From Acanthopleura granulata (Eukaryota; Mollusca; Polyplacophora; Chitonida; Chitonidae), in NCBI GenBank assembly GCA_016165875.1, contig JABBOT010000005.1:3951862-4015861 (forward strand): 64,000 bases of DNA. The letters run 5' to 3'. Of the stretch, positions 1 through 64,000 are shown piece by piece (the first letter of the stretch is position 1; each line of letters begins with the position of its first letter). The notes beneath the pieces are model-generated. The model ran no database searches. It was given only the letters and a program-made list of their open reading frames with translations, and had not been told where the DNA came from. The translations under genes were made by a program, and so were the position numbers.

Positions 1-115
1 TATAACGTGCTAATCTGTGGACAGGTTCTGAACCGCGTTACAGGTTACATTGAGCTATAACGTGCTAATCTGTGGACAGGTTCTGAACCGCGTTACAGGC
101 TACATCGAGCTATAA
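1..115. repeat. 55-bp tandem repeat cut by the window start
   Basis: TATAACGTGCTAATCTGTGG at position 1 recurs at 56, and the two copies are almost identical. At least two copies are present and the array may continue to the left. Confidence 0.85.
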
Positions 116-1321
116 AGATGACATGGGGACTCATATATAATTATGTTGAAAGTCAGGACTATGATTTTAAACTATGTTTTATGGATGCAAAATATGCTTT
201 GCCAAAGGCTTTATTGATTTAAAGTTTAATATAAAAGCATGAGAGTTTTATTACCTGAGCAATAATTTACTGTTTGACGGTAAATCTGTCTTTACGGGCT
301 GAGCACGAACATCTTAGCCTCCTCCCGCAGAGCCAGTCTGGTATCGCTTAATCACTGAATTAATGCATGGTAATCTGTTTAAAAGTGGAAGGTAGTTTTG
401 CACACTTTATCTATTTTTTAACAGAAAAAGCTATGGCGTGGCTGTTTGTATGAATACCTGTAGAAGCTCACAAAACTTTCCATGTCTCAGGTTCAAAATG
501 CCAGACTCTATGCAGACCATTGCTAACTTGAACACGTGACTGCATTACAATTACTGAACAGAAAAGCATGTTCACCCTGTAATGTGCGTTTTTAAGCTGG
601 CTATATGAAAACCAATGCATTCAATGAAAGAAACATGAAAATAGCCATTCTTGCATGTTCACATATCTGAGTTCATGTGAACTCAGATATGTGAACATGC
701 TAATCTCGCCCCCTGTGGTTTGACACCTCGCTTTTCAGGCGTTCAGTAATCTGACGAGACTTAGAGGCATTTATTGTGACTGAACAAATATTAATCCCTT
801 CATGAGGTAGGCCTGTGACACAGAGTAAAGCTCTGCAGTGAGTCTTTCCGAACAAAGCCACACTTGCGGAAGTCACACTGCAACAACAACAACAACATAT
901 TTGAAATCGGAATGATGTATGCACCAGGGAATACAACCTCTACCATTATTTTCTTTTTGCTTGTCTGACATAATATCCAAGATTTTTCACCTTAAGTACT
1001 TATTGATCTATTTGCGCACAGGTGAAATTTGGTTAGTTACACCTTCTAAAAGCACGCTGTTTACGTACATTTCTTGGTAAAAATGCTTGTTCGGTTCATG
1101 TTTTAGCTGTTGTCGTGTCAAATTTAAGCATTCTCACAAGAAAGTACACCACATTTCTTGAGGGTTGTGTTATATCTGTTTTCGTGCTATATCGAGGTGT
1201 CTTGTAGTGAGGCTACATTGTATAAAGATAAGATGATCTCCTTTAATTTACACCCCAGCTGCCCGAGGCAGGTAATCTGTTGCTGTTCAGGAGATTTCAT
1301 CAACATATTTGTATCCATGCA
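116..1321. other. RanGAP1 intron or upstream sequence with no recognised gene
   Basis: Open frames here are short and show no family motif. The only structure is the perfect palindrome at 653-700 and a (CAA)n run near 882. No RanGAP1 exon encoding the conserved segment before IGTLEE is present. Confidence 0.6.
653..700. repeat. Perfect inverted repeat, 22-bp arms, 4-base spacer
   Basis: GCATGTTCACATATCTGAG... is followed after ATGT by its exact reverse complement ending ...GTGAACATGC. Transcribed on either strand it would form a perfect short hairpin. Confidence 0.95.
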
Positions 1322-1503
1322 TTTAATTAATTATTTAGTTGAATGTTCTTTTATGCTCTACTCAAGAATATTTCACTTGTACGACAGCAGTCAGCGTTGT
1401 GGGGGAAACTGAACAGAACCTTGGGGCAACCCATGATCATCCACAGGTTGCTGGCAGAGGAGTGCGGAGTGGAAGCCAGCCTGAAGTGGACTTGAATTCA
1501 CAT
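1322..1503 (-). mobile_element. tRNA-headed SINE, 5'-truncated, minus orientation
   Basis: It matches the body and tail of the SINE at 4160 and 7260 in reverse (ACTCAAGAATATTTCACTTG, ACAGGTTGCTGGCAG). The tRNA head is missing. It ends about 30 bases before a RanGAP1 acceptor at 1533. Confidence 0.8.
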
Positions 1504-1533
1504 TTATAATGTATGTGTGGTACTGTCTTGTAG

Positions 1534-4500
1534 ACTATTGGTACACTAGAGGAACTGGCTATGCCACAGAATGGCATCAACTTCCCTGGCATTACAGCCC
1601 TATCAGAGGCTGTGGCTGCTAACCCTGGACTCCGAGTTCTCAACCTCAATGACAACACCTTTACAGAGAAAGGCGCAGCTGCTATGGCAAAGGTGCGTAT
1701 TTTTGTGCTTGTATGGTTGCTTGCAGCTTTAGGAATTTTACAGGATGAGTTAAGGAGACTATACCGGAGAGTTATTGCAAATTTTCAATTCAGTCAGCTC
1801 AAGTTGAACCTTTTGTATTTTCCCCCAATAGCCAGTGCATGCATTGTCAGAAAATGTCACCCCCGGTATCTTGCAAGTTTTTGTTTTTAAACTTTAATTA
1901 GTTTTCCAAAATGTTCCAGTTCAACCCGAACTATCAGTGTTAATGTAAACAGAAAAAGTAATGAGCCATATGTGGATGTAAAAGGCCACTTAGCAAACTG
2001 CGTGCAAAATAGATGCCTACATTTCATTCCATTCTCGTTGAAAGCCATTGTGACAACATAAGCCCATGGAAAGACCGAACGCATGTAACCAATGTTTGCG
2101 TCATCTCGTTGATGTTTTGGAACAATATTGACCTTATATGCCTGTTCTTGAGTGACGTTTCAGAAAACAGGCCGCCTTAAAGTTGAATATTCTTGAGTTT
2201 ATGCATATTGCAAGAAAAGTTCATTAAAGCATGATTTTCGAACCCAATTTGTCTTCCTTTACTTATATTTAGGCCAATGGCATGCTAAGCTATGTTATAA
2301 ATTCAAGGCATATAAAAGTCCAAATACAGAAATTCTTGGGTACAATTTCTTTAATTGTTTGAAATTGATTGGAGAACTTGTCCATATTGTATGTCATAAT
2401 AATTTGAAAGTCGGTTATGTAGCGTGGATGGGAGACACTTTCCTGGAAAGGTTTGTCTTCGGTAAAGTAAATAATCTCAGTACAGTGGTAAAAGTTTCCT
2501 GGAGAATTAAAGGTTTTCTTTGTCCTCAATGAGGTATGTGTAATGCAATATTGTAAATAATTTATATTTTGAACTAAGAGGACTGGTGCACTGAGCTGCT
2601 TCTGTAACATAGTATCCCACAGACTTGGGAGTTTCATGATTGAAAGTTTGATAAATTTATTTGGTTTTATTTATTTTATTTACTGACTGGATTGGTGTTA
2701 TATGATGAAGGTCTCTTTCATAATCCTAGAGTACCTAGAGTACATTACGCCAAAAGATTAACCTAAACACATAGCCTACACTGTGTTGAAACCATGCTGA
2801 AACGATGTTGATGTGATGTTGGCACCATGCTAACACAATGTCAGCACCGTGTTGGCACCATGTCGACACTGCCAGCACTGTTTTGGCACCATGTCAACAC
2901 ACTGTCAGCACCGTGTTGGCACCAGGTCGACAAGGTGCCAGCAACGTGTTCATCTATGCGAAACTAAAACATGGTGAATGCAAAACGAACAAGAAAATAG
3001 TCATACTGTTAAACCTGCAATTCTGCAAACTAACAGCTAAAGAAGAATTTATCAGTGTGTGAAGTAATAGCTTCTGAAGTCACCAGTACATGTATTTGTA
3101 ATTTTAAAACTTGAATTTTAAGTTACCGTGGCAAAATTGCGTCTAACTTGTAATGGTACTGAGCACTGAATGTTTTTCTATATAATTTCAAATTTGTATA
3201 ATTGGGTAAAAAATAAGAGTTTCTGCGGAATGATATTTTTAGGGATTTCTAAATATATAATTAAAATCTGTAAACAGTATATTTTTTCCAAGAAGATTTT
3301 GTGTATGTTTTCACTAAATCGCCTAAAGCCACAGTAAAAGTGCATGCATAGGGTGGGATGAAGTGTGTTAATCCCCGCGTGCGTCCATCAGAGTGAAATA
3401 TCATGTCAATGACTTGATACAGGTTCACCATCATATTATACAGCCATATTTCTTGGTGCCAGTGAACTATTTTACAGCGGAATCAGATGTGCACTGAATT
3501 TATACTCTAACCCTTCATCTAGCTGGTCTTTTATAGTCATAGAGAGAAGAAATCCCTGTGGTGGGAAGTTTGAGAGTGGGGAAGCTTTTGATAATGGCAA
3601 CTTAATGTGGAGACTCCTGTAACCACAACAGAGTTACAAATTCAGGACAATCTCAGAAGGGCCCAGGGTTTGGAAGCTTTTGGGCTGTGTCCAGGGTTTA
3701 TGTCAGTGTGACGGGCGACACTTCCTGCAGGTGGCCGTTGAACTTGACTGAACCGGTCATCTCCCATCAACAATACTTTTCAAAACAAGGGTAGATATAC
3801 AGTCCCCAGTTTCTTGGCTTTTCTAATATATGATACTCACTCTTAAAATTACAACCAAAATCCTCTGAAAAAAAGAAGGAAAAAAAAAAAAAAGAAATAT
3901 ATAAAACTAGGGACTGCAACCCATCACTCCTTGACAGGTAATTTTGCATAAGAATGCCACATGGCGCGGCCGTGGGAAACATCCACACCTGTCATGACCG
4001 TGAGAGGTCATTTTATGGCAATTACTATAGTACAATTATGTAGACATGACTGTATGCTAACTGGTTTTTACATTGTTTATAGAATTCAGGCTTGGGTATA
4101 CCTGTGCAAAAATGAAACTCAGTCGCTGTTTACATGGACAAAGAAGTTAAAATCCTGCGGAGGCCTCCGTGGCTCAGTCAGTTAGCGCACTAACGCAGTG
4201 CAATCACTGAAGCCTCCCACCAATGCTGTCGCTGTGAGTTCAAGCCCAGCTCATGCTGGCTTTCTCTCCGGCCGTACGTGGGAAGGTTTGCCAGCAACCT
4301 GCGGATGGTCGTGGGTTTCCCCCGAGCTCTGGCCGGTTTCCTCCCACAATAATGCTGGCTGCCGTCGTATAAGTGAAATATTCTTGAGTACAGCGTAAAA
4401 CACCAATCAAATAAATAAATAAATTCCTGCAAGTTACATATATATGTGCAAAAACTGTAAAGTGAGTTGTTGCCTGACATAAGCCACCAATGAGCAAAAC

Positions 4501-7500
4501 ATGCAGCTAAAATTCATGCATCAGCCAGCAAAAAAGATATTTTTATTTACAGTGAGGGTTGTTAATTTGAAACGAGTCAGCTGTAACAGCATGGAAGAGA
4601 TATTTTTGTGTAGGCTAGTCAACATGCATAACGGGCATCAGGCAAAGAAGCATCAGCCAGATTTTTCGCTGCTAGTGATGAGGCCTAAACAGCCATGGAT
4701 TATCACTCGTCACTTGAGATCTTCACTTCATGTACATGTGCGTGTACCTGCTGGTAAGCAGTGGTAAATGTCTCTTTTTGACTTGTCACATTCATGTAAA
4801 CTGTAGGGTGAGAAAGTCGGTCGAATGCTCCCCAGACTACTACTAAGAAAACTACGACTGTATAACATCAAGGACTGCTCCCGATCCCGGCATTCAGTTA
4901 AATTGCACTGTCATCAGTCTGTCGAAATGTGACATAAATTCATTAATTTGACAAATACACCAAGGTAAGTATACTGCCAGTGTAATTACTTTGAACCCTG
5001 TCGGTAAATTTATTGAGGATGAAGGTGAAAACTGTCAAATGGGAGCCGTATTTGAAGACATTATGCGACCCGAAATCTAGGTGACACAGTGCTGACATCT
5101 TGTTGACATGATGCCAACACCGTGTAGACACCTTATTAACACAGTGCCAACATGGTTCCAACACTGTGTCGACATGTTCAGTTTTCATTAGGTGAATTTT
5201 TTTGTGCACTGAAGATTACCATTTTTGGTAAGAAGCCTGACTTCTTAATTACACCTGCAACTCTACTAGCGTGAATTGGATTTGAACCTATGATCTCACT
5301 CACCAGAGAGGCTCCCAGACGGAAAGAACTGATTCTTTATTTATATATCTATTGTTTTTGTTGTACACAGGCCTTACCAAAACTAGAGAAGCTGGAAGTG
5401 CTCAATTTTGGGGACTGTTTGGTACGGACAGAAGGGGCCAAGTCTTTAGCTAAAGCTTTGGAGGAAAAACACCTGAAATTAAAGGTAAGTGCCTGCATGT
5501 AGTATGTTATGCCTCAATGTTAATGTGAGTTTGCTGAAATCTTGTAAAAAATGAAGGATCAAAAACCCCCAAATGAGACACTGGAATATGAATTTTTCCT
5601 TTCATTTAAAACTATTTGATTTGATGGTGCCTTATTCACGGAATGTTACAGGAGCTAATATTGTCTGGCAATGAGATTCGCAAGGCTGGGGCTTTGGCTG
5701 TTGCAGAGAGCATGGAAAACAAGAATGACCTGGTAAAACTAGACTTAGATGGTAAGTGGTTCAGTCATCCTGGTTAACCTAGACTTTGATGGTAAGTTGT
5801 ACAATCATCCAGGTTAACCCAAACTTTGATGGTAAGTTATGCAATCATCCTGGTTAACCTACACTTTGATAGTCAGTGGTACAATCATCCAGGTTGAACT
5901 AGACTTAAGTGGTACAACCATGTCGGTTTAATAGACTAAAAGTGGAACCTGGCTCAATGGTAGGCTGTGTCACTCTTCTCTACCTGTACATTTATGATTT
6001 CTTTTGAGATTTGCCAGTTGAATATCAACACAAAACATCATCATAGACAGTTGACTTTTCCTTGAGGCCACAAAGATGGCCATAGCATAATGATAAGTAG
6101 GTACATTTTACTGAGTGGGATACACAACCTTTATGTCTGTGCTTGTGTACCCTCATGCGAGTTATGCACAAGGTAACTTTTCAGTCAGCCTAGATTAAGA
6201 AAAAATTCTGTTTTATTGTCAATAACCAAACAATTTTTGATGATGAAACGTCAGCTTGGATGTCTCCTTGCCCCTCAACTCATTTAAACACGAGATTGTT
6301 AGTGAATAGTACACAAATGGGTGTGTGTTTCTGGTTACAGCTAACATGCTGGGGGATGAAGGTATTGAGGTAGTGCAGGGCACGATGGAGGCCATGGGAC
6401 GCGTGGAAGCTTTAGGAACATTCAGGTAACCCCCATGGACATCCATGTGCCACATTTGGACAGACGGCTGAATTTGAATATTCATCTTGCCATGGTCATG
6501 TGTGTTCCTTAGAAAGAAAAATAAAGTTCACATAAACTGGATGGCTGTTGCTTGAAACAATGTTTACATGAAGAGCATCGATCAGGCAACAGAATTAAAC
6601 ATTGATCAAGTGCTGTGGTATGCTTTTTAAAAGTTTCCTAGATATCATATGATGTAAAATGTAACAAAATTTACCTTATTCTCTCTGTTTACTAAACTTT
6701 GAACAAGAGTGTTGCTTTTGTTTGTGTTCCTAAAAATAAATCAAATGTTTCATTCATATTTTATCGAAGAGAAGATCGTTCTTGCCTAACATCGGACTGC
6801 TAAATGGAGGTCATCAGGTGAAAGGAAGACCTCTACACATTTATTGTTGTCTGATTTCAGTGATGATGAAGGGGAAGATGAGGATGAGGAAGAGGATCAG
6901 TCAGATCACAATTCTGAGGTCAGGACATGCAAACATGGCTGAATACACTCTGAATATGACTGAATAAACTCGGAATATGACCAATTAAACTTCTAATATG
7001 TCTGAGTAGACTTTGAATATGACTATGTAGCCTGAATATAAATGGATAGACTCTGAATGTGGCTGAATATACTCATGATAGGACTGAATAAGCTGTGATT
7101 ATGGCTGAATAATCTTTGAATAGATTGAATAACTGCTAAGTATGACTGAATAAATTTTGAATATGACTGAGTAAAGTGGATATGACTGGATATAGCCTGA
7201 ATATGATTGAATGTATTTTGAATATGATTGAATGTGAATTTATTCTTAATATTACTGAAGGGGCCTCTGTGACTCAGTCGGTTAACGAGCTAGCACAGCG
7301 TAATGACCTAGAAGCCTCCCACCAATGCGGTCACTGTGAGTTCAAGCCCAGGTCGTGCTGGCTTCTTCTCCGGCCGGTATGTGGGAAGGTCTGCCAGCAA
7401 CCTGCGGATGGTCGTGGGTTTCCCCTGGGCTCTGGCTGGTTTCCTCCCACCATAATGTTGGCCGCCGTCGTATAAGTGAAATATTCTTGAGTACTGCGTA

Positions 7501-10500
7501 AAACACCAATCAAATAAATAAATAAATAAATAAATAATATTACTGAATGAACACTGAATGCAGATATGACTGAAGGTAATCTGAATATTACCAAGTTCAG
7601 TCTGAATATTGCTGAATTTATTCTCAGTATGACTGAATGAACACTGAACATAACTGAATCCTTATGTGCTGAATGTACTGTGAATATGAATGGATGCCCT
7701 CTGAATGTGACTGAATATAATCCACAATAAATTTACTCACTGAACTATTCGGTCTTATAGATTGATCTATAGTGAAATCAGGAGAAAGGATTCACTTTTT
7801 TTCACCCATATTTTCAACAGATTAATACCTGGTGCATTTAGTTGTGTCGTTATGTGTTATAGTCTGAAGAAGGCATAGACGACACGGAAGGAGAAGAAGT
7901 TCAGGACCCTCATTTACAAGTTAAAGGGGAGTCCATTACTCCAACTAAACAGGTGAGCTTTCTGCTGTCTGCTGTGGTAATCGCTGGACAACATCTTACA
8001 TCTTGCCATTGTTTACAGGAGCACATTTCCACGTATTTTTGGTTTCTTTTTGTATAATCTGAAATAAATGTCCATTGAGGTACACATGAGATCACATCTG
8101 TGCTTTGATGGCGTCAAGGGTTACCATTGTTGGATAACTGGATCTTGGCAGGTAGATAGGCTGAGACATTAGAGTGCATTATGCAGGCTGTCCATGCCTT
8201 GCAACCCTGATAATTCCTGATATTCCATTCCATCTTACGGCATGCATTGTATGTTTTATATGTGATACCTGTATCTTAACCTCTACGTTTTCTTTGACAG
8301 AGTGGTAGTGCCAAGGATTTCTTGCAGTTTCCATCTCCCTCAAAGTTGCTACAGCTGGGGGCTGGCAGAGCAGATGCCATTCTGGCAGAACTTGGGGTGA
8401 GTTGACGATTTAGAAGAGTGTATTTTGGTGCCAGCATGGTCATGCAGGTGAGCTTTTCCTCTGGAGCCAAGAGTTGAGATCGTGATGTATAGTAAAACAT
8501 CTCCAAACCAACCATGCCCGGTTCTGCTAAAAATGCCAGTTTTGACAAGATGTCGGTTTGTGGAATATAACGTGTGCAACAACAACAACACTTACTGGTA
8601 CTTCCTTGTACGCAGCTTGCAGATGGGTCACTAATAAACAAAGTTCTGTACAAGCAAGCAAGGTGAATGAAGTTGGGTCTTTTGTCCCAACTTTTATTTC
8701 TTCAAATCCGGAATAGGAATAGGCCTACAAAAACAAATAGGCTAACAAGTAAACATGCCTGGAACTGAAACTTCTGATGCGTTGTTCGTCACATCGGCAA
8801 ATTTTGTCACATTTGTCAAGCCAAAATAAAAACTGTTTCCATCTTAGGATATCCTTGAGAGTGAATTTCCCAACAGTGTGTTTCGGTTTAGGACTTAAGG
8901 TAAGTCGCACAAGGCTAAACGAGTTGAACTTCATCAATCAGGGACTCGTACATTTCCACTCAATGTTTCAGTGTTAACATGCACTAGATTGTATAGGGAC
9001 TGGAAATCCCTGTTGGTATTCAGAATAGACAAGTATCAGTGTATTCAGTTAAAATAACAGGGGTTATAAATGGAGATAAAAGCAGACCAAGCGGCATGGT
9101 CGGTATTGACAAGATGTTGGTTTATAGATGTGTCGGTCATGGCAAATTTCCCTGTATTTCATTCAGTTTTTTTCTCACTTAGACTTCTGCAGGTATCTTT
9201 ATTTTCTAAAGTCACATGGGTTGATTGTGCGATGTCTCAGATCTGTTCTGTTATGCTCAGATCTGTTAATTTTGCAGAAATGTATCATGAAATTTCAAGA
9301 CAAATATGCTTTTCACCTCAGTGTGACGTGTAAGCTAGAACGATCTTGTTTGCCTGGAATGATTGTGACATATGCTGTGTGTTTACATTGTACAGAATCA
9401 GTCTCATGATGTGGATACAGCTGTGAGTACACTCATCAGGGTAAGTAATGGGTTCTACATCCTGTTCTCATGAGGTCAAGGTTAAAGGACGTTATCTTAC
9501 AAAATATGTTACTGTGAAGAAAACGGTGTTTTATTTCTCGTACCATTCAGGTTTTACCTTTTCTGTCATTCATTTTAGTTGGTTATGCCTAGTGTAGTAA
9601 TAAACGTGTTTGACGATGGTAATTTTACACCGTAATTGAAATTGTCTAAAGTGAAGATTATTCTGGAATAGAGAAAAGCTCTGTTTTATTATTTCATCCT
9701 TTTTAGATATCATTAGTGGTTTCCCCTGGCAACAAGAAAGCCACAGAAGCAGCTTGTGATTGTGCAGGTAAAACTGACTTTGTTGGTTAAAGTTAATTTC
9801 CTTGAATGTTGTACCAAAATTAAGAGAAATGTAGTTGAAGACCGTTCTTATAAACAGCCTGTCAGAGGACAATGTTGATTTAGCCTATGGTCAAGTTAAA
9901 AAGCACATGGTCTGAGGATCGTATAAGAACAAAGATGGGGGACAAGAGATATCATTTCTGAATGAAACAGAAGATGTTTAACTGGTAAATGTTGTATAAT
10001 ATTTTAAGCGATCTGTAGGAAATTTAAAAATCCCCTAAAAAACACATAGCTTTGCTGAGCATTAAATATGTACATCCTACCAAAGAAAGAAAAGCATCAA
10101 GGTAATTTATGATCTCTAAACATTTATGTGACTGAATGTGACTGAATTTTTCTCCCGTCACCTGTCTGCTCCTCACTCACAGACATCACTTAAGCTCTGA
10201 CAATAAACTGCATTGTTTTATATGCAACGGGGACGGTGTCTTGGCGTCCAGTTCCTACCCATGGGAGCAAGCAATGTATGGTTTATTCAAGTAAAATCAA
10301 AACTGGTTAAAATGAGGTAAATTTGTCGGAAGGTGACATAGATGGTGCTGTGAATACCCACATACTCTGGTATATGCATGTCAGCGTGGTCAGGCAATGC
10401 TCATTGGTATAAAAACATTGAAAAATAACCTTACTATTTATGTAGGTAATTTCACCAAGAACACCCTCCTAAAACTGTATTCCCTAATTTTCGTTGGCCC

Positions 10501-13500
10501 AAATGACACATGCTGTCAAATAACTAGATGCCTGGCCTACTACAAATTTTAATATCATGAGGGGTTGACCACCATTTTCTCAAATTAAATCAGCTGGAAT
10601 GCATGTACTAACGTCCTATCACCATAGGAACAGGGTGAGGGTGGCATTTGCTCATTGGATGATATTTTGCTCTGTTAAATTGTAGCCACAAGTAAAGGAA
10701 ATTTTTTTCAACCATTATTTGTCATAGTTTATACCTGCAAAATTACCTGATAGTACTTCAACACACTTCAGAGATATAGCCAATCCCTACCCGTCCCCAC
10801 CATTTTCTGGTTCAGAGTTCAGAACAGCAGAGAATGGTTGAAGCAAGTTTTTATTGTATACATTTTACTATAGTAGTGTGTTTTTCAGGTAGAGCAAGTC
10901 ATTTTGAAGATAATACGTCACAAAACTTTTTAATATGGCTGGATAGGGGCATGTGTAATTCAGAGCTGGGAATGTTTAAGTAAAGTAGTGCATTTTTATG
11001 GATGTCACTTGATTTTACACTGAAGTAAAAATAGCTGTTGTTGTAGCAGTCACACGTAAGTAATATCTACAAGGTTATAAAAAATAGTCTTTTAAAACTA
11101 GACCTAAGACAGAAACTATTTAGCTGATGAAAAAAAAATTTTTTTTGGACTTTATGAATCTCTGTTAATGGTATTCAGCTACACAGACCTATGTAATTGT
11201 AGGAAACATATTTGATATTGTAACCATATTAATCATTCTAAAGGGTCATGGAAAAGTCGTGGAATTTGTAGACCTGAAAATTGTGCGAAGCCCGCAGCTA
11301 TTTCCATTGGTGGACAACAGCATGAGGTACCCACAAATATGGTGATGTGGTAGTACTCATTACAGTGCTTCACCACTTCAACTGAATTTACTTGAAACTA
11401 ATCTTTAGATTACCTATACTAAGTACAGTGGGAGCATACGCCAGACCTGAAGCATAGGCATCATCGTCCAGTAATAGCTAAAGGAATGTTAAGGCTGGTA
11501 CCTGTACTGTAATTCTTCAACCTTTTCGTGTGTTTGCAAGGCATTTATTCAAGTATATTCTGAAGGCATTAATGTGAAGTTGAAGGACTTCATTCTGAAG
11601 TCAGATTAAAAATGTGCATAAATTGTACTAAAATTTGCTCTTTCACATGCGAAAAGGTTGAGGAATTAGAGTATGTCAAAAAGTACTGCAAGTCATAATA
11701 CGAGGGTGATATTTCATGTTTGATGAGTCTTCAAACCTGCTTACAGTTCCCTTGTGACCTCTGTCTCTGGTTTGTTTCTGCAGACAAACTACTGTCACAG
11801 GTGATGAAATCTGATCCAGAGAAGCAGGGAGTCCAGGTCTCCAATGCTATACTCGTGTATTTAGGCTTGATCAAGGCAAGTGGTTTCCTTGGTGTTTGTA
11901 TATGTACACCATTTTCTGTCTTATTCCTCAAACTGTTAACAATATAACAGAACAGTGTAGTCCAATTTAGTAGTGTAAAAATGTGACAAAATGTTACAGT
12001 TTTACTGTTTTTATTTTATCTGTTCTTTTGAATTTATTTTTACTCTACTTGTTTATCATTTAGACGTACATGTATAAAGGAATCAAATGTGTCTAGAAAG
12101 CAAATTTCTTTTGCTTTGTTTCCAATGAATAATGACTAAGTCTGCCCCTTAATCTGCCAAGTTGACCCCTATCTCATTGTTAAGGAACTAAGACGGTATT
12201 AGGAGACCTCTACATTGGCTGCTCAGTCCTCTTGTTTCAACCCCTCACCAAGACAAAAAATTTGTTTTGTTTTTGCCTCTGAATTTGAAGCCAAGCCCAA
12301 ATTTGATCTGTTCTTCCTTGACCATTGGTTGCATTTTCCACACAGGCAATATTAAGTTTTAGAAACTCACTAAAAACAGATATGGAGAAAACCATTTAAA
12401 GAGAGGTGAAAACAAAACATCTGTTACAGAGATCAAGCGAGCTGAGTAAATCTAACGAGTGTTTTATGATCAATTTCAGGGTGAGGATAAGAAGTACAAA
12501 GCCCCGAGTGATATAACAGGCCCTCTGCTAGTCCTGACTCACGTTGTTCAGCAGCCCTACTTCACAAAGTCTGCGCGGGACATCCTCTTAGCCTTTGTCT
12601 GCAAGTAAGTCTGGCAGCGTTCATACCCCAGAATGCTGTGCAGCGGTGTGCCCACTTGCACGAAATTCTCTCAACATAACGAGCACACAGCTTGCTGTGC
12701 TGGTTGCCTTGGTAGTTACGTGCTTGTAGTGTTGAGAGGGCTTCGTGACGACTGAACTTTTGCTTTGGTGAGCTGGGCCCGTTTGCCAACTGTCTGCAAT
12801 TAATTGTATTATAACCATATAACTCATTTCACAATCAAGGGTAAAAATGAATTACACCAGTTGCATAAAGGAATTATAAGGTGATTGTAACTTTTCGAAG
12901 TTACTACTGGGATTGTAAGCAAAATTTATTTTGTACAGAGAATTGTTATGTATAAATGAGAATGTATTAAAGTTCTTTTTGAGAATATTAATTGCACATC
13001 CTTGCAAAAGGAGTTGAAAATTTCTAACTAACCGCCCATGTAAGGCACATATTTGTACCAAACATTTATTTTTGGGCCAGTGGATTGTCATTTTTGATTG
13101 TAAGCGTTTCACAGTTCCTTTGTGCAAGGGGAAAAATGTTGTTGGTTTCCCGGGCCTCTGCACAGTTTCCTCCGCCCATAATGCTGGCTGCTGTCTTATA
13201 TGGTAAATGTAGTGAAATATACTTGAGTGCTGTGTAAAACAGCAATCAAAGAAATAAATAAATTCTACAAGGAGACATAGCAGTAAATATGACAATAATA
13301 TTCTTACGAGCTACGTCAAACGACTGGCCAGCAATCTAGCTTGCCATTGAGTACACCTTGTAAATTCTCATAGGGGGGTAAAAAAAAAATTGGACACGTG
13401 GCATTTATGTTTAATTGATCGAAGGTGTGCATGAGCATGTAAATAAAACTGTTGTACACAGTGATTCTTCCTCATACTAGCAATGGGCAATTCTGGATAT

Positions 13501-13859
13501 TACTTCTTTGGTGTTACGAAGCTTGAGAAATTGGGAGATTGTTTCGCAAGTCCAGTAGGATGAAGGAAGTGACAGCCAGTGTTAATACCATCATTGGCAT
13601 TGTATGAACATGATAGCAGTCTTGTTTTTAGATTAATACCTTTTTCAGCACAGACTACCATTTTGAATTATTTACTTCCTTTTGGTTTCTTAAAGTAATG
13701 GATGTACATTTTGACTGTGTGTGCCGAATTTGTGTTATGGTTATGTTTAATCTGGGCACAGTAATTAGATGTGTGTTTTCATTCTCCAGACCCCATCCTA
13801 ACCTGGAGAAAGCATCGCACGGCCGACACCAGCTCCTGCAGATGCTCTACTCCTTCTGA
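1534..13859 (+). CDS. RANGAP1: Ran GTPase-activating protein 1, 3' part (12 exons; 5' end outside the window)
   Basis: RanGAP1 stimulates GTP hydrolysis by Ran on the cytoplasmic face of the nuclear pore, maintaining the Ran gradient for nuclear transport. Exons read: 1534-1692, 5371-5484, 5652-5751, 6341-6425, 6861-6918, 7863-7952, 8301-8396, 9396-9440, 9707-9767, 11784-11875, 12480-12604, 13790-13859. Phases agree at every junction, giving 364 residues against about 590 for the whole vertebrate protein; no upstream exon is visible in 1-1533. Residues 1-150 are leucine-rich repeats ([27 protein letters not shown]), 153-172 is the acidic stretch, and the remainder is the RanGAP1 C-terminal domain ([15 protein letters not shown]) ending LLQMLYSF. 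Lys300 lies in a psi-K-x-E SUMO site (IKGE), equivalent to the human site that tethers RanGAP1 to RanBP2/Ubc9. All introns are GT-AG except the one after Lys300, which is GC-AG. Confidence 0.93.
2785..2950. repeat. Degenerate short tandem repeat (GTGTTGGCACCATGTCGACA type)
   Basis: Variants of GTGTTGGCACCATGTC/AACAC recur about eight times and are partly self-complementary. A related stretch lies at 5085-5185 in the same intron. Confidence 0.7.
2951..4159. other. RanGAP1 intron, nothing recognised
   Basis: Intronic sequence with a poly-A run near 3880. No exon, RNA gene or mobile element could be recognised. Confidence 0.5.
4160..4424 (+). mobile_element. Full-length tRNA-headed SINE
   Basis: The head GGCCTCCGTGGCTCAGTCAG resembles a pol III A box (TGGCTCAGT) and GAGTTCAAGCC a B box. 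A conserved body follows, then the tail TGAAATATTCTTGAGTACAG with CACCAATCAAATAAATAAAT. Flanking TCCTGC on both sides may be a short target duplication. The family is not named here. Confidence 0.9.
5085..5185. repeat. Degenerate short repeat related to 2785-2950, mostly opposite orientation
   Basis: TTGTTGACATGATGCCAACACC-type units are the reverse complement of the GGTGTTGGCACCATGTC units at 2.8-2.9 kb. The large intron is therefore bracketed by related arrays in inverse orientation. Confidence 0.55.
5730..5935 (+). repeat. 40-bp array made of a RanGAP1 exon end plus its donor
   Basis: The true exon ends at 5751 (CTAGACTTAGATG|GTAAGT). The 22 exon bases and about 18 intron bases recur with GATG at 5748, 5788, 5828, 5868 (ATAG|TCAGT) and about 5908. 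Copies 2 and 3 keep an intact GATG|GTAAGT donor; copies 4 and 5 are decayed. Confidence 0.95.
6938..7725 (+). repeat. Degenerate (ATGACTGAATAxACTxTGAAT)n array next to a RanGAP1 donor
   Basis: Units of about 28-30 bp built from TGAATATGACTGAATA begin about 20 bases after the donor at 6918/6919. They continue, interrupted by a SINE at 7260-7535, to about 7725. Divergence between units is high. Confidence 0.85.
7260..7535 (+). mobile_element. Full-length tRNA-headed SINE with 12-bp target-site duplication
   Basis: It has the head GGGGCCTCTGTGACTCAGTC, B box GAGTTCAAGCC and tail ending (AAAT)n. AATATTACTGAA occurs exactly at 7248-7259 and 7536-7547, which fixes both ends and shows retroposition into a pre-existing minisatellite. 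Confidence 0.95.
8640..9390. other. RanGAP1 intron between exons ending 8396 and starting 9396, nothing recognised
   Basis: Overlapping open frames of up to 93 codons lack homology signs and sit inside a well-supported intron. Confidence 0.6.
9768..11783. other. RanGAP1 intron, nothing recognised
   Basis: About 2 kb of AT-rich intron with an A9T8 self-complementary run near 11130. The flanking exons join in frame (phase 1) without an exon between them. Confidence 0.7.
11784..11875 (+). CDS. RANGAP1: RanGAP1 exon ending at the SUMO-acceptor lysine, with GC splice donor
   Basis: The exon follows TTTCTGCAG and ends ...GGC TTG ATC AAG, with the intron starting GCAAGT. The next exon (12480) begins GGTGAGGATAAG, so the SUMO motif I-K-G-E is split exactly after the acceptor lysine (residue 300 of the visible protein). 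GC-AG introns are a known minor class. The alternative of a GT donor further on would add an unconserved segment. Confidence 0.85.
12645..12782. mobile_element. MITE-like element with inverted termini
   Basis: CACGAAATTCTCTCAACATAAC on the left matches, on the reverse strand, CACGAAGCCCTCTCAACACTAC on the right. The outer ends read GTGCCCA and (reverse) GGGCCCA. It resembles the element at 16901-17050 (CCCACTTGCACAAA). It lies 40 bases inside the last RanGAP1 intron. Confidence 0.65.
13139..13264 (+). mobile_element. SINE tail fragment
   Basis: The 3' half only: GTTTCCTCCGCCCATAATGC, a GTGAAATATACTTGAGTGC variant and a CAATCAAAGAAATAAATAAA tail. Confidence 0.8.
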
Positions 13860-14155
13860 TTACGATGGATATTGACCAAGGACGGATATCTTTGTGTGAT
13901 CCAGATGGATAGAACCTTGGTCAGGATGGGTATCTCTGTGTGACCCTGATGAATAGAACCGTGGTCAGGACAGGTATATCTTTGTGTGATCCAGATGGAT
14001 AGAACATACGTCGGAATGGATATCTTTGTGATCCAGATGGATAGAACCTCGGTCAGGACGGATATCTTTGTGATCCAGATGGATAGAACCTACGTCAGGA
14101 CGGATATCTTTGTGATCTTGATGGATAGAACCTACGTCAGGACAGATATGTTTGC
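13860..14155 (+). repeat. 42-46-bp tandem array starting at the RanGAP1 stop codon
   Basis: GGATATCTTTGTGATCCAGA units with GATAGAACCTACGTCAGGAC recur about seven times (TATC at 13887, 13931, 13977, 14021, 14063, 14105; TATG at 14147). The last units settle at exactly 42 bp. The array begins within about 25 bases of the TGA and forms the first part of the 3' UTR. Confidence 0.9.
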
Positions 14156-14305
14156 CTTGGTCATGATATTGGTGTACCTTGATCATGACATTGGTGTACT
14201 TCGATCATGACATTGGTGTACCTTGGTCATGACATTGGTGTACCGTGGTCATGACATTGGTGTACCGTGGTCATGATATTGGTATAACTTGATCATGACA
14301 CATCT
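14156..14305 (+). repeat. 22-bp tandem array in the RanGAP1 3' UTR
   Basis: GGTGTACCTTGATCATGACATT recurs every 22 bases from about 14171 to 14300, six to seven copies. It follows the 42-bp array without a gap. Confidence 0.9.
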
Positions 14306-14459
14306 TGGTGGACAAAGGTCATGGTTGATATTAGTGGACAGTGGTCAAGATTAGTATTTGTGTACCACATTTATTCTGGAGCATTCTGGTGAATGTGAGT
14401 GTACCATACTGACTGAGCAATTGTGATATACTTGTCATACGTAACTTACTGGTCAGTAT

Positions 14460-14835
14460 GGGGATTTGGTCAATTCATGGATTGGACCAGAAAGGACAGT
14501 ATGCTTTCATTACACCATCCTGTGGAACACAGGAATATGACCAAATTGGACATTACACTTTGATAGCACCAGTCTGTACAATGCATGAATATGGCCAAAT
14601 TGGATCTTATAGTTTTATGACAACAGTCTGTACAGTGAAGGAATCTGGCCACATTGGACGTTACGCTTTCATGAAAATTCTGTATAACACAGGAATATGG
14701 CCAAATTGGACGTTACGCTTTCATGACAACAGCCTGAACAATACAGGAATATGGCCAAATTGGACATTACGCTTTCTTAACAGTCTGTACAGTGAAGGAA
14801 TCTGAACAGTTTGGACGTTACACTTCCATTTCACC
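14460..14835 (+). repeat. 54-bp tandem array in the RanGAP1 3' UTR
   Basis: Units of the type GGAATATGGCCAAATTGGAC ... GCTTTCATGACAACAGTCTG repeat about seven times with 52-54 (first 64) base spacing. Because 54 is a multiple of three the frame stays open, giving an 18-residue pseudo-repeat. I see no evidence that it is translated. Confidence 0.85.
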
Positions 14836-15019
14836 ACGTGTAAAGTACAGTGAATGTGGCCAAACTTGAGGATAATCTTTGATCCCAGCAACTTAGAATT
14901 GATTGACGTATGTGCACCAGGTACACAATTCCAGACAACATTCATTCATTTAATACATTGAAGTACCAGGAACAAAGTAGTGAAGACTAAAATGTTTCGA
15001 TGATTTTGTCTTAAACTGT

Positions 15020-15143
15020 CTCCAGGAGCCTATTTTACAGAAAAGGTGTAAGTTATGTCAAGCATAACTGTCACAACACATACCGTCTATACAGCAGTTA
15101 TGTTTGGCGTAGTGTTACACCCTCGTCATAAAACAGGCCCCAG
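15020..15143. mobile_element. Foldback/MITE-like element in the RanGAP1 3' region
   Basis: TCCAGGAGCCTATTTTACAG ... GGTGTAAGTTATG..CAAGCATAACTG on the left is matched in reverse by CCTGGGGCCTGTTTTATGAC ... GGTGTAACACTACG..CAAACATAACTG on the right. The arms are about 48 bp and nearly meet. Confidence 0.7.
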
Positions 15144-15527
15144 GGGACATTGTGTGCCCAGGTGTATTGTCCAGGGCAATGTAAAGCAAAGAGCTCCATC
15201 ACCATGGTAAATGTGCCCGACTCATATTGTGACAGCTAGTAAGGCAGAACCCTGGAGTCACTCAAGGATAGCCACAGGTAATACATGTAGGTTACCTGTT
15301 GTAAGTCGGAAAGAACTAAAGCTGTTGTGATTGAGAAAATGGTGTAAGTTTGATGTTACTGTCAGCGCCAATTGTTATTGTCGATTTGTAATGTTAATGA
15401 TTGATGCAAAAGAGCCTGCTGGCAGTTTGTACAGGAAGTATTTTGTTTGTGATTTGACGCACTAACAGTGCGCTGGACCACCCGTCCATATCACCCGGAA
15501 CATTATTTATTTCATAGTATTTCCCTT

Positions 15528-15652
15528 ACACGATAGCTACCAGCATTACGTCGGAAGGAAGCCAGGAAGAGCTGGGGGAAACCCACAACCGTCCACGAGT
15601 TGCTGGCTCACCTTCCCAAGTACACCCAGAGGGGAAGCCAGCATGAGCTGGT
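15528..15652 (-). mobile_element. SINE fragment, minus orientation
   Basis: GCTACCAGCATTACG, GGGGGAAACCCACAACCGTC, GTTGCTGGC and GAAGCCAGCATGAGCTGG match the SINE body in reverse. Head and tail are missing. Confidence 0.75.
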
Positions 15653-16362
15653 CTGGAGGTCACCTGGACAGTAGGCTTGATACATTTCCTCTAGTTTCCT
15701 CAAAGTGAGCAGTATTTGAGTAGGGCGCTAAACAAACATTCTACCAGTTTAAGCTGTCAGAAAGTCCAACACAGAACATGAACTAAGGCATGTTCTACTT
15801 TTCTGCAGCTTACAGCATTTGATTGGACCCTGATCTACACCTGGTGGTATGTCTCTGCTGTGTCATGTGATACAGCTAGGTCAATGCTCACAGATGATAC
15901 ATGCAAACACAACCTGGTCAGGCACAAGGTGCTCACGATTACAAGGTTTTTCAAACCTTTAGATCCAAGCATTACAGAGGGACTTTTTCCAGTGAGAACC
16001 AGATGCATGTTGACTTGAACCCGACTTGAAGTTGCAGTGATTTTCAGTGTGTTTATGAGCAATATTAGGGTTTCAGGCCTTCCTTAATGGTTTTGCGCAG
16101 AAGTGTGGTTATCAATTCCCATGAAGAAGACCAGGAGTGTGATTTGCACACCTGGATTCACACTCTCCACCCACCCCATTATTTCAGGCATGAGTAACCA
16201 ACACACCTAGGTTTTCTTTCAGGGTTGCATCAGGTGTGGGAGAGTGACAGCGCACCTCACACATGAAGCACTGGGTTTTGCGATAGTCCTGAGAGATGCG
16301 TGGTCCGTTCATGAAACGCATGTAGTATTATTTCAATCAAAGCTATCAACTTTTGCAATGTC

Positions 16363-16368
16363 TTTATT
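16363..16368 (-). terminator. Candidate poly(A) signal of the minus-strand (SLC7) transcript
   Basis: The minus strand reads CTTCAATAAAGACATTGC with a T/G-rich stretch about 20-35 bases on. It would give a 6.2-kb 3' UTR if it belongs to SLC7. The nearer alternative is at 21737-21742. Confidence 0.35.
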
Positions 16369-16406
16369 GAAGCCGAGAACAGTGAAGCAAACCCAAACCA
16401 TGCGAA

Positions 16407-16412
16407 AATAAA
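16407..16412 (+). terminator. Candidate poly(A) signal of RanGAP1
   Basis: I noticed no other AATAAA on the plus strand after the RanGAP1 stop at 13859. If used, RanGAP1 and the minus-strand transcript would overlap tail to tail by a few tens of bases. Confidence 0.25.
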
Positions 16413-16900
16413 ACTGACAATGGATCAGTACAGTTCTTTAGAAAATTTAAGCATTAAAACACTTTAACATTGCATTGGCGTTGCAAGTCTCGAGTTAATA
16501 TATATAGCAACATGCCCCCATTAATGATGCTGACAAAGTTACAGGTGAGCTAATACATGTATCCACACAGACAGCAATAGACACAGGTAGTGCTAAACAA
16601 GTTATGGAAGATAATCAAATGCTCACTAAAAGCTCACTAAAAGCTCACTAAAACATTGCTGCGGATTAACCTACTGCCTTCATGATTATTTTTGACGGCG
16701 ACACTTTTTTGAATAAGACCTCCTACCTGCCATACAAACCTTGAAGACCTTTCTAAGATCAATAAAACTCTCACAATCAGGTAAAATGGGAACTTGGGTG
16801 AAACTGTGAGAAATACATCAATTATCTGTGCTACATGCCGAGTAAAAATCTGCCTGTGAGAACATTAGGCCTGGTCTGAGTGCTATGCATTTGGAAGGAT

Positions 16901-17050
16901 CTGGGCCCACTTGCACAAACTTTTGGTAACTTTTTGTTACTTTTCACATAAATCATGAGGTCCCCTTTAATATGACACCTAGACAAAGTCCTTTCAGAAA
17001 TAAAAGTTACACAAAATAGGACTTTAAAGGTTATGTGAAAGTGGCCCCTG
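16901..17050. mobile_element. Small MITE-like element
   Basis: CTGGGCCCACTTGCACAAAC opens the element and GGTTATGTGAAAGTGGCCCC closes it as a diverged reverse complement, about 150 bp in all. Inner AAGTTAC/GTAACTTT segments also pair. Confidence 0.6.
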
Positions 17051-17884
17051 TTGCTATGTCTGCTGTGTGAAACTGCCACTATAACCCAGGTCCTCAAAAC
17101 AGAGGAAGCCAGTCAGTAAAACCCCCAGATGGATATGCACTGAAGGTAACCTGTTAAATGAGTTCACCTTTGACAATTACGAGCAGGACTATATTAAAGG
17201 CACACACAGGAGTGAATTACAATATATACAGAATATCAGAAGAGCCATCACAAGTCAATGACAATAACCAACACTGATTAGCAAAACCCCGTCATAACAA
17301 AAACATCGCAATTTAAATGTCAGTAAAACATCCAGGTGCCAAGTATTGAAAGTATAGCATCATGTGTACACCTAACTGAATGCACTTTCTTAAAAATATA
17401 GGAGCACACCCTTAAATACCAGACCATATACTGAAAATACCATTTCATATTCTCCATACCATGATATGTACTTACACAACTGTATGCCATTACATGCTTA
17501 AAATTACCTACATTATAACAGGTGAAAAAGATTGACCATGACTCAGACATGGAGACAGTGAGACTTTTCTCACTGTTGAATTGTATATTAAAGCAATGTA
17601 CAGTACCAATGTGTAAATCTGGCAGCTATCAATTACATCAACCTGCACATTCATAGGTGTGGATAAGTTGGCCTATGATCAATGGCCTAATTAAAGTAAT
17701 CCTACAACAACGTTTACTGTTAGCTAATGCAGTATTTGTATTGTGTAAGATGTTGACACCCAAACACTGCCATATGTGTCCATTTACTGACTACCGGTAC
17801 CTGTGTTCTCAGACATGTTATGGATTGTGCTTGTTAAGAAATAAAACAAAGGCAGTGAAATTGTCTACTAAAGACGCCCTTTAT

Positions 17885-18180
17885 GAACAAGCAGAATGTC
17901 AGGTAATCCTCACCTCTACATGCTGTAAACAGGTGAACAGGCAGAATGTCAGCTATTCCTTACCTGTACATGCTGTAATTACCTGAACAGGCCGAATGTC
18001 AGATAATCTTACCTGTACAAGCTGCAAATACCTGAACACGCCGAATGTCAGATAATCCTTACCTGTACATGCAGTAAATACCTGAACACGCCAATTGTCA
18101 GGTAACTTACCTGTACATGCTGTAAATATATAAACAGGCCGAATGTCAGGTAATCCTTACTGTACATAGTCTAAATACCC
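17885..18180. repeat. About 50-bp tandem array
   Basis: GAATGTCAG(G/A)TAATCCTTAC ... GTACATGCTGTAAATACCTG recurs with spacing 49-50 at 17894, 17944, 17994, 18043, about 18092 and 18141: six copies. It lies downstream of SLC7, possibly in its 3' UTR. Confidence 0.9.
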
Positions 18181-21100
18181 TTGGACGTAACAGGCATTCC
18201 TGACATGCCTGAGGTCTTCACATGACACAGACTGATTCATATATACAATAGATTTCATTTGGTGATTTTTAAATGCGTTCTAACATAAACTTCCATTAAC
18301 AATTGAAAATATGGAGACTGGCCCGTTACCTGTAATTAGCCTGGAATAGTCAAATTTTTAGCTGCAAAACTTGATACATGTAGCCTGTAAGTGTTATAAT
18401 GATGGCTAGCACACCTGCATCTGTCAACATGTAGACATAAGAACAGGAACATGATGTATGTAGCCAATCCATAATATTTTTTCACACAACGCTGACAATA
18501 AAACGCACTTGTACTGGGATTACCTCATTACTGGCCAAAAAAGGAAAACACCACCAGGTCTAAATATATTACAGAGGTGATAAGCGTTGATAAAATAAAA
18601 CAACCCCTAACCAAAAAGTGGTGATAAACAGTGACCTTGTAAACAACAGACATCTTTGTCAAGTCAATATTAACAGGATCACGCCGCAGCAGGTATGCAA
18701 AAAAAATGGTATGCATTTTCCTGCCTCTTTCCACATCCATTGCCATCATGAGCCTTCGGTTTCAGAATGAATGACACAATACATCAACATGTACATCTAG
18801 TTGTCAAAGCTCTTATACAGTCCACGTTGTAACAAATGTAAATGAGAGTAAAATCAATGAATTAAAACCTCTAAACCATTGTATGCAGGTATTCATTTCT
18901 CATTTTAATAAGTTGAAAAAATTCTTAACACTAAAAAGACCTCTGCATACTTCAGAAGATTTTGTGGCTGATGACTGCTTTTATCAAGCAGTTTGTAGAC
19001 GATCTATGGGGTACGACAAGTCCATACATATAAGCTGGTTATTTTAATTGAAATGTTCCACATTAAGGTAAACAGGAAATACTGCACTCCCCGCCAACCC
19101 ATATAAGTACTATACACTCCTGTTGAATAACTGAATAATTCTAGTATATTAGTTTTCCTTATCACATCTTTACAAAGGATGTACCAAGCACATTTTGAAT
19201 ATGAACATAATATTATGCTTTCCATTTTTAGAATGAATGTCATAGTTCAATGTAAAATAGGCAGCCCATTTCCTGGCAATATAGTGTTCCAGATGAAGAA
19301 TACAAGCATTCACAAATTGATCACAATACACAATTTAAATGGCCCCAAAATGTTATCATTAGCAAGACTCTACTTCACCATGTCATTTTACAGCGCAAAG
19401 TTTAATACAGTAAATCACGCTGGCATTCACACAAAGATCAGCTTCCATAAACTCCACACATTATTTTCATAATTAAACATGGTTCACTTTTAACTTTGCA
19501 TTTTAGGACTTCTGATCATGAAATGTACAAACAACTTCTTCCAAGATGTTCTTGAAGTACAAAAATAGGTTAAATTATTTCAATGTGCTTAGAATCAGTA
19601 ACAATTAATGTCTGTCATATTACATAAATGAGACACGATATACACATCAAAACAGAAATGCTATGTGAATCCGACAGGACTTGAAAAATCACTCTGACTT
19701 TCCTCTCACTAATGTATCCATACAGATACTTAAATTCCTGTGACTGTTCAATAAATATTTCGATCACTTACCTTATTTGATTGGTGACAGGATGACAATG
19801 TATTAAATAAAATGTAAATAGAACCGCAAAATATCTAGGCAGCATTACATATAAATAGGTTATCAACTGATGGAGGTCTCTTAGCATCTGAGCTCTCTGA
19901 CACAGATACAGCTATAAAGAGCAACGTGTTCTAAATTTATGTCTAATCTATATGGCCTAAAATGAACTATTAACCAGCCACATGTAGATACAAAGAGAAA
20001 TCGGAAAGTGGTTTTCTTTCTCCAGTTCAGCATCTTCAAATCGTATTGAGGATTTCAGCAAAAGTGCCTGTGTACCAAGTATGGTTACAGAGTGGAGTTG
20101 ATAAAGATACTTTGAATTACGTTGCTTTGAAATTCTTCCTACAAGAGAGATAACTCTTCTGACACACTAAATGTAAGTTGCATAACAGCTGCACAAAATG
20201 CCACATCCACACATCGACACTTGATGGAGATGCTTCTCCTAATCTCATGACATTTAAATTCACACAAACTAAATAACAACATCGTACTGGAAGCGACGCT
20301 GGATTAATTACACAATTATGATGACAGAGTGTGACGAGTTTCTTGTACTTTGTGAGGCAAACAGGAGGCCATGATCATGTCATATCCACTGTCTACACCT
20401 CTAAACTGAAGCAAAAATACAATCTGTGGCTGACACCTTAATAGTACTTTATGAGTAAGAAAAATCCTGTCACAAAAAATACGTATTAAAATCCCACTGG
20501 GTGCAGCATACAATCAAAGCCACAAAGATGAGTGTTTTAATTAAAATCTGACAAATCGATTAATTGTGAATATGGCACATTTTACTATTCAAGGCTAGTG
20601 CTTTCATACATCAAGATGTGTCATTTTGTCATGTCCTGAAACAATAAAAGGCAAGCCTTTTTTCTATGTTGTACATGTCAATAAATAAAAAGAACCGAAC
20701 ATATTTTTCCAACTTAATGTAATTCTTCAACCTTTTTGAATCACTGAAGGACTTTTTTCAGTGGAATTTATGCATACAAGGATTATGAAAACGATTTGTT
20801 TGAGTGATAAAAAGATGCCAGCTTCATAAAACAGTGCAAATTATTTTTCTACACCCCACAGTTCTGTCAGAATGTTTCAAACTATTGGTAGCAGCGGTGG
20901 TTGAAATGGTTGCAGAATTAGGGCAATCTTTTTTCAAGTTAAAAAGACTAACAATCACCTGTTAGACAATACAGAAACAACCCTTACCTGGAATGACAAA
21001 TTGATCACCACAGTTGCAGTATGGATACAATAATCATGAGAAATGCACAAATATGAATGTTTTTTTAATGATTCTGTAAAACCTCCATCCCAAAAGTTTC

Positions 21101-21736
21101 AACACTTTAGAGTTTGAGCACTGAATGAGTGATGAATTGACAGAGCCTTCTGCTTAACCAAAGTCACGGTGTACTTCAGTGTATAGAAGCTGTGGTAAAG
21201 AGAACATCGGTACATTGCTACAGAAGTGGTTTACCAGTTTGAAATGTGGCTGTAAATCTGATGAATGACATCGCTGCCTTCAGTAACAGAAAACATAATC
21301 TGACTGACTGCGACTATCAGTCATGGTGCATCGTCTTACCAGAAAAACTAATATTTGTTGATGCCGCCATTCTGCTCATCAAGTTGAGAACAAGTTTGAA
21401 CGGGAATATGTTTCGTGGGCAGGGTTATTAATTGCTGTGTCAATGGGTCAGTCGTTATCACAATTGGCGATACACCTGGCCTAGTTGCCATGGCAATGCC
21501 TGGCCTTAGTGTGGTTTGGACCAAAGCCCCTCAGTTGCCAGATCAGTGGTGACCTCAAAGGGACCTGGCTTAGAATACATTCAGCCTTTGTTGCCAGGGA
21601 CATTCTCTGTTTATGTAAAGTCCCTTTTCAACCCTTTGGGACACCACTGTTGTTTGAACATAACTTAATACAGCCAAGAATTGATCTATGGTTCATTATA
21701 TTCTGTCGCACTGGATGTTCTCTAATCTAGAGAACA
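18181..21736. other. Gene-free stretch: possible distal SLC7 3' UTR or intergenic
   Basis: AT-rich with many stop codons in all frames. No protein motif, RNA gene or repeat family was recognised on either strand. Confidence 0.5.
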
Positions 21737-21742
21737 TTTATT
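21737..21742 (-). terminator. Nearest candidate poly(A) signal for SLC7
   Basis: The minus strand reads AACAATAAATGTTC, giving a 3' UTR of about 0.85 kb after the stop at 22587. It is the first AATAAA I found beyond the 21-bp array. Confidence 0.3.
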
Positions 21743-22224
21743 GTTAAGATACAGGAGATTGTTTACATGTAGCCATTGCTTTGTATAAGAAACTTATTTG
21801 ACAATTTGAAAACTACTTCATAAGAAAGTGGAAATTTAATGGAGATATTTGTGTAACTTTCTAAGTCCAGATTCTTGGAATGAATGAATGGGTGATTATG
21901 GCAGAATGCCAAGTTGGCAATATTTCAGCCATTTTGCAGTCAGAACATCCAAGATGTCTGTAGGACTAAAATGTAGAATGAGATTAGTTTATGACTTTGA
22001 ATGCAGCCAAATACTCTTAATTACAGATCTGGCTAACTATTCTTCATTACATTGCCTGAGACTCTTAACTGGCACAATGGTGATATGCTGGAAAATTGTT
22101 CTGCCACAACCCACGATTCTTGGAAAACTTGTCAATGACTGCAGATTGAGGTCTGCCAATGACTGTGGTCCTGGGCAATACTCATCGTAACTCCTATCCT
22201 CCTGAGTCTCCATAACTAGTTCTG

Positions 22225-22575
22225 GTACAGCATTCCATCTTCTGGAACAGCATTCCTTATACTGGTCCACAAGATTATGTTTTGGTACACCAGTCCCAAG
22301 TTCTGGTACACCAATTCCAAGTTCTGGTACACCAAATCTAAGTTCCGGTACACCAATCCTAAGTTCTGGTACACCAGTCCTATGTTCTGGTACACCAATC
22401 CTATGTTCTAGTACACCAGTCCCAAGTTCTGGTACACCAATCCTATGTTCTCGTACACCAGTCCTAAGTTCTGGTACACCAATCCTAAGTTCTGGTACAC
22501 CAGTCCTACGTTCTTTTACACCATTCCACATTCTTGCACACCAGTCCTAAGCTCTGGTACACAATTCCACATTCT
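22225..22575 (-). repeat. 21-bp tandem array immediately downstream of the SLC7 stop codon
   Basis: AGTTCTGGTACACCAATCCT(A) repeats every 21 bases (for example 22321, 22342), about 16-17 copies, most uniform at 22275-22520. On the transcript strand it starts about 12 bases after the TAG, so it is the proximal 3' UTR. Because 21 is a multiple of three it keeps a 164-codon frame open (GVPEL-type heptads), which is not the SLC7 frame. Confidence 0.92.
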
Positions 22576-22586
22576 GGCACATAGCT

Positions 22587-25500
22587 CTAATCCCAGTTCA
22601 CTGCATCAGGATCATCCTGAGGCACAACCAACAATAGTTTCTGTATGTTGTTTGTCACCCAGTCTGAAAAATTAATGGACAAAGTTACAAATAGCTTCAC
22701 ATTAATTAAGGTCATAACTGTCAGAAGAAACAGACATGAGCAACAGAAATTAGCTGAAACATGAATGACCATGGTGATGTCCAAAAAGTCTGCTCACAGG
22801 CTCTCTATGAATGAGGTAACTCTTGGAATTCTAAGAAAATACCGTGCAATGCACTTAAAACCCAGGGTTTTTATGTATACCAGCCATTCATCAAATTGTG
22901 TAGGTGTGATATAAATTCGGTGAGCTGGAGATAAACTGTTCAAAAGATAGAGCCTTTTATAAGCCTTTTACAAAATTTAACTCAAATGACCACAATGACC
23001 TTGGAAAAAGGTCAGGATTGCTGAAAATCAATGGGTTTATTCTTCATGATAAAAGTGTAAGTATGGTCTAAGTTTGGAGAACTTGGGCTAAACTATTTGA
23101 GACAGAACGTTTACCTGCCTTGTATAAAATTTAATTTAAATGAATCCAATGACCTTGAAGAGAAAGACCAAGGTTACTCAAAATCAAAAGGGTTCTTCCT
23201 AATGCCAAAGTGTAAGTTTTGGTAAACATCGGATACACCGTTCTAGTGATAGAGCATTTACAAGGATATGGACAAAGAGACAGATGGACGCCGCCTGCTA
23301 CAACAATACCCCTTGGGTAAAATGCCATTCGATCACACAACTCCCAAATTAAAAAATTCCAGACAAAAGTTCACAGACTTTCCTTCTATTCTTCTATTAC
23401 TGGGATATCAGCACAAATATTGGCAACTTCTCTCAGCAGTATGTCTCAAACAGATATAAAGCTGCCATGCTTGAGAACTGTCAATCAGTCCAATTATGCC
23501 AATGATTCACTTAAAATCAGTGTTACAGAAGCTGAAAATCCGCCTGAACACATACATGTACAATGAGAGACGGATCTACTGTTAGTCTTGCAACCAATGT
23601 GAAGCCCCTCTCACCCAATGTTATATCTGACTGGAATCACAGCTCACCTATCTTGTTCTGGATGGCTTTAGGCTTACTCTTCCAACGATACCCAACCACG
23701 TAGACAACGACCCCAATTCCCACCAATCCGATGGCTAGGGCACTCTCATGAGGCTTCTGGTAGACGGTAAGTACAACGATGAACAGGCTGACCAGGCTGA
23801 GGAAGATGGGTAACACAACTGGCAACTGCGAGAAATGGAAACACAGATCCGTGTACATGTATGTCAGAATTACAGGATGTAAAGTTTTCGCAAATGTCCC
23901 ATTGATGTACAGCAAACAAACCAGCAACCCACAACAAGAGGAGGACTGAAGCACAAATGAATGTCTCAATCCGAGTTAAGCTGGTCTTCATTTCACTATC
24001 CAGTGGTTCCACAGATTAATTTAGTATAAAATAAAACTGATGATGGCACGAACTAAGTAGCCGAAATATAGATTGGCAATATAATGACTTCAATATTCGG
24101 AGTCACCTTCCTTCTATTTTAATTTCACTGCACTGGTACAAAATGCGTAAAATGGTGACAGAGTTTATAAATACAGCACAGATTAATAGGAACTAGGGAA
24201 GAGAAAGTCATCAAAGCCCAAGACGTGCCTACACTTGACAGGTTTCTGCAGTCCTTGCAGATGGCCAATATTCAACAATCTAAATCTAATTAGGGAGAAG
24301 CTACCAGGTATAAAATACCTTCAGTCTGTAAATGACATGTTTAACTCATGTTGTACAAGCTTAGAGGTAGCCCAGCCTATGGTGTGTATTTACAAATGCT
24401 AGCCAACATCAAAATAACAGCAACTTGATGAGTCAACTGAAAAGATTGAGGACACCAAAAGTGTTAATATTCAAAACAAAATTTAATACATACAAACTAC
24501 AATACATAAATATTAAAACTCAACAATAATGAAAACATTTCAACCTTAAATTCATGGCAAAAGAGCCAAGGAAAAACGCACGTAATTTCACCTTTATTGG
24601 CCTCTTAAGCTTGGGTTCTTTGTAGCGCAGCCAGGCTTGGCCTGCCAGAACCATCGTTAACACGGAAGCGAACCCAAAGCCTTCCATCTCTATCAGGTAA
24701 AATATATCATTTGACGACTGCATCAGCAATGACAGAATCAGCTGAAAGAGTAAGAGAGCAAGGAATCTTCAACATGGTCCAATGTAGACACACACTCACA
24801 AATAACCCCCTTGACAAAACTTACTGGTGACGAGAGGATGTGCTTTCATTGTTACAGATTGTTAATTTGAAAGAAAAGACCACATTTACACAAAGCATGC
24901 ATCATTTAAAAGGCCATTTCATGCCAATGCCAAATATGGTTTTTCCTACTTTTGGGGCATTTTTTTTACACTGATTAAAAAGGAAATGAAAATTGAGCCT
25001 ATCGTGGGCTTTTTGGACCATACTGAAGTACAGTGGCATCACAGATTCATTTTTGGCAGCTAAACGTACTGTAACTGTTATATTTTCACATTAAGGCAGA
25101 TATACATGTTGTGCTACATAAATATTAATGTAAAATGTAAACAAAATATCAAGAATGTTTAGCAGCTAAAAGGAATCCTTGACATCACTGTGCTTCTGTA
25201 TTGTCCAGAAAGTCCACCGTAGCACAGCAATCTTTATTCCCTTTTTCATCAGGGTTAAAAAGGCCAAAAACTAATAAAGACCATATTTGAAATCAGCATG
25301 AAATGGTCTTTCAGTTGATGCAAACTTTGTGTACTTGTGAACTGTTCTTTTAATTATATAAGTTGACTGTCTTTCCACAAGGTTATAACACCCTACATGT
25401 ACTATTCTCAAGTTTCAATATACGCCTATACGTGGAGATGACAGTACACTACACTGGCAGCTTATTAATTTGTTTACTTCCAACCGGATGCAACAAATAG

Positions 25501-28500
25501 ATTTAACACAGAGAAAGCAAGTCTCCCAAACTAATTTGTTTTCAAACAGACTTTCAAGGTCATACAAACCTTTCGAAATAAAACTTTCAATGATTTCAAA
25601 GAAAAGTGGGTATCTGTTTATATGACTTTGTACACTGCTGGTGTTTGGATATCACTATATGATGGGATGTTGTGTTTGGATAAAACACCAGCAGGTTAGG
25701 AGGGTTGTTTTCACAGGAGATGTATGTGTACATTCATTATACTTACAATAACCAGTAATGATGGCATGGGGGTGAGCTGCTTCATGTTGATCATGGACAT
25801 GGGGGCGGGGAAGTGGCCTTCTCTGGCACCCACCCAAAATAACCTGAATCAGACAAAACAGACAACACACTTCAGGCTATCTGGTATAATTTTCTGCATG
25901 TTTTTTTGTTGTTTTTTTTTTTAAGTTAGTAGATTGGTGAATTCAGAATGTTGTTTATGACAAACTAAAAATTTCCTTTTTCACCAAACTGAATTGAGAT
26001 TCTCCCAGTACTGTTTGCGAAATAACACTACACAGAATGATTGACAAGGGGCAAACTTCCAAAACATGGGTATGTCAACAGATCACAAGTCTCATTGATC
26101 CCGTCACAAGTAAATGTATTCATCTGACTGCCATTTAATGTCATACTCAAGACATTTTCAACTGCATGAGTTAAAGAAGGTCTGTTTTAGGAATGGACAA
26201 CACCAAGACTAAACCACCGCTCCTGGGCAAGTTACTGATGACCTTTCTATCACCAGTCAAGGATGGTCTTTTTTAGGAGTGGACAACACCAGAGTACCAG
26301 GGCTAAACCACCACTCCTGGGCAAGTTACTGACGACCTTTCTATCACCAGTCAAGGATGGTCTGTTTCAGGAGTGGACAACACCAGAGTACCAGGGCTGA
26401 ACCACCACTCCTGGGCAAGTTACTGACGACCTTTCTATCACCAGTCAAGAAATCAAGATTGTAAGTTTACTGAAGCCGTTTGTTACCTGAGCATTGGATG
26501 GAAGCAGGCTCACAGTTGTAACCAGGTAAGTTCAAGTCGAGGGAGAGTGGAATGGTGGTGGTCACGTTTTTTTGGGGGGTGGGGGGGGGTGGGGGGGTGT
26601 ACGTGCTCAGGACATCATTTCAGCTGATGTTCTCCAGAAGGGTAAAGGATTGTATAATAGGTCTTGTTAACTGAACAACACTACATTTTCTTTGTGGGTT
26701 TGTTGTATTTTGTTGAATGGAATAAATGGGGAACATTGCCAAAGAGAAGTCAGAGCAAGTTTGGGTACTCTTTTGTACCTTTCTGTAACTTCTCTTTGTT
26801 TGTGTATACATAAGAGGTAATTCACTAACAGCTTAACAGACAGGAACGACTGGACATTACTTCAGTCGGTAATCTGTAGTCAGGGGAGGTAATTCATTAC
26901 ATACTCGTCAGTCACTAAGATGCTTTAGGTCTTATTTTCAGAGTGGAATAAATAGGGCACATTTAAGCCTAATAAGCTCTAACTCTGATAAGATCAATTT
27001 ACTTTGTCAGCAAGATTTTTCTCCCATATGAACTCTGGCCTCTTCCAAAGTCTCAGTGCTGTCGTGTATATATATATATATATATATGTATATACATACA
27101 TCTATCTTAAGACCATGGGTCAAATTACTCCTGTGAATGGGGGGGGGGGATTGTGTCAACAGATGTTGGGTCACCCAATCTCACCTACATCTGTGACCAG
27201 ACACGAATACATGTGGGAAAGTGAGGGCGACTTAAGTGCAATGACCTAGAATCAACACCCTGTACACAGATGTACCAGAGATTAGTGCCAAACTTTATTA
27301 ATCAGACTAGTGCTAGAGATGAGTCTGCCTTAACAACTCATGTGAATCTGAATATGATTCCATGCATCACGAGTGAGGTCAGGGCTGTGGGGAATGATTT
27401 TACTTATCTGAATGTTTCGCACCACATTCAAGAATTCTGTGAGGAATGATCCTGACATTAAGTTTCTATTTGATGACCTGGGCTAAAAGTTAGCCCAGTG
27501 AATCAATACCGAATGACTTTACATGTTAGAGGACAGATTACGGGGTCAGCAGTCTATAGATCACTATGTGATCCTTCAAAGATTTTTTCTTGTGCTAGAA
27601 ATGACTGTCACATGTATGTGTTAGAGCACAGATTAGGGAATGAGTAGTGTATATATCAAATATATAATCCTTCAAAGATTTTCTCTTGTGCATGGAATCT
27701 TGGAAACAAATCCCAATGATGTTTACAATCAAGAATATGATAAAGGTAATCTCAAACTACTGCCTCTGATTTCTGCATTTTTGTGACAGATACATTTACC
27801 AGTGACCATAATGTTCAAATCTATCCCTACCAGTAACTAACCTGGCCTACATGTTGTATGTGAATGAAGTCATATTATTTCTGAATGCAGTACAAACCGG
27901 CTGGGTTTTTATTGGGTAATATTTCACACAAGTGTAAAAATCTCAAAGCGGTCACCCTGTCCTCAATTAACTTATTAATACCCTAGCTGATGTCTGTTTT
28001 GCTTTTGTGCGTTCATGGTTGGTTGTTTATCGGAGCTCATACACTGGTGATCTAGGAACTCCACAAGAGACTTCCGGAAATAAATGCTTATACAGCTAGC
28101 ATGAACTTAGCGCTTTACTTCCTGATCACAAAACTACCAACCGATATCGTTTCCCTCTTGGCACGATAATGACATCTGCCACCCTGTCATATGGCAACTC
28201 GTGGATAATCCTGATCTATGTACATAATTTCCTGATCGTACAGACCAACGGCCTCCCACTAAGAGCTTCAAATAACACACGAGAGGCACGATGGCTATGT
28301 GCTGGTGCCACCACTTTTTATCAGTACTTCATTATATACCTATCCATTAATGTTAAACAAATGTAAGTCTTTCTATAAGAGGTCTTAAGGTTTACTCTGC
28401 AGCCAGAATATAATCTTGTAGAAAGTTGAGCATGTCTTCTGGCTTTTGTTTTTCTCTCGTTCCCTTTTTACATTTGTATACATTTGACCTACATGTATTT

Positions 28501-31500
28501 AAACAGCAGCCCTTACATCTACTGAGACTACAACACTTGCACATGGCTATTAACTAACGACCCAAACTGCTGATCTCACGGACAAACACACTTACACAAA
28601 CCAGCTAAGCATAATCCTCCTAAACAATTAGGCAATAAAAACTGCATGAGATGTGGGCATATTTTAACAGGCAACATTATGACTGGCTAAACTTCTGAAA
28701 CAGAGGTTCACAGAGTAGTATCCTTGGAGCAAAATCTGCTAACTTCAATTTACAAACATTATATGAGAAAGTTTTATACTTATTCGCTAAAGGAGATGAG
28801 TAACCTTGCATATCAAACTTTGCAAAATAAAATAAAAAATAAAAACAATTGTCTACAGACAAATTTGTAAATTTATGTATTCCTCATACATTAGGAAACC
28901 TGTTGTAACAAACAGGAGGCTCAAAGTGTACTAGAAATCAGAAATCAGCTTCTCAAAAAGCATTATTCAGCTTGTACAAGATGACACTAGCCAAAAATAC
29001 CTTTGCAAACTCTGACACCAAGTTTAGATTTGAGCTTTATTCTTAAGAAAATCACAGGACATCAGTATGAGGACATCTTTTCTTCAAATTCTTTTTAGTA
29101 TTCTTAAGTTAAAGACAGCAGCCGTGCAGTTTGTTCTTTCTCTTTACTGACTTCAGTATTTTAACTACGTCAATTACAACATTCTCCCTACATAAGTGCA
29201 CCTAAAATCCCTAAATATCTGAAATGCTGATGATTAAACAATGTTCCCAGCCCGAGTGCACATAAGACATGTCAACTCCAAACAGGGACCCGTCCTACAG
29301 CCTAGAAGCATGACCTTAAGGTCAATAAAATGATGTCAAATGTTCTTTTCCCAGTTTATCATAATCATGTCGCATTATAAACAGCATGACCTTATAAGAG
29401 AAATCGATACCTTTTAACACTGTAGATGTTTCTCTACATCAAGATGTACAATGTAACAATCACTCTGAGTAATGCTTCACTCTGCTGCCTGACCCAATAT
29501 CGATCACCTGGGACTTACCTGGACATGGACAGTGCTGTGCCATTGATCATACCACAGACAGACAGTGCAATCAGGATGGGCATGATCCAGGTCATCACTC
29601 CCAGAGTCTTCTCTGCAAATGTCTACAATGGAAGCACGTCAGGAAGGTGGCCACCTTAGTCACTTGTACCACATTTCTAGACAGAAATACATGTATTATG
29701 CCTTTCAACCCTTTCAATCCAGGTGTCTGCTTGCCCATATTCCACACAGTGCGTGAATTCATCGAGAATGAGGAGACATTGCTTTCATACAGTTATGGCA
29801 TTTGACCTAAAATTTATCCATGACCATGTTGTTTGCTATGCAAAATTCTATTCTTCTTAAAAAGGTTCCTTATTGTTCGTTTGGAAGGTAGCATGACATC
29901 CTCCTGAAAGCATGCTTCAGCATCTAAGTAATATTTTATGAACTTTACATGCTGGAAATGAATTTTTTGAAACAAATTTTCAGGTCAAATAGAGTAAGTG
30001 TTCTTGACATGTTTACTGCACAACACGTGACATGGACTTTACTTAATTGGCAACCTCCCACCAAAAAAAAACAAAACAAAACAAACCAACAGATGCAGCT
30101 CTTCTGTGAATTTTGCTCATTTTGTCACATTTTGGCAAGGTCATTCTGACCGCAGTACCGACCCATGGAAGGCCGTAATACAAAAAGCACAAGCTTATTG
30201 GTAAAGTAACCACAGGAAAACTGCTTACCACGGCAACGGCTGGTGATGCCAACATCTCTATAGGTGTAAGGACTCCCAGGTAGGCCACATTAGCAATCAG
30301 GTACACGGTGATCACCACAGACATGGAGATGATGATAGCTAAGGGCAGGTTCCTGAACAAATATGTACGCAGCATATACAATCCACATTAGCAATCAGGT
30401 AAACGGTGATCACCACAGACATGGAGATGATGATAGCTAAGGGCAGGTTCCTGAACAAATATGTACGCAGCATATACAATCCACATTAGCGATCAGGTAA
30501 ACGGTGATCACCACAGACATGGAGATGATGATAGCTAAGGGCAGGTTCCTGAACAAATATGTACGCAGCATATACAATCCACATTAGCGATCAGGTACAC
30601 GGTGATCACCACAGACATGGAGATGATGATAGCTAAGGGCAGGTTCCTGAACAAATATGTACGCAGCATATACAATCCACATTAGCGATCAGGTACACGG
30701 TGATCACCACAGACATGGAGATGATGATAGCTAAGGGCAGGTTCCTGAACAAATATGTACGCAGCATATACAATCCACATTAGCAATCAGGTAAACGGTG
30801 ATCACCACAGACATGGAGATGATGATAGCTAAGGGCAGGTTCCTGAACAAATATGTACGCAGCATATACAATCCACATTAGCGATCAGGTACACGGTGAT
30901 CACCACAGACATGGAGATGATGATAGCTAAGGGCAGGTTCCTGAACAAATATGTACGCAGCATATACAATCCACATTAGCAATCAGGTACACAGTGATCA
31001 CCACAGACATGGAGATGATGACAGCTAAGGGCAGGTTCCTGAACAAATATGTACGCAGCATATACAATCCACACTAGCAATCAGGTACACGGTGATCACC
31101 ACAGACATGGAGATGATGATAGCTAAGGGCAGGTTCCTGCTCATCTTCCAGAGACAAAGATACTGTTCATACTGTTTTAAAGTGACTATACCCAAGGTTT
31201 CTGGCAAAAATCCATCAATGCAAAGCAAATATTTTTTCTATTGTTTTAGAATGGCCCAAATAATAATAATAAACGCATGAAAGACTTTAACAGGCACGAG
31301 CCTGATATTTTCTGAAGCACAATATCTTAAAGTATTTTGGGTAAAAGAGAAAATTCGATTTGAGAAGCCAATATGGCTTTTTGGCCCCAAATCTCCGCAT
31401 AGCCCCTTAAAAAAAAGACAACATTAGTCTGGAGCAAATGTATATACATGTGTGTATCGGGTGAGGAATCCTATTCACAGTTCAAAAAAGGTCACTTTTT

Positions 31501-34500
31501 ATTTCTTTTATGTATGATAACTGAGATATCACAGTTCAAAGTAAGCGAAAAAGACCACATAGGGAAAATCGGATGGGCCCCCATGCTCTCAGTTTTAATC
31601 AATCATGGGCAAGATATTTCTACCAGCTGTGTCAGCTGTTATGTAACCCGTGCCTTGTTCACCACTTCTCCATACAGAATTAGTGTTTTCCTCATGAGTG
31701 AGAGACAATTCTGATAAATTTTACAGCCATTTTCCACGAGAAGGTGGTGGTGGAATGCGTCTGGGATTATTCCACAAGGTCTCAATCAGGAGGCCACAAT
31801 GCGTGGCCTTCGTCTGTAATAGTAAAGAGGATCATACTTCGCACACACAGGAGAGTCTTGGCCCTAATATTTAAGAGCGTAGGGTACAGATGACGTGACG
31901 TCGTGTTCCCCGTTTCTCGAAGATGGCGTATCCAATGGCCTCATAAGACTTCCAGATTAAAAGGTGATTTACAGAGTTACCAAGCACATCAGTAAAAAAT
32001 GCCTATGCTCGTTTATGTCTGTATGGACCCTTCTTCTGAAATAACTTTAGCCCTTTTTTTTTGTTGCCTTTTCTTTTAAACGTTACATTCACAAGTACAT
32101 TTTTCCCCATAAAAGCCTGTGTGCACCGACCTTCAATCCACGTCATATTTCATACTGTTCTCATACAACAATACAAAAGTCTAGATAAGGCAGGTAATAA
32201 AATATCACTGACACGTGCAGGTCACCATAACTATTGTTCGCCTTCAGACGGCTACCTATAAAGATTAACAAAGCATGACCCATTTAAGCACATACACCCA
32301 AAAAATCAGAAAATGCTTTATTTTGGTAGAAAGAAATCAATAACAAAATACCACAGACATCTTATACAATCAATGATTTCTTCAAAGAGAAAAGTCGTGC
32401 AATTCCTGAGCAAAAAAACAAATGACATCAAAGAATTTTGCTCACCTGTTGGGATTAATTAATTCCTCTGTGAGAAAATTCAGGTAACTCCTACAAAGAA
32501 TGAGAGAATTATTTTGGGCATTAGTTATGGGAATGCGAAAAAGTGGAGTTGTTGGATCACCTTTATATTAAATAACATGAATGAGGTGGAAGTTCTGAGA
32601 AATTAGAAAAAAGAAAACTCCCAACACACAAATACATGTAGGACACAAAACCCTAAAAGCTACATAGAAAGTTAACAAGATTTATAATACACAGTAACCA
32701 AGATATGGCCCACTTTGTACTTATCCAGTTATTGTCGAGCATTTAACGTAGCATTGGATTATCCCAGTAGTCCGTCGGACCGAGTCTAAAACTTGGTAGG
32801 GTCCAGTAAACTTTTTCAGCTACTAGTCTGCTGGTCTTGTGGAATACTACACTCTCTGATACACGTGTCTCTGTATAATATCCAAAATTGATGTACTTTG
32901 TTTCTTGTGAGACACTGCATTATGTCATGATGTTGACTTCCCAGCACAAACAACAACTTCGGTACAACTCATACATTTTTTCAAGCCACTTTCTCAACGT
33001 AGTAACCACTGTGAGAAATATCAGAAAATTGAGTTTTAGAGAAATTTTGTGTTTAGTTTTTATGAAAGAAATTGAATTTTCAATACGTTTTGATGAAAAA
33101 TATTGAAATTTCTCATTTGTTCAATTTTACTTTATACAAAAAAATTGGCTAGAAAATCCCCTGGACAATACCCCTTATCATCCACTCTAGTCACAGAAAA
33201 TACCCCTTACCATCCACTATAGGCCCAGAAACCAGAGTAAAATGATATGGCCAGGGCTCCAACACTGTAGTCACTGTCATCAAAGGAGTTCTTGAAGTTG
33301 TGAATTTCTCCTTAATAGAAAGAAAAGAAAATACAAAATGATATTTCACTTGGAAATAATATGGTCTCTTCAGAAATGAATGAGCATTACATGGGTCTTG
33401 CTGAGTAACATAAATTTCATAAGGGCAAACAAAATGCGAGTAAAGATCCATGCACTTAGATCTGCTGGCTGGATTCAGCTTGAAATTTGTTCTGTTTTGA
33501 CATATGTATCAGACTCAGACACTCAATATTTCCTAGCATGTAAAGTGATTCACTGACAAAATCTGAAACAAAACAGACCAAAACTGATCTTGATGCAATT
33601 AAAATAACTTATTAGCCCATTTAGGGTTATTAAGGCTATTGAGTTTATTATAAAGCAAATAATTTGCTGAATCAGTGCGATCTGAATCATTATCATGTGT
33701 GCAAAATATTTATGAAGTCAACCAAAGTGAAATAACCTTAATGAGTTTTACTTCATTTCGCTCATTAAGGTAATTCATTGGAGTACAATCAGCTGAAGGT
33801 GCAGGATAGGTGGTGCAGGTGGTGCAGGTGGTGAATCTGAGAATGAATAGAGCCCTTCAGTAGAGTGCCATCAATAATGTATCTTCAAAGTGCTTTTACT
33901 CATGAAATACACGTATATACCGTAAACACTTAAATTTACAGCATGGGATACTATAAAATATCCTGCCCCTTTGGTGACAGGTTAATTCATTTGATTATTT
34001 GACTGCCGTGATGAAAGGTTAACTGTAAAAAATGACATTGCAATTCAAGATATTGCTTGAGTATGTCATATTATATCTTTTTACTTATTTCATTGATGTT
34101 TTAAGTGGCCATCATATTATAAACCCACTGAAAGACCTGTACAGAGGCCAATGGCCATACCAGGGGTATAACAAGAGCTCTGTAACTTCTTCAGGTGAGC
34201 TAACAATGTTACAATCTTGAAAAACTTAATTTTGTCTTACTACAAAATAAGGTTAACCCACTAATATACAGTAGTTGCTTATCTCTGCGTCTAAGTCTCA
34301 CAATTGCCTGAGCCTCTGAAGTGGCTGTACATCACCTGTGTCACCATCTGTCAGCCTTCTGACCCAGACAGACACCTGCTTGTAGGGTCAAGGTTCAACA
34401 GGTAAGACAATCATCCCAATGTTAGCAGACAGGAGTCACAATCAGAGATAAAACACTTAGGGACAATTACATAAGCACTGAGCTCCATGAGGTGAACTAC

Positions 34501-37500
34501 CAGGCTTGATCACAATGGCGATGAACTCTCAGGCTACAAGAAAGCTGTATGCAGTAAAAATCCATAAAACATTACTGTATTAGCTATTTGTTACTCATTT
34601 TACCTCTACTACACTTCTACTGATCCAGGAATGCATTTGAGATTTGTTTGGATGGTATTGTTCCCCCTGGAACAATAGGTATGGGTACCTAAATGTTCAT
34701 CTCAACAAGCACTCTAATACACAGAGAGATGTGAAGGTTGTGAATTTTGTAATTTAAGGTAATTAATACGCACACAGGGTATCATTGATTGAAAACTCCC
34801 ACTGCGTTATTGTGCTTTACAGGAAGGCAAAGCCGGAGTTCAATACATGCTGTGAGAAACACCTGTACCAGTGGACACTGATTCCAATGCACAACAGGTT
34901 ATCTGTTTGCCATGAAGTTTGTAATTTAGAGTACTGACAATGTTACACCCACCTCATGTAACTGTGCTTTACATCTATGTAAATCCTCATGTTATTGCAT
35001 TTTTACACCTTGGCAAATCTTCATATTATTGCACTTTAGATCTTAGCAAGTCACCATGTTATTTGCAAAATCTGAGCTCAACACATGCATTACTTTTTAA
35101 CATATGATCCTTGACACTTATCTTAACATTGTCTAATTATTACTGAACTCTACTGTTTGACGCCATCAGTACATGTAGTGCTAAAAGTAAAAATTTCCAT
35201 TCCTCTCCCAGTGTTTTCAGAAAAAGTAAAGATTTGGATGGCTTATTCATTAGATGGAGTGACCATGGGTGAAAAGAAAACTGCACATTGCTCTTATGAA
35301 TTATAATTACATGTACAACGGCTTAAAAAAGAAAACCAAATATCTCAAAAAATAGTACAACTCCCCGAGAATATCTGAGAGTTGTTAGAAAAAAACAGAC
35401 TTCTAACAGAAAAAGGTTCTGAAAAATTGTCAATTTGCATACATGTAGATGCCCCAGGCCAAAATAAACAAGCCACCCTCTGGCTTTTGTAGAATAATGC
35501 CAGCAGGATTTACTAAGGGCTGTTGCGAGTCCTCCGTCATTTACCATGACACAATCACTCAAACACAGTATGCTCCCATTATTTTTGTTGGGGATTGTTA
35601 GTTTGAATAAATGCTGGCATCTGGTAAGCAAAGTGAAGTCCACAGCTAGCAGCAGTTAAAACTACATGAGATACGGGTAAACCAGCTGCAATGGTCTCCT
35701 GGGACGAATGTCATTTTGCACAACTTAGTTCAAAACAATAATTATTGATATACTCAAGTTATCTGTAGAGTATATGATATAATCCTTGATCATGTATGCA
35801 TTAAACAGTAAATATTAGTGTTAGAGTGCCGCTCTGGTCGCAGCAGAATCTGGGTAGAAACATTAAAAGAATATGAAAGAAATCTTATGGAACAAAGCTT
35901 ACACAATGGTTCGAGAGAATTTATGCTAAATGATACTAGGTAAACTCTATCTCTGAAGATTCCACAAAATCTTCGACAGTGTCCATAAAATTTCCTGCTG
36001 TGACATGACAACATATCAGGTGGATGTAATATCCAGTAAGTCCTTTATGCTGGGATTATGTCAAGAGAGTTTGAAAGTGAATATACATCTACATCAGCCG
36101 TTGATGACATCATGTGTTTGGGTGTGACTTCACAACCGGTACAGGAGGAAGGACAGAAAAACTTCGTTCCTAGTATTCTCCGAAGAAATTTGCAATACCT
36201 GTTTTAACTGACTGCAATCTTTATAAAAGCAATTCACACAGTACCAATCTTGATCATTTCACCTTTTGTTTCAGACAGAGAGGTTTTGATACAAAGAAAC
36301 TCTTTCATTTCTCAATTCAATGCATTGATGACAAATTTTACACAAACATCCATTATAACAAACATCATGTAAAAAATAGCCTATTTTCAAAACAACTTGT
36401 GCATTTGATTCGTGCATTGCAAAATATTTGTAAGCTGTCTGTGATATGCACTCAGAAACAGTTTAAAAGTGTCCTAGGATGCATCTGATAACTTCTACAA
36501 ACTCTGACAGTTATGGTCGGATGGTAATTACCGTTCATACCTGCGTTTTTTGAACTGCGGAGAACGTTGGCATGTATCCAAAAGGTCAGTTGATTAAATT
36601 TCTTCAACGAACACCGATATATCACAAAATTTGAGCAGTGTGGTACACCACACCTATAATCATATCCCACTCCAGAATCAATACGGATATTAATTAACAG
36701 GTAAGACCTTAAATCAATATGCTTCTACATGACCACTGGTTGATTACGGTGGTGGATCCCACGGCTGTCCTCTCATCCCAACTTTTACGGTTTCACAGCC
36801 TTTATCTTCATCAGACAACACCTATCACCCCCAGTGAATGACGCCTCTACTATAAACCCATACAAAAAACATGTATCATAAAACAGGAGGTCAGATTCTC
36901 TTGCATAGACAAATGTTCATAATCTTAGCTGTTTGTACCACTCATTTCACTTGGTACACTTAAAAAGAGACAAAAAATGGTCACTTTTGCAGATTCTAAC
37001 AAAAACCAAAACCTGTACGTTGCACTTTTGCTAAACTTTATAAATCAGGGTTTCAAAAATTTTCTTTTTGTGCTACAACCCAGACGTCATTTGCATAAAA
37101 GGTTACTAGAAATAAGACTTACAAAACTATTGTGAAGGCGCATGTAAGACGGGTTTTACCGGACAGAAAGGAACTCTTCTGTTAATAGAGGTGAAATTTC
37201 AAGTCATGGTGACTAAAATTTAAGTAAAGATGAATAGCGCATAGGCTAAGCACCTACCATTTTGATTTTGTGGCAAGGTCATTTGGACTTGGGGTCAAAA
37301 ACGTGTAGAGAAAGAAAATGTGTTTGTCACATGTTATCCTGCCTCCGCGAAACTACATGTAACTATATATTTTCCAGTTGCCACCTCAAGTTAACGCTTC
37401 CTGGATAACCTAGTGAGACCAGACCCACTTCAACACTGGTTTCGTGTACAGGGGTGACAGACCGGCGACTTTCGAATGCCCCGCACTCTTTGACTTTCAC

Positions 37501-40500
37501 TCACCTCTGCCGATGTACAACAAGCCGATGACGATGATCAGAGCCAGAGCTATGAGTTTGCTCGCTGTGATCACCACCTGCATCTTGGTGGCCCATTTCA
37601 CATTCCTCATATTGATAGCAATCAAAAAGCCTGCAACACAAAATGGATTCATCACCCACATAACAGTACCACACATTTATAATGAAAGACGTTTTGTCAC
37701 AGTATCAAGTTGGTAAGGCCAGAAGCCTTGATTTACAGGTATTTACAGGTATGTTCCAATATACTTGAAAAATAAGCATTATCTGAAGAAGACAGGGGTA
37801 ATGTATAAAGGTACATGGACTTGTTACCATGGCAACAAGTAGAACCTTGGTGGAGGGCACATCACTTGTCCAGGATTGGAAGGCTTGATAGCTCTCTGAA
37901 CAATAATGAATTCCTCCAGCCTCAGAAATGTTTTAAGAGAACCATCACTCATATCGGGCAAGCACTTCATTAAAATAGGTCTATGTTTTAAAATTAGTAA
38001 GATGTTAAGGAACAGAACTAGGTCAAACAATTACTATCATGCTTCGAAGCAAACAGAAATGAGGAAAAAAGAGAGATAATTTTTCAGTGATAATAATCAA
38101 AGGTAATTTCATTCACAATTCGGTGAGACTGATTCATAGGTCAGCTAAAACTATTTGAGGAATGCGGAGAACCAGGTGTCCTTCAAGGAAATGATGGGAT
38201 TCATACAACATGAAGATTTATTTGATCTGTGATTTGATGTCGCTATGGGGCTTCAGTGCCCAAGAGGTTAGTGTTTAAAGCTCTGTGCAATGACCCAGGA
38301 GCGTCTCACCAATTCAAGTCTGGCTCAGGCTGGCTTCCTCACCGACCTGCCCTTAACATGTGGATGTCGATGTTATCAGTGCAGAAACTGATGCGTGCAT
38401 AATAATTTATTTAACATTATCAGTTCGTGAAGTCCATGAAATGTCCAACATGCATGTCACAACAATGGTGTGTGTTTTCTAACATACATAACTAATTTAT
38501 ACGTTAAAAGACTAAATTCTAGTCATTGTTTAGCTGAAAAATATGTATACTGGTAAAAAAAAAATAATCAAATTTCACCTAAAAAAAGATATACAATGCT
38601 CACGGCCTGAAAAAGATGTGGTGCATAAGGCCAAGCTGTCTGAGGAAGTGGCCGATTCCCTGTCTGTCTAGAAGCCGGACATAGGCAAAAATGTATCTCA
38701 CCGGACTACTTTCACTCTCGCTCAGCACATCCTCTGACTACACCCCCGTGGTGAAGTTTGTACAGCCATTGGTTCGGAGGAGAAAACAATTACCCACCCC
38801 ACCACCGTGGCTCTGTTTCAAGCTTTGATCAAGGTAAAAATGGCAAATTTCAGGGTAGGGCACTCAGCAGTGGGTGTACACCTATATGGTGTGACTGAAA
38901 AGGCCAATGAATTACAAACTGTGTACATCCATGAAGCAAAAGTGGCCACCATAAATTTATGTATTGTGGTCACTTCAATTCTTAAATGCAAAATAATGGT
39001 ATTTGAGAGGCTACATGTACATGCATACTTTCCTGAACTGTTTAATTACAAACAGAGTCCTCATTTTTTCTGAGGAACACTGAAGCTGGCACAGATATCT
39101 ACTATGGGTAATAGGGAAATGCAGCTATACATAGACCAACCATAGCTAAACATGGCTGGTATTGGGTTTCACTCAGTGTCAGTTTCTAAACAAAACTGAG
39201 AATTCATAGAGTGTCGAGGGGTGTGAGGCTGGGTGTGTGGGGTCATGTGACCACAGCCGAGCGCATTAGTGGTTGGATCATCAGAGGTGCACCATGGGTT
39301 ACTATGACACCCTCTGGCCTGACTGGCACACCAAGTACCTAGTCAGGCCATCCATAAAAATTGTTTGCTGGGTGAAACTCAACCCGTTTGGAAAAGTTAG
39401 TGTACGTTTGTAGGGAATTTTTTTTTTACAGCCTATTAAATGAAAAACATTTTAAGAAAGAAGTTCCACGCAAGCCCAACAAAAATAAAAGCATACATGC
39501 CTTCTGAAGGGTCTTTTGGGTTACATCTGTGAGTTATTCAATTTTCAACAACACCCTATATGCACAGATTTATGGCAGTCTACTGAGCTTTAATCTGGAA
39601 TTTCCATACACCTCTTGATGTCTTTTATTCTAAAATATAATGCAGCTTGTCTTTTATTCTTCGACATTGTTTTGTGCTTCTGGGCTCCTAAATCCTGTGG
39701 AATCTCCATAAAAACCTATAAAATGTCAACACTGTTTCTCTTAACAATGCACACGTCTCGTACCTTGCCCGTCAAATGCTGTGTATATTCAATACAAACT
39801 TCTAAGCAACGAACGTGTCACATCGAAAGTGCGGTCAGTGACGAAAAAAATGTTTTCTATCTCATTAACATTAAAAACACATGAAATAAACTGGATCTAG
39901 ACATGCTCCTGCATGTTTGTGGTCAGTTTTTTGGCAGCTAGGGTTCCTTTGCTTATTTTCACGACTTCAACACAGATTTGTTGTTCCTTAAATACATGTA
40001 GACTTGTCAGGAACGGAAATCAAGTGTGTCCACAAGATGCATCCGAAGTGAGGTTCCTGCGTCCTTTCAGATTTTAAGATGTTACCTAGAAACAACTCTA
40101 ATATAAGAGTTTAGTTTCACACAGCAAAATGTAGGAATTACAGTTAATGAACTAAACGTTAATTCGGACACTGAGCCCCATGAGTTCCACGCACCAAAAA
40201 TGTCACCTCATTCTGTTGCATAACAAGATGCAACTTTCTGTCACCAGTGCAGCTGTGGTAACCAGGTGCATTGGAATAACTTAATATTATGATATTAAAT
40301 GCCGTAGACATTTTGGCTGTAGGCTGAGGTTGTAAGAGTGCATTAGTGCCATGTGAAGGGCAGTGAAGTATAAACATCTCTTACATAATGTTGACACTAC
40401 ATCTGTCACTTCAATGTTTAGAGTTAGAGGAAATCTGGTGAGAAAATGGGTCACATCTGAGCTCAGCTCAGTTTCACTGGGTTGAAGTATTTAGTGTACC

Positions 40501-43006
40501 TGACCTTACATGACAAGGATAACGATCAAATTCAAATTTATATTCCTCGCTAAAAATGCAAAACTTCTGCATGGAGCAAGCTGGTCTTTGATCTTGATCT
40601 GAGGATCAAGTATATGTGTTTTTTGACATTACAGTTTACTTCATTCTGGAGAATGGAAAGTTTCAATTTTATGTTTGCCATTTTCAACTTGTTCCTCTGA
40701 GAGGTAAGGATTGAAAGGTTCCTGTGTCCTATTTTCGACATGTCAAGCTTAATTCTGCACTGACTGCATAAAGCACATGTGAACACAACAGTGTGACCTT
40801 ACGGACCTCATACATGCAAATAAGTGCCAATTTGAGATCTGCTTAGGAGGACTACAAGGCCATCGCAACTTATTTTCGAGAAACAATGTACTCAACACAC
40901 AAGCAGTATGACGAAGACACCAATATGACCTTACGGACCTCCCACATGCAAGACTGCCATAGTTTGAGGTCTTTCGTGACAGATACACACAAGCTGATCA
41001 TGAATTTTGTCCACAGAAGGACTAGGGACTAAAGTAGAGCCGATTTATCGGAAATGGGAAGGCTTTCACACAGTCATCACAAGCTGTTTTACAGGATATG
41101 AAAATAAATATTTAACTAAAACTAGAATATTAATAATACTGGACGCTACACTGATAGTGACAGCATATTCGCTCACCATCGGCCAACAGTTGGTGTATGG
41201 TCAACAAATCATATGCCACACGTTCGCCCACGATGGGCAGAGGATGTAAGGCTAGGATCCGGCGGTAACTGTAGCTGAAACTTGAGAAGTATTCAAGCAT
41301 GCCACCTCATTGGCCAAGGGTCAGAAGTAAAGCTCTCCAGTACTTTATAACCATCTTAGCGAGGTACATGGCCACAGCATTACCCACCAGGGGTTTTCCT
41401 AGCCACTTGCGGTTACCACAATGAGAAATATTCCAAAATTGAGTTTCATGATACATTGGTGACGAAAAAATTGTTCAAATAGAGGTTTTAAAAAGAAATT
41501 GGCTAGAAAGGCCATTGCCTACAATTTCAAAGACAAGGCCTGGATTTGAACCCTGGAATTCCTCACAGATCAGCTATTTCAACAGGACATGGATTTGAAC
41601 CCTGTCACTGTTCACATCCTCAATCATGTCAATTCAACATCAAAACTGACTTGTTTCAGCACAACTTATTCACTGATGTGATTGGTGTTTTATGCCCTAG
41701 TTAAGAATATTTTGGTGGCCAGCATTATGATGGAGAGGAAAGTGGACCATCCACAGGTTGCTGGCAGATCATTCCAAGTATGACCTGAGAGGCAGCCAGC
41801 ATCCACTGCACTTGAATTCACACTGACAGCATTGGTGAGAGGTTCCTGGGTAACTGCACTGCAGTAGATACTGATTCCCTCGGTCACGGAGGCTCCCTTT
41901 TCAACTATAAGGCACTTCTCCTAGAAGAGCCATTAATTTATTTACAGATTGCAACATTGACGCATAAGCCAACTAACCAATGACCTGTGCTTCATGAACT
42001 TTCAAAGTACAAAAAGTTTATTGACACACCACTTCCAGGGCCAAATGATTATTTGTTATTATATTGGCCTACACCATTGGTAACTCATCATCATCAGTTG
42101 TTTTTCACTCGAGATAATTTGGCCAAAAGTCCTACTTACATGCCCAACCTTCGTGACGACATTTGGTCATTGTTTTCGGTAAAGAGTGATTACCAACCAT
42201 AGAAGTAAAGGTCATGAGGGATTATTTCGCTGGCAGGATTTTGGGCAGTGTACATACATAGTAAGATATGCATTCATAGTACTATTTCTTTATTTGAATG
42301 GTGTTTTATGCCACACCCAGGAATACTTCACCTATACAACGGCGATGGGCCAGCACTATGGCGGGAGCTACGAAACCCATGACCATCCCACAGGTTACTG
42401 GCAGACCTTCCCAAATTCTACCGAAGAGGACGGCAGCATGAGCTGGACTTGAACTCACATCCACCGCCTTGCTGAGAGGCTCATGGGTCTATTTTAGAGT
42501 ACTAACTAGTATGTATGTATCACTGAGTATTAATAATCTTACTTACATATAATAACCGCTGCAATAAGCCTGACTGCAGACTGGGGCGGATCACAATCCG
42601 GGAATACAGGCTTTATCAGGTAAGTCGAGAAGATCAAACAAGCCGCCGCTATGCCGACTGGACAGATCAAAAGAAAGTTTATCCACAGACAAATGAAGGC
42701 AGGGAAGTCCCCGAAAGCTTTCTTGATGTACATGTACTCCCCTCCAGACTGGGGTATGGAGGCCCCGAGTTCGGCATAACACAGAGCACATAACGTGTTG
42801 TAGATACCGCAAATCACCCACATTACCATCGACATCCCCACAGAGCGCACGTGGTACAGAATTCCTACCGGCGACACGAAGATTCCCGAGCCGATAATTA
42901 TACCAATAATAATTGCCACGCCTTGCAAAAGCGTAATTTGCTTCTTGAGTTCAACTTTCTTGGTTATCTGGGCACTGCCCTTGTCACCCCTCTTACAAAA
43001 ACCCAT
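22587..43006 (-). CDS. SLC7A9-like: SLC7 heteromeric amino-acid transporter light chain (b0,+AT/xCT/LAT type), complete, 10 exons
   Basis: This is a 12-helix amino-acid exchanger light chain (APC superfamily) of the plasma membrane. Exons in transcript order: 43006-42547, 37630-37505, 33310-33211, 32490-32446, 30352-30229, 29622-29519, 25843-25747, 24741-24592, 23825-23648, 22663-22587. They join in frame to 486 residues plus TAG; human b0,+AT (SLC7A9) is 487. The start is the ATG at 43006; an in-frame TTG five codons upstream is not needed. Visible motifs are the helix-1 substrate-backbone motif GSGIFVSP (39-46), Cys138 in the loop where the disulfide to the SLC3 heavy chain forms, [32 protein letters not shown], and a C-terminal VVPQDDPD like the family VVPxED tail. 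Length and C-terminus favour SLC7A9 or SLC7A11 types, but the subfamily is not settled. Exon 5 heads a 98-bp tandem array of its own acceptor. Confidence 0.92.
24887..25333. mobile_element. Long foldback element, arms about 170-180 bp
   Basis: From TACACAAAGCATGCATCA on the left, the sequence to about 25066 (GGCAGCTAAACG) is matched in reverse by 25157-25333 (GTTTAGCAGCTAAA ... TTGATGCAAACTTTGTGTA). Identity is roughly 75-80 percent and the spacer about 90 bp. No protein is encoded, so it is non-autonomous. It lies in the SLC7 intron between exons 7 and 8. Confidence 0.8.
26175..26455. repeat. 94-bp tandem array, three copies
   Basis: GACCTTTCTATCACCAGTCA recurs with ACCTT at 26241, 26335 and 26429. 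The first unit lacks about nine bases (AGTACCAGG). It lies in the SLC7 intron between exons 6 and 7. Confidence 0.92.
26570..26602 (+). other. G-run cluster, potential G-quadruplex
   Basis: Runs of 6, 9 and 7 G separated by single T occur on the plus strand. In the SLC7 pre-mRNA the strand is C-rich, so a quadruplex would be on the DNA non-template strand relative to plus. Confidence 0.6.
27068..27100. repeat. Short (TA)n with ATACAT flank
   Basis: About ten TA units followed by GTATATACATACATC. Confidence 0.9.
27100..29510. other. SLC7 intron between exons 6 and 7, nothing further recognised
   Basis: There is a poly-G run near 27140 and a related CAGATTA-TATATC-TCCTTCAAAGATTTT pair at 27532-27585 and 27628-27685. 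No coding signal was seen. Confidence 0.5.
30229..30352 (-). CDS. SLC7A9-like: SLC7 gene exon 5, the working copy at the end of a 98-bp array
   Basis: The exon encodes residues 245-285 ([13 protein letters not shown]...SPAVAV), reaching the seventh predicted helix, with acceptor ATTTGTTCAG|GAACC and donor GTG|GTAAGC. It is the only one of nine near-identical exon starts that runs on into the full exon ([14 protein letters not shown]) and a donor. The other eight copies stop matching after 68 exon bases. Confidence 0.9.
30353..31139 (-). repeat. 98-bp array: eight extra copies of SLC7 exon-5 acceptor and exon start
   Basis: Exon starts preceded by CAG lie at 30352 plus 98k for k=0 to 8 (last at 31136). 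Each unit is 68 exon bases (GAACCTGCCC...GCTAATGTGG) plus 30 bases ending ACATATTTGTTCAG. Only five sites vary between copies: three are silent (GTG/GTT, ATT/ATC, ACC/ACT) and two change a residue (I/V, N/S). The copy farthest upstream has a different flank (GAAGATGAGCAG), marking the original intron edge. Confidence 0.97.
33171..33240 (-). repeat. 32-bp duplication of SLC7 exon-3 end and donor
   Basis: The true exon end and donor read ATAGTGGATG|GTAAGGGG (exon edge at 33211). Thirty-two bases into the intron the same segment recurs as AGAGTGGATGATAAGGGG, with the GT donor changed to AT. Confidence 0.85.
33800..33835. repeat. Short (GGTGCAGGT)n run
   Basis: GGTGGTGCAGGTGGTGCAGG, three to four units, in an SLC7 intron. 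Confidence 0.85.
33850..37500. other. SLC7 intron 2, nothing recognised
   Basis: The flanking exons (37505 and 33310) join in phase with conserved sequence on both sides, so no exon is missing. Open frames up to 106 codons lack recognisable motifs. Confidence 0.65.
38248..38362 (+). mobile_element. Diverged SINE, 3'-truncated
   Basis: A degraded tRNA head (GGGGCTTCAGTGCCCAAGAG, GTTAGTG), then GACCCAGGAGCGTCTCACCA, CAAGTCTGGCTCAGGCTGGC. It matches the first half of the family only. Confidence 0.65.
38363..41671. other. SLC7 intron 1, mostly unrecognised
   Basis: Besides a diverged 132-bp direct repeat (TGACCTTACGGACCTC at about 40795 and 40927), no coding or mobile sequence was recognised. 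Confidence 0.5.
41672..41898 (-). mobile_element. SINE, nearly full length, minus orientation
   Basis: TGATTGGTGTTTTATGCCC ... GCCAGCATTATG ... CATCCACAGGTTGCTGGCAG ... ACTTGAATTCACACTGACAG ... GGTCACGGAGGCTCCC, with a deletion in the middle of the tRNA-like head. Confidence 0.85.
42288..42490 (-). mobile_element. SINE, head-truncated, minus orientation
   Basis: GAATGGTGTTTTATGCCACA ... CATGACCATCCCACAGGTTA ... ATGAGCTGGACTTGAACTC ... GCTCATGGGTC. It ends only about 55 bases from the SLC7 exon-1 donor at 42546. Confidence 0.85.
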
Positions 43007-43400
43007 CGTCCTGCCTTCCAATCTGGTCCTCGACGTGTAACAGAAGTCTTTTCAGTGTTTGTAAAATGGCGGTCTGGTAGTACTAGTGCGGTAGTGCAAC
43101 AAGCTCACAGTCGTAAACTTGTTTTGATCAAACTGACCTCTCTGTGCTACGAAATATCCATATGCCAGGTCCGACGATCTAAACACATTGCCTTCAGCTT
43201 ACCAAGATTCAGAGCAATGGTACACATGAGTCATCTCCAGAGATGGAGTGGTCCAAGGAATGTTGAAAACTACGCTCGATCTGCTAGCCACGTCTACCCT
43301 CGTGTCAATCCCACATGGCTTCTGTTTTGGGTGTAGACCTTTTCCTGCCTCCACAAACAGAAGTTACCTCCCTTAGTCGCCCGTATGTATGGAAGCTTGT
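43007..43400 (-). promoter_or_regulatory. Probable 5' UTR and promoter zone of the SLC7 gene
   Basis: This is upstream of the ATG at 43006 on the minus strand. No TATA box or other clear core element is evident, and the extent is inferred from position only. Confidence 0.3.
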
Positions 43401-45240
43401 ACTCAACACATGCTATAATCGTTCACCTGGTAATTTTCTTGACACAAGGATAAATTGACAGAAGATAAACTGGTAATTCAAAGATATAAATTCGGGGCCT
43501 CATAAAATCGCGATTAGCATTTTGAGAGACGATTTCTTTTTCCAAAATTTGACAATATTGTTGTAATGGTTATACTGTTATAATGCTTACACTGCTATAG
43601 TGTGACTGTTGCAGGTGACCAACTTAGTGTTTTAATCCATAAGTATTGAATCAGATTTCGCAGTTGAGAAGGCATAATACATATATTTTCTATTATTTAC
43701 TCAAAAAGATATTTCTAATTAAATTTTTAAATACTGTGCCTGCTGTTATTGCGACTATGCACTGACAATAGCGTGGTTCGCGTTCCATAATTTTCTCCTC
43801 AAAGACGGGGATGATGCAATTCTGTGGACACAGCCCGGAGGCCTAATTTTATGAATGGAATGGTTCAAGGGGTACGGGTAAGATGATGAAATCGGTCCGT
43901 TGTCATGATGGCGAAAGAAAAACAAACACAGACGTTAACTTAGGCGCACCTGGGTAGCCTTTTCGATAGGGCAAGGCCACTGATGATCCGAGACTTGCTT
44001 ACACTGGTCTGTCAGGGCTTGAACTGAATACCGGTTGGCCGGCATCGCTCATACATTCATTCTTATTTACTAAGGTCTCGCCCACACCTGTGTTGTTGTG
44101 GTTATTATGTACATAAACAAATGTGATGATGCAATTGTTTTTACGAGAAATTTAACAGTTGTATACATCAATAGAGATTACACCGTACAGCTTGTATTAC
44201 ATGTATGCTTGATATTTTGGCCTAGGCGTGCATATACAAAGCCTCATCATCTCATCAACCTGTATATAAATGATCCAGTAATCGGCAGTATCATCGTTGC
44301 TGCACGGAAACGTGTAGACAAATAACGATTCCTCTTAACCGGCCTTGCAAAGCCACTCAACGCATTATCACTCAGCTGCCTTCTTATGGGCCTGTTACGC
44401 AATCAGCAGATTTGGAGACTTTGAGAGCAATGCTTCGATTAATTTCCAAGTTATTACGATAACATTCTCTTCGCTTGGGTAAGAAAATATAGGCCTACTG
44501 ACATATACAGTCCAAAAGTATAGGCCTATGGCATAGTTTAAGCTTAAATACTTGCATGTAAGATATCGGCATGTCCCATCTCGCCCACCCTCGTTAAATC
44601 CTAAGAATATTTTCAGAGTAAATTAGTACAATTCCGATACTTTATTAATGCCATGCCTCGATTTACCCAGTGTATTAAATAGAGCAGAATCATTCAACCA
44701 CTCAACAGAATCCTTTATTAGCTTGCTGAAGGCAACGCCAGTGGTGCGGCAATATGCTGTATTATACCGATACAGAGTCGACATGTTCATACAAGCTGGT
44801 ACGTTAAAATACTGCCTAACCTTATACCCAGATGATAACATTATAGTGGCGCCAGTATATTTTATACGGTCTCATGGACCTGTATAACTCGCTCAGGTTA
44901 GATCATTCACTTGTATACATATTTTCATTTTGATCACAGCTGTCAGGATTATGGTATAATCCCCGCCTCCCAGACACTCACTGTACCTAAGACACTTATA
45001 CTGACTACAAGCTCTAGTCGATGCCACCAGAGCTGTACTCAAACGCGCGACCTCATTGGTTGGAAATTAGCTGCACAAGTCAACTTCCGTGATAGAATCA
45101 CATTTATCACTCACACCGTTATTCAGACAGCAAGTAGGGCAAGGTATTATTGGAATAGTGCGGATGACATCGATAGGGTAACATATTTGCCGGTTGTTGA
45201 ATTAGGTAGTAGATAGGAATAATGAAGTACTGTATTGTGT
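43401..45240. other. Intergenic; possible decayed tRNA-like repeat near 43920-44050
   Basis: On the minus strand CAGTTCAAGCCCTGACAGAC looks like a B box in a repeat-like context, but no full element can be delimited. Nothing else was recognised. Confidence 0.35.
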
Positions 45241-45242
45241 AC

Positions 45243-45244
<2 letters not shown>

Positions 45245-45316
<72 letters not shown>
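45245..45316. repeat. (TA)36 microsatellite
   Basis: Seventy-two bases of uninterrupted TA. Confidence 0.98.
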
Positions 45317-45322
<6 letters not shown>

Positions 45323-45769
45323 GTACAGGGATTCAAACATTTGACTGGATTTTATTCAGCTCAAAAATCTTTAAGACATAAGAGATGATAAGAAGTAAAG
45401 GCAGCTAGGATATAGTTTTCGGAGGTATTGTTACGATATGAGTTTTTCTGCTTTGTTTTCTTTCACTTTAGAATATAACAACCAGAGAATTAACATTCCA
45501 TGTTCCAGCTAAAGCTTAATTTGTAACTTGTCTTGTTGAAGTCATTAGACGAGTTCTAATTCTAACGAAACGTTGTGGTAATAAAAGAAGTCTTGAAAAC
45601 TGGAGTCCACAACAGGACAAAACCGGGATTTCGAGGAAAGTGAACAGAACTCGAACTTAACTTTTATCATGGTGACGTGACAAACGTCACTGGGTGGAGG
45701 TCAGCGGAATGCCCGCGCGGGATGTCTGTGTATACACATGTATGTATGTATGTATGTGTGTATGTATAC

Positions 45770-46112
45770 AGGTTTGTTTGGGTTTAACGTCGAACTCAAC
45801 TATTGTTCACCTGTATGACAACGAGGTGTCCTTAAAATGTATACATAGACTGTGTCTAAACCACGAGTCCAAGCCACATGAGGGCATGCCGCAGACACGA
45901 GACATGACATCGATCCAACCCAGTCACATAATACTGACATCGGGTCGACCAGCCCGGTTTCCTTGTTCACCTCTCAGTGCTGAGCGTCAAGCGAGGCAGC
46001 AACAAGTACCATTTTTTGTACAAGTCTTTGGTATGACCCGACCCCGGTATAGACTCCGGATTTTTCGACCTCGAGGCGTACGCTATAACCACTAGGCCAT
46101 CGAGACCATGTT
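45770..46112 (-). mobile_element. Second SINE-like family with a tRNA-like head, minus orientation
   Basis: The reverse strand starts GGTCTCGATGGCCTAGTGGT with TATAGCGTACGCCTCGAGGTC, which looks like a tRNA A box and anticodon arm. The far end (GTTTGGGTTTAACGTCGAAC on plus) resembles the GTGTTTTACGCCGTACTCAA tail of the main family. Length is about 340 bp. Confidence 0.6.
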
Positions 46113-48817
46113 TGGTGGAAGAGCAAGATGGAGGTTCCAGGTGTTTCTTGATCCAGGTGGGCCTTAACGGAGGGTCAAATTATTACATTCTCGTTAAGTC
46201 ACACAGTATCATGCGTTACCGCAATCAAGCAGGGAAATTGAAGAGGCCTTTCGTCACAAGTGTGACGTAGCAGGTAGAAATTTACATGAATGAATGGAAC
46301 TTGACCTTATGGGCGTAAACCGAGTGTTTGCCGAGTTTTGCCGGAGAACGTTGTTAAGTAAGGTTGGACGGCTTGGTGTGACCAGTATCCAGTTCGCCCA
46401 GGACTGATTAACGCTTGTCCCAGGCGAGCGTGACGCCAAGGACGGTCACGAATTAAGAATAAACATTTCTCGAGAGGTCCAGATGTATACTGGTGTTCGA
46501 CCTGACAAGTCCGGTGAATTATCATGGATGAACGAGAAGTGGGTATGGCGCTTTCGTGACATTCAAGATGGCGAGTGAGAGACCTTTAAGTTATTATACT
46601 ATCCTAGGGAGTCATCCACTGTAGTATTTTATTTTGCTTTACTAGTTGGTTCCAAGAGGCTGTGGTTTTAAAGTACTGTATCATGGCGTATTTATATGAA
46701 ATTTAACATGTAAGACTGAGTTTACATCATAACGGTTTCAAGCACCTCAATCGTTAAATTAATAATACTTTCTGTTTAGATTTTCAACGTGTATATATAT
46801 GCTGCATTGAGCTTCCTGTAGCGTTTTGTAAAGAATTTATAAAAGAAATCAAAGAAGAAGAAAAAAAACCCCGAAAAAGTGAAAAACAAGAAGATAAGAA
46901 ATAAAAAGCGTTGAAAAAATGAGTAGGGGAAGGTGGAATAAGTTCGGGCCTTTTGTCTACTGTACATTTTTTATGATTTTTTGTACTATTAATGGTAATA
47001 TAAATAAATTTGTTTATTTTATTGGTTGAAATGCGCAATATATACGAGGTGGCATATGGATTTCCTTCTGAACGAGGTGTTATTATCAAAAACATTGGCT
47101 TCCAAATGTTTCGTTATTCTGACGCACTTTTTAAGAGCAGAAATGATGGCCTTGACATGAGCACATCACAGAGATTATATTCAATCATACATAAATTTAT
47201 AATATAAGGCAATATGATATTTATGATAATTTCTGGCATTTTCTACACGCCCATGTTCATTTAGAATGATATAAAGGTACTCTTTTATGCACGTATATAA
47301 TACCATTATCATATTGGATGGTCGTAATATTTTTAATTCATCATTCTGAAGATGGAAGATCGGATTTTACGGTAGTTGCATAATTGGCCTTAACTATTGT
47401 AAGTCTAAGCATAAGTTTACAAGATCACCCTCTTGTCTCGCCTCAACATGCATGAACTCGTGAGCCTCCCCGATATGCCAATTTGGCGTATTAGTGTTGA
47501 ACATATATCGTCATTATTGTGCCTTATCGGTTCAACTTGTTATACTGGAACCCCTTGTAAGTAAAATTTCACATTTGTGTAGCTCCAAATATTGATCAGA
47601 TATGGACATATGTATAAGGATTCTGAAATCTAAACGACTACCGATTTCAAAAGCGCTTATCAAATTTGCCTGACTTTAATATTAATTAAAGGAGAAAGTT
47701 TGAAAGAAAAAATCAGAACTGTTTTTCAAAATGCTATTTTTCACCAATTTACAAAATATTCAAAACTTTCTAATTTTCTTGCCCAGGTAAGAATTTATTG
47801 CATGTATTTAAGGTAAAAAAAAACGGTCCTACAGATTTTTAATATGCATCTTGAAGTGCTGTGAATGATCATTTAAAGTTAAAACTTTGAAAAATTTTAA
47901 AAGTTTTTGAACCTTTGATATTATTTTACTAACATCTTTAAAGTCAAAGACAATGCATGTTCTAAGCTGAGTTTACTGAAAAGGTTGGACATTATTATGT
48001 TTGTTGCGGTAAAGCTTTTTTTCTAACAACTACTACGACAGCGGAAATTGACATTTGATCCTGCTTACTTGAAACGCCGCCATTCTGTCTGGGCTGTAAC
48101 GTAAATGTTCCAAGCGCGGAACACTCTTGTGACCTGAAACTATACCTAGCTGCTAGGAGTGTTGTTGAAACTTTGACGAAACATTTACGTCACAGCTAAT
48201 AAACAGCTGATATACCCTAACCCTCTGACTGGCCAGTCTCTCATATGCCTAAAAGCATGGACGCCTTCAGATCCCCAGTCGGCAGCACAATCCTCCACAG
48301 TTCAAACGATGATAATTCAGCAACGCAGTCATACAATTTCGAACAGGTTTTTACATTCAAGAGAGAATTTTATAATCATTTTAATGAACAGTACCTCAAT
48401 CATGAGCTATCTTTTACTTTACTTTTACTAAAATACGCCAAAAATTCATGGAACAATTTTTTAGCTTAAGTATTTAGATACATCTGTGCCAAGTTTCGTT
48501 CAATCTCCCATTTTTATATTGGAAAATAGCCGAGAAATAAGAGTATTTCACCACACAAAAAAAAGAGAGGGAGGAAAACCAAAATGTCTGGAGGAGCTTT
48601 ATGTGTGACAAAATTCATCATTAATTTGTTTGCTAATTAATTTTAGTCAAGAATTGTCCTGTATATGACCAAATTTCAGCCCTGAAGTGTTTTAGTGTTC
48701 TTACTAACTTTCAAAACCTAACTTAACAAAGCCAATCCTACAAATGTCAGGTAACTTTATATTGAAGCAGGGTTTCCTTGCATATACTGCATGTATATCA
48801 ATGGGTTTAAAGTTCTT
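46113..48817. other. Intergenic, no gene established
   Basis: One short frame from an ATG at 46568 in a strong CAAGATGGCG context is noted separately as a candidate first exon. The rest is AT-rich and featureless to inspection. Confidence 0.45.
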
Positions 48818-49041
48818 CCAGCGGAGGCGGTTAGCGTCATAGTGCTGTGTACTGACCCAGGTGCCTCTCACCAATGTAGTCGCTGTGACTCATGCTGGCT
48901 TCCTCTCCGGCCGTATTTAAGAAGGTCCGCTGGGAACCTGCGGATGGTTGTGGGATTCCTCCATACTATAATGCGGGCTGCCTTCATGTAAGAGAAATTT
49001 TCTTGAGTACGGCATTAACCACCAATCAAAGAAATAAACAA
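48818..49041 (+). mobile_element. SINE, head partly deleted
   Basis: GCGGTTAGCGTCATAGTGCT, GACCCAGGTGCCTCTCACCA, GGCTTCCTCTCCGGCCGTAT, CTTGAGTACGGCATTAACCA, CCAATCAAAGAAATAAAC. Confidence 0.85.
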
Positions 49042-50199
49042 AAGTTCTTCCAAAAGAAGGCCTAATACTGCTCTTGTAGAAATCTCTGACCTTAAAAAGT
49101 CCTCTTAAAATATAACTACCCTAATGACTCAACTTTTTTGACACACTAACATTAAATTTAAAAAAAAATTTCTGTGAAATTCGTGTGCCTGTTTAATTTG
49201 ATATCGGAAACAAAACTGCAATTCCCATTGTTTGGGTTGGTTCAATTCAAGGTTTCTAAACAAGTATAATTTATTATAATAGTTTTAGCCTAGAATAATG
49301 CCTGCGAAGTATTCTTCAACAAACATCCAAACAAAATGCCAGAGGTAAATGCCAAAATGCCGAAGATAAATTACAGTTGGTGCAGTCTGAATATACTAGC
49401 AATACTTTTTACCAAACAAGTATAAATGCATGTGTCTTTTTAGTTTCTGCCCTAACTCTGTATTATGTATGACCCATCCAGGTTAGTTCCCATGCTTGAT
49501 TGACAAGACATCGGGTTGCAGGTCCACCAGTATGACCACTATATCCACTGCAAGAAAACACAGGCGATGGGTCGAAGGAGTGACGTTCAGCTTACTCTGA
49601 GTTGTATAAACTTTCTGATCACCAAAACAAACATGGGAAGCTCACACAAAGAACAATTTTACCATTGCCTGTATTTAAAGGCATGTTATTTGAAGCACTG
49701 GTTGAATTTAGCACACAGGCTGGACCATTGTTGTCACACCAGACTTCGTAATTAGAAGAAAAGCTGAACTTTCGAAAGTAAGAAATATCCACAATATACC
49801 AGAGAGCACAGAGAGCAAACTTTGTAATACAGTTAACTGTTAAAAGTGATAATAATTGCCTCATTATCTATTTCGTACATTCGTATCCAACCATTGCACT
49901 GACAAGTTAAACATTCTCACATCTGATCCCTTCATTGTTTTTTTTGCTCTGTTTATGCTGCATGTGTAAAAGAAGAAACGGTCAGATACAAATTCGTAGT
50001 TGACATCAGAATGATCAAAACTATATGACAAATATTTAGAGATGTTCTTAGTGCTTTTACTGATGTCTCTGCATCAAGGTCACCAATGTAATGGATAACC
50101 AGAAACAGATTAGTTTTTTTATTTCCTTTCTATTCCGGATCACAGTGTCTTGGTTTACCTGTATCATTAGGAACTGGCCTAGGACAGAAGGACTGCAAA
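49042..50199. other. Intergenic, nothing recognised
   Basis: No coding motif, RNA gene or repeat found on either strand. Confidence 0.45.
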
Positions 50200-50270
50200 A
50201 CTGGGAAAGTGAAACATTCTTGAGCACGTCGTAAACACCAATCAAATAAATAAATAAAATAAATTAGTTA
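50200..50270 (+). mobile_element. SINE tail fragment
   Basis: GTGAAACATTCTTGAGCACG, TAAACACCAATCAAATAAAT and (AAAT)n only. Confidence 0.8.
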
Positions 50271-50989
50271 ATAAATATATAAAATAAAAACAGGGAAACT
50301 CTGCTCCCTCGTGCAGGGATAACCTTTCAGCCAAGTCAAGAAAAGTAGCAAAGTTACAGTCAGACTTGGAGTGAACTGGAAGCGGCACTTGGTAATGTGT
50401 ACAACACGGAAGAATGAACTCAAAACGAGAAACACAGAAAACGGTTCATGAGAACATGGATACTATGCATTAACTGATAAAGATAGCTAATTTGACACTT
50501 TACACGGAAGTGTAAAAAGATTATTAACTTTTAAATGTATTGATTTAACTTTTTCTATTGTTCTGTAACATTAAAATGTAAATGACTTAACCTCAAGTGA
50601 TTTAATTATTGCATGAGTGTGGAGAACTAGCTTCATGGGTTGAACATGTTGAAAGTGCAAAGTGTTGAATACCAGCTAGGTTGTACATGTATGTACAGTG
50701 ACTCGGTAAGGTCACCACAAGCACGCATGCTCCCTGTCCAGCGGAATCACACCGTGTTCATGTATACATTGCCAAAATGACGTCACTAAGTTTGCTACAG
50801 TGCTAGTAAAAATTAAGCTACTTCTGCTCTTCCGGTATACATGTCTTTTTTTTTTTAAGAATGCAGATCTATGTACGTGTGTATGTGTAAGGAAAAACAT
50901 TTTCTTTCGTTTGCAGTTTGCCTCTACGAAGTAAGGCGAGGTATTGTGAGAGGGGGAAAAGTGTCGGTGTTGGTGCCTGGTTAATCTTC

Positions 50990-51345
50990 TTTTTTTTTTT
51001 TTTTAGCTCTTGTATAGTGGACTCTCATACATGAATTGAATGTTAAGCTTGTTTTTAACTGTCTAATCTAAGGTATGGTGTGTAAATGCACATACTCAGC
51101 TAAAAGGGGAAGCCTTTTTTCAGCTCGTGCATATTGAGCTCTTGTACATGGATTGAAGGCTAGGCTTTTATTTTTATTTTGCTCCGTAGTGTAAGATAGA
51201 GTGTATAAATGTGTACACTCCGATTGAGGGTTAAGATTTTTAAGCTCCAACATACAACAATGGAAAGTTATATTTTGGTTTTTTAAATATTTGTTTTTAC
51301 TCCCTGGTTTGAAGGTCTTGTACGTGTGTACATCTACAAAAGGCC
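50990..51345. repeat. Degenerate repeat of about 118 bp, about three units
   Basis: TTTT(C)AGCTC(T/G)TG-ATA...CATGAATTGAATGTTAAGCTTG and GTGTGTAAATGCACATACTC-type blocks recur near 51003, 51111 and 51231 with strong divergence. Confidence 0.5.
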
Positions 51346-53690
51346 TACTGGTGGAAGGTTGAATTGTTTCAATTGGTTTTAGCTTTATTGACTTTGTGAA
51401 TGTTTTTTAATGATTTAATTGATAGATTTTCAATGCCAAAATTTACCAGTTATATAAACTTGACATCGTTTTCTGCAGTAAACACACGTTCTCTAGAAAG
51501 CAACAATTTCTTGCGCACAGGGTTTCTGTGGTTTTTTCGTTTTTGAGATTTATGGACTTTACAAATTTACCATTTTTCTAATCAGAAAAACTTTTCATGT
51601 ACATAAGGCGACAAGTTTAATGTACATGCTTATCTACGTGTAGGAGAACACGAAGGGTATTGATAAAGAGGTTCCTCTGACGACGTTACCAGATTTGTCA
51701 TCGTTTTTTTCTGTTTTTTTGTTGTTGTTGTTGTTGTTGTTGTTTTGGACACACATTCAGATTGACTTCACTCTGTTCTCCTGTAATCACAGATTTCTGT
51801 AAGCCTTTCTTGTGGTCTTGTAGGGATACAGTTTCTTATGTAAACACCTATCTGGATAAGCTTTTTATCTTTCCAGCTAATTTACCAGATTTATAGAGAG
51901 TCAGAATTACCTGGATGTATTTCTGGTGTATACATTATCTGTAGAAAGCGTTCCACATCTGTATTAATACTAAGACCACTCCAGATAAGTATTTTTTGTA
52001 GCAGTAGAGTACTCCACTAAATTTTAGCCCAGGAGCACTGGGTTATATCGTAGGAGTACTGGCTAATCGGATAAAAGAGCTATCATAAATAAAATCATTT
52101 TTTGTTTGTGTTGGTGGATAGTCATTTTCCAAATGAAACCTTATTTGACCATTGTCAAAACATTTCTGTAGAATTTGTTCCCAGAAATAACTTTTTATTA
52201 AAATATAACTGACGGTAATGTAAATATCTTATGAAATGGAGTTCATGAATAAAACAGTTTACTTTATTTTTGACTTTTGCAGAAAAACATTTCCTCCTCC
52301 TCCATTTAAAAGAAGCAATATGTCGAGGATGACATTCTTACCATCATGACTCGAGCCCAGGAAGAAATACCTGAGGCTATTGCTTGCTCACCAGTGTTGT
52401 ACAGTGCCTAGGATGAAATACTGATCCAGTGTCGTGCTTTTCCCTTCTTACTGGTAATATGAAGAACCAAGGATGAAATATTGAGTAGCCCTATCCTCCC
52501 TTACCAGTCCCTTGCATGAAATATTCAGGCCCATCCTTTCCTACCAATGATGTGCAATGCCTGGGATGAAACGCTCATTGTTTCTTACTGAGACACGTAT
52601 GATGTACAATTGCCACATTGACATACAGTGACTCTTCTATAGTTTCCTCATGGAGAAAGACTGATGTACCAGTAGAATATTCTGATTTTTGTACTTTAGT
52701 ACAGGAGTATGTAGTTTAACAGAAGATTTGATTGTTAATGATGCGGGATACATGTCACTCCGTCCCTCCAGTAGAAGAAAATTAACGTGATGCATTGCAA
52801 GTTGTCTAAAATGTGATTTGACACATCACGTGAGCATATGTATGTACATTGTATGTTCCTTGTATTTAACAGAGGCAACTAGACATTTGTGTATTTTTAT
52901 TTTAATTTCTTCTGTTTTGCTGTAATTTTTTTAAGACTGCTCATTTACAATTTTTCGAGCACATGATGCAAATGACCTCAAGTCAAAGAAGTGACAAAGA
53001 TGTAATGAGAGCCTGACAGTGAGAGTATATTAAAGCATGTTACTTTGTAAATTCTTGTTGATTATTTTGGCAGAATATGGAGTTTGTTGGCATGAAAATG
53101 TAATTTAAACGCATATTTAACTTTGCTTTATAGCACAAAATGACAGATCAATGAAAGAATCAGGATGTTCTCACGTATACATCTGTAGTTATGTGTTGTT
53201 GAGAATCCGGTATATTAAAGTCCTGATTTACCCACGGCAGGATTTTATGTCCAATGATATTTTACACTTTCAGGACTGAGCTCCAGCCACATTCATATCA
53301 CATTTATGTAAGAACTGAATATTGTATTTTATAAATAGCAATCTATACAAACATGCATGATTCTAAGAAGTACTCACCGGTTGTGAAGCAAGTAAAAGCT
53401 TTGAAATACTCTATCCTTAGTGAGGAATTTAAAAAAAGCAAATTAATCCCGAACTGCATTACTAAACATACATGACGTAATGTTGAAACTGAAACACAGA
53501 AAGAGTACAACTGGTCAGTATACCAGGGTAATGCAAGGGAAAGGGTAATGCAAGGGAAAAGAAAATCATTAAGCAATTAGGTGTGAGCAGCTACTGGTTT
53601 TAAGCTAGAAAATAAATAACTGGAGGGACTTAATTATGAAGTATAAGGCTAGATTTTTACTCATTTAAACATGGTTTTGACCTGTTAACT
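51346..53690. other. Gene-free region, possibly a transcribed 3' UTR-like block
   Basis: Contains (GTT)n at 51720-51743 and a degenerate series of GGATGAAATA(T/C)TGA ... CTTACCAGT units at about 52340-52600. No reading frame with family motifs. Its texture resembles the repeat-rich 3' UTRs elsewhere in this window, but no parent gene is visible. Confidence 0.35.
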
Positions 53691-53694
53691 TCAT

Positions 53695-53935
53695 CTGGCT
53701 GAGATGGTGAAAGGGCTGGCACAGTGCAACTTTACCATTCAGACGGCATGTTTGAATAAAGCAATCACTGTCATGACTGGTTTGACCGCGGCTTTTAGTC
53801 GGGGTACATGTACCTGACAGGTCAGTGTTTTACTCCTGGCACACCGACTTTCTGCATCCATAAACTTGACCACCTTTAAGTAAAACATAATTGAGCATTG
53901 TGTTAAAACTCCAATCAAAAAAAAAATAAAGCAAG
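53695..53935 (+). mobile_element. Weak SINE-like remnant
   Basis: GAGATGGTGAAAGGGCTGGC at the start and CATAATTGAGCATTGTGTTA with AAACTCCAATCAAAAAAA at the end recall the family head and tail. The middle does not match. Confidence 0.35.
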
Positions 53936-54190
53936 GCATTTGTGACATTTAGTGAATTGGCAATAAATTCTTAATACAGGAAAATGTAGCTGAATATAAT
54001 GCTATGTAATGGATGATAAGTAATGGTTGCATATAATCTTGCAATTTTTGTTTTTTTGGGTGCTAGTAGTCAACATTGGCCTATACCAGCATGCCTACAG
54101 ATAATTCATCAGCTAGTATTCTCTGGCAGAAACCTGGTTTTACCAATTAAATACAGGGAGAGGCATGAAGTTATATAGGCCCATTACAAC

Positions 54191-54268
54191 AGTGGGAAAT
54201 ATTCTTGAGTACAGCGTAAAACATCAATCAATGAACTAAATAAATAAATAGATAAATAAATAAATACA
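54191..54268 (+). mobile_element. SINE tail fragment
   Basis: GTGGGAAATATTCTTGAGTA, CAGCGTAAAACATCAATCAA and (AAAT)n. ACAACAGTGGGA occurs on both sides (54185 and 54267), suggesting the target duplication of a 5'-truncated insertion. Confidence 0.8.
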
Positions 54269-54598
54269 ACAGTGGGATCATATACGTGTCCAATGACGTG
54301 TGTAAATGAAGATGTGCACCAACAGGAAAAATGATACACTTTTTTCTGCTATCACCTGGTTACAAATTGATATTTCAAAATATGCATGTATATATGCCAC
54401 GCAGAACTATATGAATTTGACTTCTGATTGAATTAATTGTGGAAAATTTAGTCGATCTTAAAATATTTTGTAAACGGCCGAAAAACTGTATCAACGAGTG
54501 TATGCTGCAATTTTCAAATTATTTTACTGGGCTAGCGTTATTTTTAAACCAGTTTGTACATACATGTCGTACATACATGTACACATGTCCGGCAGTTT

Positions 54599-54630
54599 AA
54601 TCATGGAGGTAAAATTTTACCTCCATGATT
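54599..54630. repeat. Perfect 32-bp palindrome without spacer
   Basis: AATCATGGAGGTAAAA is followed directly by its reverse complement. Confidence 0.95.
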
Positions 54631-55011
54631 TAATGATGCGTGATGTTTCCACCTACAAATAGGACACATGGCCTAAGATTGTATCTTGTCTTATTACCAA
54701 CAAATAATATTTATTTATTAAATAATTTAAAGCAAAGCAGAATATGAATGAAATTAAAATATAGCAGAGAACTTATGCATGAAGTTATCTACGATACAGA
54801 TCACGACTCTGACGCAGCGCTTTTTTTGCTTGTAAGGCGTGATAAAAGTGAAGTGTTCATTTCGTTGTTTTCGTAGCGTAACGGGGTCAGTGCTTAAATC
54901 AACTCCAACACTCAGACCGACAAGTAGTAAATCTGTATGAGATTAATAAGAAAAAACGTCTCATTTTTTTTTCAGTTTGGTCAGGTGTTTGCTATGAGAA
55001 AAAGTTATTGA

Positions 55012-55222
55012 ATTCTTTGATTGCTGTTGCACAAGAATATTTCAAATATGCGACGGCGTCCAGCATTATGGTGTGAGGACACTGGGCAGAGCCCTGGAAA
55101 GCACCACGACCATCCACAGGTCGCTGGCAGACCATCCAATGTACGCCTGGAGAATAAGCCAGTATGATATGGACTTAACCTCGCATCGACCACATTGGTG
55201 CGAGGCTTTTGAGTCGTTGCTC
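55012..55222 (-). mobile_element. SINE, head-truncated, minus orientation
   Basis: AAGAATATTTCAAATATGCG, CCAGCATTATGGTGTGAGGA, GACCATCCACAGGTCGCTGG match the body and tail in reverse. Confidence 0.85.
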
Positions 55223-55289
55223 TGCGAAAGCACGCAAAACACTGGACCACAGATGTCACCATATGGGAAAACAACAAATGATTCAGATG

Positions 55290-55830
55290 ACCCCTCCTAT
55301 ATTTACGCTTTCTCCTTTTAGACTCCCCCCTCCTTTGTTCTTTCACCTCAATGTGTATAGTTTCACACAAATTTCCCGATTTTACCCTTTGACTGTATTA
55401 ACCACTTGACTTTCGCCTTTTAGTTCTCGCCTTTTTTGCTTTAGCTATCCCATTTTCGCTTCCCAGTCTTCTCTCTGTCACAACATTTTCTTCGCCATTT
55501 CCCTTATTCGCTCAGAATTTCTCATTATCACCGTGTCATGTTAGTTGAATTCTACCACCACGTCTCCTCCTTTGGCATTTGTCTTATCTTTTTTGCATAT
55601 CATTCAATCCTTCTCGCCTTTGTTTTATCTATGATTTCCACCGTCTCCATTTTCCCCTATAAGTCTATCGCCTCCAAAGTTTCCCTCTCCACTTAGGCCT
55701 CGGTGTTTTTCAATTTCTTTCTTTTTTCTTTTTTTTTTTAGACTTTCCCCTTTCGCCATATTATTAGTCTTGTTTTCGCCTTCTTGTTTTCGCCTAACTG
55801 TATTCGCCTCCAGATTTTTTCTATAGGTCG
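55290..55830. repeat. Pyrimidine-rich tract with irregular TTTCGCC motifs
   Basis: TTTTCGCC or close variants occur about a dozen times (for example 55410, 55428, 55490, 55615, 55750, 55774, 55787, 55802) in a C/T-dominated stretch of about 540 bases. The reverse complement GGCGAAAA is the core of the 37-bp array that follows at 56095. Confidence 0.7.
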
Positions 55831-56082
55831 ATGGTTTGCAACGCGCGAGAAACAAAAGATTTCCTGGTTTCTTAATATTGTCTCATTTGCTCATTTAGTT
55901 TCGTGCTTTACATTTCGGTCCCCCGGGGTCTTTTTTTTATTTCCACTTGGTCATTTTCACGAGTAATAAGTACAAGTTATAAAAGACTACAGCAAAGAGA
56001 TATATAGTAAAACCAGAGCAGCGACGAGAGTGTGATAGATGACAATCGGTCCCACGTTACCGTATTGAGGTGTTTGACCAAC

Positions 56083-56412
56083 AGCAACCCTGGCACCACC
56101 AGAATTAGGCGAAAACAACAGTAACCCAGGCACCATCAGAATTAGGCGAAAACAACAGCAACCCTGGCACCATCAGAATTAGGCGAAAACAACAGCAACC
56201 CTGGCACCATCAGAATTAGGCGAAAACAACAGCAACCCTGGCACCATCAGAATTGGGCGAAAACAACAGCAACCCTGGCACCATCAGAATTAGGCGAAAA
56301 CAACAGCAACCCTGGCACCATCAGAATTAGGAGAAATCAACAGCAACCCTGGCACCATCAGAATTAGGCGAAAACAACAGCAACCCTGGCACCATCAGAA
56401 TTAGGCGAAAAA
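56083..56412. repeat. 37-bp tandem array, about nine copies
   Basis: CAACAGCAACCCTGGCACCA followed by TCAGAATTAGGCGAAAA repeats every 37 bases (AGAATTAGG at 56101, 56138, 56175 and on). The units are nearly identical. Confidence 0.95.
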
Positions 56413-56946
56413 GGTGCAGTGATTTTAACTGCAATGTATTAGAGGTCACTCATCTGGAATTATGCTGTGGTTTCAACACATTTAATAACCACTTCAACAC
56501 GCTTAACAGCATTAAAGGTCGGAAATTTCAAGTCAAGAGTCAACTACGACATTGCATGTCTAAATCTATCCAGTCTACCTTTTATTTTGTTTCTTCTTTT
56601 AGTGCAAAAAGCTGGTTAATGGATGATAAGTAATGATAAGCTTTTTTTAGTGCAAAAGGCTTGAGGCACTTATACGGCAAATGTTTCAATCAAACGTCAA
56701 TCCATAAGCAGTACTAATTCTGCAATAACAAAACCCTACAGCGAAAGACGGGCAAACAAACGGACAGACAGGCAGACTCAAAATCAGTCAAAGTCGAGGC
56801 CGGCAAACACCAAATTGGAAAATGCAAAATGTACGAAAAACTCCATTATTAGGAAATAATTTACTTTGGAAATAAAAAGCAGAACATGTTCACTGAGTAT
56901 CGAGTGACAGTAAATAAAGTTCCCGGTCACATTGGAAGCCGTATCG

Positions 56947-57705
56947 GCTGGAATCTGGAAGTTTCGTGTATAACATGTACAAGCAGGCGTTTTAGACAGT
57001 AGCATGGACTAGATATGGTACAATACTCTTCAGCACTGGACAGATCTGACATTTGTACAGGTGAAAATAGATGCAAGATGTCTGCACCAAGGTGAATGGA
57101 AGGGAGAACGTCCACACGTGTGATTCAAGGGCAAAGAATGAGGTGCATACATGTATATTAAAAATGAATTGCTCATGTGAATATAAGAATAGAAGAGATT
57201 ACTAAAACATGTACTTTGTAAAATAATTATTATACCGGGGACGCACGAATAAGTCTGTAGAATTCTAGGTTTAACGGTTATCAGTGTTCTTTGAGATCAT
57301 CTGTGGTGCCATTCTACCACCTTGACAAGGCGGCCGAGCAGTCTGTCAAGCTCGGATGGTGACACTTAAATTTTTTATTACTTTCATACAATTTACCGTT
57401 TTGTTGGAGGATAATACCCGTGATGGTAATGGAAAAGATCGATCGTGGAATCTGGAAGTTTCGTGTATAACATGTACAAGCAGGCGTTTTAGACAGTAGC
57501 ATGGACTAGATATGGTACAATACTCTTCAGCACTGGACAGATCTGACATTTGTACAGGTGAAAATAGATCCAAGATGTCTGCACCAAGGTGAATGGTGTC
57601 TGTCAAGCACGGATGGTGACACTTGAATATTTTATTACTTGCATACAATTTACCGTTTTGTTGGAGGATAATACCCGTGATGGTAATGGAAAAGACCGAT
57701 CGTGG
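56947..57705. repeat. 257-bp A+B duplication interrupted in its first unit
   Basis: Block A (GAATCTGGAAGTTTCGTGTA ... CACCAAGGTGAATGG) lies at 56947-57100 and 57447-57595. Block B (TGTCAAGC-CGGATGGTGACA ... GATCGTGG) lies at 57340-57446 and 57597-57705. Order A1, 240-bp unrelated segment, B1, A2, B2. Identity within blocks exceeds 95 percent by eye. Confidence 0.92.
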
Positions 57706-57719
57706 TTTCTACAGAGTTA

Positions 57720-58734
57720 GTATCAAGTCCAAATTTGTATGAAATGATTTACTTTTGCAAAGGAAAGTTTGGTATACGCAAGTATATAATAATCCACGGA
57801 TCTACAAGACGGTTCACATTGCCTTTATCTACAGGGACGAAAATGGGCCCGAATCCACAAAACCTTTTCTGACTCATGACAAAATTTAATACCTCGTCAC
57901 TATACTTAGTTTTTAGTACTGAAATAAGAAATTGTGTGTGACACGTAACATGAATATGGGTTGAGCAAAATTTTAATTTCTATAGGGATCAGCACTGAGG
58001 TGAAGAAAAGAGGTATCGTAAGATACCTCCATGGGACCATTGTCATGCTGTGAACCCAGAAAATGAACACAAATGACCACAGCAAGATTCAAGGTGCGGC
58101 TTCAGGTGACTTTTTCAACTGGTTTTCATGTCTAAACAAGGAATTCGTGCCATTTAGCTGGTATCAAACAAAGAGCAACTGACTCGGTTCTAAATGTGCA
58201 GCTAATTGAATGACTTCTATACATCGGTGGGCAGGGAAAAGATTTCGATGGAGGCTGGGCAGGGTGATGAAATATTCATCATATGTTGTTAATGGACCAT
58301 GCCCATCACGGTAATCTGTATCTTATGTTTTATGTGTATAAATCCTCCACCATCTGGTAACTCCCAACTTTGGTTGATCGTTCAATAAATTATATCGATG
58401 CTGCAGGTTGGCGAGGCTAAGCTGGCGATATGGATATTTCACTTTATTTCCACACGACCGAAAACTCCCTAAGGGAATGTAAAGCGCGGTGTAGATTACT
58501 CTGTCTTGACGGAGGTCACCCAGAGCGAGAAGTGTATTGATCTAAATTTCTTTGAACCGAAAACGTTTTTACATGCTTTTGAAACCTGTAAGTAGTATTT
58601 GTACTAAGGATTACTTTGTTACGCGGATGCACGTCGTGTACGACCGTGGATAGACAGAGCATAGTTTGCAGATTGAGAAGTGGCGATTTACATGGATTGC
58701 AATGTTGTAATCCTAGGACAATTTTAATGATAAG
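57720..58734. other. Upstream region of the discoidin-like gene
   Basis: No TATA box or repeat is evident. Two short upstream reading frames begin at ATGs near 58692 and 58726; the second overlaps the chosen start in another frame. Confidence 0.4.
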
Positions 58735-61700
58735 ATGTCGAGTTTATTTGCTTTATCAGTAATTTTCAGCTGGTACGCCTTGCTGTGGGGGACCGCAAGA
58801 CAAATGCAAGGTAAGGACTATGTTTTGTTGGGCAATTCACGGACAGAATCGTATCTTTATAAATGGTTGTAGGCGTGGGAAAATAATTTGGGTTCAAGCT
58901 GTGTGGTCTATTCTTCAGCCGTGCCTTTCTGATAAACTTCTCATATATTACAAGGTGAGTGATCAGCGACGAGAAAAGTGTTCCATAATGGACATCGTCA
59001 AACACCTATTGTCCTGTTTGCTTTATTTATTTATTTACTTAACGGTGTTCTGCGCCATACTCAAGAATATTTCACTTATACGACAGAGACCAGTTGGAAG
59101 AAACCTGGCAGAGCCCGAACGAAACTCAAGATTACCCGCAGGTTGCTGGCAGACCTTCCCATGTATGACCAGAGAGGAAACCAACATGAGCTGGGCTTTA
59201 ACTCCTTGGTGGTTCCTAGGGGGATTTTATTTTCATATACGGTTTCAATGTGGGCCGCCAAAATCAGCTCAGCACGAAGCTTTGCAGGTGTTCTTGGTGA
59301 GTAGTGGTGTACACCTCGATGTCGTTTTGCTACCTGGTACACCCGCTAAGCACGAGCATTTTACAGCACAAAGCGAACGCTTTTGTTTTTATCCAGTTTA
59401 GGATCAACATATATGTGCGGAAAGATAGCTACTTCACAAGTCGACAGCACATAGTTTCACTTTTGGTGTTCTGTTACAGGGAAAGACGGCATCAACAGAA
59501 AGACCTTTAAAGTATTATCCAATTCAATGTTTTTCGTTTTTCTTTCCCTTGAATTAAATGAAGTCAAATGTTTGGAATGTAAGATGGGCTTTCTGGATCA
59601 TATGGACAATTTATGTCGCTGTTGACGTCATAGAACATTTCTACACCTTCATTTTCAGGTCTGAATAAAATTCTTTTCTTGCTGTATTCAGTTTATGTAA
59701 AGAGCAAATCGAACCTTAAATTCCTGTTTCAGGGGTCGAGAAGATTGGGTGTGGCGACATGGACCACATACTTTGTCAGTCTGGTCTCTACGAACCATTG
59801 GGCTGCTTCTTATCAGCGAAAATTTTTTTTCAAAATAATCGAAAATTCTTGGAGATATAACCGTGGCTCTTCTAATTGTGCTTATTTCATTTTTAATGCT
59901 CCTTTAGATTTAATTATACTTACTACCATAGAAATATACCGAATGTTAGTACAGGTGGCTTCAGCATAGTTCACCGTGTGGCCTTTGCTATAGATCCTGT
60001 GCATTTTGGGACGAATTTACTCAACGTCGGAAGGCATTACTGCAAAAGCATAGTGAGTCAAACCACAGTGACTTTATGACCAGTGGGATAGTTTCAGTTT
60101 TGATATTATGAATTATACTAAGTTACTTGGATATAGCAACATACCGAAGCGTCCTGTATATGGTGTGTAGATATCTTGCCTTGTAGCATTTGTTAGATCC
60201 TGTATATAGTGTGATGATTTCAATCGATATCACAAGTTGTTACTGCAGAAACTGGTGTGTCACTGATGCCTTCGCTCTAAGTTTCTCAAATTTTAAAATG
60301 AGTACACCTATCTTGTTAGGATGTATGGTGGCAGTGTCCAGAAGCTCTGGTTTTCTGGTATATAAATCATTCCCGGGGCTAAGGGCTGCATATTCATCCT
60401 GATGAGTATATGGTCGCCAACTGGGATATGCGAACAGTTGCAATGGAAGCTCAAATAACGCGCATATTCGATTAAGGACAACATATATTTTCACGATGTG
60501 GATGTTGATTATATTCTTCCCCCTGGATCATTCCTTTCGTCTTTCGGCCATCACTGTCGACTGCTTCTCATCGAATTCGTCCTCATTTTTTAAAAACTTT
60601 ATGTACTTCCTCGGTGGTTTGTGTGTAATGTTTTGATGACTGATCCTGCGGTTATTGATCCAGAACTCCCATTTTGTTGGGTGAAGTTTCTTAACTTTAT
60701 TATCAGTGTAAGTGTCTTGATGGTCTGAACTGTCATGTGGATACTTCGCAGATCACTGAGAGCAAATATGAACTACGTGTCCAGAATCTCTGGTGCTCTT
60801 TTTCATAATTGCCCAAACCTAGGGATGTATATAAAATTGCCACTTTAAATACAAGAATAATCGCAATCAAAATGCAACTTAGACAATTTATAATATATAA
60901 TTTTGATAAGCTATTAAATTTACTCACCTATAACGTTCTTTGGATCTATCCGAAATCATTAAACTAAGACTGTTGAGAGATTCTCTTTACTAATTTCTTA
61001 CATACCTTCGTTGTTCTTTTGTGGCTTGTGTTGAACCCTGTGTTAAAAATTGGACAGTGTTGGTATCTGAATGTGAATTTGTTTTTATTCTTTCTTACAA
61101 TAGAAATGTGACATTTGATAATCGTTGAGCCGTGTTAACGTATTATCGGTAACCGGCATGCAAGTTTTCAGATTTCTGATTGGGGAATACTTTTCTTGTG
61201 ATGACAGGAGACACCAATGTGGCTTTGGGGGCGCTGTGCTGCGCTTCATCTCAGTATTCTCAAGCATTTCGATGTGACTTAGCCGTGGATGGGCAAACAA
61301 ACACAGGTAACTTTAGCAATTTGATTGATTGATTGATTGATTTATTTAATTATTTGATTGGGATTTTATGCCGTCCTCAAGAATATTTCACTTATACGAC
61401 GGTGGTCAGCGTTATGGTGGGAGGAAACCCGGTAGAGCCCGGGAGAAACCTACCACCTTTCGCAGGTTGCTGACAAATCTTCCCACGTACGGCCGGAGAG
61501 GAAGCATGCATGAGCTGGACTTAAACTCATAGCGACCGTATTGGTGGGAGGCTATTAGGTCATTGCGCTGCGCTAGCGCGCTAATCGACAGAACCACGGA
61601 AGCCCCTTAACAGTCTGAAGCACCAAATGACTGTAACTAATTGAAATTGTTACACATGTAACTTTTATAGATGGGAATACCCACCCATGTAACTTTTGCA

Positions 61701-63573
61701 GCTGAGAATATCAATTCTTTATTGCCATTGGTAAAGCGCTGGGAACACACAGAAATATAACTTTATAGATGGGTACACCAACATATGTAACTTTCACAGT
61801 TGAGTGAGTGAGTGAGTGAATGCTTGAGAATATCAATTCTCTATTGCACTTGGTAAGGCGCTGTGCCACTCTAACAATCCGGCCATTATAGTAAGTGAGG
61901 TGGAATGCGAAACTGTCACGAACTGTACATCTGAGGTCTGCAGCCTAAACCGTAAAACACGGCTTCTTGGCAATTTTCTTTGCAACCAGGTTATCTCCGT
62001 GTTACCATACTCATATAGCGTTGTCCACTGGAAAGCCTTGCCATGGAGTCTCTCCCTTAGAACGCCATGCCAAAACCCTCTCGGAACCCCGTTCCATAGC
62101 GTCACCTTGGAACGCAATGTCATATATCGCCGTCTTATATCTTATTGAAACACCATGTCGTATAGCCGCCATAAATCACACGTAAACTAGCTAAACAGCT
62201 TACCTTTGGAACACACGGGCGCGGCGTTTGCTGTGACATTTTTAAAATCCAGTTCCTCACGTTATTTTTTAAACGATTTCAACGATTCCAATAGCTCCTT
62301 TTTGTTGCAGAGTACGCAGGTTTGATGGAAGGTGTAGGGATGTGGTTAGCACTCCAGTTAAATCAGATGTATCTGGTAAGAGGAGTGCGTGTTCTGTGCC
62401 GCGCCAATGACTGGGAAAGGCCCAAGGATCTCCGACTCACGTTTATGGACGGTTCTGAGCAAACAGTAAGTTACACCCTGATGGGAGATCAACTGGGAAA
62501 GAGATAGGGATCTTCGACTCCCATTTATCTACGTATCTAAGCAAACGGTAAGTAACACCTGATGTAAATGATCGACTGAGAAAGAGTCAAGGATCTCTGA
62601 CTGACACTTATGGACGGCTCTGACCAAATGGTTAGTCAGGCCCGAGGGGCCGTGTCAGTGATCGATTGGAAAAGAGACGAGGATCTCCGACTCACATTTG
62701 TGGATGCTGTAGCCAAACCGTAAATCAGGCGTCATGGGCTGTGTCATTGATTGATTGGGAAAGAGTCAAGGATGCCCGGCTGACACGTATGGACGGCTCT
62801 GAGCTAACGGTAAGTTACGTCCTGATGGGGGATCAACCGGAAAAGGACCAAGGGCCTCTGACTCACATTCGTGGATGGCTCTAACCAACCATTAAGCCAG
62901 GCCTGATTGGCCGCGTTAGTAATCCAGTGGAAAAGCGCCAATGATCTTCGAGTTACATTTGTGGATGGCACTGGCCAAACGGTAAGTAACACCTGATGGG
63001 CTGAGTCATTGATCGACTGGGAAAGAGCCAAGGATCTCCGACTGACACGTATGGACGGCTCTGGCCACCGCCCGATGCGTCGTGTCAGTGATCTACTGGA
63101 AAAGAACCAATAATCCCGACTCACATTTATGGGCGGTTCTTATCAGACGGTGAGCTAGGTGTGATGGGATGTGTCAGTAATCGACTGGGAAGACTTAAGG
63201 ATCCCCGACTGATACTTATGGACGGCTCTAGTCACGCTTGATGGGCCGTTTATTGACTGGGAAAGAGCCAAGGAATTGTCAGAAATACAATTTTTAGCAT
63301 GGATGTCAAGCATTAAGTCCCTGAAGTAGTAATTTACAATATTTGTTTGGTATTTTCAAAATGTGTTTAACTCCAAACAGATCAGTGATTTAAATTAATT
63401 GGACTTTTTCTTCTTCGCAGGTTACTCTTACAGAGTTTGGTTGGGGCGTTCACTGGGACCAGTTGATGCCCCTGGATCCGGTCGTGACAAACGTCGTGAC
63501 TGTCACAGCTGTGACTGTCTACGGGACAGGGAATAACGGGTTCATCGAATTCGAGCTGTATGGAAGTATGTAA
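58735..63573 (+). CDS. Secreted single-domain discoidin-like (F5/8 type C-like) protein, 4 exons
   Basis: Exons 58735-58810, 61208-61306, 62311-62465 and 63421-63565/63573 join in frame. Residues 1-21 form a hydrophobic signal peptide (FALSVIFSWYALLWGTA). Residues 26-158 resemble a galactose-binding/discoidin jellyroll: an N-terminal NVALG-CCASSQYS-LAVDGQTNT strand, then MWLALQLNQMYLVRGVRVL, LRLTFMDGSEQT and a closing VTAVTVYGTGNNGFIEFELYG. Cysteines are at 36, 37, 48 and 88. In exon 4, reading on gives a stop TAA at 63571-63573 (160 residues) with AATAAA at 63687. However, GGAA|GTATGT at 63565/63566 is also a good donor, so the protein may continue beyond the window. Exon 3 is followed by about ten decayed copies of its own 3' end. 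The ligand is unknown; a secreted lectin or adhesion role is inferred from the fold only. Confidence 0.75.
59022..59215 (-). mobile_element. SINE, head-truncated, minus orientation, in intron 1
   Basis: TTTATTTATTTACTTAACGG, CATACTCAAGAATATTTCAC, CCCGCAGGTTGCTGGCAGAC, CATGAGCTGGGCTTTAACTC. Confidence 0.85.
61322..61608 (-). mobile_element. Full-length SINE, minus orientation, in intron 2
   Basis: It has a (TTGA)n/(TTTA)n tail side, then ACTCAAGAATATTTCACTTA and CGCAGGTTGCTGACAAATC, and ends with the head in reverse (GCGCTAGCGCGCTAATCGAC, ACCACGGAAGCCCC). It begins only 15 bases after the exon-2 donor at 61306. Confidence 0.92.
61790..61850. repeat. (GAGT)n plus local duplication
   Basis: GTGAGTGAGTGAGTGAATG is flanked by two copies of GAGAATATCAATTCT (61704 and 61825 region), a roughly 120-bp direct repeat with TTGGTAA(A/G)GCGCTG. 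Confidence 0.7.
62467..63275 (+). repeat. About 80-90-bp array of exon-3 end and donor of the discoidin-like gene, ten decayed copies
   Basis: Copies of CTGGGAAAGAGCCAAGGATC with TCCGACT-ACA-TTATGGACGG-TCTGA and a donor region follow the true exon 3 (ending 62465). They start near 62490, 62574, 62660, 62753, 62838, 62922, 63016, 63096, 63187 and 63255. An intact CGGTAAGT donor remains in three copies (near 62548, 62811 and 62981); others read GTTAGT or GTGAGC or are lost. Confidence 0.95.
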
Positions 63574-63686
63574 CATTGTATTCTTTTTCTCTGTTCCAGT
63601 GGTGTTTACTTCTTTTCTTTTTTATTCTGTCTCTCCATGTATAAATATTGTCACCAATCAATGCAGTACTTTTTAACAAATTAAAT

Positions 63687-63692
63687 AATAAA
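63687..63692 (+). terminator. Candidate poly(A) signal of the discoidin-like gene
   Basis: AATAAA 114 bases after the in-frame TAA at 63571-63573 supports exon 4 being terminal. It would be irrelevant if the donor at 63566 is used. Confidence 0.4.
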
Positions 63693-64000
63693 GGTAAGCT
63701 CCCAACATTGTTAACTTACAACATTAAAAAGTTGTTCAGTCGATCAGGTACATCCAGTTTCCTTTGGTAGTCGTGTTTCGATGTACTTTGATGTACTTCG
63801 CTGTTTCTTTGGAGAGGCAGCAGATTCTTAAATCTATGTCTCGTTTCGTCTTAAGTGATGCAACTAGGTTGTTCAACTGTATGATGAAAATACTGACAGA
63901 CCTCTTTCTGTTATAATATTGCTTTAGTTTTAACTGTTTACCTGAAGCGTGACCATCATCACCTTGAGAAAAATTTCTCTTACATGATGGTGGTAATTAA

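Follow-up and report, generated by a model that had tools for sequence, protein, structure and literature searches.

Minisatellites across exon edges in the chiton Acanthopleura granulata resemble the mirage minisatellites of amphioxus

Minisatellites termed 'mirages' are described in the amphioxus globin genes BflGb6 and BflGb9, in Adh3 and in troponin C, and similar repeats are found in PGBD5 (PMC3087553, PMC3902484). Their tandem units, reported to measure 10-160 bp, lie over an exon-intron boundary at either exon end and carry the splice dinucleotides in many copies; length instability and normal splicing have been shown or argued for them. The parts of this literature that were found (PMC3087553, PMC3902484) contain no description of mirages outside amphioxus. 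The arrays described here share this anatomy: the unit spans the boundary, many units contain AG or GT, and both 5' and 3' boundaries are affected, with unit lengths (22-164 bp) that overlap those given in the available amphioxus accounts. As far as these accounts go, the two cases differ in the host, which is a cephalochordate there and a mollusc known from one genome assembly here, and in the approach, since the amphioxus repeats were described gene by gene, whereas the chiton arrays were measured over 233 mapped splice edges.

Two other kinds of tandem repeat invite comparison. Ordinary intronic minisatellites, which make up the other arrays of our sample, have a similar period range and similar copy numbers, but their units contain no mapped exon edge. 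In intron gain by tandem duplication, the duplicated segment lies inside an exon and one copy gives rise to a new intron; the potato RdRp gene is reportedly an example. Extra splice sites arise from tandem duplication in both cases; however, no duplicated segment confined to an exon was found among the chiton units, which straddle existing intron boundaries, and only a longer intron is seen.

The window, a stretch of 64,000 nucleotides of the A. granulata assembly, contains four such arrays on the exon edges of three genes, as a sequence-only reading had proposed and as TRF together with sequence, reading frame and homology bears out. Array A1 (5729..5945, plus strand; 40-bp unit, three overlapping TRF rows) covers the donor of a RanGAP1 exon (5652..5751, plus strand). 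The donor GATG/GTAAGT lies inside A1, and the exon joins in frame to the following RanGAP1 exon (6341..6425, plus strand), which is assigned by frame and homology; the joint KLDLD/ANMLG is uninterrupted in the Liolophura sinensis protein P0121 when the proteins are compared. Three additional boundary copies follow at +40, +80 and +120 from the real donor, each with GT.

Two arrays lie in an SLC7A (LAT1-like) gene on the minus strand (22587..43006), recognised by frame and protein homology, whose protein is 96% identical to a chiton protein and 67-71% identical to the following 14 matches (P0002-P0015). Its first five exons are located at 42547-43006, 37505-37630, 33211-33310, 32446-32490 and 30229-30352, and the later ones at 29519-29622, 25747-25843, 24592-24741, one starting at 23825 and the last near 22661-22587; the nine-exon model ran on for a few residues into the last intron, and the last exon was added afterwards. 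Array A2 (30285..31139, minus strand; TRF 98 bp x 8.7, 98% matches) covers the acceptor of the exon at 30229..30352. This acceptor, TTGTTCAG/GAACC, belongs to the A2 copy nearest the exon, and the protein is continuous in P0001; eight decoy acceptors lie upstream, seven of which are identical to the real acceptor across 28 bp. Array A3 (33167..33231, minus strand; TRF 32 bp x 2.0, 87% matches) covers the donor of the exon at 33211..33310, and GT is gone from its second copy.

The fourth array, A4 (62406..63300, plus strand, limits set by eye), consists of decayed units of about 80-90 bp and covers the donor of an exon of a DUF7402-like gene (62311..62465, plus strand). TRF reports only 62588-63063 with a period of 261 and misses the first copies, so that A4 reaches the exon edge by eye only. 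Three additional boundary copies with GT are found at +82, +344 and +516, and the remaining copies are more decayed. The exon joins in frame to the following one (63421..63565, plus strand; frame and profile match), and both exons joined match positions 37-133 of the 133 of the DUF7402 profile with 24.7 bits, where the curated cut-off is 27. The edges hit are thus the RanGAP1 donor, an acceptor and a donor of SLC7A, and the DUF7402-like donor. All four arrays have exon and intron sequence within their units, which range from near-identical to heavily decayed, and comparison of the consensus units by eye revealed no unit sequence common to several places; the view that they are not one mobile element, put forward in the sequence-only reading, therefore holds.

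Together with 13 arrays detected by TRF in sampled loci, 17 edge arrays are available, ten at donors and seven at acceptors when the doubtful array at C33:3111309, which lacks a boundary copy, is counted as an acceptor array; the array at C8:3813812 is weak, as it includes 4 bp of exon. GT or AG is retained in 80 of the 86 further boundary copies, and 15 of the 17 arrays have at least one boundary copy with GT or AG. The intron side holds 75 of the 76 boundary-copy offsets listed, and the spanning arrays extend up to 1.2 kb into introns, in agreement with the intron lengthening that had been proposed. Use of the nearest decoy would keep the frame in one of 15 arrays. The stretch added in this way is interrupted by a stop in one or more frames in every one of the 15, and three of them have stops in all three frames. 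From the copy next to the exon, the coding sequence stays in frame, and for RanGAP1 and SLC7A it matches the L. sinensis proteins, which suggests that the exon-proximal splice site is probably the one used.

The sample comprises 292 kb with 233 splice edges, which were mapped by a simple splice-site search near the ends of HMM matches rather than from transcripts, so that unmapped exons remain. The rows entered were 68 of 107 matches for SLC6, 32 of 135 for kinases and 16 of 83 for myosins, and rows outside the retrieved DNA gave no edge; the SLC6 row C4:13146071 was excluded, though within the retrieved DNA, because it ran through stops. Loci L043-L052 were picked for exon density after arrays had already been noticed in some of L013-L042, and the SLC7A exon 9 donor and exon 10 acceptor, found later, stand outside the 233 edges. 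Sixteen of these edges (6.9%) lie inside arrays. A circular-shift test gave no excess (10 of 158 edges versus 10.1 expected). An exon-bounded null, used because no observed array overlaps the exon by much more than one unit and adopted after the circular-shift result was seen, predicts a coverage of 2.7%, a 2.5-fold difference (bootstrap 1.6-4.2), and 5.63 spanning arrays where 16 of 77 were observed (p 1.9e-5). Without the doubtful and the weak array, 14 remain (p 3.5e-4), and the E-value-ranked loci alone give six arrays versus 1.40 expected (p 0.001). With distance from the edge, the ratio to bounded placement declines and is close to 1 at 200-350 bp inside the intron. Much of the excess is driven by the SLC6 genes, without which seven arrays stand against 3.64 expected (p 0.039), and the kinase loci have no excess under bounded placement (1 of 44 edges; one array versus 1.63 expected).

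Genome-wide, close pairs of the perfect donor 9-mer number 1106 and 1521 at two spacings versus 315 and 281 in a backward control, counts in which long arrays enter many times, in which pairs need not each sit at a real exon and which include, at 51-81 bases, second neighbours of shorter units. Normalised per single site, the tandem recurrence of consensus donors is 2.8 and 4.3 times that of the backward control. A shuffled 9-mer yields 211 pairs and its backward form 192, versus the 1106 of the donor. On C1 up to 41.0 Mb, 30 donor clusters compare with nine for the shuffled control, and 22 with four when at least two pairs are required (raw counts, not per site); several donor pairs at C1:3.11-3.35 Mb belong to one dispersed repeat. 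Acceptor-like pairs reach only 1.17 and 1.56 times the control per site, and a small number of long arrays, e.g., C1:859025-860162, account for most of their counts. The suggestion that this genome may form edge arrays often is thus supported by the sampled edges and by the donor pairs. The claim that chance placement is unlikely fared less evenly: it agrees with the exon-bounded model but not with the circular shift, it is clear genome-wide for donors only, and within the window alone three of 24 arrays span an edge versus 0.90 expected (p 0.056). The window with 20 kb upstream contains 24 merged arrays of period at least 15 (TRF; 8.7% of bases), of which 21, passed over in the sequence-only reading, lie off mapped edges. 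Across the sample, arrays cover no larger a share of edges (6.9%) than of introns (7.1-10.1%, 25 to 1500 bp from the edge).

These flat profiles raise the question of whether edges are preferred at all. In a minisatellite-rich genome, in which arrays of period at least 15 occupy 4.7-9.1% of the sampled sets, the edge arrays could have landed there by chance and been tolerated, and the circular shift, the even coverage across the edge and the kinases fit this; we consider it rather unlikely, however, given the excess over bounded placement and the donor pairs, which exceed both the backward and the shuffled controls. Assembly artefacts might concern A2, whose units are 98% alike and whose copy number could be wrong, and the published assembly combines MaSuRCA and optical maps (PMC7850002). 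However, matches in the 15 TRF-spanning arrays other than A2 amount to 67-93%, which is not what an assembler would invent, and the same anatomy recurs at many unrelated loci, so that an artefact is hardly credible.

It is extremely unlikely that the arrays are steps toward intron gain, as put forward for the amphioxus globins in a model set out in PMC3087553. In principle, new exons could be defined by decoys whose GT or AG is intact, but the units straddle boundaries that already exist, no new intron was identified among the arrays examined, and the frame and stop counts given above also speak against this reading; the intron gain proposed in the sequence-only reading thus finds no evidence. 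Selection for decoy splice sites, e.g., for splicing regulation, would be in line with the core dinucleotide being retained in 68 of 74 flank-found copies, where 54 are expected from other dinucleotides. However, constraint acts on the real copy, whereas elsewhere both copies accumulate differences, so that a fair expectation is closer to 63 by our own estimate; decoys also seldom keep the frame, and such selection is very improbable.

We are therefore largely confident that these are mirage-type minisatellites, in which tandem duplication across a splice site is tolerated and lengthens introns without intron gain. A segment of about 20-160 bp, lying by chance across a splice site, would duplicate in tandem, presumably by slippage or unequal exchange, and the additional copies would extend into the intron. 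The duplication would be tolerated because the end of the array next to the exon preserves the exon and its own splice site. Judging from frame and conservation, the spliceosome would keep to the exon-proximal copy, exon definition being the likely reason, and the remaining copies would be left as decoy splice sites, which drift or become homogenised; the outcome would be a longer intron, not a new one. Donor sites are crossed by arrays 2-3 times more often than exon-bounded placement predicts, an excess that may reflect either a bias in where arrays are born or the longer persistence of those with a selected copy as their anchor. In the likeliest account, tandem duplication of the ordinary kind is tolerated because one intact exon edge is left, and an excess at donors comes on top of it. 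A bolder proposal, which we put forward tentatively and hold to be the less probable, is that splice donors are preferred sites of minisatellite birth or survival, that gene conversion from the selected exon copy renews the arrays, and that exon edges act as nurseries of intron lengthening. If this were true, mirages would be recurrent in repeat-rich animal genomes and would have originated independently in chitons and amphioxus.

That edge arrays like those of amphioxus also occur in a mollusc suggests that introns grow in this way more widely. The chiton provides a second, distant lineage with mirage-type arrays, and its 16 of 233 edges are sufficient for measuring the way in which these arrays arise. 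These cases also allow the study of how the spliceosome ignores strong decoys and how far introns are lengthened, and A2, with its identical upstream acceptors, offers a natural test of splice-site choice.

Four tandem arrays were claimed by the sequence-only reading to cross exon edges in the window, and all four are present, as seen with TRF and in the sequence. A1 (5729-5945, 40-bp unit) spans the splice donor of exon 5652-5751 in RanGAP1. On the minus strand, A2 (30285-31139, 8.7 copies of a 98-bp unit) lies over the acceptor of exon 30229-30352 of the LAT1-like transporter gene SLC7A, and the donor of another exon of that gene, 33211-33310, is crossed by A3 (33167-33231, two copies of a 32-bp unit). 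A4 (about 62.41-63.30 kb), whose units measure about 80-90 bp when judged by eye, covers the donor of exon 62311-62465 of a DUF7402-like gene.

Exon calls for SLC7A, RanGAP1 and the DUF7402-like gene are based on reading frame and homology. The nine-exon SLC7A protein (464 aa) is 96% identical to that of the chiton Liolophura sinensis, the next 14 matches reaching 67-71%; a tenth exon was located beyond this model, whose final residues are therefore non-coding. The nearest match of the incomplete RanGAP1 model is likewise from L. sinensis (79% identity), and the DUF7402-like match scores 24.7 bits, under the cut-off of 27. Since the SLC7A and RanGAP1 matches (P0001 and P0121) share one L. sinensis contig of 58,388,612 bases, the linkage of both genes may be conserved between chitons. 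RanGAP1 exon 11784-11875 is followed by GCAAGT, apparently the start of a GC-AG intron.

Other repeats were found in and around the window. A RanGAP1 intron holds an array of 55-bp minisatellite units (-1142 to 115) that exceeds 1.2 kb and runs from the upstream DNA (L010) into the window start, and the arrays 13879-14864 and 22218-22562 begin about 20-25 bp past the stop codons of RanGAP1 and the last SLC7A exon. Similar short frames recur at about 4.2-4.5, 7.3-7.7, 12.9-13.3, 15.5-15.7, 55.0-55.3 and 59.0-59.3 kb, which suggests a dispersed repeat family. In the downstream flank (L011/L012), the first 5.4 kb or so are N, beyond which some frames show zinc-knuckle-like cysteine patterns of the kind seen in retroelements.

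The frequency of such arrays was estimated from 233 mapped splice edges (114 SLC6, 44 kinase, 32 myosin, 43 from the window and 20 kb upstream) in 292,226 sampled bases holding 77 arrays with a period of 15 or more. Sixteen edges lie inside an array (nine SLC6, one kinase, three myosin, three window), and two nulls give conflicting answers as to an excess. Circular shift, which allows arrays over exons, revealed none in the 158 edges sampled before the myosins and the window (10 versus 10.1 expected). Array coverage is flat, measuring 6.9% at the edge and, further into the intron, 7.1-7.4% from 25 to 350 bp and 7.6-10.1% from 350 to 1500 bp; 50-100 bp within exons it is 1.5%. Under bounded placement, in which exons stop arrays and overlap is allowed up to about one unit, 16 spanning arrays compare with 5.63 expected (p = 1.9e-5), and the predicted edge coverage is 2.7%, an observed-to-predicted ratio of 2.5 (bootstrap 1.6-4.2, 57 segments). 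Bounded placement was chosen after the circular-shift result was known; we judge it the fairer null because exons cannot be buried by arrays.

The excess under bounded placement is uneven over the gene sets: nine spanning arrays versus 1.99 expected for SLC6, three versus 1.12 for myosin and three versus 0.90 for the window set, with no excess at the 44 kinase edges (one versus 1.63). Removal of SLC6 leaves seven versus 3.64 (p = 0.039), removal of two doubtful arrays 14 versus 5.63 (p = 3.5e-4), and altered TRF limits give 14-16 versus 5.1-5.8. Donors are crossed more often than predicted (nine versus 3.03), as are acceptors (seven versus 3.05).

Genome-wide, annotation-free motif counts covered 606,523,666 bases in 87 contigs, the window being C5:3951862-4015861. 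The donor consensus MAGGTRAGT occurs 29,811 times (backward control 23,891) and forms 1106 pairs with 20-50 bases between (control 315) and 1521 with 51-81 (control 281), the latter including second neighbours of shorter units; a shuffled 9-mer of equal composition gave 211 pairs and its backward form 192. Up to 41.0 Mb of contig C1, 30 donor clusters compare with nine for the shuffled control in raw counts, some of the donor clusters, near 3.11-3.35 Mb, being one dispersed repeat. The acceptor-like TTYTNCAGG occurs 66,846 times (control 38,326), with 734 versus 361 and 796 versus 292 pairs at two spacings. Because pairs per single site reach 2.8 and 4.3 times control for donors and 1.17 and 1.56 times for acceptors, where a few long arrays dominate, the tandem excess is clear for the former and weak for the latter, the exon location of each pair not being implied. 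One long array, C1:17936423-17938616, fits the acceptor-like pattern on the plus strand and the donor pattern on the minus strand, a case of a single array inflating motif counts.

Array anatomy was studied in 17 arrays, namely A4 and the 16 found by TRF over mapped edges of the window and sampled loci. Boundary copies beyond the real edge number 86, and the core GT or AG is kept in 80 of these, which are spread over 15 of the arrays; the intron side holds 75 of the 76 boundary-copy offsets among those listed. C33:3111309, a doubtful array, lacks any boundary copy, and C8:3813812 overlaps its exon by merely 4 bp. Seven of eight A2 decoy acceptors (copied sites beyond the exon-proximal one) match the real acceptor exactly over 28 bp. 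Use of the nearest core decoy would retain the frame in one of the 15 arrays having one. A flank-based recount found the core dinucleotide in 68 of 74 copies versus 54 expected from other dinucleotides; since the core constraint acts on the real copy alone, we estimate a fair expectation near 63 of 74, and the count is therefore no proof of selection on decoys.

The units combine exon and intron sequence, copies fall on the intron side and the exon-proximal site is in frame. Such arrays are probably born through tandem duplication and probably grow by slippage or unequal exchange; they would be tolerated with one intact boundary left, the exon-proximal site probably being chosen through exon definition. 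Minisatellites whose units span an exon-intron boundary were described from amphioxus as "mirages", and no report beyond amphioxus was found among the titles and abstract openings listed for the literature searched; these include a C. elegans paper on splicing and minisatellites (PMC4039745) and one relating human gene structure to tandem repeats (PMC2812944). The chiton arrays are best read as mirage-type, which adds the molluscs as a phylum and gives an initial estimate of frequency.
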